A DNA stretch of 40,593 bases from Candidatus Binatus sp. (lineage in GTDB: Bacteria; Desulfobacterota; Binatia; Binatales; Binataceae). Positions 1 through 40,593 of this stretch are shown here, in pieces. The notes below the pieces were generated by a model. That model saw nothing but the letters and a program-made list of their open reading frames with translations, was not told the origin of the DNA and did no database searches. The stretch's first letter is position 1, and the number at the start of each line of letters is the position of its first letter. Location: contig NZ_JAUSKL010000011.1 of NCBI RefSeq assembly GCF_030646925.1, positions 1 to 40,593 of the forward strand, given 5' to 3'. The translations under genes were made by a program, and so were the position numbers.

Positions 1-252
1 ACGCTTGACGACCCGGCGTACGAGATCCGTCAACTCCTCGTCATCAGAGAGGAGCAGCAAAAGGGGCGCGAGGCGTACATCTCTAAAATCGGTGTTCACT
101 TTCAATTGAGACCGTTCCTGGCCGCGTGGCATACACGAAAAATCGTGATACTGTTAGGCAGCCTTACTTGCTATGCGAGAGCAGCAATTGTGCCAAGGCT
201 GCCGCCCGTTTTACTTAGCACGGGAAGAACAAAAGGAGGCAATTTAGCCTGT

Positions 253-1797
253 ATGTCTCCATCGGAAACACCGGAAAAGAGCCAATTGATTAAAACCCAA
301 GCTCCCGAGCGTGGACCTCGACACTACCACCTGCTGTGGGACGAGGAGCTCGAGGCGCTGCAGCCGATCCTCAGACTGGTGCTCGAGCATCTGGAGCAAG
401 TCGTAGAGCATTGGTATCAGCTCTACTTTCTTCACTTCGGCGATCGGCGGAGCCTGTCGGAGCCAGAGTTTCGCGACCTCTTCTTCAACGCGCTTTCGCG
501 AAACACGAAGGACCTGCTTGAAGGAGACATGGATCGTTACGCGATCAATACGATCCGGACGGGCGAGATGTTGTGCGAGCGCAACGTGCCGTTTGCGGAG
601 ATCGTCGCGTCGCTGCATCTGTACGAGGAAAGCGCCTACACGGCGTTTCCCACCGATCCGCCGCCGCCGCTGGAGATCTACACGGCTTTCGACAAGCTGA
701 GCCACATTCGCATGATCCTGCTGGCCGACGCGTACTTCCGCTCCGCTTCGGCAAGCGCGGGCGCGCGCATCCAGGCGCTCGAACGTCAGGCAACCTTGCT
801 GTCGCGAGAAAAGCGGAGCATCTTTCACGGCTTGGTTGGTTCCAGCCCCATAATGCGCCGCCTCTACGACCGGATTGAGGCCGCGGCGGGGACGCGAGGA
901 ACGATCCTGATTGTCGGCGAAAGCGGGACCGGGAAGGAACTGGTGGCGCGCGCGATTCACGAATGTGGCGTGGATTCCACCGCCCCCTTCGTCGCGCTCA
1001 ATTGTGCCGCGATTCCGAAAGACCTCATCGAGAGCGAGCTGTTCGGCTACCGGAAGGGCGCGTTCAGCGGTGCAAATGCCGATTACCTGGGACTCTTCCG
1101 GGCGGCCGAGGGAGGCACGCTGTTTCTCGACGAAGTTACCGAGATGGCGCCCGAGACGCAGAGCAAGCTCTTGCGCGCGGTGCAGGAACGGACTGTGCGG
1201 CCGGTCGGTTCGACAAAAGAGATGCCCGTAAATGTGCGCCTGGTTGCATCGACCAATCGCGATCCCGAGGAGGCTGTCCGCGCCGGCAACCTGCGTCAGG
1301 ATCTCTACTACCGATTGCAGGCCGGAGTCCTCAGCGTGCCGCCCCTCCGAGAACGCTCCGATGATATCTCGCTTCTGGTCGAACACTTCATTGAGTTTTT
1401 CAATGAGAAGCTTCAACCGCGGATTCCGGTGCGGGGTATTGAGGAAGCTGCGATCGCCGCGATGGTGGAATATTCCTGGCCGGGGAATGTCCGCGAACTG
1501 TCCAACGCTCTCGAAGGGGCATTTACTTTTGGCCGCGCACCAATGATCCGGCCGCAAGACCTTCCAGTCGGGGTCGCCGCGAGTCGGCTTGACAGGCCTT
1601 CGCTTCAGTCGGATATGCCGCCGCCGGATATGCCACCGCCGGAGCCTGAACCATCGATTGGCACTTTTGCCGACGCCGAGCGCGAACTTATAGCTCGAGC
1701 GCTCAACGCTACCGAGGGCAACAAGGTGCAAGCCGCGATCCTGCTTCGAATCTCCCGCAAGAAGCTTTACGCAAAGATCGAAAAGTACGGCCTGTAG
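253..1797 (+). CDS. sigma54-dependent enhancer-binding transcriptional activator with RsbRD-like N-terminal sensor
   Basis: Activator of RNA polymerase-sigma54 (514 aa). An all-helical N-terminal region (about residues 20-190, with LWDEELEALQPIL and HWYQLYFLHFGD) resembles RsbRD/globin-like sensor folds. The AAA+ domain follows, with Walker A GESGTGKE at 222-229, the sigma54-contact loop GAFSGA at 269-274 (a Ser variant of GAFTGA) and Walker B LFLDE ending at 293-294. A proline-rich linker (PPPDMPPPEPEP) leads to a Fis-type helix-turn-helix ending NKVQAAILLRISRKKLYAKIEKYGL, here described only by its start and end: NKVQAA to KIEKYGL. Start: ATG 253 has an AGGAGG ribosome site about 13 bases upstream. 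The frame stays open to the window edge, so a longer product is not excluded. No receiver or GAF domain is present, so the signal is probably sensed directly or through a partner. As the only activator here, it is the natural candidate for the sigma54 promoters listed below, which is inference. Confidence 0.93.
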   Translation: MSPSETPEKSQLIKTQAPERGPRHYHLLWDEELEALQPILRLVLEHLEQVVEHWYQLYFLHFGDRRSLSEPEFRDLFFNALSRNTKDLLEGDMDRYAINTIRTGEMLCERNVPFAEIVASLHLYEESAYTAFPTDPPPPLEIYTAFDKLSHIRMILLADAYFRSASASAGARIQALERQATLLSREKRSIFHGLVGSSPIMRRLYDRIEAAAGTRGTILIVGESGTGKELVARAIHECGVDSTAPFVALNCAAIPKDLIESELFGYRKGAFSGANADYLGLFRAAEGGTLFLDEVTEMAPETQSKLLRAVQERTVRPVGSTKEMPVNVRLVASTNRDPEEAVRAGNLRQDLYYRLQAGVLSVPPLRERSDDISLLVEHFIEFFNEKLQPRIPVRGIEEAAIAAMVEYSWPGNVRELSNALEGAFTFGRAPMIRPQDLPVGVAASRLDRPSLQSDMPPPDMPPPEPEPSIGTFADAERELIARALNATEGNKVQAAILLRISRKKLYAKIEKYGL

Positions 1798-1805
1798 CAA
1801 ACGCC

Positions 1806-1823
1806 GGGCACGCTCGCGTGCCC
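1806..1823 (+). terminator. hairpin after the activator gene, possible terminator
   Basis: A 7-bp perfect stem (GGGCACG/CGTGCCC) with a 4-base loop starts 9 bases after the activator stop codon. A short T-run (CTTTT) follows about 9 bases later, so it is a weak intrinsic terminator at best. Confidence 0.45.
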
Positions 1824-1860
1824 AGTGTGCATCCTTTTAGGCTTCCGCCAGCCATCGCGC

Positions 1861-1877
1861 TGGCGCTTTACGATACA
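1861..1877. promoter_or_regulatory. candidate enhancer dyad (UAS) upstream of the DUF2267 gene
   Basis: TGGCGCTTTACGATACA fits the dyad TGNNNC-N5-GNNNCA shared by several sites in this window. It lies 62 bp upstream of the -24/-12 element at 1940, a usual distance for a sigma54 enhancer. Protein binding is inferred. Confidence 0.45.
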
Positions 1878-1939
1878 ATCTGCGCGGGCCCAAACCCCTC
1901 GACATAGCTTTCATCCGCGTTGTTTGGCCGGGCCCGCCG

Positions 1940-1955
1940 TGGCACAGGTGATGCT
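1940..1955 (+). promoter_or_regulatory. sigma54 (-24/-12) promoter for the DUF2267 gene
   Basis: TGGCACAGGTGATGCT has the required GG-N10-GC spacing and two mismatches to TGGCACG-N4-TTGCW. The predicted transcript start is about 20 bases before the ATG at 1986. The promoter at 15451 upstream of the paralogous gene has the same two deviations. Confidence 0.75.
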
Positions 1956-1985
1956 GCCTAACAACTGAAACCTCCGGAGAGCACA

Positions 1986-2399
1986 ATGAACGAGAAATCT
2001 TTTGTGCGTGAAGTCGCCACGCTGGCGGACTGCGATGAGCGCCGGGCCGAAACCCTGATTTTTGCTGTCTTCCAGGAGTTGCGCGATCGACTCACCCCCA
2101 ACGAGGCCGCCAAGGTTGCCGCGCAGCTTCCGATCTCGCTGAAAATGCTCTGGATGTCATTTGATCGGCCCGATCGGCAGGTCCGGCGCATTCATGAGCC
2201 CCAGTTCCTCGGCGACGTGGCGCGAATGACCGGACTCGGCTCCGAGGGTGAAGCCAAGCAAGCGGTGGTCGCGGTATTCAGCGCGCTTCAGGATGCTTTG
2301 GGAAGTTCGACCGGGACTACTGGCTTGGCGGGACATCTTATGGGCCAACTTCCTACCGATCTTAAGCAACTATGGCTGGCCACCGGCGGCGAATTTTAG
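1986..2399 (+). CDS. DUF2267 family protein
   Basis: A 137-aa soluble helical protein of the DUF2267 family, whose biochemical role is unknown. The family pattern is clear: RRAETLIFAVFQELRDRLTPNEAAKVAAQLP, summarised by its core FAVFQELRDRLTP and AAQLP, then a second similar half containing AVVAVFSALQDALG and GQLPTDLKQLW. The two halves look like an internal repeat of the same helical unit. Start ATG 1986 follows a CCGGAGAG ribosome site. A paralogue of similar length lies at 14976-15413 on the other strand, and both have a sigma54 promoter of the same type. DUF2267 genes often occur with BON, CBS and Hsp20 genes, as here; that points to a stress role without defining it. Confidence 0.88.
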   Translation: MNEKSFVREVATLADCDERRAETLIFAVFQELRDRLTPNEAAKVAAQLPISLKMLWMSFDRPDRQVRRIHEPQFLGDVARMTGLGSEGEAKQAVVAVFSALQDALGSSTGTTGLAGHLMGQLPTDLKQLWLATGGEF

Positions 2400-2531
2400 A
2401 TCAGTTAGTACAGTTTGGAGACGGTTCGACTACATTTCGTTTTCCCCGAAGAAGTTTCCGACCAAGAGTAAAAGCCTGCTCGCGACGCGTGCTCCCAAAA
2501 ACTGCCGAATTCAACCGGAGGCAGGAGTTTT

Positions 2532-3449
2532 ATGCCCAGTTCATATTCCAATCGGTGGGGACTCGTTCTCGCGGGCGGCGACGGATCGAGACTCAAGTCG
2601 TTCACGAAGAGAATCGCCGGCTACGAACTGCCGAAGCAGTTCTGCCCGATACTCAGCTCTAAGCCTCTGCTCGAGGAAACTATCGATCGGGTCAGCCGAA
2701 TGATTCCACGCGATCGGACCCTGGTTTCGTTGAATCGCGAGCACCGGCGCTTTTACGCCCCGATGTTTCAGGGAGCGGTGAATTCACTGGTAGAGGAGCC
2801 ACGCAACCGGGGAACTGCTCCGGCAATCCTGCACGCTTTGATGCAAATCTGCGAACGATCGCCCTCTGCGATCGTTGGACTGTTTCCTTCCGATCATTAC
2901 TTCGGTAATGAAGCTCGATTTATCGAGTATGTAGGTTCCGCCTTCGACGCCGCCGGTGATTCGGACGACGCGGTAGTGCTGCTGGGAGCGGAAGCTACCG
3001 GTCCCGAACAGGCGTACGGGTGGATCGAGCCAGAGATCTCGCTGACCTCGGCTCAACCGCGTCTGCTCTCTGTGCGGAGCTTTGTCGAAAAGCCCGACGC
3101 CCGACTCGCGAACGACTTATGGCGTAGCGGCGCCCTGTGGAACACCTTCGTACTGGTGGCCCGCGCGTCGGCGCTGATGCAGATGTTCATCCGCGCGATG
3201 CCTCGACTGTACAGTTCTTTCAGCACTGTCCGTCCTGTGCTGGGAACCATGTTCGAGGCCGAGGTGCTGACGCGCCTGTACAACGAGCTTCCGACATCGT
3301 GCTTCAGCGAGGTTGTACTGCAGCGATGCGCCGCGAATTTGATGGTCATGCCGATGCGTGGTGTCGAATGGTGCGATCTTGGCGAGCCCGCGCGAGTAAC
3401 GAAGGTCGCCCGGCAGATAGGAGTCTCTCCCCAGTGGGCGGTCGCGTAA
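2532..3449 (+). CDS. mannose-1-phosphate guanylyltransferase-like nucleotidyltransferase
   Basis: A 305-aa enzyme predicted to make an NDP-sugar, most likely GDP-mannose from GTP and mannose-1-phosphate. The nucleotidyltransferase signature LAGGDGSRL sits at residues 13-21. It is followed by PKQF (sugar/phosphate site), NRGTAPAI, PSDHYF (in place of the usual PADH) and VEKP, then WN before the C-terminal half. The protein lacks the isomerase/cupin domain of bifunctional ManC/AlgA, and it is shorter than typical ManC. ATG 2532 follows a good ribosome site (CGGAGGCAGG). A 132-base gap separates it from the DUF2267 gene, so it may be read through from that sigma54 promoter. Substrate is not certain; glucose-1-phosphate or another hexose phosphate is possible. 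Confidence 0.82.
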   Translation: MPSSYSNRWGLVLAGGDGSRLKSFTKRIAGYELPKQFCPILSSKPLLEETIDRVSRMIPRDRTLVSLNREHRRFYAPMFQGAVNSLVEEPRNRGTAPAILHALMQICERSPSAIVGLFPSDHYFGNEARFIEYVGSAFDAAGDSDDAVVLLGAEATGPEQAYGWIEPEISLTSAQPRLLSVRSFVEKPDARLANDLWRSGALWNTFVLVARASALMQMFIRAMPRLYSSFSTVRPVLGTMFEAEVLTRLYNELPTSCFSEVVLQRCAANLMVMPMRGVEWCDLGEPARVTKVARQIGVSPQWAVA

Positions 3450-3607
3450 TATCGCTAATCGATTATCGCGGGCTTCGCCTCGCGAGGAATGGGCAAACGG
3501 CGAGAGAGCCGTCTCTCGGCGTCCGCTTGAAGAAGCCGCATCCACGTCCGCCGAAGGCACGCCAGCGGCTGTTGGGTTCGTACGTCGACTCAATCGATCG
3601 AGTCGAG

Positions 3608-3721
3608 ATGAGTCTCACGTTCCCACGGACGAAAGTCAGTCCGAAGTGGTGGGACTCCGGATTTATTGTTCCGGTCCTTGCTCTTCTCTGCTGCGTTGCG
3701 GTCGTAGCAATCGTGCTGTGA
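3608..3721 (+). CDS. possible small single-pass membrane protein (37 aa)
   Basis: A short reading frame with a basic N-terminal part (SLTFPRTKVSPKWW) followed by a hydrophobic stretch (FIVPVLALLCCVAVVAIVL) that reaches the C-terminus, as in tail-anchored or small membrane proteins. The ribosome site is weak (GTCGAG). No recognisable family. It lies in the 308-base stretch between the nucleotidyltransferase and the end of the dksA-type gene, where I see nothing else. It could be a chance frame. Confidence 0.3.
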   Translation: MSLTFPRTKVSPKWWDSGFIVPVLALLCCVAVVAIVL

Positions 3722-3757
3722 GGATCAGCGAACTTCGAAGTAGAGCCGGTAAAGGGT

Positions 3758-4342
3758 CTATTTTTTGCGCCCAGGCGTCGGGGTTTTCCGCGCCGACTTG
3801 CGCTTCGCCTGGTTCTCAGGCTCCCCCGGCGGAAGGGGCTGACGAGCAGAGATCGTCAACTGTTCTTCGGGATCGGTGGACTGATATAGGCGATCCGTCG
3901 GGACCTCCATTTCTTCAGGCAGGGTCCATTGGTGATCGAACGGCGCAATTGTGGTTCCTTGACCCCAGCCGCCTCTCGCGCGATGGAGCTCTTTTTGGCA
4001 ATCGACGCAGTACGACGCGAACGGAATCGCCATCAGACGCTCAATCGGAATTGCGCCGCCGCATTTGAGGCATCGGCCATACTTGCCCGCGTCAAGCCGT
4101 GCGAACGCTTCATCGAGGTACCTGAGTTTCTCTTCCGCACGCGCGATCAGTCCTGCGTGAGTTTCGATCTCTTCGGTGGTGCTCGCCGAATCCATCTCGT
4201 CGGCCGGCCCTGCGTCGGACTCTTGCTCCTGGTCTCTTCGGAGATCTATTATTCGCTGCTGGGCTTCTTTGCGAAGCCGGGTCAGCAATTCTCGAAGCAT
4301 CTCGCCACCCTCGATCGGGTCGGTCTTTAGATCGGAACTCAT
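3758..4342 (-). CDS. DksA/TraR family C4 zinc-finger protein
   Basis: A 194-aa member of the DksA/TraR family. DksA proper enters the secondary channel of RNA polymerase and works with ppGpp. Visible features: an N-terminal helical coiled-coil region (LRELLTRLRKEAQQRIIDLRRDQ) and an acidic tip-like segment (DEMDSASTTEE). Next come YLDEAFARLDAGKYGRC and the C4 finger CLKC...YCVDC at about residues 94-115. The extra 70-residue C-terminal tail is unusual: proline-rich, ending in a very basic KRKSARKTPTPGRKK. ATG 4342 follows an AGGAGA ribosome site. It begins 34 bases after groEL stops, so the two are probably one operon. The tail suggests nucleic-acid contacts (inference). It could be a general TraR-like regulator rather than a true DksA. 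Confidence 0.85.
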   Translation of the reverse strand: MSSDLKTDPIEGGEMLRELLTRLRKEAQQRIIDLRRDQEQESDAGPADEMDSASTTEEIETHAGLIARAEEKLRYLDEAFARLDAGKYGRCLKCGGAIPIERLMAIPFASYCVDCQKELHRARGGWGQGTTIAPFDHQWTLPEEMEVPTDRLYQSTDPEEQLTISARQPLPPGEPENQAKRKSARKTPTPGRKK

Positions 4343-4376
4343 TTTAGCATTCTCCTCGCCCTTGGCTGGGTCTCGT

Positions 4377-5993
4377 TCATTCCGGAAGCGCAGTGCCGCG
4401 CTGATTTTTTTCCTCTCGCACTTCCGTCAGGGTCGCTTCGCTGAGCAACAGGAGCGTCGCGGCCGAGGCTGCATTCTCGAGTGCGAGGCGAACCACCTTG
4501 GTCGGATCGATCACACCGGCCTCGACCAGATCGACGTACTTTCTCTCAGCGGCGTCGTAACCCCAGTTGCCCTGGTGTGCCAGCATCTCATGGATGACCA
4601 CGCCGCCGTCTTCGCCTGAATTCTCGGCGAGCTGACGCGCGGGCTCCCTCAGCGCATGCTTGAGGATTTGCAAGCCGGTGCGTTCGTCGCCTGCGCACTT
4701 GTCTTCTTCGCGCTCGACCGCATCGATTGCTCGGAGCAGGGCCAGTCCGCCGCCGGGCACGATCCCTTCGGCAATCGCGGCGCGGGTCGAGCTGATCGCG
4801 TCGTCCAGCGCCTCCTTGCGGCTCTTCATCTCTGATTCCGACGGCGCGCCAACGCGGATGACCGCGACACCGCCGGCGAGCTTCCCGAGCCGCTCTTTCA
4901 GCTTGTCGCGGTCGTAATCGCTGGTGGTCTTGTCGATCTGCTGGCGAAGCTGCTTCTTGCGCGCCTCGATCAATTCCTTCTGGCCGCGACCGCCGATAAT
5001 TTTGGAATTCTCCCGGTCGACGACCACCCTCCGCGCGCGCCCGAGTTCCGCCATCTCCACCTTCTCAAGCTTTATCCCGACATCCTCAGAGATCACGCGC
5101 CCGCCGGTCAGAATCGCGATGTCTTCAAGCATCTCCTTGCGGCGATCCCCGAACCCAGGCGCCTTGACCGCGATGCACTTCAGAGCACCGCGGAGCTTGT
5201 TGACCACCAGCGTAGCCAACGCCTCGCCATCAATGTCCTCAGCGATAATCACGAGAGCCTGTCCGGCGCGAACGATCTGTTCCAGCAACGGAACCAGATC
5301 CTTCATCACGCTGATCTTCTTGTCGGTGATAAGGATTACCGCATCTTCCAGTACCGCCTCCATTTTTTCGGGATCGGTAACAAAGTAGGGCGACATATAT
5401 CCTCGGTCGAAGGCGAGCCCTTCAACGATCTCGAGTTGGGTCTCGGTGGTCTTGGATTCTTCGAGCGAGACGACCCCCTCGGCTCCGACCTTCTCGAACG
5501 CATCGGCGACCAGTTCACCGATCGTTAGATCATTGTGCGCGGAGATGGCTGCTATCTGAGCCTTCTCCCGGCGGCTCTGCACCGCCTTCGATAAGCCGCG
5601 CAAAGACTCGACGGCGATCTTGATTCCGCGGTCGATACCGCGCTTCAGATCGATCGCGCTCGCGCCCGCAGCTACGTTGCGAACGCCCTCTGCAAAGATC
5701 GCGTAAGCGAGAATCGTGGCGGTGCTGGTACCATCACCAACCGCATCGCCGGTGCGCTCGGCGGCTTGCCGGATCATCTGGGCGCCGAGATTCTCGCAAG
5801 GATCCTTGAGCTCGACTTCCCTGGCGATCGTGACGCCGTCGTTGCAGACTACCGGCACCCCGAAACTCCTCTGGATGAGGACGCACTTGGACTTTGGCCC
5901 CAGCGTGATTCTGACGGCGTCAGTCAACGCTTTTGCACCACGGAGGAGGCGTTCCCGAGCCTCCGACTGAAAATGCAGTTCTTTATACGCCAT
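4377..5993 (-). CDS. groEL: chaperonin GroEL, divergent stress-cluster paralogue
   Basis: A 538-aa group I chaperonin that folds proteins in an ATP-driven double ring. Starts MAYKELHF, a canonical GroEL beginning, with a GAGGG ribosome site; an upstream in-frame start (MRGCQ) is less likely. ATP-site signatures are present: ITLGPKSKC near residue 30, GDGTSTAT (GDGTTTAT in most) and the catalytic Asp of the [15 protein letters not shown] segment, followed by VPGGG. It departs from housekeeping GroEL in several ways: many substitutions in otherwise invariant N-terminal blocks, a charged C-terminus ([15 protein letters not shown]) instead of the GGM-rich tail, and no groES beside it. The neighbours hsp20, BON and dksA suggest a stress-specific copy, with the housekeeping groESL elsewhere (inference). 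Confidence 0.95.
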
Positions 5994-6025
5994 CTGGCAC
6001 CCTCGCAACTTAGCTAGTGCGCGCT

Positions 6026-6060
6026 CCCCGGATAATCCACGGATGTGGAATTATCCGGGG
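6026..6060. promoter_or_regulatory. strong 15-bp intercistronic hairpin between the BON gene and groEL
   Basis: CCCCGGATAAT pairs with ATTATCCGGGG, and inside it CCAC pairs with GTGG around a GGAT tetraloop, with a single bulged A. It fills the gap between the BON stop and the groEL start on the minus strand. There is no U-run on the minus strand, so it may be an attenuator or mRNA-stability element rather than a terminator. It is not CIRCE. Confidence 0.65.
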
Positions 6061-6068
6061 AAGCAACG

Positions 6069-6725
6069 CTAGTCGTTTGAATACCTGACGGTCAGTCGAT
6101 TCTCGACCTCGGCCACGCCCGGTGCGGCCCAAGCCGCCGTCTCCGCCTCGTGTAGTTCGGCCCAGGAGCGGACGGTTCCGCGAAGAATGACCTTGTCGTC
6201 GTGAGCCTCGACCGAGATCTGGCGTGCGTCAATCTGGGCGCTCCGCTTAAAAGCCTGTTCAATCTGACTGCGGACCTCTATCGGTATCACCTTGGGCGCT
6301 ATGACTATCGCATTTCTGACCCCTTTTACGCCCGCAAGATGCCGGACTACACGTTCGGCTGACGATTTCTGATAGTACCAGTCAACCTTTCCCTCTAGGG
6401 TGATCCAACCTTGCTTCACGATGACTTTAACGTGGTCCGGAGGTATGGTTGCATCGACTTTAAGTGCTAATGCCGCGGCCTGAGCGATATCGGTGTCAGT
6501 CCGTTCGTTGCTGAGCCTTACCTCAATGTCGTTGGCCAATCCCACTACGCCTGCGACGCGCTTTGCAATCCGCTCTGCTCGCCACTTTTCGCTGTAGTTG
6601 GACACTTGGCCAGTCAGGGTAACTACGCCATTCTTTCCGGAAACGCCAATGTCGCGGGCGTCAATGCTCGGATCCCACTGAAGTTCCATCTCTACGTCGC
6701 GACGCAGTTCGTTGTCAGTTTTCAT
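6069..6725 (-). CDS. triple BON-domain protein
   Basis: A 218-aa protein built of three BON repeats, each with the pattern (V/I)xxGxVxLxGxVxxxxxxxxAxxxxxxxxGVxxVxNxI. Repeat 1 is around GVVTLTGQVSNYSEKW, repeat 2 around GWITLEGKVDWYYQKS and repeat 3 around DKVILRGTVRSWAEL. BON domains are thought to bind phospholipid membranes or act in osmotic protection (OsmY family). There is no signal peptide, unlike periplasmic OsmY. Start MKTDNEL (ATG 6725) has AAGGAG nine bases upstream; the ATG six codons earlier overlaps that site and is less likely. It lies between hsp20 and groEL, probably in the same transcript. A second, diverged three-repeat BON gene sits at 14237-14968. Confidence 0.9.
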   Translation of the reverse strand: MKTDNELRRDVEMELQWDPSIDARDIGVSGKNGVVTLTGQVSNYSEKWRAERIAKRVAGVVGLANDIEVRLSNERTDTDIAQAAALALKVDATIPPDHVKVIVKQGWITLEGKVDWYYQKSSAERVVRHLAGVKGVRNAIVIAPKVIPIEVRSQIEQAFKRSAQIDARQISVEAHDDKVILRGTVRSWAELHEAETAAWAAPGVAEVENRLTVRYSND

Positions 6726-6824
6726 GTTCATCCGCTCCTTCATGGAAGAAGACCTGCTCGAGCCTCAACCAGGAAATGCGGTCCTCTGTCCACCATTTTG
6801 CCATCTCACAAGCCTGACTAAATA

Positions 6825-6845
6825 GGCCGCGGCTACTACGCGGCC
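6825..6845 (-). terminator. hairpin downstream of hsp20, possible partial terminator
   Basis: On the minus strand GGCCGCG-TAGTAGC-CGCGGCC is followed by TATTTAG. It lies in the 252-base hsp20-BON gap. The U-rich stretch is short, so partial termination or processing within the operon is more likely than a full stop. Confidence 0.4.
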
Positions 6846-6977
6846 CAAGCCTGAATGATGCGGTGGACGTAGAGCGCAGACCGCTGCCCGAACGCCTGTG
6901 ATTTCGGCGTCGCTGACCTAGCACGCGGTTCTCATCTCCGCCTCTCGATCCAGAATCACCAAACTCGCGGCCGGTAG

Positions 6978-7448
6978 CTACTTCCTGGAAATCTCGACGT
7001 TCTTTTCTGCTTCGGCCTCGATCGGCACCTTCGTCGCCACAGTCTCCTTCGCCAGCGGAACAGTGATCTCGAGAACTCCGTTCTTGAAACTGGCTTTGAC
7101 CTGGTCGGCGGCTGCTCCTTCGGGCAGGCTCATCCGGCGCTCGAAGGCGCCGTAAGAAACCTCGCGCCGCAGGTAATCTTCCTTTTTCACCTCTTGCTCG
7201 CTCTTGCGTTCGCCCTTGACGCTGAGGATGTTGCCCAGAATGGTGACCTCGATGTCTTTGAGCTCCAGGCCCGGCACATCCGCGCGCACGACGAGATTGC
7301 CTTCCTTCACGAAGCTCTCGATGGCCGGCGTGAAGACCTCATCGTAGTTATCCTCGAAGTCCTCGAAGATGCGCGGGAAAGTCGATTCCCAGCGTCGCGC
7401 CATCCGTTGAAGATCCCGAAACGGTCTCGCAAGGAATAGTGCTCCCAT
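6978..7448 (-). CDS. small heat shock protein, Hsp20/alpha-crystallin family
   Basis: A 156-aa ATP-independent holdase that binds unfolding proteins. The alpha-crystallin domain (about residues 45-140) contains VRADVPGLELKDIEVTI, of which PGLELKDIEV is diagnostic, then ILSVKGERKSE and RREVSYGAFERRMSLPEG. It ends with the FKNGVLEITVP block that carries the conserved G-V-L triad. The IXI-type tail is a weak VPIEAEAEK. Start ATG 7448 has GGAGG seven bases upstream; that GGAGG overlaps the upstream in-frame ATG (MEDRR), which is therefore unlikely. A strong sigma54 promoter lies 60-80 bases upstream. It is likely the first gene of an hsp20-BON-groEL-dksA operon. Confidence 0.95.
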   Translation of the reverse strand: MGALFLARPFRDLQRMARRWESTFPRIFEDFEDNYDEVFTPAIESFVKEGNLVVRADVPGLELKDIEVTILGNILSVKGERKSEQEVKKEDYLRREVSYGAFERRMSLPEGAAADQVKASFKNGVLEITVPLAKETVATKVPIEAEAEKNVEISRK

Positions 7449-7510
7449 TCTTCTGTCCTCCATATTTGATTTTTTTGTGTGACGGGAATGGTTCAGTCGT
7501 CACTAGCTTC

Positions 7511-7526
7511 AGCAAGCAACGCGCCA
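7511..7526 (-). promoter_or_regulatory. sigma54 promoter for hsp20
   Basis: On the minus strand TGGCGCGTTGCTTGCT matches TGGCACG-N4-TTGCW at every defined base but one. The expected transcript start leaves a leader of about 50 bases before ATG 7448. Confidence 0.82.
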
Positions 7527-7566
7527 TCCAAATTCAGGCGACTGGAAACGAAGCATCGCCAAGCGA

Positions 7567-7583
7567 TGTAGCCGATCGCATCA
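7567..7583. promoter_or_regulatory. candidate enhancer dyad between hsp20 and the small-ORF/ppsA operon
   Basis: TGTAGCCGATCGCATCA differs at two positions from the site at 31079 and fits TGNNNC-N5-GNNNCA. It is 40 bp upstream of the hsp20 -24 element and lies between two divergent sigma54 promoters. Confidence 0.5.
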
Positions 7584-7599
7584 CCGCGCCAGGACCCGC

Positions 7600-7616
7600 T
7601 GCTGCCAATGGACCCA
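7600..7616. promoter_or_regulatory. second candidate enhancer dyad in the same intergenic region
   Basis: TGCTGCCAATGGACCCA fits TGNNNC-N5-GNNNCA. Its start is 33 bp (about three helical turns) from the start of the first dyad and its end is 118 bp upstream of the -24 element at 7735. It resembles the 31079 site less than the first dyad does. Confidence 0.35.
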
Positions 7617-7734
7617 GCGACCGCCGCAAGGGGCACTCGCGCGCTTGTCAGCCACGGCTGCCCGACTAGGGTCATGCATCGAAACTCTTGCCACAGAGGC
7701 GCGTATTGGGGGAGCACGATCCGCCATGCTGGGT

Positions 7735-7750
7735 TGGCATGGCAGTAGCT
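7735..7750 (+). promoter_or_regulatory. sigma54 promoter for the small-ORF/TPR/ppsA operon
   Basis: TGGCATGGCAGTAGCT has GG-N10-GC spacing and two mismatches to consensus. It overlaps a small inverted repeat, GCCATGC-N7-GCATGGC (7723-7743), which could hold a competing regulator. The predicted start is about 13 bases before the ATG at 7774. Confidence 0.65.
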
Positions 7751-7773
7751 AGAGGTTCAGGAGGATTCATGAG

Positions 7774-7956
7774 ATGCCCGTGAATGTGGTTAGAACGCGC
7801 GAGGAGGAGATCGCGTGGGAGCGCGCAAAGGCTCGCGCTCGCGAAGAATATCCCGACGCTACGGGCGAACGCTTCTATCGAATCGTGATGGCCATCTACA
7901 AGAAAATGGCCCATTACCAGCCCCAATCCGCGCGCCATCACCGGAGTGCGCGCTAG
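7774..7956 (+). CDS. small hypothetical protein, likely conserved (60 aa)
   Basis: A highly charged 60-residue protein beginning MPVNVVRTREEEIAWERAKA, with FYRIVMAIYKKM near the end. I recall similar small proteins in metagenomic genomes with the pattern xWxxAKxxAxxxYP...FxxVMxIYKxM, but none has a known function. It has a good ribosome site (CAGGAGGATTC) ten bases before ATG 7774. A nearer ATG at 7769 is out of frame and stops after four codons. It follows directly after a sigma54 promoter, as the first gene of a plus-strand series reaching ppsA. The helical, charged composition suggests a protein- or nucleic-acid-binding adaptor (inference). Confidence 0.7.
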   Translation: MPVNVVRTREEEIAWERAKARAREEYPDATGERFYRIVMAIYKKMAHYQPQSARHHRSAR

Positions 7957-7990
7957 CCGAGCGGTCTGGGAAGATACAAGGGGGAAGAGA

Positions 7991-8077
7991 ATGTCCAAGG
8001 CATCTGATGACGACGGCACCCTCCTGGCGACGGTGAGAATCGCGTCGAGCCAGGCGGAAGCGAAAAAATCGAAATGA
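7991..8077 (+). CDS. possible 28-aa peptide translationally coupled to the TPR gene
   Basis: Reads MSKASDDDGTLLATVRIASS, then QAEAKKSK. It has a strong ribosome site (AAGGGGGAAGAGA) directly before ATG 7991. Its stop overlaps the next gene's start in an ATGA arrangement, the usual sign of translational coupling. It could be a real micro-protein or a leader that loads ribosomes for the TPR gene, which has no ribosome site of its own. No family recognised. Confidence 0.45.
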   Translation: MSKASDDDGTLLATVRIASSQAEAKKSK

Positions 8078-8835
8078 TCGAATGGACATTTGGGCGGCGC
8101 GTCTTAAACTCGGCGGCATCTGGTCCGCGGCGAAAAAGAAGCCTCGCAGCGCTTTTTCTCGTCGCCGCGGCTCTCTGGTGGGCTCGGCCGCCAATCCGGG
8201 CGGCTTCAAACGCTGCCTCAGAGGCGGTCTGCGATGTCAGCGCTGACTACGCCCTTGGTAATGAAGACTACCCTGAGGCAATCCGCCTGCATGAAGAGGT
8301 CCTACGCCACGATCCGAACGATGCCCTTGCCCGATATCACTTGGGTTTCGCGTATGCAATGAACCACGATGCGCCGGGGGAGTTACGCGAATATCGCCGC
8401 GCCGAAGACTTGGGCCTGCGCCAATGGGATCTCTTCCTGAACCTTGGCCTTCTTTACCTGGAGCGTCACGAGCTCCGCGCCGCACTAAACGCTCTGACGG
8501 CGGCGACGAAGCTCGGTCCGCAGCATGCGGAAACGCACTTGAACCTGGCTCTCGCGTATGAGCGCGCGGCGCTGCTCCCTCAGGCGCTGAGAGAAATTTT
8601 GGCGTCGCTGGAGCTTGGCCCCGATCAACCGGATGCGCAGAACACGCTCGCGGTAATCGATGCGGAGATGGGCAATTATGAAGGTGCGCGCGCGGTCTGG
8701 GTGAAACTGGTTCGAATCGATCCGGATTATCAACCTGCGCGCGTGAACCTGGCCGTCCTCGAGCGAGTAGCTACAGACGGTGCGTCGCCACCTCGCCTGA
8801 GCTGGATCTCTGAATCGCCGGGAAGTTCGCGGTGA
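8074..8835 (+). CDS. tetratricopeptide-repeat protein with N-terminal membrane anchor or signal
   Basis: A 253-aa protein with a basic N-terminus (GPRRKRS) and a hydrophobic segment (LAALFLVAAALWWA, residues 24-37), so it is membrane-anchored or exported. About four TPR units follow. Recognisable helices include YPEAIRLHEEVLRHDPNDALARYHLG, abbreviated to YPEAIRLHEE and DPNDALARYHLG, then HAETHLNLALAYERA, QALREILASLELGPDQ and YEGARAVWVKLVRIDP. TPRs mediate protein-protein contacts, and the partner is unknown. The start overlaps the preceding 28-codon frame and its end overlaps the GTG upstream of ppsA by four bases, so it is operonic with ppsA. The TPR/ppsA pairing has no functional explanation from sequence. 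Confidence 0.85.
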   Translation: MIEWTFGRRVLNSAASGPRRKRSLAALFLVAAALWWARPPIRAASNAASEAVCDVSADYALGNEDYPEAIRLHEEVLRHDPNDALARYHLGFAYAMNHDAPGELREYRRAEDLGLRQWDLFLNLGLLYLERHELRAALNALTAATKLGPQHAETHLNLALAYERAALLPQALREILASLELGPDQPDAQNTLAVIDAEMGNYEGARAVWVKLVRIDPDYQPARVNLAVLERVATDGASPPRLSWISESPGSSR

Positions 8836-8852
8836 GTGGAGGATATAGCAAG

Positions 8853-11264
8853 ATGTCCGCAGGTCTGCATCACATAGTCTGGTTCTCCGATCCGGAGTCC
8901 TCCGACGTAACGCAGATGGGAGGGAAGAACGCCTCACTCGGGGAAATGACGAGGAACATGCGCCAAGCGGGCATCCCGGTGCCTGAAGGCTTCGCGATCA
9001 CCGCCGCGGGTTACTGGGCTTTTCTCGACGCAAACGGCCTCAGGCCGAAGATCGCGGCACTCCTTCAGGATTTGAAGAAGGAAAAAATCACCCTTGGTCG
9101 TGCGGGGCGCTCGATCCGCGCGCTGATTGCCACGGCAAAGTTTCCGGCGGAAATGGAAGACGCGATCAAAAAGGCGTACCAGGAGCTGTCTGCGAAGGCC
9201 CGTCGCCAAAATCTCGACGTCGCCGTCAGGAGCAGCGCGACCGCCGAGGACCTGCCCGATGCGAGTTTCGCGGGCCAGCACGAGACCTATCTCAATGTGC
9301 GGGGCGAACGCGATCTGCTCGACGCCTGCCGGCGCTGCTTCGCCTCGCTCTTCAAGGATCGTGCGATCGTCTATCGAGAAACCCACCACTTCGAGCACAT
9401 GAAAGTCGGGCTGTCAGTCGGCGTTCAGCGGATGGTTCGCTCCGACCTCGGCAGCGCGGGCGTAATGTTCTCGATCGACACGGACAGCGGCTTTCCGAGG
9501 ACGATACTGATCGATGCCGCATGGGGATTGGGCGAAGCAGTGGTTCAGGGCCAAGTCGATCCCGACGAGTACATGATCTTCAAGCCACTGTTGGCGGAGC
9601 CGGAGCTGCATCCGATTATCGAAAAGAATCTGGGCACCAAGGAAGAGAAGATTGTTTACGGCGGGCGTGGCGGCAGTAATCCCACGCGCACGGTTCGTAC
9701 TTCATCGAGGGAGCGATTATCCTTCGTTCTGAAGGACGAGCAGATCCTCAAGCTTGCGCGGTGGGCAGTGGCGATCGAGGAACACTACCATCGCGCGATG
9801 GATATTGAATGGGCGAAGGACGGCAAGACCGGCGAGCTTTTCATCGTGCAAGCTCGGCCGGAGACCGTCCAATCGCGCAGAGAAGGCGCAGCAACCAAGA
9901 CCTATACCCTGAAAGGCAAGGGCCGCCGGTTGGTAACCGGACTCAGCATCGGCGAGGCGATCGCTTCCGGTAAAGTTTGCAAACTCAAGAGTCCTGCAGA
10001 GATCGCGCGATTCGAGAAAGGAGCAATCCTGGTAACCGCAACCACCGATCCGGACTGGATGCCGATCATGAAGCGCGCCGCCGCGATCGTCACGGACCAC
10101 GGCGGGCGCACCTCGCACGCAGCGATTGTGAGCCGTGAGCTCGGCTTGTCGGCGATTGTCGGGACTGGCAATGCGACATCAATACTTCACACCGGCCAGA
10201 CCGTCACAGTCTCGTGCGCAGAGGGTGAAGCGGGGTACGTTTACGACGGTGCAATTCCGTTCGAGGTTCGTGACCTCGCCTTCGACGATATAGCTCAGAC
10301 GCACACCAAGGTCATGCTTAACATGGCCAATCCGGCCGCGGCGCTCCGGTGGTGGCGGCTGCCGGCCGACGGGATCGGTCTTGCGCGAATGGAATTCATC
10401 ATCGGCAACATCATCAAGATTCATCCGATGGCGCTGGTGTCATTTGCAAAACTCAAGGATCCGAAAGCGCGGCGGCAGATCGCCCAATTGACCCGTGGCT
10501 ATCGGGACAAGTCGAACTATTTTGTCGACAAACTGGCTTTCGGTATCGCGCAAATTGCCGCATCCCGCTATCCCGATCCGGTGATCGTGCGCCTGAGCGA
10601 TTTCAAGACCAACGAGTACGCGCGCCTCATCGGTGGTGCGCAGTTCGAACCGACTGAGGAGAACCCCATGCTGGGATGGCGGGGTGCGAGCAGGTACTAC
10701 AGCGACGGCTATCGCAAAGGGTTCGCACTCGAATGTCGCGCCATCCGAAAAGTCCGTGACGAGATCGGGCTGCGCAATGTGATCGTAATGATTCCATTTT
10801 GCCGCACCCTCGATGAAGCCGACAAGACGCTTCAGACCATGGCCGACTACGGTCTCAGGCGAGGGCACAACGAACTCGAGGTGTACGTGATGTGCGAGAT
10901 TCCATCGAACGTGATCCTGGCGGAGAAATTCGCCGAGAGGTTCGACGGTTTCTCGATCGGCAGCAACGATCTGACGCAGCTCACTCTGGGAGTTGATCGT
11001 GACTCCGAGCGGCTGGCCCCACTCTTCGACGAACAGAACGAAGCGGTAACCACCCTAATCAGCAATGTGATCCGATCTGCGCACAAGCTTCGGCGCAAGG
11101 TCGGCCTGTGCGGAGAGGCGCCGAGCAACCATCCGGAGTTCGCGCGCTTCCTCGTGCGCGCCGGGATCGATTCAATCTCCGTGAGTCCGGGTAGCTTTGA
11201 CCGCGTGAAGCGAACGGTCGCTTCAGCAGAGTCCGAGGAACTGGCTACCGCCGCGGCAAAATGA
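8853..11264 (+). CDS. ppsA: phosphoenolpyruvate synthase
   Basis: An 803-aa enzyme converting pyruvate + ATP + water to PEP + AMP + phosphate, the gluconeogenic entry step. It has the three expected domains. The N-terminal ATP-grasp begins QMGGKNASLGEM, with RSSATAEDLPDASFAGQ near residue 125. The phosphohistidine swivel domain has TDHGGRTSHAAIVSRELG around residue 420, whose first His of SHA is the phosphocarrier. The C-terminal PEP-binding barrel ends with SIGSNDLTQLTLGVDRDS and GLCGEAPSN, which carry the catalytic Cys. Length is close to E. coli PpsA. GGAGG ten bases before ATG 8853 supports this start over the GTG at 8832. Probably driven by the sigma54 promoter at 7735, linking carbon rerouting to stress (inference). 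Confidence 0.97.
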   Translation: MSAGLHHIVWFSDPESSDVTQMGGKNASLGEMTRNMRQAGIPVPEGFAITAAGYWAFLDANGLRPKIAALLQDLKKEKITLGRAGRSIRALIATAKFPAEMEDAIKKAYQELSAKARRQNLDVAVRSSATAEDLPDASFAGQHETYLNVRGERDLLDACRRCFASLFKDRAIVYRETHHFEHMKVGLSVGVQRMVRSDLGSAGVMFSIDTDSGFPRTILIDAAWGLGEAVVQGQVDPDEYMIFKPLLAEPELHPIIEKNLGTKEEKIVYGGRGGSNPTRTVRTSSRERLSFVLKDEQILKLARWAVAIEEHYHRAMDIEWAKDGKTGELFIVQARPETVQSRREGAATKTYTLKGKGRRLVTGLSIGEAIASGKVCKLKSPAEIARFEKGAILVTATTDPDWMPIMKRAAAIVTDHGGRTSHAAIVSRELGLSAIVGTGNATSILHTGQTVTVSCAEGEAGYVYDGAIPFEVRDLAFDDIAQTHTKVMLNMANPAAALRWWRLPADGIGLARMEFIIGNIIKIHPMALVSFAKLKDPKARRQIAQLTRGYRDKSNYFVDKLAFGIAQIAASRYPDPVIVRLSDFKTNEYARLIGGAQFEPTEENPMLGWRGASRYYSDGYRKGFALECRAIRKVRDEIGLRNVIVMIPFCRTLDEADKTLQTMADYGLRRGHNELEVYVMCEIPSNVILAEKFAERFDGFSIGSNDLTQLTLGVDRDSERLAPLFDEQNEAVTTLISNVIRSAHKLRRKVGLCGEAPSNHPEFARFLVRAGIDSISVSPGSFDRVKRTVASAESEELATAAAK

Positions 11265-11286
11265 AGGCCCAATGGGAGGCCCAGTC

Positions 11287-13278
11287 ATGCTTGACCTGGC
11301 AAACGAACGCCTTCGGATGGTCAAAGATCAGATCGCCGCGCGCGGAGTGCACAATCCGGCAGTGCTCGAGGCGATGCGACGTGTCCCTCGCGAGGCTTTC
11401 CTGCCGGATCAACTCGCCGAGTTCGCATACCAGGATACGCCCTTGCCGATCGAGGCCGACCAGACCATTTCGCAGCCCTACATCGTCGCCCTGATGATCG
11501 AGAGCGTCGCGCCGCGCGCGAGTGATCGCGCGCTGGAGATAGGAACCGGCTCCGGATACGCGGCGGCGGTGCTATCGGAGGTCGTTGGCGAGGTCTATAC
11601 CGTCGAGCGCCACGAGCAACTGGCCAAACTGGCAACGAGACGTTTGGACAGTTTGGCATACTCGAACGTAAAGGTTCTTCATGGCGACGGCACCCTCGGC
11701 TGGCCCGAGCATGCTCCCTACGACGTGATCCTGGTGACCGCCGGCGGTCCGCAGGTGCCCAAGGCGTTGCTGCAACAACTGGCGATCGGCGGCCGCCTGA
11801 TCATCCCGGTAGGCGATACCTCGCGACTGCAACGTTTGGTTCGAGTTACCCGGACTAGCGAGGACCAGTTCGATGACGAGGATCTTGGCGAGGTCCAATT
11901 CGTCCCATTGATCGGTGCCGAGGGCTGGGACGCCGGCCTCGCCAAAGGCGAGCGCCCGTCTACTCAGCGCAGCCGTCCAGTGACGATCGCCAAGCTGATC
12001 CGCGAGACGGCCGAGCCTATCACAGACATCGAGCAGGCCGACGTGAGCTCCTTGATTGACCGGATAGGCGATGCTCGAATCGTTCTGCTCGGCGAGGCGA
12101 CCCACGGAACCTCGGAGTTCTACCGCATGCGCGCTCGCATCACCAAAGAACTGATCTTGCGCCACGGCTTCAACTTCGTCGCCGTTGAGGCTGATTGGCC
12201 CGATGCCGCGCGAGTCAACCAGTATGTGCGCCATGCTCCGGTGCGCCAGGAACAATGGAAGGCCTTCACCCGGTTCCCGACCTGGATGTGGCGAAACCAT
12301 GAAGCGTTGGACCTGATCGAGTGGCTTCGCGCCTGGAACGCAGAGGTGCAAGAACCGGAGCACCGTGCAAGCTTCTACGGGCTGGATCTATACAGCCTCT
12401 TCACTTCGATCGATGCGGTTATCACCTATCTGAGCGGCGTCGATCCGGCGATGGCCGAGGTCGCGAGGCGCCGGTACGGATGCCTCAGTCCCTGGGAACA
12501 TGATCCCGCAGTGTACGGGCGGGCCGTGCTCAGCGGGCGCTATAGAGACTGCGAAGCCGCAGGTGTTGCGATGCTGCGCGACATGCTGAATCGGCGAATC
12601 GAGTACTCACAGCGCGACGGCGATCGCTTCTTCGACGCCGCGCAGAATGCTCGATTAGCGGCCGCGGCGGAGCGCTATTACCGCGTGATGTACTACGGAT
12701 CGGTCGAATCATGGAATCTGCGCGATCAGCACATGTTCGATACCCTCGAGCGACTGCTGGAGTTCCACGGTCCCGGCAGCAAAGGCATCGTCTGGGAACA
12801 TAACTCACACGTTGGCGACGCGGCGGCTACGGAGATGGGCGCGCGTGGTGAACACAACATTGGACAGCTATCGCGCGCACGGTTCGCCGAGTCGGCATTT
12901 CTGGTTGGCTTCGGTACCGACCACGGCACTGTCGCGGCCGCCTCGGACTGGGACGGGCCGATGGAGGTTAAACGGGTGCGGCCGTCGCACGAGGCCAGTT
13001 ACGAGCGGCTATGCCACGACTCCGAGGTCAAAGCCTTCATGTTGCATCTTAGGGATCCGGTGAGACAGGCGGTTCGCGACGAACTGGAAGCGGCCCGCCT
13101 CGAACGCGCGATCGGCGTAATCTATCGGCCCGAATCCGAACTCCAAAGCCACTATTTCCAGGCTTGTTTGCCCCGACAATTCGACGAGTACATCTGGTTC
13201 GATGAAACGCGTGCAGTTTCGCCGCTTCCATCGGTCGTCGCCCCTGGAGTCCCGGAGACGTTTCCGTTCGGGGTTTGA
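11287..13278 (+). CDS. fusion of protein-L-isoaspartate O-methyltransferase and erythromycin-esterase-like domain
   Basis: A 663-aa two-domain protein. Residues about 1-215 are a PCMT that repairs isoaspartyl damage with S-adenosylmethionine: MVKDQIAARGVHNPAVLEAM, shown here by its core DQIAARGV, the TISQPYIVALM block and the SAM site LEIGTGSGYAAAVLS. Residues about 235-650 are an erythromycin-esterase (Ere, PF05139-type) domain with LGEATHGTSEFYRMR, VAVEADWPDA, NSHVGD and the C-terminal HYFQACLPRQFDEYIWFDE. The histidines and glutamate of GEATHG...EADW are those expected at the Ere active site. GGGAGG seven bases before ATG 11287 selects this start over 11272. It follows ppsA by 22 bases. 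Macrolide resistance is unlikely; many Ere-family members are uncharacterised stress proteins. Confidence 0.93.
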   Translation: MLDLANERLRMVKDQIAARGVHNPAVLEAMRRVPREAFLPDQLAEFAYQDTPLPIEADQTISQPYIVALMIESVAPRASDRALEIGTGSGYAAAVLSEVVGEVYTVERHEQLAKLATRRLDSLAYSNVKVLHGDGTLGWPEHAPYDVILVTAGGPQVPKALLQQLAIGGRLIIPVGDTSRLQRLVRVTRTSEDQFDDEDLGEVQFVPLIGAEGWDAGLAKGERPSTQRSRPVTIAKLIRETAEPITDIEQADVSSLIDRIGDARIVLLGEATHGTSEFYRMRARITKELILRHGFNFVAVEADWPDAARVNQYVRHAPVRQEQWKAFTRFPTWMWRNHEALDLIEWLRAWNAEVQEPEHRASFYGLDLYSLFTSIDAVITYLSGVDPAMAEVARRRYGCLSPWEHDPAVYGRAVLSGRYRDCEAAGVAMLRDMLNRRIEYSQRDGDRFFDAAQNARLAAAAERYYRVMYYGSVESWNLRDQHMFDTLERLLEFHGPGSKGIVWEHNSHVGDAAATEMGARGEHNIGQLSRARFAESAFLVGFGTDHGTVAAASDWDGPMEVKRVRPSHEASYERLCHDSEVKAFMLHLRDPVRQAVRDELEAARLERAIGVIYRPESELQSHYFQACLPRQFDEYIWFDETRAVSPLPSVVAPGVPETFPFGV

Positions 13279-13309
13279 CTGTCCACGAGTAGGCCGACGG
13301 AAATACGAG

Positions 13310-14212
13310 ATGGCTGCGACCATTGCGAAAGTATTGAGCAAGCTCGACTGGATGCGCGAACAACGCATTTGGCCCAACGGCTTGCGATACCTGTGGACCG
13401 ACGCTTTCGGCGTCACTCTGCTGGTTTCGCTCTACCACGAACTGAAGCAGAACAAGTTCCTGGACGAAGCTCAGTGGGTGGTGGCAGACGTCGAGCGTGT
13501 CCTCGGGCGTCGGCGCGGTTATCGAATCGGGCAAGCTGCGGATCGTGATGGCCAGTACTTTCACTATCTGGCGATGTGGATTTACGCGCTAACTCGCCTC
13601 GGCAAGATAGTTCCCGAATACCGCGCGAAGGCGATTCAATTGGTGAAGGACATCCATCCCGCTTTCCTGGTTCCGGGCCGGGGCGTGTACTGGAAAATGC
13701 TCGAGGATTTAAGCGCACCGCATCCTGGTTTCGGACTCGGCTCGCTCGATTCGTTCCACGGATACGTTGTTTACCGGCTGCTTGACGAAGATGCGCTCGC
13801 GGGCGAAATCCGGGAGATGAAAACCATCGTCGAACGAAGCTATGAGGACCTGGTCATCAACCAGGACCTCGGTCTTGGGATGATGCTCTGGATGACGAGC
13901 TTCTTTCCCGAAGAGCGTTGGGCGCGCCTTCAGCGTGAGCGGAGCCTCGCTATACTCGACCGGATGTGGATCGATCGGCCGGGCTACTTCTGCCGCGAGC
14001 TGGGAGCATCTTCGGTCAAATTTGCTTTCACGAACTTCGGCGTCTCTGTCGGTCTCCAAGCCGTCGAGGCATGGCCGGAGCGCGTCGCGCGATTGAATTC
14101 ATTTTTCGAAACGTACCGCTCGGGAGACGAATACGATACCGATGCGATTACGCACGTGATGGCGTGCGTGTCATCTTTCGCCGGCGAGTTCTTACCACCC
14201 CTCGCGACGTAA
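13310..14212 (+). CDS. unknown-function protein, predicted alpha-helical (300 aa)
   Basis: I do not recognise a named family. The protein starts MAATIAKVLSKLDWMREQRIW. It is rich in aromatic residues and alternating helices, with repeated motifs such as PNGLRYLWTDAFGVTLLVSLY, here only its part RYLWTDAFGV, FHYLAMWIYAL, GLGSLDSFHGYVVYRLL and NFGVSVGLQAV. That spacing of helices with Trp/Tyr/His at their ends resembles alpha/alpha-toroid glycosidase folds, but no catalytic acid pair can be assigned. No signal peptide or membrane helix, so cytoplasmic. The frame extends upstream to 13202 inside the preceding gene, but the N-terminal 36 residues there are arginine-rich and look like out-of-frame sequence; ATG 13310 is preferred though its ribosome site is weak. 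Last gene of the ppsA series. Confidence 0.78.
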   Translation: MAATIAKVLSKLDWMREQRIWPNGLRYLWTDAFGVTLLVSLYHELKQNKFLDEAQWVVADVERVLGRRRGYRIGQAADRDGQYFHYLAMWIYALTRLGKIVPEYRAKAIQLVKDIHPAFLVPGRGVYWKMLEDLSAPHPGFGLGSLDSFHGYVVYRLLDEDALAGEIREMKTIVERSYEDLVINQDLGLGMMLWMTSFFPEERWARLQRERSLAILDRMWIDRPGYFCRELGASSVKFAFTNFGVSVGLQAVEAWPERVARLNSFFETYRSGDEYDTDAITHVMACVSSFAGEFLPPLAT

Positions 14213-14236
14213 GTATTGCGCGGGCTTAACCTGCGG

Positions 14237-14968
14237 CTACGCTTGGGCCGCACGCAGATGGTTGATGACGCCATCGACGCCGAAGATGTACCAGGCGTCC
14301 GCTTCGGCCATCTGCGCCTGACGGTTGTTGGGCACTGCGCCCTCGAGAGTCACCACCGAGTTGCGCGTGCTAACCTTGATAGAGTCGTGGGTGAGGAGGC
14401 GATCCTTTTCCAACGCCATAGTGACAGCGTCGCTGATCTCGTCGTCGCGATCGTCCTCGAATGGCTTAACTTCGATCCCGTTTACGACGTCGCGAGTTCC
14501 CGGCACCCACCATGCGAGCAGTCCGGCGAGCCGCTTGTGCGACAGGCTTTCGACCTTACCATTGAGCGTCACGACTCCGTCAGCGACTGCGATCTCGATA
14601 TAGTTGTCGCCGTCAGTGGCGGCTTCGACGGAAGCTCCCACGCGCCGCTCTTCGGCAGTTTGAATCCTGCAATCGGTGAAAGCTCCTTCCTGCAACATCG
14701 CAGCGCGCAGGTGATCCCGGATCGCGCCATCACCCATCGGTTGTGCCGGAGCGACGCGGAGCCTGTCGATGATTCCTCTCGAACCGCGAATCGAAGCCGC
14801 CAGTTCCAGCGCGATCTTCTTGGCCGCAAGACTTTCGGTTTCGCCTTGAAGGACCAGGCTTCCGTCGGGTTGATGTTCGATAACAATCGGGTACCGACGA
14901 AGATCAACGCGCAGATCGCGCTCCAGAGCCGCATGAACCTCGCGAACGATTTCCGCTGATTCAACCAT
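14237..14968 (-). CDS. BON-domain protein, three repeats
   Basis: A 243-aa protein with three BON-type units: an N-terminal one around DGSLVLQGETESLAAKK, a middle one around GVVTLNGKVESLSHKRLAG and a C-terminal one around SVVTLEGAVPNNRQAQMAEADAW. There is no signal peptide. The middle unit is preceded by an insertion (QTAEERRVGASVEAATDGDN). It starts seven bases after the upstream DUF2267 gene stops, so the two are co-transcribed from the sigma54 promoter at 15451. Like the BON gene at 6069, it sits in a stress cluster. Membrane or phospholipid association is a family expectation, not visible here. Confidence 0.85.
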   Translation of the reverse strand: MVESAEIVREVHAALERDLRVDLRRYPIVIEHQPDGSLVLQGETESLAAKKIALELAASIRGSRGIIDRLRVAPAQPMGDGAIRDHLRAAMLQEGAFTDCRIQTAEERRVGASVEAATDGDNYIEIAVADGVVTLNGKVESLSHKRLAGLLAWWVPGTRDVVNGIEVKPFEDDRDDEISDAVTMALEKDRLLTHDSIKVSTRNSVVTLEGAVPNNRQAQMAEADAWYIFGVDGVINHLRAAQA

Positions 14969-14975
14969 GAAACGT

Positions 14976-15413
14976 CTAGACCCCGGATGGATTGACCGTC
15001 TGATGCCGGCGCTGCGCTTCGGCCCACAGTTTCTTCAGATCCTTGGGAAGCTGGCTCATCACGTCCCACGCCTCGCCTTCCTGCCCGGTCGTGCTGCCGA
15101 GCAACTTCTGCAATCCCGCGAAAACGGCCGATACCGCACGTTCCGCTTCCGCATCATCGGTGAGTCCGGCCATCCGGCGCACTTCCCATATGAACTGATC
15201 CCCGCTGACACGATGGACCTTGCGGTCGGGGTGCTCCAGAGACATCCACATCATCTTGAGGCGCTTGGGGAGTTGCGCGGCGACATGCGCCGCTTCCTGC
15301 GGCGTGATCCGATCGCGCAGTTCCTGGAAGACCGCGAAGGTCAGCCCCTCCGCGCGGCGCAGGTCGCATCCGATGCGCCCAATCACATCCTTGAAGAATT
15401 CCTGATCTTGCAT
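14976..15413 (-). CDS. DUF2267 family protein, paralogue of the gene at 1986
   Basis: A 145-aa protein clearly paralogous to the one at 1986-2399: it shares FAVFQELRDRITP, AAQLPKRLKMMWMS, VRRMAGL and SQLPKDLKKLW. The function of the family is unknown. The ribosome site is GGGAG about ten bases before ATG 15413. It is the first gene of a DUF2267-BON pair with its own sigma54 promoter. Two paralogues under near-identical promoters suggest duplication of a promoter-plus-gene module. Confidence 0.88.
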   Translation of the reverse strand: MQDQEFFKDVIGRIGCDLRRAEGLTFAVFQELRDRITPQEAAHVAAQLPKRLKMMWMSLEHPDRKVHRVSGDQFIWEVRRMAGLTDDAEAERAVSAVFAGLQKLLGSTTGQEGEAWDVMSQLPKDLKKLWAEAQRRHQTVNPSGV

Positions 15414-15450
15414 AATGAATCACTCCCGCTAGTGCTCTTGTAATTCGTTG

Positions 15451-15466
15451 AGCATGGCATGTGCCA
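15451..15466 (-). promoter_or_regulatory. sigma54 promoter for the DUF2267-BON operon
   Basis: On the minus strand TGGCACATGCCATGCT has GG-N10-GC spacing and two mismatches, at the same positions and to the same bases as at 1940. The leader would be about 27 bases. I found no matching enhancer dyad within 200 bp upstream. Confidence 0.72.
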
Positions 15467-15528
15467 AGTACCAAAACCCCGATTTGTTCGCGGGGCCTCC
15501 CGCCTGGCTTCCGCGTTTCGATAGACAG

Positions 15529-16077
15529 CTACGGGACTCGTTTGCCGCCAACGATCGCGACGGTGCTCGCCTGCGGACCTTCGTCGCCTTCCTCCTCGGC
15601 AAAGCGCACCGCAGTTCCTGGCGTCAGATCGTCGAAATGCTCATGCAGGACACTGTGGCGATGGAAATAGATCTCGCGATTATCCTCCGTCTCGAGGAAG
15701 CCGTACCCTTCCTTCGCGAAAATGCGGGCAACGCGGCCCACCGACGGCAGCTCGTGCGCCTTTACGTCGCGTCTGAGCTCGCGAAGATGATCCTCGATGC
15801 GACGCCGGGCGGCATCGAATGAATCTCTGATCGCGATGGCCAAATCATCGGCCTCCTGCCGGTCGACCGAGATGTCCGCCCCGGGCACCCGGAGATCAAT
15901 CCGCACATTGAACGGGCCTCCTTTGCGGTGGTGATGAACCGGCGCTTCGACCACGACGTGGCATCCGGTGAGCCGTGGGAAGTAGAGCTGAAGATCGTCG
16001 GCGCGTTCGCGGATCTGCGCCTCCATGGCCGGGGTCAACTGGAAATCGCGTGAAGTAATTTGAAGCGGGCGCTGCAT
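15529..16077 (-). CDS. ribosome hibernation-factor-like S30AE domain fused to a cold-shock domain
   Basis: A 182-aa fusion. Residues about 1-105 are an S30AE/HPF-RaiA domain (PLQITSRDFQLTPAMEAQI, then CHVVVEAPVHHHRKGGPFNVRIDL, here noted by HHHRKGGPFNVRIDLRVPG). Such proteins bind the decoding region of idle ribosomes. Residues about 115-182 are a cold-shock/OB fold with VGRVARIFAKEGYGFLETED, of which GYGFLETED and EIYFHRHSV are the two RNA-binding motifs. The YFHRHSV segment normally reads FFH.S. The protein replaces the dimerising C-terminal domain of long HPF with an RNA-binding one, so its mode of ribosome inactivation may differ. ATG 16077, with a sigma54 promoter some 50-65 bases upstream. 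Confidence 0.93.
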   Translation of the reverse strand: MQRPLQITSRDFQLTPAMEAQIRERADDLQLYFPRLTGCHVVVEAPVHHHRKGGPFNVRIDLRVPGADISVDRQEADDLAIAIRDSFDAARRRIEDHLRELRRDVKAHELPSVGRVARIFAKEGYGFLETEDNREIYFHRHSVLHEHFDDLTPGTAVRFAEEEGDEGPQASTVAIVGGKRVP

Positions 16078-16125
16078 TTGAATTCACCATCTCGGGGGTC
16101 GAGTTTTGAGATACGCGCTGAAGGG

Positions 16126-16141
16126 TGCATCGGATGTGCCA
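16126..16141 (-). promoter_or_regulatory. sigma54 promoter for the hpf-csd gene
   Basis: On the minus strand TGGCACATCCGATGCA has GG-N10-GC spacing and two mismatches, the same deviations as the two DUF2267 promoters. The 426-base region 16078-16503 holds this site, a dyad and a divergent sigma54 promoter; I see no convincing gene in it. Confidence 0.73.
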
Positions 16142-16267
16142 ACCCGAGGCCTTGCTTGTTTGCTGCTCATCACGTCATTCGCGAGCTTTTGCGGCCATCT
16201 AATATCCCGCTTCGATGAGAGTCTCGAAGATCGGGCGTCCTGGACCGGCGTGGGGTCTTGAAGAGGG

Positions 16268-16284
16268 TGTATCCGAACGCAACA
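16268..16284. promoter_or_regulatory. candidate enhancer dyad shared by hpf-csd and cbs promoters
   Basis: TGTATCCGAACGCAACA differs at two positions from the 31079 site. It lies 126 bp upstream of the hpf-csd -24 element and 52 bp upstream of the cbs one, between divergent promoters. Confidence 0.55.
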
Positions 16285-16336
16285 TTCGATCAGCGCCCGC
16301 TCTTCTGCGTTGCCGCGATTCGACTTACTAATTCGA

Positions 16337-16352
16337 TGGCATGACCGATGCT
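16337..16352 (+). promoter_or_regulatory. sigma54 promoter for the CBS-domain gene
   Basis: TGGCATGACCGATGCT has GG-N10-GC spacing and two mismatches. The predicted leader is about 140 bases before ATG 16504, longer than the others. Confidence 0.65.
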
Positions 16353-16503
16353 TCGTTACCTTGACGTTAAGCAGATCCACGCGGATATGCGAAGCCAGAC
16401 GACGACCAAGGAGGAGAGGCTAGCGGCTCGAACTCGGCCATCGAGGCTGGTTCCCGGACCTCCGATAGCGCGGCAGTAAGCGGCTCCCTCAGAGGAGGAC
16501 GAA

Positions 16504-17100
16504 ATGATAGTTGCTGAGCTGATGACCGCAAACCCCGTCACCGTCGAGCCGAGTGACACAGTGCAAGCAGCACGTGAGAAGATGGAAGGTGGCCGATTCC
16601 GACAGGTTCCTGTTGTGGATCAGCAAACTCTGGTCGGTATTCTGACCGACCGGGACGCGCGCCGACACCTCGAGCAATCGGCGCGCATGCGGGTCGATGA
16701 GGTCATGAGCGCCCACCCGTTTTCGGTCGATCCTTCGACGCCGGTGGAGAGAGCGGCACACTTGCTGACGACGAACAAGATCGGCAGTCTTCCTGTGGTT
16801 GAACACAAAAAGCTGGTCGGCATCATAACGGCCACCGATATGCTGAAGGCGCTGGAGGCCGTGCTCGGAGCTACTACCGAGGCCAGTTCCAGAATTGATC
16901 TCGATCTAGATGGCTCCGGCGACATATCGGCCGCGACCAGCCTCGTCCGGTCGATTTGTCCCCTCCTCGGTGTCGGGACCTACCGGCGAAGTCGCTCGGA
17001 AGGTGAGGTTCTATATGTGCTGGTTCCTTCGACGAATGCGCAAAGCGCGGCACACGCTCTGAAGGAGTATGGCTTTAAAGTCCTTGCGGTCCATTACTGA
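16504..17100 (+). CDS. tandem CBS-domain protein with C-terminal ACT-like region (AcuB-like)
   Basis: A 198-aa protein with two CBS motifs (about residues 5-55 and 68-120). The clear markers are VAELMTANPVTVEPSDTV, LVGILTDRDARRHL, VDEVMSAHPFSVDPSTPV and LVGIITATDMLKAL. CBS pairs bind adenosine nucleotides and report cell energy state. Residues about 130-198 (ISAATSLVRSICPLLGVGTY, then KEYGFKVLAVHY) look like an ACT-type module, as in AcuB-like proteins. AGAGGAGGACGAA directly precedes ATG 16504. A sigma54 promoter and a dyad lie upstream. Cytoplasmic; the partner protein is unknown. Confidence 0.9.
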   Translation: MIVAELMTANPVTVEPSDTVQAAREKMEGGRFRQVPVVDQQTLVGILTDRDARRHLEQSARMRVDEVMSAHPFSVDPSTPVERAAHLLTTNKIGSLPVVEHKKLVGIITATDMLKALEAVLGATTEASSRIDLDLDGSGDISAATSLVRSICPLLGVGTYRRSRSEGEVLYVLVPSTNAQSAAHALKEYGFKVLAVHY

Positions 17101-17113
17101 CGGACAAATCCTA

Positions 17114-17129
17114 TGGCCTGATCACTGCG
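17114..17129 (+). promoter_or_regulatory. weak sigma54-like site before polX
   Basis: TGGCCTGATCACTGCG keeps GG-N10-GC but has four mismatches to the consensus. Listed only because it lies between the CBS gene and polX; readthrough from the CBS gene is equally possible. Confidence 0.25.
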
Positions 17130-17163
17130 CCGCGCAGGAGCTCCTCTGTCGCGGCAAGATACA

Positions 17164-18873
17164 GTGACGATCGAAAACTACGAAGTCGCCAAGATCCTCG
17201 ACGAAACCGCCGATATGCTGGAGGTGGCGGGCGAGAATTTCTTCCGGGTACGGGCCTACCGCAATGCCGCTCGGTCGATTCGCGATCAAACGGCGCAGGT
17301 GGCCGATCTAAGCGAAGAGCAAATCGATGAGATTCCCGGTATCGGAGCCGATCTGGCGGGAAAAATATCGACCATCGCCAAGACCGGCGATCTGCCATTG
17401 CACCACAAGCTGGCTTCAAAGTTCCCGCCCCAGCTACTGGAGTTGAGAGATGTTCCAGGCCTGGGTCCGAAACGATTGAAGCTCCTGATCGACCGCCTGC
17501 GGATCCGCGACCGGAACGATCTCGAGCGGGCAGTTAAATCGGAGAAGTTGCGAAAAATCCGCGGCTTTGGACCGAAGCTAGAGCAACAAATCCGGGAATC
17601 GTTGTTGCGGCGCGGGACTGGCCAAAGCAAACGGATGCTGTATGCGGAGGCGGAGGGGATCGCGACTCGCCTCGCCACCCATTTGCGAAAATGCACGGCA
17701 ATCCAAGAGCTTGAGCTGGCGGGCAGCTTTCGTCGGCGGCAAGAAACCATCGGCGATCTGGACGCAGTCGCCGCCGCTGCTGATTCCGCTGCGGTCATGG
17801 AGCATTTCACCGCCTTTCCCGGTATCACCCAGGTCATCGGCTCGGGCGAGACCAAGACCAGCGTTGTACTCAAAGGCGGACTGCAAGTTGACCTGCGGGT
17901 AGTGCCTCCAAAGAGTTTCGGCGCGGCGCTCGCCTACTTCACCGGATCGAAGTCCCACAATGTGCATCTGCGGCGCATCGCCCAAGCGCGCGGACTTTTG
18001 CTTAACGAGTACGGCCTCTTTCGCGATGGCGCTGCCATCGCCGGCAGAACGGAAGACGAGATTTACCGCGCTCTGGGGCTTTCGTGGGTGCCTCCAGAGT
18101 TGCGCGAGGACCGCGGCGAAATAGATGCGGCAGCGTCCGGCAAGCTGCCCAAATTGATCGAGCGTAAAGATCTTCGCGGCGACCTTCATACTCATTCCCT
18201 GTACACGGACGGTCGCGCATCGATCGAGGAAATGGTGCGTCAAGCTCGTGAAAGCGGCCTCGAATATGTTGCAATCACGGATCACTCTCGGCGGATAGCG
18301 ATGGCCCATGGCCTGGATCCTGAGCGCCTGCGCGAACAGAGGCGCGAGGTCGCGCGCATCAGAAAAAAAATCTCCGGCATCGCACTGCTTCATGGCATCG
18401 AGGTCGATATCCTGGATGATGGGAAGTTGGATTTGCCCCCTGATGCGCTGGCCGAGCTCGATTGGGTAGTCGCTTCAGTCCATTATAAGCTCGAACAAAA
18501 TCCCGCCGAGATGACTCGCAGGCTAATCAAGGCGATTCGCAATCCCAACGTTGACGTAATTGGCCATCCAAGCGGGCGTTTGCTTGGGCACCGCGAGCCC
18601 AGCAACTTCGACCTCGGTGAAATCCTTCGGGTCGCCCGCGAGGAGGGATGCGCCCTGGAAATCGACTCCCAGCCCGACCGTTTGGACCTGACCGATACTG
18701 CCTGCATCGCCGCAAAACGGGCCGGCGTGAAGGTTGTCATATCCAGCGACGCTCATTCGACTCGGGAGTTCGCGTTGCTCGAATACGGAATCAATCAGGC
18801 GCGGCGGGGCTGGATCGAAAAGGAAGACGTTCTCAACACACGACCGCTGAAAAATCTACGGCCACGCCGCTGA
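17164..18873 (+). CDS. polX: DNA polymerase/3'-5' exonuclease PolX
   Basis: A 569-aa family X DNA repair polymerase with a C-terminal PHP nuclease. The N-terminal 8-kDa-like region has the helix-hairpin-helix motifs IDEIPGIGADLAGKI and VPGLGPKRLKLL. The palm domain has GSFRRRQETIGDLDA with the two metal Asp of DLD near residues 198-200, and the third Asp in LQVDLRVV. The PHP domain (from about residue 340) has RGDLHTHSLYTDG, ITDHSRR, HGIEVDIL, ASVHY, DVIGHPSGR and SSDAHS, so the nuclease metal site appears intact. The start is GTG 17164 (MTIENYEVAKIL). It starts 63 bases after the CBS gene. It fills gaps in base-excision repair and would suit non-growing cells (inference). Confidence 0.96.
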   Translation: MTIENYEVAKILDETADMLEVAGENFFRVRAYRNAARSIRDQTAQVADLSEEQIDEIPGIGADLAGKISTIAKTGDLPLHHKLASKFPPQLLELRDVPGLGPKRLKLLIDRLRIRDRNDLERAVKSEKLRKIRGFGPKLEQQIRESLLRRGTGQSKRMLYAEAEGIATRLATHLRKCTAIQELELAGSFRRRQETIGDLDAVAAAADSAAVMEHFTAFPGITQVIGSGETKTSVVLKGGLQVDLRVVPPKSFGAALAYFTGSKSHNVHLRRIAQARGLLLNEYGLFRDGAAIAGRTEDEIYRALGLSWVPPELREDRGEIDAAASGKLPKLIERKDLRGDLHTHSLYTDGRASIEEMVRQARESGLEYVAITDHSRRIAMAHGLDPERLREQRREVARIRKKISGIALLHGIEVDILDDGKLDLPPDALAELDWVVASVHYKLEQNPAEMTRRLIKAIRNPNVDVIGHPSGRLLGHREPSNFDLGEILRVAREEGCALEIDSQPDRLDLTDTACIAAKRAGVKVVISSDAHSTREFALLEYGINQARRGWIEKEDVLNTRPLKNLRPRR

Positions 18874-18945
18874 GCCGGCCCAACGACTCACTTTTGGCAG
18901 CATGTCCAGATTCGATCAACATCGGTTCCGCCTATCGAATCGAGG

Positions 18946-20127
18946 TCACGTACCTGGCTTTGCCGGGGGTGCGCTCGAGGGCAGCATGAATATAGCTATC
19001 AGCGCCAGTGCTGCACCTAGCATGAAGGCAGGCTCAGCGCCCAAATGCTGGTAGATTATGCCAAAAATTACGCTAGCCGGGAACAACGCAACTCCCACCG
19101 CAGCTTTGGAAGCTCCGAGCGCTCGTCCGCGCCACTCCTCGGCGACCAGATCGATCACCAGTGCCCGCTCGGATCCTTCAGTCAAGCCAGAAAAGAAGCC
19201 GTAAACGGCGAACAGCAACCATATTGCCTGCGGAGCGGAAACGAAAGCAAAACCCAAATACACCGCTGAATAAATGAGCCATCCGCTGATAATCGTTTTA
19301 TTGCGTCCCCATCGGTCGCTCAGCGCCCCTCCTGGGGTTGAACTGATGACCCTGCTGAACGCGAGAACGAACCACAGCAGCGGAAGATGAGCCGCGGAGA
19401 CTCCTACTTCTCGGGCGCGCCATAGGAGGAAGGAATCAGACGAGCTGCCCAGGGTAAAGACAAAGATCGCGGCAAGGAGCTGGCGGAATCCAGGCGCTTC
19501 AGGGATACCAATTTCGACTCTTTCATGTCCGATGGACTCGATTTCTTGAACACCTCCGCCGAGTACCAGCAGCGATAACAATCCCGGAACAACGGTCCAT
19601 GCAAAGATGCTTCGCGGGTTCATGCCGAGCGTCAACATCCAGTAGGCGATTAAGGGGCCGCCGAGCGCGCCGGCATTGTCCATCGCGCTATGGTACCCGA
19701 AGGCGCGACCGCGAATCTCTGACGGCGCGGCGTCCGCTATGAGGCGATCGCGAGGCGCCCCGCGAACAGCTTTTCCCAATCGATCGCCAAAACGGACGAG
19801 CAGGATTTGCCACCACACTGCGGTAACCGCAAGGAGTGGGCGCACGACCGCAGCGACTGCGTACCCGACGAAAGTGGTTGCCTTCAGGCGGCCCACTCGG
19901 TCTGCGATATAGCCGGAAGCGAGCTGGAAAAGACTTGCAGACGCGTCCGCAATTCCTTCGATGATGCCGAGAACTTCCGGACCACCCCCGACCGAAGCAA
20001 CGAAGGCGGGCAGCAAAGGATTGATCATATCTCCCGCGGTATCGTTGAAAAGCGAGACGATACCGAGAGCAATGATATTCCTCGGCAGACGCTGGGGTCT
20101 TGCTGATCGAGCACTACGGTTGTCCAT
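18946..20127 (-). CDS. major facilitator superfamily transporter
   Basis: A 393-aa polytopic inner-membrane carrier with about eleven or twelve hydrophobic helices. The MFS signature after helix 2 appears as GYIADRVGRLKAT and the equivalent in the second half as GGALSDRWGRNKT. The N-terminal part has SLFNDTAGDMINPLLPAFV. RFGDRLGKAVRGAPRDRLIAD is typical of a subgroup of uncharacterised MFS proteins found in Proteobacteria; only the part GKAVRGAPRDRL is needed to spot it. The substrate cannot be predicted. It is convergent with polX. No clear sigma54 promoter: a candidate TGGC element on this strand has nine instead of ten bases between the two dinucleotides. Confidence 0.92.
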   Translation of the reverse strand: MDNRSARSARPQRLPRNIIALGIVSLFNDTAGDMINPLLPAFVASVGGGPEVLGIIEGIADASASLFQLASGYIADRVGRLKATTFVGYAVAAVVRPLLAVTAVWWQILLVRFGDRLGKAVRGAPRDRLIADAAPSEIRGRAFGYHSAMDNAGALGGPLIAYWMLTLGMNPRSIFAWTVVPGLLSLLVLGGGVQEIESIGHERVEIGIPEAPGFRQLLAAIFVFTLGSSSDSFLLWRAREVGVSAAHLPLLWFVLAFSRVISSTPGGALSDRWGRNKTIISGWLIYSAVYLGFAFVSAPQAIWLLFAVYGFFSGLTEGSERALVIDLVAEEWRGRALGASKAAVGVALFPASVIFGIIYQHLGAEPAFMLGAALALIAIFMLPSSAPPAKPGT

Positions 20128-20159
20128 ACAAGTCCGCTTGTCTTTGCCACCGTGACGAT

Positions 20160-20175
20160 TGGCACTCGGTCTGCT
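20160..20175 (+). promoter_or_regulatory. sigma54-like promoter with no immediate gene
   Basis: TGGCACTCGGTCTGCT has GG-N10-GC spacing and two mismatches. It is 180 bp upstream of the better-placed promoter at 20340 and would give a leader of about 205 bases. It may be an alternative promoter, or drive a small RNA. Confidence 0.5.
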
Positions 20176-20215
20176 CTCAGCCGCCGGAGAGCCAAATGCA
20201 CAGACGCCCTATCTC

Positions 20216-20232
20216 TGTGTCCTTCGGGAACA
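20216..20232. promoter_or_regulatory. candidate enhancer dyad 1 for the hydrolase-PRT gene
   Basis: TGTGTCCTTCGGGAACA is close to a perfect palindrome and fits TGNNNC-N5-GNNNCA. It is 107 bp upstream of the -24 element at 20340. Confidence 0.5.
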
Positions 20233-20239
20233 GTTTAAC

Positions 20240-20256
20240 TGAGCCATAAGGGAACA
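20240..20256. promoter_or_regulatory. candidate enhancer dyad 2 for the hydrolase-PRT gene
   Basis: TGAGCCATAAGGGAACA fits TGNNNC-N5-GNNNCA, 24 bp from dyad 1, sharing its GGGAACA half. It is 83 bp upstream of the -24 element. A tandem pair is common for enhancer-binding proteins. Confidence 0.5.
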
Positions 20257-20339
20257 GCTGCATCGCATCTGTTTTCGCACGTCGTTATTCAGAAAAGCGA
20301 CCTGAACGGAATCTCAAGACCTTACGGACACCTCAAGCG

Positions 20340-20355
20340 CGGCACGCCTGATGCA
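20340..20355 (+). promoter_or_regulatory. sigma54 promoter for the hydrolase-PRT gene
   Basis: CGGCACGCCTGATGCA has GG-N10-GC spacing with GGCACG exact. The upstream-most in-frame ATG (20351) lies inside this -12 element, so transcripts starting about 20366 would exclude it. This favours translation from 20393. Confidence 0.7.
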
Positions 20356-20392
20356 CGTAAAAGACCAGATACCGATGAGGGATAATTTCTCA

Positions 20393-21721
20393 ATGATACA
20401 GCCTGTCACTGTCTCGATATCTTCCGATTCCGTCCAGTTGGAAGGCGAGTTGATGATTCCAAAGAACGCCGTCGGAGTGGTCCTCTTCGCCCACGGCAGC
20501 GGCAGCAGCCGCCTGAGCCCCCGCAACCAATTCGTGGCGGAGGCGCTGCAAAAATCGGGGATCGGTACGCTGCTATTCGACCTTCTCACAGAAGCAGAGG
20601 CCTCGGATCGCGACAACGTCTTCGACATCGATTTCCTCGCGCACCGTCTGTCAGACGCGACGCGCTGGCTGAAGGGCAGAAGCGAAATCAAGGGCCGTTC
20701 TTTGGGATATTTCGGCGCCAGCACCGGAGCTGCCGCGGCGCTGGTCGCCGCGTCACAGGATCACTCGATTCGCGCCGTGGTTTCACGCGGAGGTCGGCCG
20801 GATCTCGCCATTCGTCAGCTTGCCGATATGAAATCGCCTGTCCTGCTTATTGTCGGCGGCCACGACTACGGCGTAATCGAGCTCAACGAGAAGGCTTACC
20901 GCGTCCTGCGCTGCGAAAAATCCCTCAAGATCGTGCCGGGCGCGACGCATCTGTTCGAAGAACCGGGCGCGCTGGAGCAGGTAGCCGAGCTTGCCAGCGA
21001 CTGGTTCAAGCGCCACCTGAAAACTCAAGCGACCGAGGAACCCGTAACGCGAGAGCCAACCGTTTATTCAAACCGCCAGCAGGCCGGCCGGATGCTTGCC
21101 CAGCGTCTTAAGCCTCAGGCCGGCGCCGATGTGGTCGTGCTTGGCGTCCCGCGCGGCGGTCTGCCGGTAGCCAAAGAGGTCGCCGACGCGCTAGGTGCTC
21201 CGCTTGATGTAGTGGTCGTCCGCAAGCTGGGAGCTCCGGGCCAGCCGGAGTTGGGAATTGGAGCGGTGGTCGACGGCGACCATCCGCGCGCGATTTTCAA
21301 CCAGGACATTGTCGAGCACCTCGGCGTCTCAGACGAATACATCGAGGCTGAAATCGCGCGGCAATTGAAGGAAGTGAACCGCCGCGAGATCGCGTATCGG
21401 GGCGGCCGCGCCAAGATTCCGCTCGCTGGCAAAACCGTGATTCTGGTCGATGATGGAATCGCGACGGGCTCTTCGGCGAGAGCCGCTCTGCGCGGAGTCC
21501 GCCGGCAGAAACCAAAGCGACTCGTGCTCGCGGTCCCGGTCGCGCCGACGGAGACTATTGAGGCGTTGCGTAGCGAAGCCGACGAAATTGTCTGCCTCGA
21601 AACGCCTCAGGATTTCTTTGCGGTTGGCCAGTTCTATCGCGATTTTCACCAGGTTACCGACGACGAAGTAAGGGCGATTCTACAAACAGAACAACCCGCC
21701 GAGGCGCATTCCGAATCATAG
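20393..21721 (+). CDS. fusion of dienelactone-hydrolase-like alpha/beta hydrolase and phosphoribosyltransferase
   Basis: A 442-aa two-domain protein. The first ~210 residues are an alpha/beta hydrolase: VVLFAHGSGSSRLSPRNQFVA with oxyanion-type HGSGSS, nucleophile elbow YFGASTGAAAAL (Ser in GASTG), GGHDYGV (Asp) and the catalytic His in ATHLFEEPG. The second part, from about residue 225, is a type I PRTase: LGVPRGGLPVAKEVADAL, VRKLGAPGQPELGIGA, and the PRPP-binding loop VILVDDGIATGSSARAAL, whose core is VDDGIATGSS. Start 20393 (MIQPVTVS) is preferred because the ATG at 20351 overlaps the promoter. In the M. tuberculosis DosR-regulon protein Rv0571c the same two domains occur in the opposite order. 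Substrates are unknown. Confidence 0.93.
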   Translation: MIQPVTVSISSDSVQLEGELMIPKNAVGVVLFAHGSGSSRLSPRNQFVAEALQKSGIGTLLFDLLTEAEASDRDNVFDIDFLAHRLSDATRWLKGRSEIKGRSLGYFGASTGAAAALVAASQDHSIRAVVSRGGRPDLAIRQLADMKSPVLLIVGGHDYGVIELNEKAYRVLRCEKSLKIVPGATHLFEEPGALEQVAELASDWFKRHLKTQATEEPVTREPTVYSNRQQAGRMLAQRLKPQAGADVVVLGVPRGGLPVAKEVADALGAPLDVVVVRKLGAPGQPELGIGAVVDGDHPRAIFNQDIVEHLGVSDEYIEAEIARQLKEVNRREIAYRGGRAKIPLAGKTVILVDDGIATGSSARAALRGVRRQKPKRLVLAVPVAPTETIEALRSEADEIVCLETPQDFFAVGQFYRDFHQVTDDEVRAILQTEQPAEAHSES

Positions 21722-21814
21722 GCTGAACATAGAGAAAGTCTGAAGCTGCTTGAGGTCCTGAGAGTCTCGATTCACTGCGGGAAATAACGGACCCCGGGCT
21801 AAGGAGGATCAAAG

Positions 21815-22303
21815 GTGAAAGTCGAACAATTGATGAAGCGCGAGGTCAAGGTCTGCACCGAAGGCGATACCCTCAACCGAGCTGCTGAACTGATGTGGGA
21901 GTCTGATTGCGGCTGCATCCCTGTCATCAGCGCCAACGGCGATGGCCGAGTAATCGGCGTCGTCACGGATCGCGATATCGCAATCGCGGCGTACACGCAG
22001 GGTAAACAGCTCTGGGCAATCCCGGTTGGCGCCGCGATGGCGCGGAAGGTGATCACCTGCCACGCCAACGACGGCATCAGCCAGGCCGAGGCGTTGATGC
22101 GCGACAGCCAGGTGCGTCGGCTCCCGGTCGTCGATCAGAACGAACACCTGGTGGGGATACTCTCGCTCAACGATATCGCCCGTGAGGCTCAGCGTGAGGC
22201 TGCGACTGGCAAGCGAGCGGAGGTCGCTGGAGAATCCGTAGCGGAGACGCTCGCCTTCGTCTGTCAGCCTCGCTCCTCGCACGAAGTGGCGCTGGCGGCT
22301 TGA
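21815..22303 (+). CDS. tandem CBS-domain protein
   Basis: A 162-aa protein with two CBS motifs: MKVEQLMKREVKVCTEGDTL with VIGVVTDRDIAIAA, and GAAMARKVITCHANDGI with LVGILSLNDIAREA. The C-terminal 30 residues have no family. The GTG start 21815 has AAGGAGG seven bases upstream. No sigma54 element in the 93-base gap after the hydrolase-PRT gene, so it is likely co-transcribed with that gene. It resembles Hrp1-type hypoxia proteins in being just a CBS pair, and may sense adenylates (family knowledge). Confidence 0.9.
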   Translation: MKVEQLMKREVKVCTEGDTLNRAAELMWESDCGCIPVISANGDGRVIGVVTDRDIAIAAYTQGKQLWAIPVGAAMARKVITCHANDGISQAEALMRDSQVRRLPVVDQNEHLVGILSLNDIAREAQREAATGKRAEVAGESVAETLAFVCQPRSSHEVALAA

Positions 22304-22363
22304 GAAGTAGCGCATATGGTCAACGGGATCTGAATGGGGCATGGTGGCGCGGCTATGCCAAGC

Positions 22364-22381
22364 CACCTGTCCCCTCAGGTG
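22364..22381. terminator. hairpin between two convergent genes, possible bidirectional terminator
   Basis: CACCTG-TCCCCT-CAGGTG forms a 6-bp perfect stem between the CBS gene and the glgP stop codon. There is no T-run on either side, so termination is uncertain. Confidence 0.3.
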
Positions 22382-22446
22382 AACGCGTGCGAACCGCCAC
22401 CCTCAGCGCGAGTTCCGTCGAAGAGTAAGCAATCAGCCCGCACTCG

Positions 22447-24966
22447 TCATCGGAACCAGAGAATTTGCGATGCTTCGAGCGGTACACTGACGCCAGGCTT
22501 TCTGGGTACGATGCGCGGGGTGTAATGGTCTGGAGGATGATCGGCGGCGACCGTCGCTCGGTATATGAAGCCATTTGTCGCGCCGGCAAGTTTTTCGACT
22601 GGCTCCATGGTGGTGACAGCGCACGATTGGCTATCGGTAGGTTCAACCCAAATCTCTACTTGTGCGTCCGCCGGCTCAATTTCACCCAAATAGACCTGAA
22701 GATCGAACGTGAGGCTCGAGTCCGACTGACTCACGCTCAGGCGGCCGAAATGCAGCGTTCTCCAGTGCTCGGCCAACCGCCGCCGCCATTCTTCGATGGC
22801 GATGCCGACTTGGCCTTTCGGGGCCATTCGGCGCTCAAGCTCCCTGGCCGCAGGAATGTAGTAGCCTTCGGTATACTCGCGCACCATCCGGTTGCTCGAA
22901 AAGCGCACGGTGAGCCGCGCCATGCTCGCGCGCATCTTTGCCACCCACTCCAGTGGAATACCTCGCGCATCACGCGCGTAGAAGGTCGGCACTACTTCTC
23001 GCTCCAGTAGTGAATAGAGTGCCTCCGCCTCGGCCGCATCCCATCCCGGCTCGTTGTGTTCCTTGCCATCGCCCAATGCCCATCCAACGTCTGGTGAGTA
23101 GGCTTCGGCCCACCACCCGTCCAGCTCGGAAAGATTGAGACCGCCATTAACCAGCAGTTTCATCCCGCTGGTTCCGCACGCTTCCCACGGACGGCGTGGC
23201 GTATTGATCCACAAATCGACGCCCTGGACCAGTTCGGCAGCCATCGCCATATCGTAATCCTCGAGAAAGACTGCGCGGCCACAAAACTCGGGACCGCCCG
23301 TGTGCTCGGCCCATTCACGCACCATCCGCACACCTTCGAGGTCCAGCGGATGAGCCTTACCGGCAACCAGTAATTGAACGGGGCGCTTGGGGTTGGTGAG
23401 AATCTGAGTCAGCCGCTTCCTATCGTGGAGCAACAGAGTCGGGCGCTTGTAGCCCGTGAACCGCCGGGCGAAGCCGACCGTCAGAACGTTATCATCGAGC
23501 AGCGATGCAGTTGCGGCAGGATCGGCCGGGGGATCTTGTCCTCGGGCGGCCCGCTGTCGCGCCACCCGCTGACGCACATGCTTTATGAGAGCCGCGCGCC
23601 CCTTGACGCGGACGGCCCAGAGCGCCTCATCACTGGCACGACTCAAGTCCTGTTCGAGGCTTTCCAGCATGCCAAGCCACCGGCCCTTGCCACAGCTCTC
23701 GGTCCAGACCGCATCGGCGGCAGCCGAATCCCAGGTTGGCGCGTGCACGCCATTGGTCACGTGCTCGATCGGCACCTCGCTCTGTGGCCAGCGGGGAAAT
23801 AGCGGTTGAAACAGGCGCTGGCTGACCTCGGCGTGAAGACGGCTCACCGCATTAACCCGCCCGCAGCATCGCAGCGCCAGATAGGCCATGTTGAAGGACT
23901 CCGCCGTATCGTGCGAATTGGCGCGTCCAAGCGCGAGCAGTTCCTCGCCGCTAACGCCCAGCGCTTCGGCATATGTACGGCCATATTGGCGCAGTAAATC
24001 CACCGGGAATTGGTCGAATGCCGCCGCGACTGGCGTGTGCGTCGTGAATATGTTTCCCGGCCGAGTGCAGTGTAACGCGGACGCAAAACTCTGACCTGAG
24101 CGGATCATGAAGCTGCGAATCCGCTCCAGCGCAGCGAATGCCGCGTGCCCCTCGTTCAGGTGGCAGATCCTGCAATCGATCTTGAGCTTCTCGAGCAAGC
24201 GCCATCCCCCGATTCCAAGCGCGATCTCCTGCTGCAGGCGTAGCTCTGGACTGCCGCCATAAAGCTCACCGGTGATCCCGCGATCGGCCGGTGAGTTGAG
24301 AGGGTCGTTGCTATCGAGCAGGTAAAGCGTGACCCTTCCGACCTGCACCACCCAGGTAAGTAAGTGGAGCGTGCGCCCCGGCAGCTCGACCTCTATTCTA
24401 AGCCACCGGTTTGCTTCATCGAGCAGCGGGGCCAGCGGCAGCAGGTGCGGCTGGTTAGATGGGTAGAACGCTAGTTGCTCGCCCTGCGCGTTTAGTACCT
24501 GCCGAAAGTAGCCGCGATCGTAAAGCAATCCGATCCCAACCATCGGCACGCCCAGATCGCTCGCGGTCTTGAGAAAGTCGCCCGCCAGGATCCCGAGACC
24601 ACCCGAATATATCGGAAGCGCCTCGCTCAGCCCGAACTCCATGCTGAAATATGCGATCGTGCCGAGCGGCGCTTTGCAGGTCGCGGCGAACCAGGTCGGT
24701 TCGGCCAGGTACTGCTCGCGCGCAGTCAGTTGCCGCCGTAGCTCTGTAGCAAATTCCGAGTCTCCTGCTAACTTTTCGAACCGGGTCTGAGATACGCTCC
24801 GCAGAATGAGCCATGGGTTCCCCGTCGCATGCCACATTTCCGGGTCTACCATCTCCCAAAGTGCGTCCGCGCTGTGGTTCCAACTCCAACGCATGTCCAG
24901 GGCCAGGATGGCGAGTCCGCTCAGTTCTTCAGGCAAGGACAGGGGCGGATGATGGGCAAGATTCAT
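22447..24966 (-). CDS. glgP: alpha-glucan (glycogen) phosphorylase, Thermotoga-type
   Basis: An 839-aa enzyme releasing glucose-1-phosphate from glycogen or maltodextrin. The N-terminus carries the DUF3417-type segment (LPEELSGLAILALDMRWSWNHSADALW, summarised by ALDMRWSWNH), typical of the short alpha-glucan phosphorylases. The catalytic domain has AYFSMEFGLSEALPIYSGGLG, HLNEGHAAF, VTNGVH, the phosphate/PLP region RFTGYKRP and the PLP-lysine motif EACGTSGMKLLVNGG. There is a C-terminal Ig-like region with VEIWVEP. Start ATG 24966. No sigma54 element upstream. It supplies carbon from storage glucan next to tpiA and near ppsA, consistent with reserve use during starvation (inference). Confidence 0.96.
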   Translation of the reverse strand: MNLAHHPPLSLPEELSGLAILALDMRWSWNHSADALWEMVDPEMWHATGNPWLILRSVSQTRFEKLAGDSEFATELRRQLTAREQYLAEPTWFAATCKAPLGTIAYFSMEFGLSEALPIYSGGLGILAGDFLKTASDLGVPMVGIGLLYDRGYFRQVLNAQGEQLAFYPSNQPHLLPLAPLLDEANRWLRIEVELPGRTLHLLTWVVQVGRVTLYLLDSNDPLNSPADRGITGELYGGSPELRLQQEIALGIGGWRLLEKLKIDCRICHLNEGHAAFAALERIRSFMIRSGQSFASALHCTRPGNIFTTHTPVAAAFDQFPVDLLRQYGRTYAEALGVSGEELLALGRANSHDTAESFNMAYLALRCCGRVNAVSRLHAEVSQRLFQPLFPRWPQSEVPIEHVTNGVHAPTWDSAAADAVWTESCGKGRWLGMLESLEQDLSRASDEALWAVRVKGRAALIKHVRQRVARQRAARGQDPPADPAATASLLDDNVLTVGFARRFTGYKRPTLLLHDRKRLTQILTNPKRPVQLLVAGKAHPLDLEGVRMVREWAEHTGGPEFCGRAVFLEDYDMAMAAELVQGVDLWINTPRRPWEACGTSGMKLLVNGGLNLSELDGWWAEAYSPDVGWALGDGKEHNEPGWDAAEAEALYSLLEREVVPTFYARDARGIPLEWVAKMRASMARLTVRFSSNRMVREYTEGYYIPAARELERRMAPKGQVGIAIEEWRRRLAEHWRTLHFGRLSVSQSDSSLTFDLQVYLGEIEPADAQVEIWVEPTDSQSCAVTTMEPVEKLAGATNGFIYRATVAADHPPDHYTPRIVPRKPGVSVPLEASQILWFR

Positions 24967-25095
24967 GAACGCGTTTGGGCCTTACCCACCGTTACCCAGA
25001 TCGTGTTCGTGCATGACTCTGTCGATCCGAATCGAAGCACAGGAAAATCGTTCAATCCGCATGTCTCGATCTTCCCTTTCGAAGTCGTCCGATAC

Positions 25096-25902
25096 TCAAG
25101 TCCGCACTGTTCCGGCCTTCAAAATTTGAACGAATGAATCAGGGTCAAGGCTCGCTGCACCGACCATCAGCCCATCGATGTCTGGTTGCGACAGGTACGC
25201 CGCCGCGTTGGTGGGAGTGACGCTGCCGCCGTAAACGATCCTGACTCTCCGCGCGGCGTTACGGCCACAGAGATCGCCGAGGCCGCTCCTGATCGAACCG
25301 TGAACCAACTCGGCTGCCTGCGGCTGGGCGGTTCGCCCTGTTCCTACCGCCCATACCGGTTCGTAAGCCACCACCACCTGCGCGAGTCGGCTTCCGTCGA
25401 TTTCATCGAGTCCGCGCTGAAGCTGTCCTAGCACAACCTCGAGCACGCGTCCGGCGTCGCGTTCGTCTGCATGTTCCCCCACACAGAGCACTGGCGTCAG
25501 CCCGTCGCGCAGAGCGGCCTTGAGTTTGCGGTTTATCAGCCCGTCGTCCTCATGGAACAGATCGCGGCGCTCGGAATGGCCAATCAGCACATACGAGGCC
25601 CCGACTTCCTTGAGCATCGATGCCGATACCTCACCCGTGAACGGACCCTTGTCTTCGCAATACATATTCGCTCCGGCAATCGCGATGCGCGAGCCGGCCA
25701 GCTCCTGCGCGAGCGTGGGCATGGCGAGCATCGGGGGTGCGATGACCACTTCGCAGGCCTGCAAAATAACGGCATCGATCCTGTCGCGAAGGGCTGCAGC
25801 AAGCACCCGTGCTTCGCGCACAGTCACATTCATCTTCCAATTGGCGAGGAAGAACCGCCGCCGCACCTCGGTTCCGATCGTCGCGGTCCTATTCCTCGCC
25901 AA
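25096..25902 (-). CDS. tpiA: triosephosphate isomerase
   Basis: A 268-aa enzyme interconverting dihydroxyacetone phosphate and glyceraldehyde-3-phosphate. All catalytic parts are visible: NWKMN (Asn/Lys), GHSERR (His), YEPVWAVGTG (the catalytic Glu plus hinge of loop 6), IVYGGSV and GLMVGAASLDPDSF. The start is uncertain: TTG 25902 has GGAG at good spacing but lies inside the upstream remnant; GTG 25866 (VRRRFFLANWKMN) gives a more typical length. It is preceded on the same strand by a fragment that looks like the end of pgk, the usual upstream partner of tpiA. Confidence 0.96.
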   Translation of the reverse strand: MARNRTATIGTEVRRRFFLANWKMNVTVREARVLAAALRDRIDAVILQACEVVIAPPMLAMPTLAQELAGSRIAIAGANMYCEDKGPFTGEVSASMLKEVGASYVLIGHSERRDLFHEDDGLINRKLKAALRDGLTPVLCVGEHADERDAGRVLEVVLGQLQRGLDEIDGSRLAQVVVAYEPVWAVGTGRTAQPQAAELVHGSIRSGLGDLCGRNAARRVRIVYGGSVTPTNAAAYLSQPDIDGLMVGAASLDPDSFVQILKAGTVRT

Positions 25903-26071
25903 GAGCCAACACTCCAGCTAGCGCGCGTCCTTCAAGAAATTCGAGCGTCGCTCCGCCCCCTTTCGGGATCATATTTCGAAGCACACCGATTTTGGCGCCG
26001 CCCATGATAAGAATGCATGGTCGCATGGTGTACGTCCACCGATGCGCACCCCGAGGCGCATCGAATATGCC
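25889..26071 (-). pseudogene. phosphoglycerate kinase remnant (internally deleted pgk)
   Basis: The last 45 codons read MRPCILIMGGAKIGVLRNMI then PKGGGATLEFLEGRALAGV. The first part matches the PGK block around ILGGAKVSDKIGVIENL (the SDK is missing) and the second matches the PGK C-terminus STGGGATLEFLEGKxLPGV. In a full PGK these blocks are about 180 residues apart. The segment just upstream (FDAPRGAHRW) faintly recalls PGK's NDAFGTAHRAH. So most of the gene is gone, but the frame is still open and ends inside the tpiA start, keeping the classical pgk-tpiA order. It could be a fossil or an assembly deletion. Any protein would lack the ATP and 3-phosphoglycerate sites. Confidence 0.65.
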
Positions 26072-26176
26072 AGTCGCATGGGGGGAGCGGCGCCAAATGA
26101 ATGTATGCGGCATCGCTAATGGTTGGTCGAAAGCTGGCACGCAACGTGAACCTATTCACGAGGACAGGGAGGATTT

Positions 26177-26890
26177 GTGAGGTTGCCTGCCACACTCTTG
26201 CCCGACACGATCACCTCGATCGGACTGCTCGCTGGATGCCTCTCGTTTGTCTCGGCTGTATCGGGCCAGCTAACTCGCGCCGCGGTGATGATCGGCGTTT
26301 CGATCGCATGCGACATAGCCGACGGATTCGTTGCGCGTTCCGCCCACAGCGCGAGCCAGTTTGGCGTTGAATATGACAGCTTGTCTGATGTTGTGGCGTT
26401 TGGCGCGGCTCCGGCAATCCTCGCCTACGCGTGGGCGTTGGCGCCCCTGCAGCTCTGGGCCTCATTAGTAGTCGGCGCATTCGTGATATGCGCTGCCCTT
26501 CGCCTCGCGCGCTTCAACATCCAGACCGAGACTCCTGGTGGAAGGAAGCACTTCGTTGGCCTTCCGGTCCCCGGCGCCGCGGCGATGATCGCCGGCGGCT
26601 TCTTAGGCGGCAGCTATTTTCGATTTGATTCGCCGCGCGCGCTGTCCGCGGCAATAACCGCGCTGATGCTGACACTCGCGGCCCTGATGGTATCGCGCGT
26701 GCCTTATCCGAGTATCAAGGAAATCGATCCCGCGTCTCTGAAATCGCGATCCGCGATCGCGTTGACGGTGATCGCGATCGGGTTATTTGTCGCCCTCCCG
26801 CAATTGACTGCCCTTTTGGCCGCTACCGGATATCTGCTATCAGGCCCTCTATGGCTCGCGTTTGGAAAGGACATCAAGCGCGCGCGGTAA
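26177..26890 (+). CDS. pssA: CDP-diacylglycerol-serine O-phosphatidyltransferase
   Basis: A 237-aa membrane enzyme making phosphatidylserine from CDP-diacylglycerol and serine, the precursor of phosphatidylethanolamine. The CDP-alcohol phosphotransferase motif DGxxARxxxxxxxxGxxxDxxxD is complete: DGFVARSAHSASQFGVEYDS then LSD. Several membrane helices follow (GLLAGCLSFVSAVSG, LQLWASLVVGAFVICAAL, AMIAGGFLGGS, IALTVIAIGLFVALP). The motif RLARFN after helix 3 is typical of PssA. The start is GTG 26177, with GGGAGG upstream. There is no decarboxylase (psd) beside it. It faces the pgk remnant/tpiA divergently and is followed by pncB. Confidence 0.93.
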   Translation: MRLPATLLPDTITSIGLLAGCLSFVSAVSGQLTRAAVMIGVSIACDIADGFVARSAHSASQFGVEYDSLSDVVAFGAAPAILAYAWALAPLQLWASLVVGAFVICAALRLARFNIQTETPGGRKHFVGLPVPGAAAMIAGGFLGGSYFRFDSPRALSAAITALMLTLAALMVSRVPYPSIKEIDPASLKSRSAIALTVIAIGLFVALPQLTALLAATGYLLSGPLWLAFGKDIKRAR

Positions 26891-26929
26891 TTCGGGCGCA
26901 GCAAGACGTGACTCGAATGGCTACGGCTC

Positions 26930-26946
26930 TGTATCCAATCGCACCA
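26930..26946. promoter_or_regulatory. candidate enhancer dyad upstream of pncB
   Basis: TGTATCCAATCGCACCA differs at only one base from the 31079 site, 4.1 kb away. It lies 61 bases before the pncB start. I could not find a -24/-12 element between it and the gene, so it may act as a repressor or act on another promoter. Confidence 0.45.
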
Positions 26947-27007
26947 GTATCTGGATCACAATATCGAGGGTAACATCTGGAACAGCCTCCTCTGATCGAG
27001 AACCGTC

Positions 27008-28411
27008 ATGCCAATCGACCTGAGATTCGATCCAAACGAGATTCCTCTGCTCACCGATCTTTACGAGCTTACGATGGCTGCAAGCTACTTCGCGCTTGGA
27101 TTCAATCGACCGGCATGTTTCGGCATCAGCGTCCGCCGCCTGCCTGCACGCCGCGGCTTCCTTGTGGCAGCCGGCTTGGAACGGCTGCTGGAAGCGCTTG
27201 AACAGTTTCGATTCGAACCCGCCATACTCGACTACCTGGCGTCACTGAAGCTGTTCAAATCAGACTTTCTTGATTTCCTCGGCAACCTGCGATTTATGGG
27301 CGAGGTCCATGCCATGGCCGAAGGCACGGTTTTTTTTGCCGGGGAACCAATCATCGAAGTGCGCGCTCCGTTAATCGAGGCACAACTGATCGAGACGCTG
27401 GTCATCAACCAGATCGGAATGGCCTCACTTATCGCGAGCAAGGCGGCGCGTAGCGTGATCGCGGCGCGCGGCAAGCGGCTCGTTGATTTCGGACTCAGAC
27501 GCAGCCAAGGCGAGGCCGCAGGCCTGATAGCGGCGCGTTCGAGTTACCTCGCGGGCTTCGATGGCACCTCCAATGTCCTTGCCGGCCGGCGTTACGGTAT
27601 CCCGCTCTATGGCACCATGGCTCACAGCTACATCATGGCGCACGACCGGGAGCGCGACGCCTTCGAGCACTTCGTCCAGGATTTCCCAAAGCTCAGCACG
27701 CTTCTGGTCGACACCTACGACACCGTCCGCGGCGTCCGGAATGCCGTCATTGTCGCGGAGCAGATGCGTCGGCAGGGCTTTGAGCTGGAGGGGGTACGGC
27801 TCGACAGCGGCGATCTCGCCGACTTAAGCCTCAAGGCGCGGGCCATCCTCGATGGTAACGGTCTCAAGAATACTTCGATCTTCGCGAGCGGGAATCTTAA
27901 CGAATACAAGATTCACGATTTGATCACGAGAAACGCTCCGATCGATGCTTTCGGCGTCGGCACCGAGATGGTCGTTAGTGGCGACGCTCCATCGCTCGAC
28001 CTCGCCTACAAGCTGAACGAATATGACGGCATTCCTCGAATCAAGACTTCCGAAGGAAAGCTTACCCTGCCCGGGAAAAAGCAGGTGTTCCGTGCAATCG
28101 ACGCGGACGGCCGCTTTTATGCCGACCTGATAGGTCTGGCCGGCGAGACCGCGTCGCTCGTCGCGCCCCAATTCAATCCAATTCCTTCCGAAGTCGCGAA
28201 ACTCCTGTCGCTGCAATTCAGCGGTGGCCGGAGGCTCATGCCGCGTCCCACGCTCGCCGAGTCGCGCGAGCGTTTTCTCAGCACGCTCGAGCGGCTCGAT
28301 CCGCGTTACAAGGAACTCGAGCAGCCGGGGACGTATCCGGCACGGTATACGTCCGCCCTCAGCGCGATGCAGAATGAACTGAAGCAACGCGCCGAGAAGT
28401 ATCAAGAATAA
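27008..28411 (+). CDS. pncB: nicotinate phosphoribosyltransferase
   Basis: A 467-aa enzyme that joins nicotinate and PRPP (with ATP) to nicotinate mononucleotide, the first salvage step to NAD. Recognisable blocks: PLLTDLYELTMAASYFALGF, shortened to LLTDLYELTMA, near the N-terminus; EGTVFFAGEPIIEVRAP; VDFGLRRSQG; GTMAHSYIMAH with the catalytic His; DTYDTVRG; VRLDSGDLADLS; and IDAFGVGTEMVVS, the phosphate-binding part. Length is near the bacterial norm. ATG 27008 lacks a good ribosome site. Together with prs just downstream, it makes its own co-substrate PRPP available, which is a sensible NAD-salvage pairing. Confidence 0.95.
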   Translation: MPIDLRFDPNEIPLLTDLYELTMAASYFALGFNRPACFGISVRRLPARRGFLVAAGLERLLEALEQFRFEPAILDYLASLKLFKSDFLDFLGNLRFMGEVHAMAEGTVFFAGEPIIEVRAPLIEAQLIETLVINQIGMASLIASKAARSVIAARGKRLVDFGLRRSQGEAAGLIAARSSYLAGFDGTSNVLAGRRYGIPLYGTMAHSYIMAHDRERDAFEHFVQDFPKLSTLLVDTYDTVRGVRNAVIVAEQMRRQGFELEGVRLDSGDLADLSLKARAILDGNGLKNTSIFASGNLNEYKIHDLITRNAPIDAFGVGTEMVVSGDAPSLDLAYKLNEYDGIPRIKTSEGKLTLPGKKQVFRAIDADGRFYADLIGLAGETASLVAPQFNPIPSEVAKLLSLQFSGGRRLMPRPTLAESRERFLSTLERLDPRYKELEQPGTYPARYTSALSAMQNELKQRAEKYQE

Positions 28412-28439
28412 AGAGTGGAGTCCCTGGCGCTGTGCGCAG

Positions 28440-28455
28440 TGGCACATCTCGTGCT
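28440..28455 (+). promoter_or_regulatory. sigma54 promoter for prs
   Basis: TGGCACATCTCGTGCT has GG-N10-GC spacing and two mismatches. It sits in the 83-base pncB-prs gap with a leader of about 29 bases. No dyad was found within 150 bp upstream. Confidence 0.62.
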
Positions 28456-28494
28456 GACAGATGAACAACCGCCAAGGACTGCGAATGAACTGAT

Positions 28495-29433
28495 ATGAAT
28501 CTCGTTATCGTAGCCGGCTCCGGAAACCCGTCGCTTGCCGACTCTATTGCCGAAAGGCTCGGCACCCGGGTCGCCCGTTCTTCTCTGAACCGATTTCCCG
28601 ACACCGAGCTACACGCAGCGCTGGACGAAAGCGTGCGAGGCTGCGATGTTTACGTGGTTCAGCCGACCGGTCCTCCGGTAGATCTTCACTTGATGGAATT
28701 GCTCTTCCTCGCTGACGCCTGCCGGCGGGCAGGTGCAGCCCGCCTTTCCGCCATCGTTCCATACTTCGGATATGCGCGCCAGGATCGCCGGGCAAAGGGG
28801 CGGGAAGCGGTTGGCGGGCGGCTGATTGCGGATATGTTGTCAGGGGCCGGCTTCGAGCGAATTGTCGCCCTCGATCTTCATACCGTTTCACTCGAGGGCT
28901 TCTTCAGCATGCCACTGGAGCACCTGAGTGCGGTATCGCTCTTTGCAAATGCGATCGAGGAATTGGTCACTGACAAGAGCGTAATCGTCGCGCCAGACCT
29001 GGGGGCGGTCAAGCTCGCCGAAAGCTATGGGGAACTGCTAGGCCGGCCGATCGCGATTGCCCACAAGACCCGCCTGAGCGGCGAAGAAGTAAGAGTGCGT
29101 GGCATCGTTGGCGAGGTCGCCGGACGCGCGCCGATTATCGTGGACGACATGATCTCGACCGGCGGCACCATCGAGGCAGCCGCGGCCGCTATGATTGCCG
29201 CCGGGTGCCTGCCCGAGATCACGGTGGTTGCCAGCCATGCATTGCTGGTTGGCTCCGCGATCCGCCGGCTTTCAGCTTTGCCGCTGAAACGAATCGTGGT
29301 GACTGACAGTCTGCCAACTCCAGAGCACGGTTCGCTTCCGCTGCAGGTAGTGAGCGTTGCCCCCATGCTCGCCGAGACATTGAGTCGCCTGAACATTGGC
29401 GAGTCGATGACCGAACTGCTGAGCCACCGATAA
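28495..29433 (+). CDS. prs: ribose-phosphate pyrophosphokinase
   Basis: A 312-aa enzyme making PRPP from ribose-5-phosphate and ATP. Characteristic blocks: NRFPDTELHAALDESVRG (where most enzymes have F.DGE), QPTGPPVDLHLMELLFLADACRRA, shortened to PVDLHLMEL, PYFGYARQDRR (ATP/ribose site), ALDLHTVSLEGFF (catalytic loop region) and the PRPP loop VDDMISTGGTI. The DTE for DGE change in the ATP-binding loop and the altered DLHTVSLEG suggest a divergent, perhaps specialised, isozyme rather than the housekeeping copy. ATG 28495 lacks an obvious ribosome site. It has its own sigma54 promoter, so PRPP supply to pncB may rise under stress. Confidence 0.94.
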   Translation: MNLVIVAGSGNPSLADSIAERLGTRVARSSLNRFPDTELHAALDESVRGCDVYVVQPTGPPVDLHLMELLFLADACRRAGAARLSAIVPYFGYARQDRRAKGREAVGGRLIADMLSGAGFERIVALDLHTVSLEGFFSMPLEHLSAVSLFANAIEELVTDKSVIVAPDLGAVKLAESYGELLGRPIAIAHKTRLSGEEVRVRGIVGEVAGRAPIIVDDMISTGGTIEAAAAAMIAAGCLPEITVVASHALLVGSAIRRLSALPLKRIVVTDSLPTPEHGSLPLQVVSVAPMLAETLSRLNIGESMTELLSHR

Positions 29434-29445
29434 TCCAGCGGACGA

Positions 29446-29907
29446 ATGGAAACCAGATTTTCCGATCAGCGAACTCTCATATTGGCGGACAAAGTGAGCG
29501 CAAGAAAGAACATCAAGAGGAATACGCTGACCATGCTGCCGGTGCTACTGTTCCTCACCGCATTCGGCAACGCTTTCGCGCAGCCGTCGGGCAAAGCCGA
29601 ATACATGGACGACTGCGCGCGCTGTCACGGCGTCGATGGAAAGGGAAGCGTAGCGTCGATGCGGGAGGTGCGGGGCTATATGTCGGTTGACCTTACCCGG
29701 CTCAGCAAGGCTCACGACGGCCGGTTTCCCCGCCAGGAAGTTTATGACGCGATCGCCGGCCGCGAGCGCTATCCAGCACATTTCGCCGGCAGTATGCCGA
29801 CATGGGGCCTCAAATACCAGGATCGTGATCGAGAGAGTACCGAAGGGGAAGTCAGGCGCAGGATTTCGGCGCTCGTGAGTTATATTGAATCACTTCAGGA
29901 GAAGTAG
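29446..29907 (+). CDS. c-type cytochrome, single heme
   Basis: A periplasmic mono-heme cytochrome of at most 153 aa. A hydrophobic export segment (TMLPVLLFLTAFGNAFA, cleavage before QPSG) is followed by the heme site CARCH near residue 59, in MDDCARCHGVDGKG. The likely axial Met is in FAGSMPTWG. The start is uncertain: ATG 29446 gives a long N-region, while GTG 29494 (VSARKNIKRN) gives a typical basic N-region just ahead of the signal. It follows prs by 12 bases. Role: electron transfer, partner unknown. Confidence 0.88.
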   Translation: METRFSDQRTLILADKVSARKNIKRNTLTMLPVLLFLTAFGNAFAQPSGKAEYMDDCARCHGVDGKGSVASMREVRGYMSVDLTRLSKAHDGRFPRQEVYDAIAGRERYPAHFAGSMPTWGLKYQDRDRESTEGEVRRRISALVSYIESLQEK

Positions 29908-29959
29908 TTTCACCAGCGGTCTGTGCGGGCTGCAGCATCCTTGTCCCCGCCGAAAATCC

Positions 29960-30040
29960 GCATCTGGTGCGAACAGCGGGACGACGTATGGTGGTGAAGC
30001 AGCGGGGTCGAAACCGAACCGATGATTTCGATCTCCTCGC
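29960..30040 (-). pseudogene. possible remnant of a universal stress protein gene
   Basis: In the 239-base gap after usp-cbs (minus strand) one frame reads EIEIIGSVSTPLLHHHTSSR. GSVSTxLLHH is the end of the ATP-binding motif typical of USP proteins (LLGSVSTAVLHHAPCPVLVVR family pattern, cited in part). After a frameshift RPAVRT could correspond to CPVLVVR. No start or upstream domain is left. It may be chance. Confidence 0.3.
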
Positions 30041-30146
30041 GGGCATCTATGTGAGGGAGACTCGATTCCCTTGTCATCTGCCGCGATCTTCCGTCAACGG
30101 ATTTTTGCGCATCACAGGCCGCCCAAAAGGTCACGTGGACCCAGAC

Positions 30147-30953
30147 TCAGTCCTCTGCAGTCAGCGCGTCGAGCACGTCAGTGGTGGTGATTACGCCGAT
30201 CAGCTTGCCGTCTTCGACTACCGGGAGTGCTCCGATCTTGCGCTCGCGCAATAGACGAGCCGCGTCGCGGACCGTAGTCGAGGGAGTCACGGTTATAAGC
30301 GCTTCGCTCATCGCCTTGAACGCCTCGGTGTGCTCCAGATAACCGATGTGATTGCGGATATCGCGATCGGTAACGATTCCGACCGGGACGCCGTCCTTGA
30401 GGATCGGTACGCAGCGGAATCCGCCTTCAAGCATCTTGTTGTGAACTGAGGAAAGCTTTTCCTCGGGGGCGGCCGTAACCGGATTTCGGGTGATCCAGGA
30501 GCCGACCAGGTATTTTTGCGGCGCCGTGTACCGCACCGTCAGCACCGGGCAGGTTGACTCGCGCAAGACAAGTTCCGCGACGCTGCCAAGCAGAAAGCGT
30601 GAAAAGCCTCGACGACCGTGCGTAGCCATCACGACTAGATCGGCGCGGGTCTTTCTCTCGGCGTTGAGTATAGCCCCAGCCGGCTCACCGACAGGCGTCA
30701 GTAGTTCGTACTTGATGCCGGCGAGTCGCTTACGAGCGATCTCTTCGAGCTTCCCACGCGCGGTCTCTTCCTGGCCCTTGTACAGATCGACATATCCGAC
30801 CATCCCGGCGGGCGGGACAATCATCGGCACTATGTGGATGACGAACAGTGTGCCGTCGTTTTGGCGTACAATGTTCGCCGCAGTGTCAAGCGCCTCAAGC
30901 GAGTTGTCATCGAAGTCCACCGGGCAAAGAATATTGCGAAACGGGAACGCCAT
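30147..30953 (-). CDS. universal stress protein domain fused to tandem CBS domains
   Basis: A 268-aa fusion. Residues about 1-145 form a USP fold with ILCPVDFDDNSLEAL and the ATP-binding motif MATHGRRGFSRFLLGSVAELVLRESTCPVL, identified by THGRRG and LGSVAE. Residues about 150-268 hold two CBS motifs (VGSWITRNPVTAAPEEKL with PVGIVTDRDIRNHIG; ALITVTPSTTV with KLIGVITTTDVLDAL). Both halves bind adenine nucleotides in their families, suggesting an energy sensor. ATG 30953 has GGAGG eight bases upstream; that GGAGG overlaps an in-frame TTG at 30968. A sigma54 promoter lies upstream and faces rtcB. Confidence 0.94.
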   Translation of the reverse strand: MAFPFRNILCPVDFDDNSLEALDTAANIVRQNDGTLFVIHIVPMIVPPAGMVGYVDLYKGQEETARGKLEEIARKRLAGIKYELLTPVGEPAGAILNAERKTRADLVVMATHGRRGFSRFLLGSVAELVLRESTCPVLTVRYTAPQKYLVGSWITRNPVTAAPEEKLSSVHNKMLEGGFRCVPILKDGVPVGIVTDRDIRNHIGYLEHTEAFKAMSEALITVTPSTTVRDAARLLRERKIGALPVVEDGKLIGVITTTDVLDALTAED

Positions 30954-30989
30954 AATCGTTTCCTCCAAATCTGAAAGTCAGCTTGGTCT

Positions 30990-31005
30990 AGCGAGACACA
31001 TGCCA
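30990..31005 (-). promoter_or_regulatory. sigma54 promoter for usp-cbs
   Basis: On the minus strand TGGCATGTGTCTCGCT has GG-N10-GC spacing and two mismatches. The leader would be about 26 bases to ATG 30953. Confidence 0.68.
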
Positions 31006-31078
31006 AAACGCTCAGTCGGATTTTTCAGCCCAGAACATCCCAAGGCGATGAACTTGGATGACCCTGATCTATCTATGT

Positions 31079-31095
31079 TGTATCCGATCGCACCA
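31079..31095. promoter_or_regulatory. candidate enhancer dyad shared by usp-cbs and rtcB
   Basis: TGTATCCGATCGCACCA is the most central version of the shared dyad TGNNNC-N5-GNNNCA. It lies 73 bp from the usp-cbs -24 element and 93 bp from the rtcB one. Confidence 0.6.
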
Positions 31096-31188
31096 TTTCA
31101 CGAAACGCGTGGGCCGATCGGACCCGATCGATGGCGCATCTCATCTCGAAAATCATGCACAACTCACTAAGATTGGTCTCATCCTGGG

Positions 31189-31204
31189 TGGCAGGCTGAT
31201 TGCA
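31189..31204 (+). promoter_or_regulatory. sigma54 promoter for rtcB-archease
   Basis: TGGCAGGCTGATTGCA matches TGGCACG-N4-TTGCW with a single mismatch. The leader is about 44 bases. The E. coli rtcBA operon is also sigma54-dependent (established). Confidence 0.82.
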
Positions 31205-31258
31205 CCTTGAGTCTGCGTATCCGGAGGCATGACCGGATGATTCGCCTCAGGCAGAAGT

Positions 31259-32695
31259 ATGGACCTGATCAAACTAAACGATCATCTGTGGGAGATTCCG
31301 CAAACCGGCGCAATGCGCGTACCCGGGCGAGTTTATGCCAACGCGAGGATGATCGAACAAATGCGGGACGATCCGGCCCTCACGCAGGTTGCCAACGTTG
31401 CCTGTCTGCCGGGAATCGTCGGCTACTCCCTGGCGATGCCCGACATCCATTGGGGCTACGGCTTCCCCATCGGCGGGGTGGCGGCCGTCGATGCCCATGA
31501 AGGTGTCATATCGCCAGGAGGAGTCGGTTACGATATCAATTGCGGCGTGCGCCTGGCGCGCACGAACCTGCATTTCAATTCAGTCGAACCGAAAATAGAC
31601 CGGCTTGCCGACGCGCTCTTCAACAAGATTCCGGCCGGCGTCGGCTCTTGGGGCGCGATACCGGGATTGTCGATTGGGCAACTCAAGGACGTGGTGCGTG
31701 ACGGCGCCAAGTGGGCGCTTCGCAACGGATATGCTACCGAACGCGACCTTGAACATACCGAGGAAGGCGGCAGGCTCCCGGGCGCGGACCCCGACCGCAT
31801 AAGCGAACGTGCCTACCAGCGCGGTTCGAAGCAACTCGGCACGCTCGGCTCGGGCAATCACTTTCTCGAAGTCGGCCGGGTCGATGAGATCTATGACTCG
31901 AAGCTCGCCGACGCGTTGGGTCTCGAACTCGATCAGGTCACGATTATGATCCACTCGGGCTCGCGCGGCCTAGGCCATCAAACCTGCGATGACCATCTCA
32001 AAGTTATCCTTGGTGCGATGGCCCGTTACGGAATCAGCTTGCCGGATCGCCAGCTCGCCGCCGTTCCAATCAGCTCGGCGGAAGGGCAAGCGTATCTCGC
32101 TGCCATGGCCGCAGCCGCGAACTTTGCCTGGTGCAACCGGCAGGTAATGATGCATCTCGCCGAGCAGGCGTTCCTGGAAGCGCTTTCGATCACACCGAAA
32201 GAGCTAAACTTCGAGCTGGTGTATGACGTCTGCCACAATATCGCCAAATTTGAAGAACACACTGTGGATGGCCACAAGCGACTCGTCTGCGTACATCGCA
32301 AAGGCGCCACCCGCGCATTTGGCCCCGGCCACGCCGCGTTGCCTGAGGCACTGCGTCCAGTTGGGCAGCCCGTGCTGATACCCGGAGACATGGGCCGCTA
32401 TTCGTTCGTCCTGGTGGGCCTTGAAACCGCGATGCGCGAGACTTTCGGCTCATCGTGTCACGGCGCTGGACGATTGATGAGCCGAACGAAAGCAAAGAGA
32501 GAGGTCGGCGGGCGCGACCTGCGCGCCGAATTAAAGGCGCTGGGTGTTACAGTCAGAGCCCACACCCGCGCCGGTATCGCCGAGGAGATGCCGCACGCCT
32601 ACAAGGACGTCGCCGAGGTGGTTGAGGTCATGGAAGCCGCACGCGTAACTCGACGAGTCGCGAGACTCAAGCCTTTTGCCGTCATCAAAGGCTGA
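31259..32695 (+). CDS. rtcB: RNA-splicing ligase RtcB
   Basis: A 478-aa GTP- and Mn2+-dependent ligase joining RNA 2',3'-cyclic phosphate (or 3'-phosphate) ends to 5'-OH ends, used in RNA repair. Metal ligands are visible in PGGVGYDINCGVRL (Asp/Cys), GSGNHFLEVG (His) and MIHSGSRGLGHQ (His). The guanylylated histidine is in SCHGAGRLMSR, and YDVCHNIAKFEEH is the conserved block before it. Full length (E. coli RtcB is shorter). ATG 31259 follows CAGGCAG. Its stop overlaps the archease start by one base. No RtcR-type CARF regulator lies next to it; the sigma54 promoter and dyad are upstream. Confidence 0.97.
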   Translation: MDLIKLNDHLWEIPQTGAMRVPGRVYANARMIEQMRDDPALTQVANVACLPGIVGYSLAMPDIHWGYGFPIGGVAAVDAHEGVISPGGVGYDINCGVRLARTNLHFNSVEPKIDRLADALFNKIPAGVGSWGAIPGLSIGQLKDVVRDGAKWALRNGYATERDLEHTEEGGRLPGADPDRISERAYQRGSKQLGTLGSGNHFLEVGRVDEIYDSKLADALGLELDQVTIMIHSGSRGLGHQTCDDHLKVILGAMARYGISLPDRQLAAVPISSAEGQAYLAAMAAAANFAWCNRQVMMHLAEQAFLEALSITPKELNFELVYDVCHNIAKFEEHTVDGHKRLVCVHRKGATRAFGPGHAALPEALRPVGQPVLIPGDMGRYSFVLVGLETAMRETFGSSCHGAGRLMSRTKAKREVGGRDLRAELKALGVTVRAHTRAGIAEEMPHAYKDVAEVVEVMEAARVTRRVARLKPFAVIKG

Positions 32696-33144
32696 TGCCG
32701 ACGAAACCGACTACGACCCAGACCGAGGACGACGCTCTATTTCGGGAATTCGAGCACACCGGCGACATCGGTATCGAATTGACTGCTCCCACTCGCGCCG
32801 AGCTGTTCCGCCGCGCGGCCATTGCCTTGGCTGCGCTGTTGGTCGAGAGGGCAAGCGTCGCGGAGATCGAGCAGCGGGAAATTGCAGTTGAGGCCGACGC
32901 CGATCTCGATCTCATGCATGACTTGCTCGGGGAGTTGCTCGCTCTTTTCACAGTGGAGGGGTTCATCTGGCGCGACGCTTCGGTCGAGGAGGCCGATCGA
33001 TCTCTCCGCGTGACGGTTCGGGGCGAACCCTTTGACCCCGGTCGCCACGAATTCCGCGGTGAAATCAAAGCTGTCACTTACCATCAACTGATGGTCGAAA
33101 ACTCACTGGACGGGTGGCGTTCACGCATAATTTTCGACGTTTGA
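32695..33144 (+). CDS. archease, RtcB activating protein
   Basis: A 149-aa protein of the archease family, which speeds multiple turnover of RtcB by assisting guanylylation. Visible: REFEHTGDIGIELTAPTRAELF (the HTGDIG block), DLDLMHDLLGELLALF and the C-terminal EIKAVTYHQLMVE then WRSRIIFDV. The catalytic-type Asp/Glu in HTGDIG and in the KAVTYH block fit the family. The ATG overlaps the rtcB stop (TGATG), so the two are translationally coupled. The N-terminal TKPTTTQTEDD is a short extension. Confidence 0.95.
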   Translation: MPTKPTTTQTEDDALFREFEHTGDIGIELTAPTRAELFRRAAIALAALLVERASVAEIEQREIAVEADADLDLMHDLLGELLALFTVEGFIWRDASVEEADRSLRVTVRGEPFDPGRHEFRGEIKAVTYHQLMVENSLDGWRSRIIFDV

Positions 33145-33176
33145 AACCGGGCGATAGCACGGTTGTGAAGCGGAAG

Positions 33177-33383
33177 TCAGTCTTCAGTTCCAGCAGCGAC
33201 GAGATAGACCGAACCGTCGGGCAGGCGATACGCCTGGGTGTACGGAGACCATCCTTCGATGGGTTCGATTAGTTGGGGCTCTCCTTCGATCGCATCCAGT
33301 AGTTCTTCCCAATCTTCGACCTCAGCGTCCGGAATTCTGTGGTAGCTGCCGTCTCGCTCAAAAACCATTAGACATTGGATCAT
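33177..33383 (-). CDS. small hypothetical protein, likely conserved (68 aa)
   Basis: A 68-residue acidic protein: MIQCLMVFERDGSYHRIPDA, an EVEDWEELLDAIE helix, and a C-terminal WSPYTQAYRLPDGSVYLVAA. It has no known function; I recall similar small proteins in uncultivated soil bacteria. AGAGAGG eight bases upstream selects ATG 33383 over a GTG at 33392. A decayed copy of the C-terminal part occurs at 38871. It is convergent with archease and lies next to the 345-base gap before the envelope operon. Confidence 0.72.
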   Translation of the reverse strand: MIQCLMVFERDGSYHRIPDAEVEDWEELLDAIEGEPQLIEPIEGWSPYTQAYRLPDGSVYLVAAGTED

Positions 33384-33542
33384 CGATGGCACCTCTCTTC
33401 ATCGTCGGCAGGCATTTCTATTTCTTTGTATCGTCTCGGCGTAACGAACGATGTCGGACTCGCACCTACAAATCAGCACATGACCCTCGGCGAAGGCAAG
33501 TTATGCTTTGTGCGGAATGGAACCATCGGATCAAGCCGACAG

Positions 33543-33559
33543 TGCCTCGATCGGCGTCA
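33543..33559. promoter_or_regulatory. candidate enhancer dyad upstream of the envelope operon
   Basis: TGCCTCGATCGGCGTCA fits TGNNNC-N5-GNNNCA, 83 bp upstream of the -24 element at 33643. It matches the pattern but only loosely the 31079 sequence; TGTGCGGAATGGAACCA at 33509-33525 is another loose match. Otherwise I see nothing in the 345-base gap 33384-33737 except the promoter. Confidence 0.35.
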
Positions 33560-33642
33560 GCAGAGATCTCAGCGTTCGGGTTGGTCCGCCTTCGAGCCTC
33601 AAGTTTCCCGATATCCTGCTCAAGTCCGGTTTAGGAAGCGGC

Positions 33643-33658
33643 TGGCACGGGTGATGCT
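33643..33658 (+). promoter_or_regulatory. sigma54 promoter for the envelope operon
   Basis: TGGCACGGGTGATGCT matches TGGCACG-N4-TTGCW with one mismatch. The predicted leader is about 68 bases before ATG 33738. Confidence 0.82.
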
Positions 33659-33737
33659 CCCTGTCGGCGAGTCGCGCGGCGACACTATCGTCGACCGTCG
33701 CAGATTGCTGCGCTGAATCGTCTCTAGGTGGATGCTC

Positions 33738-34328
33738 ATGCTTCGTTTCAGAAATCTTTGGCTCGCAATCCCGCTGCTGTTGGTCGTCGTTGCTGCCCCA
33801 TCAGCTCAGGCAGAACCAGTAACACCGAAATACGCCAGCGCGCAGCAAATAGAATCCGCATTTCGCGGACACAGTTTCATCCTCGGCGATGACAATCACA
33901 TCGCCGATGTGAGGGCGCTGGATTGGAGTGCTGATCGCTCCGTCAAACTTCCTTTCTGGTTTGGAACGGGACAAATGGTGCCACCTGAACATCGGCCAGA
34001 GCAGGGCGCCTACTACGTGATCAGCGAATCATGGATCGTTCGCAAACTCGCCGGCAAGGAGCTGCTGATTCAGGCCGGCAGCCAACTTCAGAAACCCGAC
34101 GCCGTGCTCGTTACCACCAAGACGCACTACCAGGGCAGTGGCATGCTGCTGCCGACGATCGTGCAGTACTCCGGCACGCGGACCTTCACGCGTGACAACG
34201 GCAGTGTGGTCGATATCGCAGTGCTCGAGGAAGTATCGCTCCCCGCGCAGTGGACCACGGGACGGATACCGGCGAAATATGCGCGATTCGGGGTGAGCCC
34301 GGCGGAAAACCTGCAGTGGAAATTCTGA
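33738..34328 (+). CDS. secreted protein of unknown function
   Basis: A 196-aa protein with a clear signal peptide: MLRFRNLWLAIPLLLVVVAA then PSAQA, with likely cleavage after AQA. The mature part has no family I know: YASAQQIESAFRGHSFIL, WFGTGQMVPPEHRPEQGAYY, and VVDIAVLEEVSLPAQW toward the end. No lipobox. ATG 33738 has AGGTGG six bases upstream; the ATG six bases earlier would be directly against that site. It is the first gene of the envelope operon after a one-mismatch sigma54 promoter. Confidence 0.78.
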   Translation: MLRFRNLWLAIPLLLVVVAAPSAQAEPVTPKYASAQQIESAFRGHSFILGDDNHIADVRALDWSADRSVKLPFWFGTGQMVPPEHRPEQGAYYVISESWIVRKLAGKELLIQAGSQLQKPDAVLVTTKTHYQGSGMLLPTIVQYSGTRTFTRDNGSVVDIAVLEEVSLPAQWTTGRIPAKYARFGVSPAENLQWKF

Positions 34329-34369
34329 TACTGCTGGCGCGCGGCTGACTGTTCGGCGAAAGTTCAGGA

Positions 34370-35179
34370 GTGATCAAGCAAAGGGGGCGCTTCCGTCTGG
34401 TCGTTTCGATTCTGGCGCTGTGCCTGAGCGCGGTGACGTTGGTCGCGATCGCGGCGTCGGCGTCAGAGAGCGCAACTGCCGCGACGATTCTTGTGTACCA
34501 TCGCTTCGGCCCAGTGGTTGCCGATAGCATGACGGTCACCACTGAGGTCTTCGCATCGCAGCTCAGGTATCTTCACGACCATGGCTACACTGTCGTGCCG
34601 CTTCGCGATGTCGTGAATTTCGCCGCAGGTTACGGCGAGTTGCCGCCGCGCGCGGTTGCGATCACCGCCGACGACGGCCATCGCACAGTGTTCAGCGACA
34701 TGAAGCCGTTGGTCGAGCGCTACCGAATCCCGGTGACACTGTTCATCTATCCATCCGCGATTTCGAATGCCTCGTACGCAATGACCTGGGAACAGCTCGT
34801 CGAGCTGAAGGCGACCGGACTCTTTTCGGTTGAATCGCACACCTATTGGCATCCCAATTTTCATATCGATAAGCGCCGGCTCTCGGCTGAGAATTACGAG
34901 AAGTTCGTGGACACCCAGCTCAACAAATCGCGACAGGTCCTCGATCACCGGCTCGGTGGCCGCGTGACGATGCTGAGTTGGCCATTCGGCATCTATGACG
35001 ATGAGCTGATTGCCGCCGCCACAAAGTCCGGATACGTGGCGGCCGTCACCATCGAACGACGCAAGGTCACGCGCGGCGACAACGTCATGGCGCTTCCCCG
35101 CTTCATCGTTACCAACGGCGATGTCGGACAGAGATTCGAGAGTCTGCTACCCACTCAAACGCCAATAACCAGTCGGTGA
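34370..35179 (+). CDS. secreted polysaccharide deacetylase
   Basis: A 269-aa exported enzyme of the NodB-homology (carbohydrate esterase 4) type. A membrane/signal segment (residues 9-32, RLVVSILALCLSAVTLVAIA) precedes LVYHRFG. Catalytic motif 1 is ITADDGHRTV (TFDDG in most), with the metal His in SHTYWHPNF, and motif 3 is LSWPFGIYDDELI. The nucleophilic Asp is present, and the TADDG variant with HR after it is typical of PgaB-like members. The start is GTG 34370, with CAGGA upstream. Substrate (peptidoglycan GlcNAc or a PNAG-like polymer) cannot be decided. Confidence 0.9.
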   Translation: MIKQRGRFRLVVSILALCLSAVTLVAIAASASESATAATILVYHRFGPVVADSMTVTTEVFASQLRYLHDHGYTVVPLRDVVNFAAGYGELPPRAVAITADDGHRTVFSDMKPLVERYRIPVTLFIYPSAISNASYAMTWEQLVELKATGLFSVESHTYWHPNFHIDKRRLSAENYEKFVDTQLNKSRQVLDHRLGGRVTMLSWPFGIYDDELIAAATKSGYVAAVTIERRKVTRGDNVMALPRFIVTNGDVGQRFESLLPTQTPITSR

Positions 35180-35185
35180 TAATTG

Positions 35186-36487
35186 ATGTCGAGAGTGATT
35201 ATTTTCGCGCTGACGTTGTTCGTCTTCACAACTTTAGTCAGCCCTCCATCGACGATGGCCTACACCGGGACCGTCATCGATAGCTCGACCAAAAGGCCGG
35301 TGGAGGATGCGATCGTGACACTCGAGGATGTCGAGGTGCGAACCGATCGCGACGGCAAGTTCCAGATCAGCGGCCACGGCGGCGCGATCGGCCTGCGGGC
35401 GTACGGCTACCAGCGCAAATCGATTTCCGCCGGCGAGTTGAAAGATCATGCCGGGCCGATTGAGCTCACGCCGATACTTCCGAAGGCGCTCTATCTTTCA
35501 TTCTATGGCATCGGCAGCACCAAGCTGCGCGAGGCGGCGCTCGGCCTGATCGACAAAACCGAACTTAACGCCGTGGTGGTCGATGTCAAAGGCGATCGCG
35601 GTATGATCGCATTCAAAACCTCGCTTGCGCTGGCGGAGCAGGCTCATTCGAATCAACTAACGACGATCCGCGATGCGAAGGCGCTGCTTGACCGGCTCCA
35701 TCACGATAACATTTACGCTATCGCACGAATTGTCGTCTTCAAGGATGATCCGCTCGCGACCGCCCGGCCCGATTTGGCGGTCAAGCGCGCCAGCGGCGCA
35801 ATCTTCAGGGATCGCGAGCGGCTCGCGTGGACCGATCCCTTCAACCCCGAGGTGTGGGACTACAATATCTCGATCGCGCTCGAGGCGGCGCTCCTCGGCT
35901 TCGACGAAATCCAGTTTGACTATGTGCGCTTTCCTGACGCTCCGGGGCTGAAGTTCGCCAAGCCCACCGACATGAAGAGCCGCCTCGCCGCGATCTCCGG
36001 CTTTCTGGCCGAAGCGCGGCGGCGCCTAACTCCCTACAATGTGTTCCTCGCCGCCGACATCTTCGGCTACGTGACGTGGAACCTCGACGACACCCATATC
36101 GGGCAGCGGCTCGAGGAACTCGCGCCCATCGTCGATTACATCTCGCCAATGCTGTATCCGTCGTGCTTCCAGTTCGGCATTCCAGGCTATCGCAATCCGG
36201 TCGCGCATCCTTATGAAATCGTTTTTCTCTCGCTGCAGAATGCGCGCGAACGCGGCATCCCCTCGAATCGGTTTCGCCCGTGGCTGCAGGCGTTTCGCGA
36301 TTACGCCTTCGACCGTCGACAGTTCACCGGAACACAGATAAGGGCGCAAGTTTCGGCCGCCGAAAAGTTCGGCTCCGACGGCTGGATGCTGTGGAATCCG
36401 CGCAACCAGTACACCGCCGACGGGCTGAAAATCGAGGGCGCGCCGTGCAAGCATGACGCTCCGGAAGTGATACAATCGGCGCAATGA
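35186..36487 (+). CDS. putative secreted glycoside hydrolase (DUF4015/GHL13-type)
   Basis: A 433-aa exported protein. Signal peptide MSRVIIFALTLFVFTTLVSP, then a small Ig-like/carboxypeptidase-regulatory domain (YTGTVIDSSTKRPVEDAIV, GKFQISGHGG). From about residue 110 there is a TIM-barrel of the DUF4015 putative glycoside hydrolase family: ALYLSFYGIG, LNAVVVDVKGDRG, WTDPFNPEVWDYNI, FDEIQFDYVRFPD with likely catalytic Asp, FLAADIFGYVTW, YISPMLYPSCF and DGWMLWNPRNQY. Substrate unknown. ATG 35186 comes six bases after the deacetylase stop, and its end overlaps the next start by four bases (ATGA). It fits cell-wall or exopolysaccharide remodelling. Confidence 0.9.
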   Translation: MSRVIIFALTLFVFTTLVSPPSTMAYTGTVIDSSTKRPVEDAIVTLEDVEVRTDRDGKFQISGHGGAIGLRAYGYQRKSISAGELKDHAGPIELTPILPKALYLSFYGIGSTKLREAALGLIDKTELNAVVVDVKGDRGMIAFKTSLALAEQAHSNQLTTIRDAKALLDRLHHDNIYAIARIVVFKDDPLATARPDLAVKRASGAIFRDRERLAWTDPFNPEVWDYNISIALEAALLGFDEIQFDYVRFPDAPGLKFAKPTDMKSRLAAISGFLAEARRRLTPYNVFLAADIFGYVTWNLDDTHIGQRLEELAPIVDYISPMLYPSCFQFGIPGYRNPVAHPYEIVFLSLQNARERGIPSNRFRPWLQAFRDYAFDRRQFTGTQIRAQVSAAEKFGSDGWMLWNPRNQYTADGLKIEGAPCKHDAPEVIQSAQ

Positions 36488-38874
36488 GGATCCTGGCGGC
36501 GTCTTTCTCGCACCGTCTGATCGCGGCGCTCGCGTTGCAGTTGCTCGCCGCTATTCCTGCAACATCGGCATCTGCCGGTACTGCTTTGTCCGCGCGCTTG
36601 CGCGCCGCGGACCTGCAAAGAATCGACCCCATCGTCCAGTCTGAAATCGAAGCAGGAAGAATCCACGGCGCCGTCGTCGAGGTCGGGCAAGGCAACCAGC
36701 TCGTTTATCGCCGGGCGTTTGGAGATCGCGAGCTCGAGCCCCGGCGCGCCGCGATGACCGCGGACACAATTTTCGATCTCGCCTCGCTGACCAAACCCAT
36801 TGCAACCGCGGTCGCGATAATGCAGCTTCGCGAGCGCGGCAGGATCGACCTCGACGCACCGGTCGCGACTTATTGGCCCGCCTTCGCTCGCAACGGCAAG
36901 GAACGCATCACGATTCGCCAGTTGATGACGCACTATTCCGGCCTCGCGCCAGACCTGGACCTAAACCGCAAATGGACCGGCTACTCGACCGCAATCAAGC
37001 TGGTCGAGGATGCGCAGCCGCTTCATCCCTCCGGCGCGCACTACGAATACAGCGACATCAACTTCGAGGCGCTTGGCGAAGTGGTTCGGCGCGTCGCGAA
37101 GGTTCCCCTCGACGATTACTGCCGGATCAACATTTTCGCGCCGCTCGGAATGGCTGACACCGGCTTCAGGCCGCCAGCGCGACGACTCAATCGGATTGCG
37201 CCAACAGAATACATCGACGGCAAGTTGCGCATTGGCGACGTCCACGATCCGACTGCCGCGCGGATGGGAGGCCTCGCGGGTCATGCCGGACTGTTCTCTA
37301 CCGCGAGCGACCTGGCGATTTTCGCAAGAATGCTGCTCGACGGCGGGCGCGCGGGCACGGCCACGATTCTCTCTGCGCGTTCGATCGATGAAATGACGAT
37401 TCCTCAATCGCGGGCCGACGTGGTCGATGCGAGCCACCCGCGCGGGCTGGGATGGGATCTGGGCGCGCCACTGTGTGCGAATCGTGAGCAACTCTTGCCG
37501 GTCGGCTCCTACGGCCATTTCGGATTCACCGGCACGATGCTGTGGATCGATCCCATATCTTCGACCTATGCGATCATCCTGACCAACCGCACGTATCCGA
37601 ACGACGCGGGTGATGCGGGCCCGTTGCGCCACGCAATTCTCGCGCTGATATCGAATCGCCTCGGTTCCCTTTCCGAGGATCGCATCGTCGAGGGTCGGCC
37701 TTCCTTGAACTCCTTCTGCGCGTTGGTTAAGCGCCCTTCCGCTCAAACCACGGTTGTGAGCGGCGCCGACGTATTGGCGGCTAACGGATTCGCCCAACTC
37801 AAGGGGACGCGCGTCGGATTGATCACCAATCAAACCGGCGTCATTCAAGCCGGCACTCGCGATATCGAGGCGCTCTCACACGCGAGCGGACTGACGCTGC
37901 GCGCGATCTTCAGTCCCGAGCACGGCCTGCACGGCGACCTCGATGAAAGCGTCGCGCCGGGCATCGAGCCACTAACGGGCCTGCACTTCTTTAGCCTGTA
38001 CGGAGAGACGCGGCGACCGAGTGACGCGATGCTCGAGGGCGTCAATGTGGTGGTGTTCGACGTTCAGGACTCCGGCGCGCGTTTTTATACCTACGTCACG
38101 ACTATGGCCTATGCGATGGAGGAAGCGGCGCGCCGCGGCATCGACTTCTATGTGCTGGATCGTCCGAATCCGATTTCGTCCGCCGTCGTGCAAGGCCCGC
38201 TCATGGATGCCGACTTGAAATCGTTCACCGGATATTTCCCGCTGCCGACGCGCCACGGCATGACGGTCGGCGAGTTGGCCGGGATGTTCAATCGCGAAAA
38301 CCACATCGGCGCGCGCCTGCACGTGATTAAGATGCGCGGCTATGCGCGCTCCGAATGGTTCGATCAAACGGGGCTGCGATGGACGCCACCCTCGCCCAAC
38401 CTCCGGACGCTTGCGGAAGCGACGCTTTATCCTGGCGTTGCGATGATCGAGGGCGCCAATGTGAGCGTCGGGCGCGGGACCGACACTCCATTCGAATTGG
38501 TGGGCGCGCCATGGATCGATTCTGCCGCGCTGCTCTCTTACCTCGACCAGCGAAAGATTCCGGGCGTTCATTTTCAATCAGCCGATTTCACTCCGTCCGC
38601 TGACACCTATGCGGGCCGGAGCTGCCACGGAGTGCGGATTTCCCTCGACGACCGCCTCGCGCTCGATTCGCCCGCGCTTGGAATCGAGTTGATTGCCGCG
38701 CTGCATCATTTGTACGCGAATGATTTCAAAATCGACGCGACGCTCTCGATGGTTGGTTCGCGCCGAACGCTCGAGGAAATCAAGTCGGGCGTGGATCCCG
38801 GGCAGATCGTCGCGCAGTGGCAACCAGAGCTGGAGAATTTCCGCATCCTGCGCGCGCGCTATCTGCTCTACTAG
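36484..38874 (+). CDS. fusion of beta-lactamase-like amidase and exo-muramidase NamZ (DUF1343)
   Basis: A 796-aa exported protein. After a signal segment (RLIAALALQLLAAIPATSASA), residues about 45-410 are a class C beta-lactamase/serine-amidase fold: the SLTK Ser-Lys pair near residue 98-101, YEYSDINF (Tyr) and GHFGFTG (third motif). Residues about 420-796 are the DUF1343 domain, now known as the exo-beta-N-acetylmuramidase NamZ: KGTRVGLITNQTGV, FSPEHGLHGDLD, VFDVQDSGARFYTY, YVLDRPNP and PSPNL. In Bacillus subtilis amiE (beta-lactamase fold amidase) and namZ are separate genes of a peptidoglycan-recycling operon (established). The fusion suggests one enzyme removes peptides and MurNAc (inference). 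Confidence 0.92.
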   Translation: MRILAASFSHRLIAALALQLLAAIPATSASAGTALSARLRAADLQRIDPIVQSEIEAGRIHGAVVEVGQGNQLVYRRAFGDRELEPRRAAMTADTIFDLASLTKPIATAVAIMQLRERGRIDLDAPVATYWPAFARNGKERITIRQLMTHYSGLAPDLDLNRKWTGYSTAIKLVEDAQPLHPSGAHYEYSDINFEALGEVVRRVAKVPLDDYCRINIFAPLGMADTGFRPPARRLNRIAPTEYIDGKLRIGDVHDPTAARMGGLAGHAGLFSTASDLAIFARMLLDGGRAGTATILSARSIDEMTIPQSRADVVDASHPRGLGWDLGAPLCANREQLLPVGSYGHFGFTGTMLWIDPISSTYAIILTNRTYPNDAGDAGPLRHAILALISNRLGSLSEDRIVEGRPSLNSFCALVKRPSAQTTVVSGADVLAANGFAQLKGTRVGLITNQTGVIQAGTRDIEALSHASGLTLRAIFSPEHGLHGDLDESVAPGIEPLTGLHFFSLYGETRRPSDAMLEGVNVVVFDVQDSGARFYTYVTTMAYAMEEAARRGIDFYVLDRPNPISSAVVQGPLMDADLKSFTGYFPLPTRHGMTVGELAGMFNRENHIGARLHVIKMRGYARSEWFDQTGLRWTPPSPNLRTLAEATLYPGVAMIEGANVSVGRGTDTPFELVGAPWIDSAALLSYLDQRKIPGVHFQSADFTPSADTYAGRSCHGVRISLDDRLALDSPALGIELIAALHHLYANDFKIDATLSMVGSRRTLEEIKSGVDPGQIVAQWQPELENFRILRARYLLY

Positions 38875-39010
38875 CCTTCGCTTTCATCTTTCGCCTCGAG
38901 CGCCGCCAAATAGAGCGAGCCATCTGGAAGCCGATGAGTGCGCGTGTACGGGGACGATGCCGGGTGGGTCACATCCGCGCAAACGCGCGAGTATTTCGGT
39001 CGGGGTCGCG
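38871..39010 (-). pseudogene. decayed copy of the 68-aa gene at 33177
   Basis: One minus-strand frame ends PASSPYTRTHRLPDGSLYLA before a stop that overlaps the previous gene's stop region. It aligns with SPYTQAYRLPDGSVYLVA of the intact gene at 33177-33383. Upstream, that frame meets a stop codon, and the N-terminal half is not recognisable in it; an ATG in another frame (MTATPTEILARL) could be the remains. I regard it as a frameshifted remnant. Confidence 0.55.
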
Positions 39011-39088
39011 GTCATAGTTACCCATACCGCCGATACCCGACGATAGAACAGGCCAAGTGAAGGTCAAGTTTCAGGATATTATCGGCGG

Positions 39089-39904
39089 TCAAACGGAATC
39101 GGCCAAGTCACCCCAGATCTGGCGCTTGATGGCCTCGGAAATCACCTCAGCCAATACCTTATTTGCAGCGTGAGTAACATCGGTCCCGGCTACGTTCAAA
39201 AGTTTCTTAACGCTAATGACTGCCAGAGGTGTTCTGGCAGACTCTTGGACCAGTTCACGAATCCCCGATTTGAGTTCGTCACGCTGCTCGATGGATAATT
39301 TGTCTGAATCATCTGAGAGTTGGAATGCAAGTTCAAGGGCAAGAGAGGTCCATGGGTATGGCGATCCACAATGCACGCAGAATTTTGGCGGTGGGTCTTC
39401 GCTCAAGCGCAACACCTCCGGGAATCCGCCGGGAATCGCGCGACCACACTTCAGGCATTCTGTGATTGTATTGCTTCCGCACCGTTCGCAAAATGCCTTG
39501 TTGAACTCTGGCATATCTCGGAATCTCGTATTTGCGACGTGTCCAGCAATGCAGATTTGCGCGATGTCTCGCGTTCCACGAGCTGATTGCATCGAATTGT
39601 CCTCTACTGAATCGATTTCTGCGCGAAAGCCACGGAGAAATTCACTAAGCATTTCGATTTCGGTCTGGAATATACTCTCACTGTCTGTGATCGCGAATGC
39701 CCTCTTCTTAAACTCAAATGCCTGAGCTTCTTCAGTCGAGACTCGCCGCAACTCGGTGAGAGCCCTTCGTTTCCATCTGTCGAGCCGTTCATAGGCGGCG
39801 GTCAGCGAATCACTTTGTGCCAGCTCTAAGAGTGCCTGCAGCAATTCATCGACAATGCTAGCGCACTGGGCTGCGGGGAGTAGGAGATGACTGGTTGTGC
39901 TCAC
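39089..39904 (-). CDS. DUF2321-like zinc-ribbon protein
   Basis: A 271-aa protein. The centre to C-terminus has the DUF2321 pattern: ICIAGHVANTRFRDMPEFN, then FCERCG...ECLKCG...KFCVHCGSPYPWT, with four CxxC pairs that could bind two zinc ions. The N-terminal half is a helical region with LLQALLELAQ and a segment rich in Glu (RRVSTEEAQAFEFKK). AGGAGG just before GTG 39904 indicates this start; the open frame continues upstream to 40099 but that part has no plausible composition. Function unknown. Base composition looks more AT-rich than the genes to its left, a hint of transfer. Confidence 0.75.
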   Translation of the reverse strand: MSTTSHLLLPAAQCASIVDELLQALLELAQSDSLTAAYERLDRWKRRALTELRRVSTEEAQAFEFKKRAFAITDSESIFQTEIEMLSEFLRGFRAEIDSVEDNSMQSARGTRDIAQICIAGHVANTRFRDMPEFNKAFCERCGSNTITECLKCGRAIPGGFPEVLRLSEDPPPKFCVHCGSPYPWTSLALELAFQLSDDSDKLSIEQRDELKSGIRELVQESARTPLAVISVKKLLNVAGTDVTHAANKVLAEVISEAIKRQIWGDLADSV

Positions 39905-40072
39905 GGGCCTCCTAGAGCTTCGGTTGTACGGCACCGCCTTGTGGCATTTCCGTGTGCAAACCTTGACCCGACTCGAATTGCTTGTCGTTTGAATGCTGGA
40001 TTGCCTCGAAATAATTTCCGATTGCTTACCACAGCGATCATGCCACCGCCTCCAGACAAACTTAGCCGATTT

Positions 40073-40088
40073 TACACTCCAGTGTAAG
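40073..40088. promoter_or_regulatory. 16-bp perfect palindrome, possible operator
   Basis: TTACACT-CC-AGTGTAA has perfect 7-bp arms. It lies between the DUF2321 gene start and the small ORF at 40105. This shape is typical of TetR- or MerR-type operators, but no such regulator is in view. Confidence 0.45.
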
Positions 40089-40104
40089 AACGGCCGCAAT
40101 TACT

Positions 40105-40353
40105 TTGCACAGCATCAAGATCGCACCGCCTCCTCCTTCTCGCCCGCAAGGCCAGTCTAATCGCGGACTGCGGACGACTGTTCCGGCCGTTTCTCGAGAA
40201 ATGCTCGCAGCGGTCCTCGGATTGGTGGAACGATTCGAACTTCGAGCGGCTTGCACTACCAGTTTCAGGAACTTGACACTTCCTGATGTGCGCCGAAAAC
40301 TATTGGCTGCACTCGATTATCTTGCTGGCAATTGCTACGGTCTAAGGAAATGA
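40105..40353 (+). CDS. weakly supported small ORF (82 aa)
   Basis: A short frame with a proline-rich start (IAPPPPSRPQGQSNRGLRTT) and a helical C-terminal half (MLAAVLGLVERFELRAACTT, DVRRKLLAALDYLAG). No clear ribosome site and no known family. It begins 17 bases after the palindrome. It may be chance. Confidence 0.3.
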   Translation: MHSIKIAPPPPSRPQGQSNRGLRTTVPAVSREMLAAVLGLVERFELRAACTTSFRNLTLPDVRRKLLAALDYLAGNCYGLRK

Positions 40354-40502
40354 GCTCGCGGCCTCAAAGGTTATACCACTATCAGCCGATCGGTACATCC
40401 GAGATGATGGGTTGGATCGAGCGCGCATTGTTGCGCCATGAGATTTACCTTTCTAGTGGCCTGTAACAGTGACATTGGTATCGGGTTAGTGTATCGTAAG
40501 GG

Positions 40503-40593
40503 ATGCTTGATGGAGAGCTTGGATTGGCCCCGAGGGAGCGCAAGGAACTGAGGGATAGAGTGCGCTCGCGCACCCTGCCAGCCGAGGATGTGC
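40503..40593 (+). mobile_element. 5' end of an IS630-like transposase gene, cut by the window edge
   Basis: Thirty visible codons: MLDGELGLAPRERKELRDRV then RSRTLPAEDV. The pattern LxxxERxxLxxxVRSRTxxAxxV is that of the N-terminus of IS630-family transposases (the start of the HTH). About 55 bases upstream TAGTGGCCTGTAACAG begins with TA, the usual target of this family, and could be the left end. The 3' part is outside the window. Confidence 0.6.

Follow-up and report, generated by a model that had tools for sequence, protein, structure and literature searches.

Gene Content and Organization of the Locus

The window (the whole stretch of DNA that was analyzed, 40.6 kb in length) harbors at its edge, as the first-pass annotation had indicated, the gene of a sigma54 activator, i.e., an enhancer-binding protein (EBP), followed by genes for chaperones, a hibernation-factor-like protein, universal stress (USP) and CBS proteins, phosphoribosyl metabolism, RNA repair, and the cell envelope. 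These genes are interspersed with sigma54 promoter sites and with copies of a predicted upstream activator site (UAS), as reported in Table 1.

Table 1. Genes, sigma54 promoters, and predicted activator sites (UAS) in window order. Distances in "start" remarks run from promoter to start codon.
Feature	Position	Strand	Remarks
Sigma54 promoter TGGCACAATTGCTGCT	180..195	-	15.9 bits
Sigma54 activator (EBP), 514 aa	253..1797	+	Sigma54_activat 3.8e-64, AAA_lid_14, HTH_8 (Pfam)
UAS TGTCTCCATCGGAAACA	254..270	+	19.7 bits; overlaps EBP start codon; 67 bp from promoter 180(-)
UAS TGGCGCTTTACGATACA	1861..1877	+	17.8 bits; 71 bp upstream of 1940
Sigma54 promoter of DUF2267 gene	1940..1955	+	16.6 bits; start 30 bp on
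DUF2267 gene	1986-2399	+	Pfam
DksA-like gene	3758-4342	-	Pfam; same strand, after Hsp20/BON
GroEL gene	4377-6008	-	Pfam; same strand, after Hsp20/BON
Protein with three BON domains	6069-6743	-	Pfam
Hsp20	6978-7463	-	Pfam
Sigma54 promoter of Hsp20	7511..7526	-	14.6 bits; start 47 bp on
UAS pair between divergent 7511(-) and 7735(+)	7567-7583, 7600-7616		20.2, 14.6 bits
Sigma54 promoter of 60-aa ORF, then TPR, PpsA	7735..7750	+	13.9 bits; ATG 23 bp on
60-aa ORF	7774-7956	+	GGAGG ahead of ATG
TPR protein	gene block begins 8074	+	Pfam
PpsA-like PEP synthase	8832-11264	+	Pfam
PCMT fused to erythromycin-esterase-family domain	11272-13278	+	Pfam
BON protein	14237-14968	-	Pfam
DUF2267, second gene	14976-15413	-	Pfam
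Sigma54 promoter of second DUF2267 gene	15451..15466	-	16.6 bits; start 37 bp on
Hibernation-factor-like (Ribosomal_S30AE) plus cold-shock domain (HPF-CSD)	15529..16077	-	Pfam
Sigma54 promoter of HPF-CSD gene	16126..16141	-	17.2 bits; start 48 bp on
UAS TGTTGCGTTCGGATACA between divergent 16126(-) and 16337(+)	16268..16284	-	20.5 bits
Sigma54 promoter of CBS-pair gene	16337..16352	+	16.2 bits; start 151 bp on
CBS-pair gene	16504-17100	+	
Distal sigma54-like site ahead of hydrolase-PRT gene	20160..20175	+	14.3 bits
Weaker UAS TGTGTCCTTCGGGAACA	20216..20232	+	12.2 bits; 116 bp upstream of 20340
Sigma54 promoter of hydrolase-phosphoribosyltransferase (hydrolase-PRT) gene	20340..20355	+	13.9 bits; assumed start 28 bp on
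Hydrolase-PRT gene	start about 20384, end 21721	+	Pfam
UAS, strongest of the window, ahead of NAPRT	26930..26946	-	24.1 bits
NAPRT	27008-28411		downstream of UAS 26930
Sigma54 promoter of Prs	28440..28455	+	15.3 bits
Prs, then cytochrome c gene	Prs 28495-29433	+	
USP fused to two CBS domains (USP-CBS)	30147..30953	-	Pfam; ORF opens 30968, likely start 30953
Sigma54 promoter of USP-CBS	30990..31005	-	14.3 bits; -12 variant CGCT
UAS TGGTGCGATCGGATACA between divergent 30990(-) and 31189(+)	31079..31095	-	23.8 bits
Sigma54 promoter of RtcB and archease	31189..31204	+	14.5 bits; start 54 bp on
RtcB	31259-32695	+	Pfam
Archease	32695-33144	+	Pfam
Weak UAS TGCCTCGATCGGCGTCA	33543..33559	+	10.7 bits; 92 bp upstream of 33643
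Sigma54 promoter of envelope operon	33643..33658	+	17.1 bits; start 73 bp on
Envelope operon: uncharacterized ORF, polysaccharide deacetylase, DUF4015, beta-lactamase-family/NamZ fusion	33732-38874	+	Pfam

The Hsp20, BON, GroEL, and DksA-like genes might belong to a single operon, and the TPR, PpsA, and PCMT genes might lie on one transcript starting from 7735. The earlier list of targets needs one correction, in that PpsA is not the next gene after 7735, from which it is separated by the 60-aa ORF and the TPR gene. The end of another contig (C111) is 96.2% identical to positions 1-425 of the window and carries a gene with a hemerythrin match in Pfam; by this comparison, 180(-) probably drives a hemerythrin-domain gene. 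The predicted targets of the regulon comprise USP, CBS, Hsp20, DUF2267, BON, HPF, Prs, and RtcB, and probably PpsA and hemerythrin.

Density and Placement of the Sigma54 Promoters

The first-pass annotation had placed twelve -24/-12 sites in the window, and a pattern check found every one of them at its position and on its strand, with a single mismatch each at 7511, 31189, and 33643 and two in the remaining sites. A thirteenth site, 180(-), with two mismatches, had been overlooked; no other place in the window keeps GG-N10-GC with two mismatches or fewer. When scored with a hand-made sigma54 matrix based on the general consensus, 13 sites of the window reach at least 13.8 bits, versus a mean of 0.95 and a maximum of 5 in 100 dinucleotide shuffles. 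Twenty 20-kb stretches of the same genome, 400 kb in total, contain 9 such matches, or 0.91 per 40.6 kb; this background sample is, if anything, match-rich, since the stretches were hand-picked from contigs already met in the analysis. The density in the window is thus about 14 times that of both the sampled genome and the shuffles. Two findings that had been named in advance as speaking against these promoters were not made: shuffled sequence does not equal the window, and rpoN is not absent, the genome having one match of 209 bits.

All 13 sites fall within the 5,538 intergenic bases (13.6% of the window) delimited by hand-curated genes. The automatic gene caller puts three of them (180, 7735, and 33643) within called ORFs, which we judge to be spurious or mis-started; with the same caller, 4/9 background matches are intergenic. 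The natural distances to the next gene, formerly attributed to all sites but 20160, apply to ten sites (23-73 bp); 16337 is also far from its gene, and 20160, which is the weakest functional case among the sites, lies 208 bp ahead of the hydrolase-PRT start codon. The start codon downstream of 180(-) is a guess.

It might be argued that the cluster arose by chance, or that the GGN10GC words play another role (sigma70, structural elements). Relaxed patterns are only mildly enriched, one free mismatch giving 16 matches versus 7.98, a value reached by 2 of 100 shuffles. The 43 genomic occurrences of the strict pattern TGGCAYN6TGCW (18 for its reversed control) include eight on this contig, which makes up 0.9% of the assembly; 22 of the 35 matches elsewhere were inspected, and 15 of these lie within a called ORF. 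Set against the density, the intergenic position, the start-codon distances, the independent upstream site, and the promoters conserved ahead of USP-CBS genes (the last two described below), this explanation appears extremely improbable.

The Activator and Its Predicted Site

The EBP is composed of an N-terminal domain (about residues 28-164), an AAA+ domain, and a Fis-type HTH, with the motifs GESGTGK, GGTLFLDE, and RQDLYYR (Walker A/B, arginine finger) in addition to HTH_8. The loop that in EBPs usually reads GAFTGA is GAFSGA here and in 19/19 homologues, and the recognition helix ISRKKLYAKI is shared by 16 of these 19. Among the 16 activator matches listed for the genome, 13 are strong, one being that at the island edge; paralogues of the EBP are located on contigs C75 and C78.

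A motif search in the activator loci of relatives disclosed a second element, a 17-bp near-palindrome of about TGNYKCGATCGGATACA. This form emerged after a palindrome with a four-base spacer, TGTWTCC-N4-GGAWACA, had been discarded, most promoters scoring no better than random fragments. The sole exact-dyad candidate, CATC-N7-GATG, is found upstream of just 4/13 promoters and was also rejected. In an earlier motif run, 5/31 regions came from the own genome and the shuffled controls were lighter than the real search (15 restarts and 30 rounds versus 40 and 60); for this reason, the case is based on a matrix trained without the own genome, using upstream regions chosen by hand, 26 in all, from 14 relatives. 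These regions were picked from the listed sigma54 sites near activator loci, some neighbors and near-copies being dropped, and two of the 26 yielded no site.

With this matrix, a site of at least 10 bits is located 49-160 bp upstream of 10/13 window promoters, versus 2.0/13 for random intergenic positions, and none of 20,000 random intergenic draws reached this number. Such sites are present in seven of the nine intergenic regions, and eight of the 13 promoters have one of at least 14 bits. At the latter threshold, the window contains 7 sites versus 0.73 in shuffles, while the own-genome sample contains 3 in 400 kb, none of them intergenic. Promoters 15451, 20160, and 28440 have no UAS of at least 10 bits, and no sigma54 match of at least 5 bits lies at 26880-27060, around the UAS at 26930. 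A scan of the own genome for sites and promoters revealed that the regulon reaches other contigs; a sigma54 site of at least 12 bits is near 8 of the 15 matches to the site pattern and absent from 7. The site is also found at the C111 hemerythrin-domain gene and at an acetyl-CoA hydrolase gene on contig C59.

Conservation in Relatives

Homologues of the EBP were found in 36/76 genomes (the own genome and one broken fragment being counted), and the sensor domain in 4 of 198 genomes drawn from the phylum, own included. The site follows the activator: its copies average 5.6 in 20 activator-bearing genomes outside the training set (control pattern 1.5) and 2.1 in 40 genomes devoid of the activator (control pattern 1.95), with P 4e-4, the genome of the fragment with a stop (G002) being set aside. 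When the comparison is confined to the own family, the association becomes borderline (18 vs. 7 genomes, P 0.05); these P values are optimistic because the genomes are related, and some activator-less genomes have up to 8 site matches.

These data bear on the possibility that the promoters are real but divided among, or shared by, several activators (the C75 paralogue or others of the 13), the edge EBP playing a partial role and 15451, 28440, and 20160 answering elsewhere. Three of the 13 promoters are siteless and two have weak sites, and the C75 paralogue, whose sensor region is 50% identical, has sigma54 sites at its own locus; indeed, either paralogue could be the true regulator. However, a single motif occupies most of the intergenic regions and the number of sites follows the presence of the edge-EBP family, so that control by several activators seems unlikely, although it deserves more credit than a chance origin.

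Many EBP homologues in relatives are adjoined by sigma54-driven USP-CBS or CBS genes. A sigma54 promoter precedes 13/21 USP-CBS genes of relatives among the matches listed (one locus per genome; the own locus and 8 further, mostly partial ones excluded), and 11 of these 13 promoters have the site, five of the 11 lying outside the training regions. For DUF2267 the promoter is found at 9/22 relatives' loci (22 of 26 rows used, two own and two fragment or sub-cut-off rows being excluded). For RtcB it occurs at 1/25 relatives' loci and is missing in 24/25 (counted over 26 of the 30 matches listed, with the own locus among them; the other 4 were partial or distant).

Relatives of the same genus retain many island genes (63-98% protein identity, mostly 84-95%), RtcB following Prs in four genus-mate loci. 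The Prs promoter is present in 3/4 genus-mates, at the same distance, and that of HPF in 1/3, the HPF gene of locus L209 being unplaced; no promoter was detected in genus-mates at DUF2267 (0/4), u33732 (0/4), hydrolase-PRT (0/3), RtcB (0/4), or Hsp20 (0/1). As judged from these sequences, regulon membership appears plastic: many genes of the island are present in genus-mates, yet few promoters are kept. This makes it a case of regulatory rewiring within one genus, with shared genes and differing promoters.

The density versus controls, the placement, the independently learned site, the USP-CBS linkage, and the co-occurrence thus lend strong support to the proposal of a sigma54 stress regulon that has a dedicated activator. 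The island is not a fixed unit.

A Proposed Model for the Regulon and Its Sensor

We consider it likely that the edge activator controls, through TGNYKCGATCGGATACA-like enhancer sites, a sigma54 regulon whose core is the island. The EBP would sit on the 17-bp site, about 50-160 bp upstream of the -24/-12 promoters, and three divergent promoter pairs would each share a single site or pair of sites. Upon stress or energy limitation, it would remodel the sigma54 polymerase and jointly switch on the chaperone, ribosome-hibernation, USP/CBS, phosphoribosyl, RNA-repair, and envelope genes. Against this mechanism count the siteless promoters 15451, 20160, and 28440, the weak sites of 33643 and 20340, the strongest UAS, which is without a sigma54 promoter, and the absence of most promoters in genus-mates.

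As for the signal, the sequence of the N-terminal domain suggests a distant protoglobin/RsbR-like fold. Protoglobin (PF11563) is its best family (1.4e-4, 22.3 bits, below the curated cut-off of 25) and matches 7/20 homologues at E values up to 1; RsbRD_N matches two of the 20 weakly, and Rsbr_N one. The Pfam search of the EBP gave no STAS, receiver, or CARF domain, and no solved structure matched the sensor region significantly in a profile search, the top score going to an unrelated calcium-binding protein. The EBP might be a haem-based O2/NO sensor, and the regulon a purely low-oxygen one, analogous to NmpRSTU of Myxococcus but with a single component. Besides the family match, this agrees with the USP and CBS targets, with the sites at the C111 and C59 genes, and with the hypoxic control of CBS, USP, and hemerythrin genes by NmpR described in PMC11841059. 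Against it, the residue opposite the GEIH histidine of 7o0i_B is Leu107, invariant in 20/20 homologues, in an alignment that is non-significant and with a histidine whose role is putative; the accessible part of PMC9237108, on the Vibrio vulnificus stressosome, holds nothing that fixes this role. We regard haem sensing as improbable. Since the domain is distantly related to protoglobin/RsbR and seemingly without the haem histidine, the regulon would more probably respond to stress or the redox/energy state through a non-haem globin-like domain, as in Bacillus RsbR, rather than to haem-bound O2.

A broader reading, which we put forward tentatively and regard as somewhat doubtful, is that of a one-component sigma54 general stress response, in which a stressosome-type, non-haem globin-like sensor fused to an AAA+ activator commands a dormancy and low-energy program of at least 13 island promoters plus operons elsewhere, with sigma54 replacing sigmaB/RpoS/EcfG in the family and promoters freely gained and lost around conserved genes. 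The nitrogen-independent dormancy or stress regulon initially suggested would fit the gene content and the likeness to low-oxygen regulons.

Comparison with Known Systems

Sigma54 is best known for nitrogen, motility, and dedicated catabolic operons. RsbR, composed of an N-terminal globin domain and a STAS domain, acts in the stressosome complex by partner switching. A 2025 survey (PMC12316311) treats a sigma54 stress role as well established in Pseudomonadota and, for Planctomycetia, names UspA as well as GroEL and small-heat-shock clusters, so that predicted sigma54 promoters ahead of individual stress genes have already been published. A literature search found no paper joining four of the five topics sigma54, Hsp20, hibernation, dormancy, and universal stress, and no precedent for pairing a globin-like stress sensor with a sigma54 AAA+ domain was found among the best-ranked open-licence papers. 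If true, both this coupling and a compact stress/dormancy island possessing a dedicated activator and enhancer site would be new, and the island would provide a testable target list for a lineage whose named relatives are all MAGs (4/4).

A close likeness is with NmpR of M. xanthus (PMC11841059), which also combines sigma54, a dedicated EBP, and an inverted-repeat enhancer, with CBS, USP, and hemerythrin targets and a protoglobin domain in the signaling chain. In NmpRSTU, however, a haem-requiring protoglobin is carried by a histidine kinase and NmpR is a phosphorylated response regulator, whereas in the island a globin-like domain appears fused to an EBP without a receiver domain; the NmpR site, GCGCA-N5-TGCGC in pairs, differs from that of the island, and its regulon comprises 7 promoters and 23 genes, versus 13 promoters in one island. 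RsbR of the Bacillus/Vibrio stressosome (PMC4976288) also has a globin-type stress sensor at its N terminus, which in Bacillus is non-haem, but is a stressosome component, while the sensor-like domain of the island is joined to an AAA+ sigma54 activator. Enterobacterial RtcR-rtcBA likewise places the RtcB RNA ligase under sigma54, although RtcR has a CARF domain and the island EBP is shared with stress genes. Lastly, the lxa locus of Burkholderia cenocepacia (PMC6127331), for which the accessible text names no sigma54 promoter or activator, contains six USPs and resembles the island in being a large cluster with several USPs, a heat shock protein, and a BON-domain protein.

Predicted sigma54 promoters of the window

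The cluster of sigma54 sites described in the first-pass annotation proved to be real, and its reading as a stress regulon is well supported. All twelve of its -24/-12 sites were found at the same positions and strands and with the same numbers of mismatches; the count itself was incomplete, as a site of equal quality, 180(-), brings it to thirteen. A hand-made matrix, built on the sigma54 consensus, assigns 13.8–17.2 bits to the 13 sites, versus a mean of 0.95 sites (maximum 5) at the same score in 100 dinucleotide shuffles of the window. With curated genes, all 13 are intergenic, in 13.6% of the window; the automatic gene caller places three of them inside ORFs considered spurious or mis-started. 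Twenty 20-kb control stretches, drawn by hand from contigs of this genome that had come up in the other analyses, contain 9 matches in 400 kb, the chance level, and the densest 20 kb holds nine sites in the window versus two in the best control stretch; with a relaxed pattern the difference is far less striking (16 versus 8). The strict pattern has 43 matches genome-wide, eight of which fall on the contig corresponding to the entire window (0.9% of the assembly); 22 loci among the 35 matches outside it were inspected, and 15 of these lie within a called ORF.

The distance to the next gene, said to be natural for all sites except 20160, is 23–73 bp for most of them (the start codon used for 180(-) is a guess), and extends to 151 bp at 16337 and 208 bp at 20160. 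The first ORF after the 7735 promoter encodes 60 amino acids and has a clear GGAGG.

Coordinates of individual features in the window and on other contigs of the same assembly
Feature	Contig (locus)	Position	Description
Activator gene	window	253–1797(+)	Sigma54 AAA+ domain and Fis-type HTH
Next-best sigma54 match	window	26057(-)	12.0 bits; precedes triosephosphate isomerase; excluded from the 13
Strongest 17-bp site	window	26930–26946	Before NAPRT
Fusion ORF	window	11272–13278	Protein-isoaspartate methyltransferase and erythromycin-esterase-family domain in a single ORF
Left end	window	1–425	96.2% identical to C111 end
Contig end	C111 (L100)	5088–5513	96.2% identical to window left end
Second divergent module	C42 (L211)	13018–14727	Hsp20, activator site, right-hand promoter
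SurA-like/DsbA-like fusion	C34 (L108)	353–1471	SurA-like N-terminal domain fused to DsbA-like thioredoxin domain; activator site adjoins

A putative 17-bp enhancer site

The predicted sigma54 regulon is probably run by the activator encoded at the island edge, through a 17-bp near-palindrome. An EM search disclosed a motif common to the upstream regions of sigma54 sites near activator homologues, whose likelihood at width 17 was 161.5 versus 53–62 in three shuffles; the relatives set included 5 own-genome regions out of 31, and the shuffled controls received fewer restarts (15 versus 40) and rounds (30 versus 60). The window alone yielded a related motif of width 15 (77.9 versus 37–39). Own-genome sequence was excluded from the training of a width-17 matrix, for which 26 upstream regions of 14 relatives were used. 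In the window this matrix finds seven sites of at least 14 bits, versus 0.73 in shuffles (maximum 3), and in the 400 kb of own-genome control it finds three. A predicted site of at least 10 bits is located within 30–170 bp of 10/13 promoters (none was found at this threshold and distance for 15451, 20160, and 28440), and one of at least 14 bits for 8/13; random intergenic positions give averages of 2.0 and 1.3, respectively, and the observed number was reached in none of 20,000 draws. Since three divergent promoter pairs have sites in common, the proportion is 7/9 when independent regions are counted. No sigma54 promoter was found near the 26930 site, which may belong to a promoter that has decayed or serve as an enhancer from a distance.

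Activator homologues occur in 36/76 genomes (including the own genome and one broken fragment), and in only 4/198 drawn across the phylum, the own genome among them. Site matches are more numerous in the 34 activator-bearing genomes (own excluded) than in the 40 without (P = 8e-7). Once the 14 training genomes are removed, the means are 5.6 (n = 20, range 1–19; control pattern 1.5) versus 2.1 (n = 40, range 0–8; control 1.95), with P = 4e-4; these P values are optimistic because the genomes are related. Within the own family the comparison is borderline (5.4, n = 18, versus 2.4, n = 7; P = 0.05), and for this reason confidence both in the regulon and in the one-component response discussed below was set slightly lower. 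In one activator-bearing relative of a different family the site pattern occurs 13 times (control 6), versus 1, 1, and 4 times in its three family-mates, all without the activator.

The activator and its sensor-like domain

The AAA+ loop, which in sigma54 activators usually reads GAFTGA, is GAFSGA in all 19 activators examined (that of the window and 18 homologues), and 16 of these 19 share an identical HTH helix, ISRKKLYAKI. The sole family match of the N-terminal region is Protoglobin, below the cut-off (E = 1.4e-4); among 20 homologues, matches at E up to 1 are to Protoglobin (7/20), RsbRD_N (2/20), and Rsbr_N (1/20). The homologue profile gave no significant match to solved structures: the top-ranked entry, a calcium-binding protein (E = 0.26), is unrelated, and second comes chain 7o0i_B, an "anti-anti-sigma factor" (profile positions 11–150 of 184; E = 0.36). 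In the latter non-significant alignment, Leu107, invariant in 20/20 homologues, is opposite the GEIH histidine. According to PMC4976288, Vibrio brasiliensis RsbR binds haem via a proximal histidine and Bacillus RsbR is without the residues needed for haem. On the basis of this comparison and of Leu107, a non-haem globin-like sensor is the favoured reading of the domain. That the whole represents a one-component sigma54 general stress response, with such a sensor fused to the activator, is a tentative suggestion.

In its regulation, the known system that comes nearest is NmpR of Myxococcus, which shares sigma54, a dedicated enhancer site, and CBS, USP, and hemerythrin targets; it belongs to a hypoxia system in which a haem-dependent protoglobin kinase acts upstream (PMC11841059). 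In gene content, the nearest cluster is the low-oxygen-activated locus of Burkholderia (PMC6127331). Neither, as described in the accessible parts of these sources, unites the island, a fused sensor-like domain, and this site.

Gene content and conservation of the island

The Pfam families of the window include DUF2267, NTP transferase, DksA-like zinc finger, GroEL, BON, Hsp20, TPR, PEP synthase, a PCMT-erythromycin-esterase fusion, an S30AE-cold-shock protein, CBS pairs, PolX-like, MFS, hydrolase-phosphoribosyltransferase, alpha-glucan phosphorylase, triosephosphate isomerase, CDP-alcohol transferase, NAPRT, Prs, cytochrome c, USP-CBS, RtcB, archease, polysaccharide deacetylase, DUF4015, a beta-lactamase-NamZ fusion, and a second DUF2267-BON pair.

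Among the matches listed (one locus per genome), a predicted sigma54 promoter precedes USP-CBS in 13/21 relatives; the 17-bp site accompanies it in 11/13, five of the 11 being outside the training regions, and 10/13 have CGCT or CGCA as their -12 element. The corresponding proportions are 9/22 for DUF2267 and 1/25 for RtcB. In four genus-mates the island proteins are 63–98% identical (mostly 84–95%), and sigma54 sites are found only before Prs (3/4) and HPF (1/3), being absent before DUF2267 (0/4), the first gene of the envelope operon (0/4), hydrolase-PRT (0/3), RtcB (0/4), and Hsp20 (0/1). Since the genes are shared and the promoters mostly are not, regulon membership appears to be plastic. 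In the genus-mate loci (L203–L209), many shared stress genes form clusters whose gene order differs and which mostly have no sigma54 sites; these clusters represent a natural comparison for regulatory rewiring.

The predicted regulon beyond the window

In the own genome a degenerate form of the 17-bp site is matched 15 times, five of them in the window (control pattern 5); a sigma54 site of at least 12 bits lies near 8/15 and is absent near 7/15. Outside the window, such pairs of a 17-bp site and a sigma54 site occur on contig C42, at a second Hsp20 promoter region and at an AMP-binding/2-oxoacid-dehydrogenase gene row, on C59, at an acetyl-CoA hydrolase gene, and on C111, at a hemerythrin-domain gene.

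The sites of the C42 module closely resemble those of 7511–7735, and its Hsp20 is just 39% identical. On C111, the hemerythrin-domain gene is divergent from an activator; given the identity between the end of this contig and the window left end within one assembly, the two would be strain variants or a duplicate.
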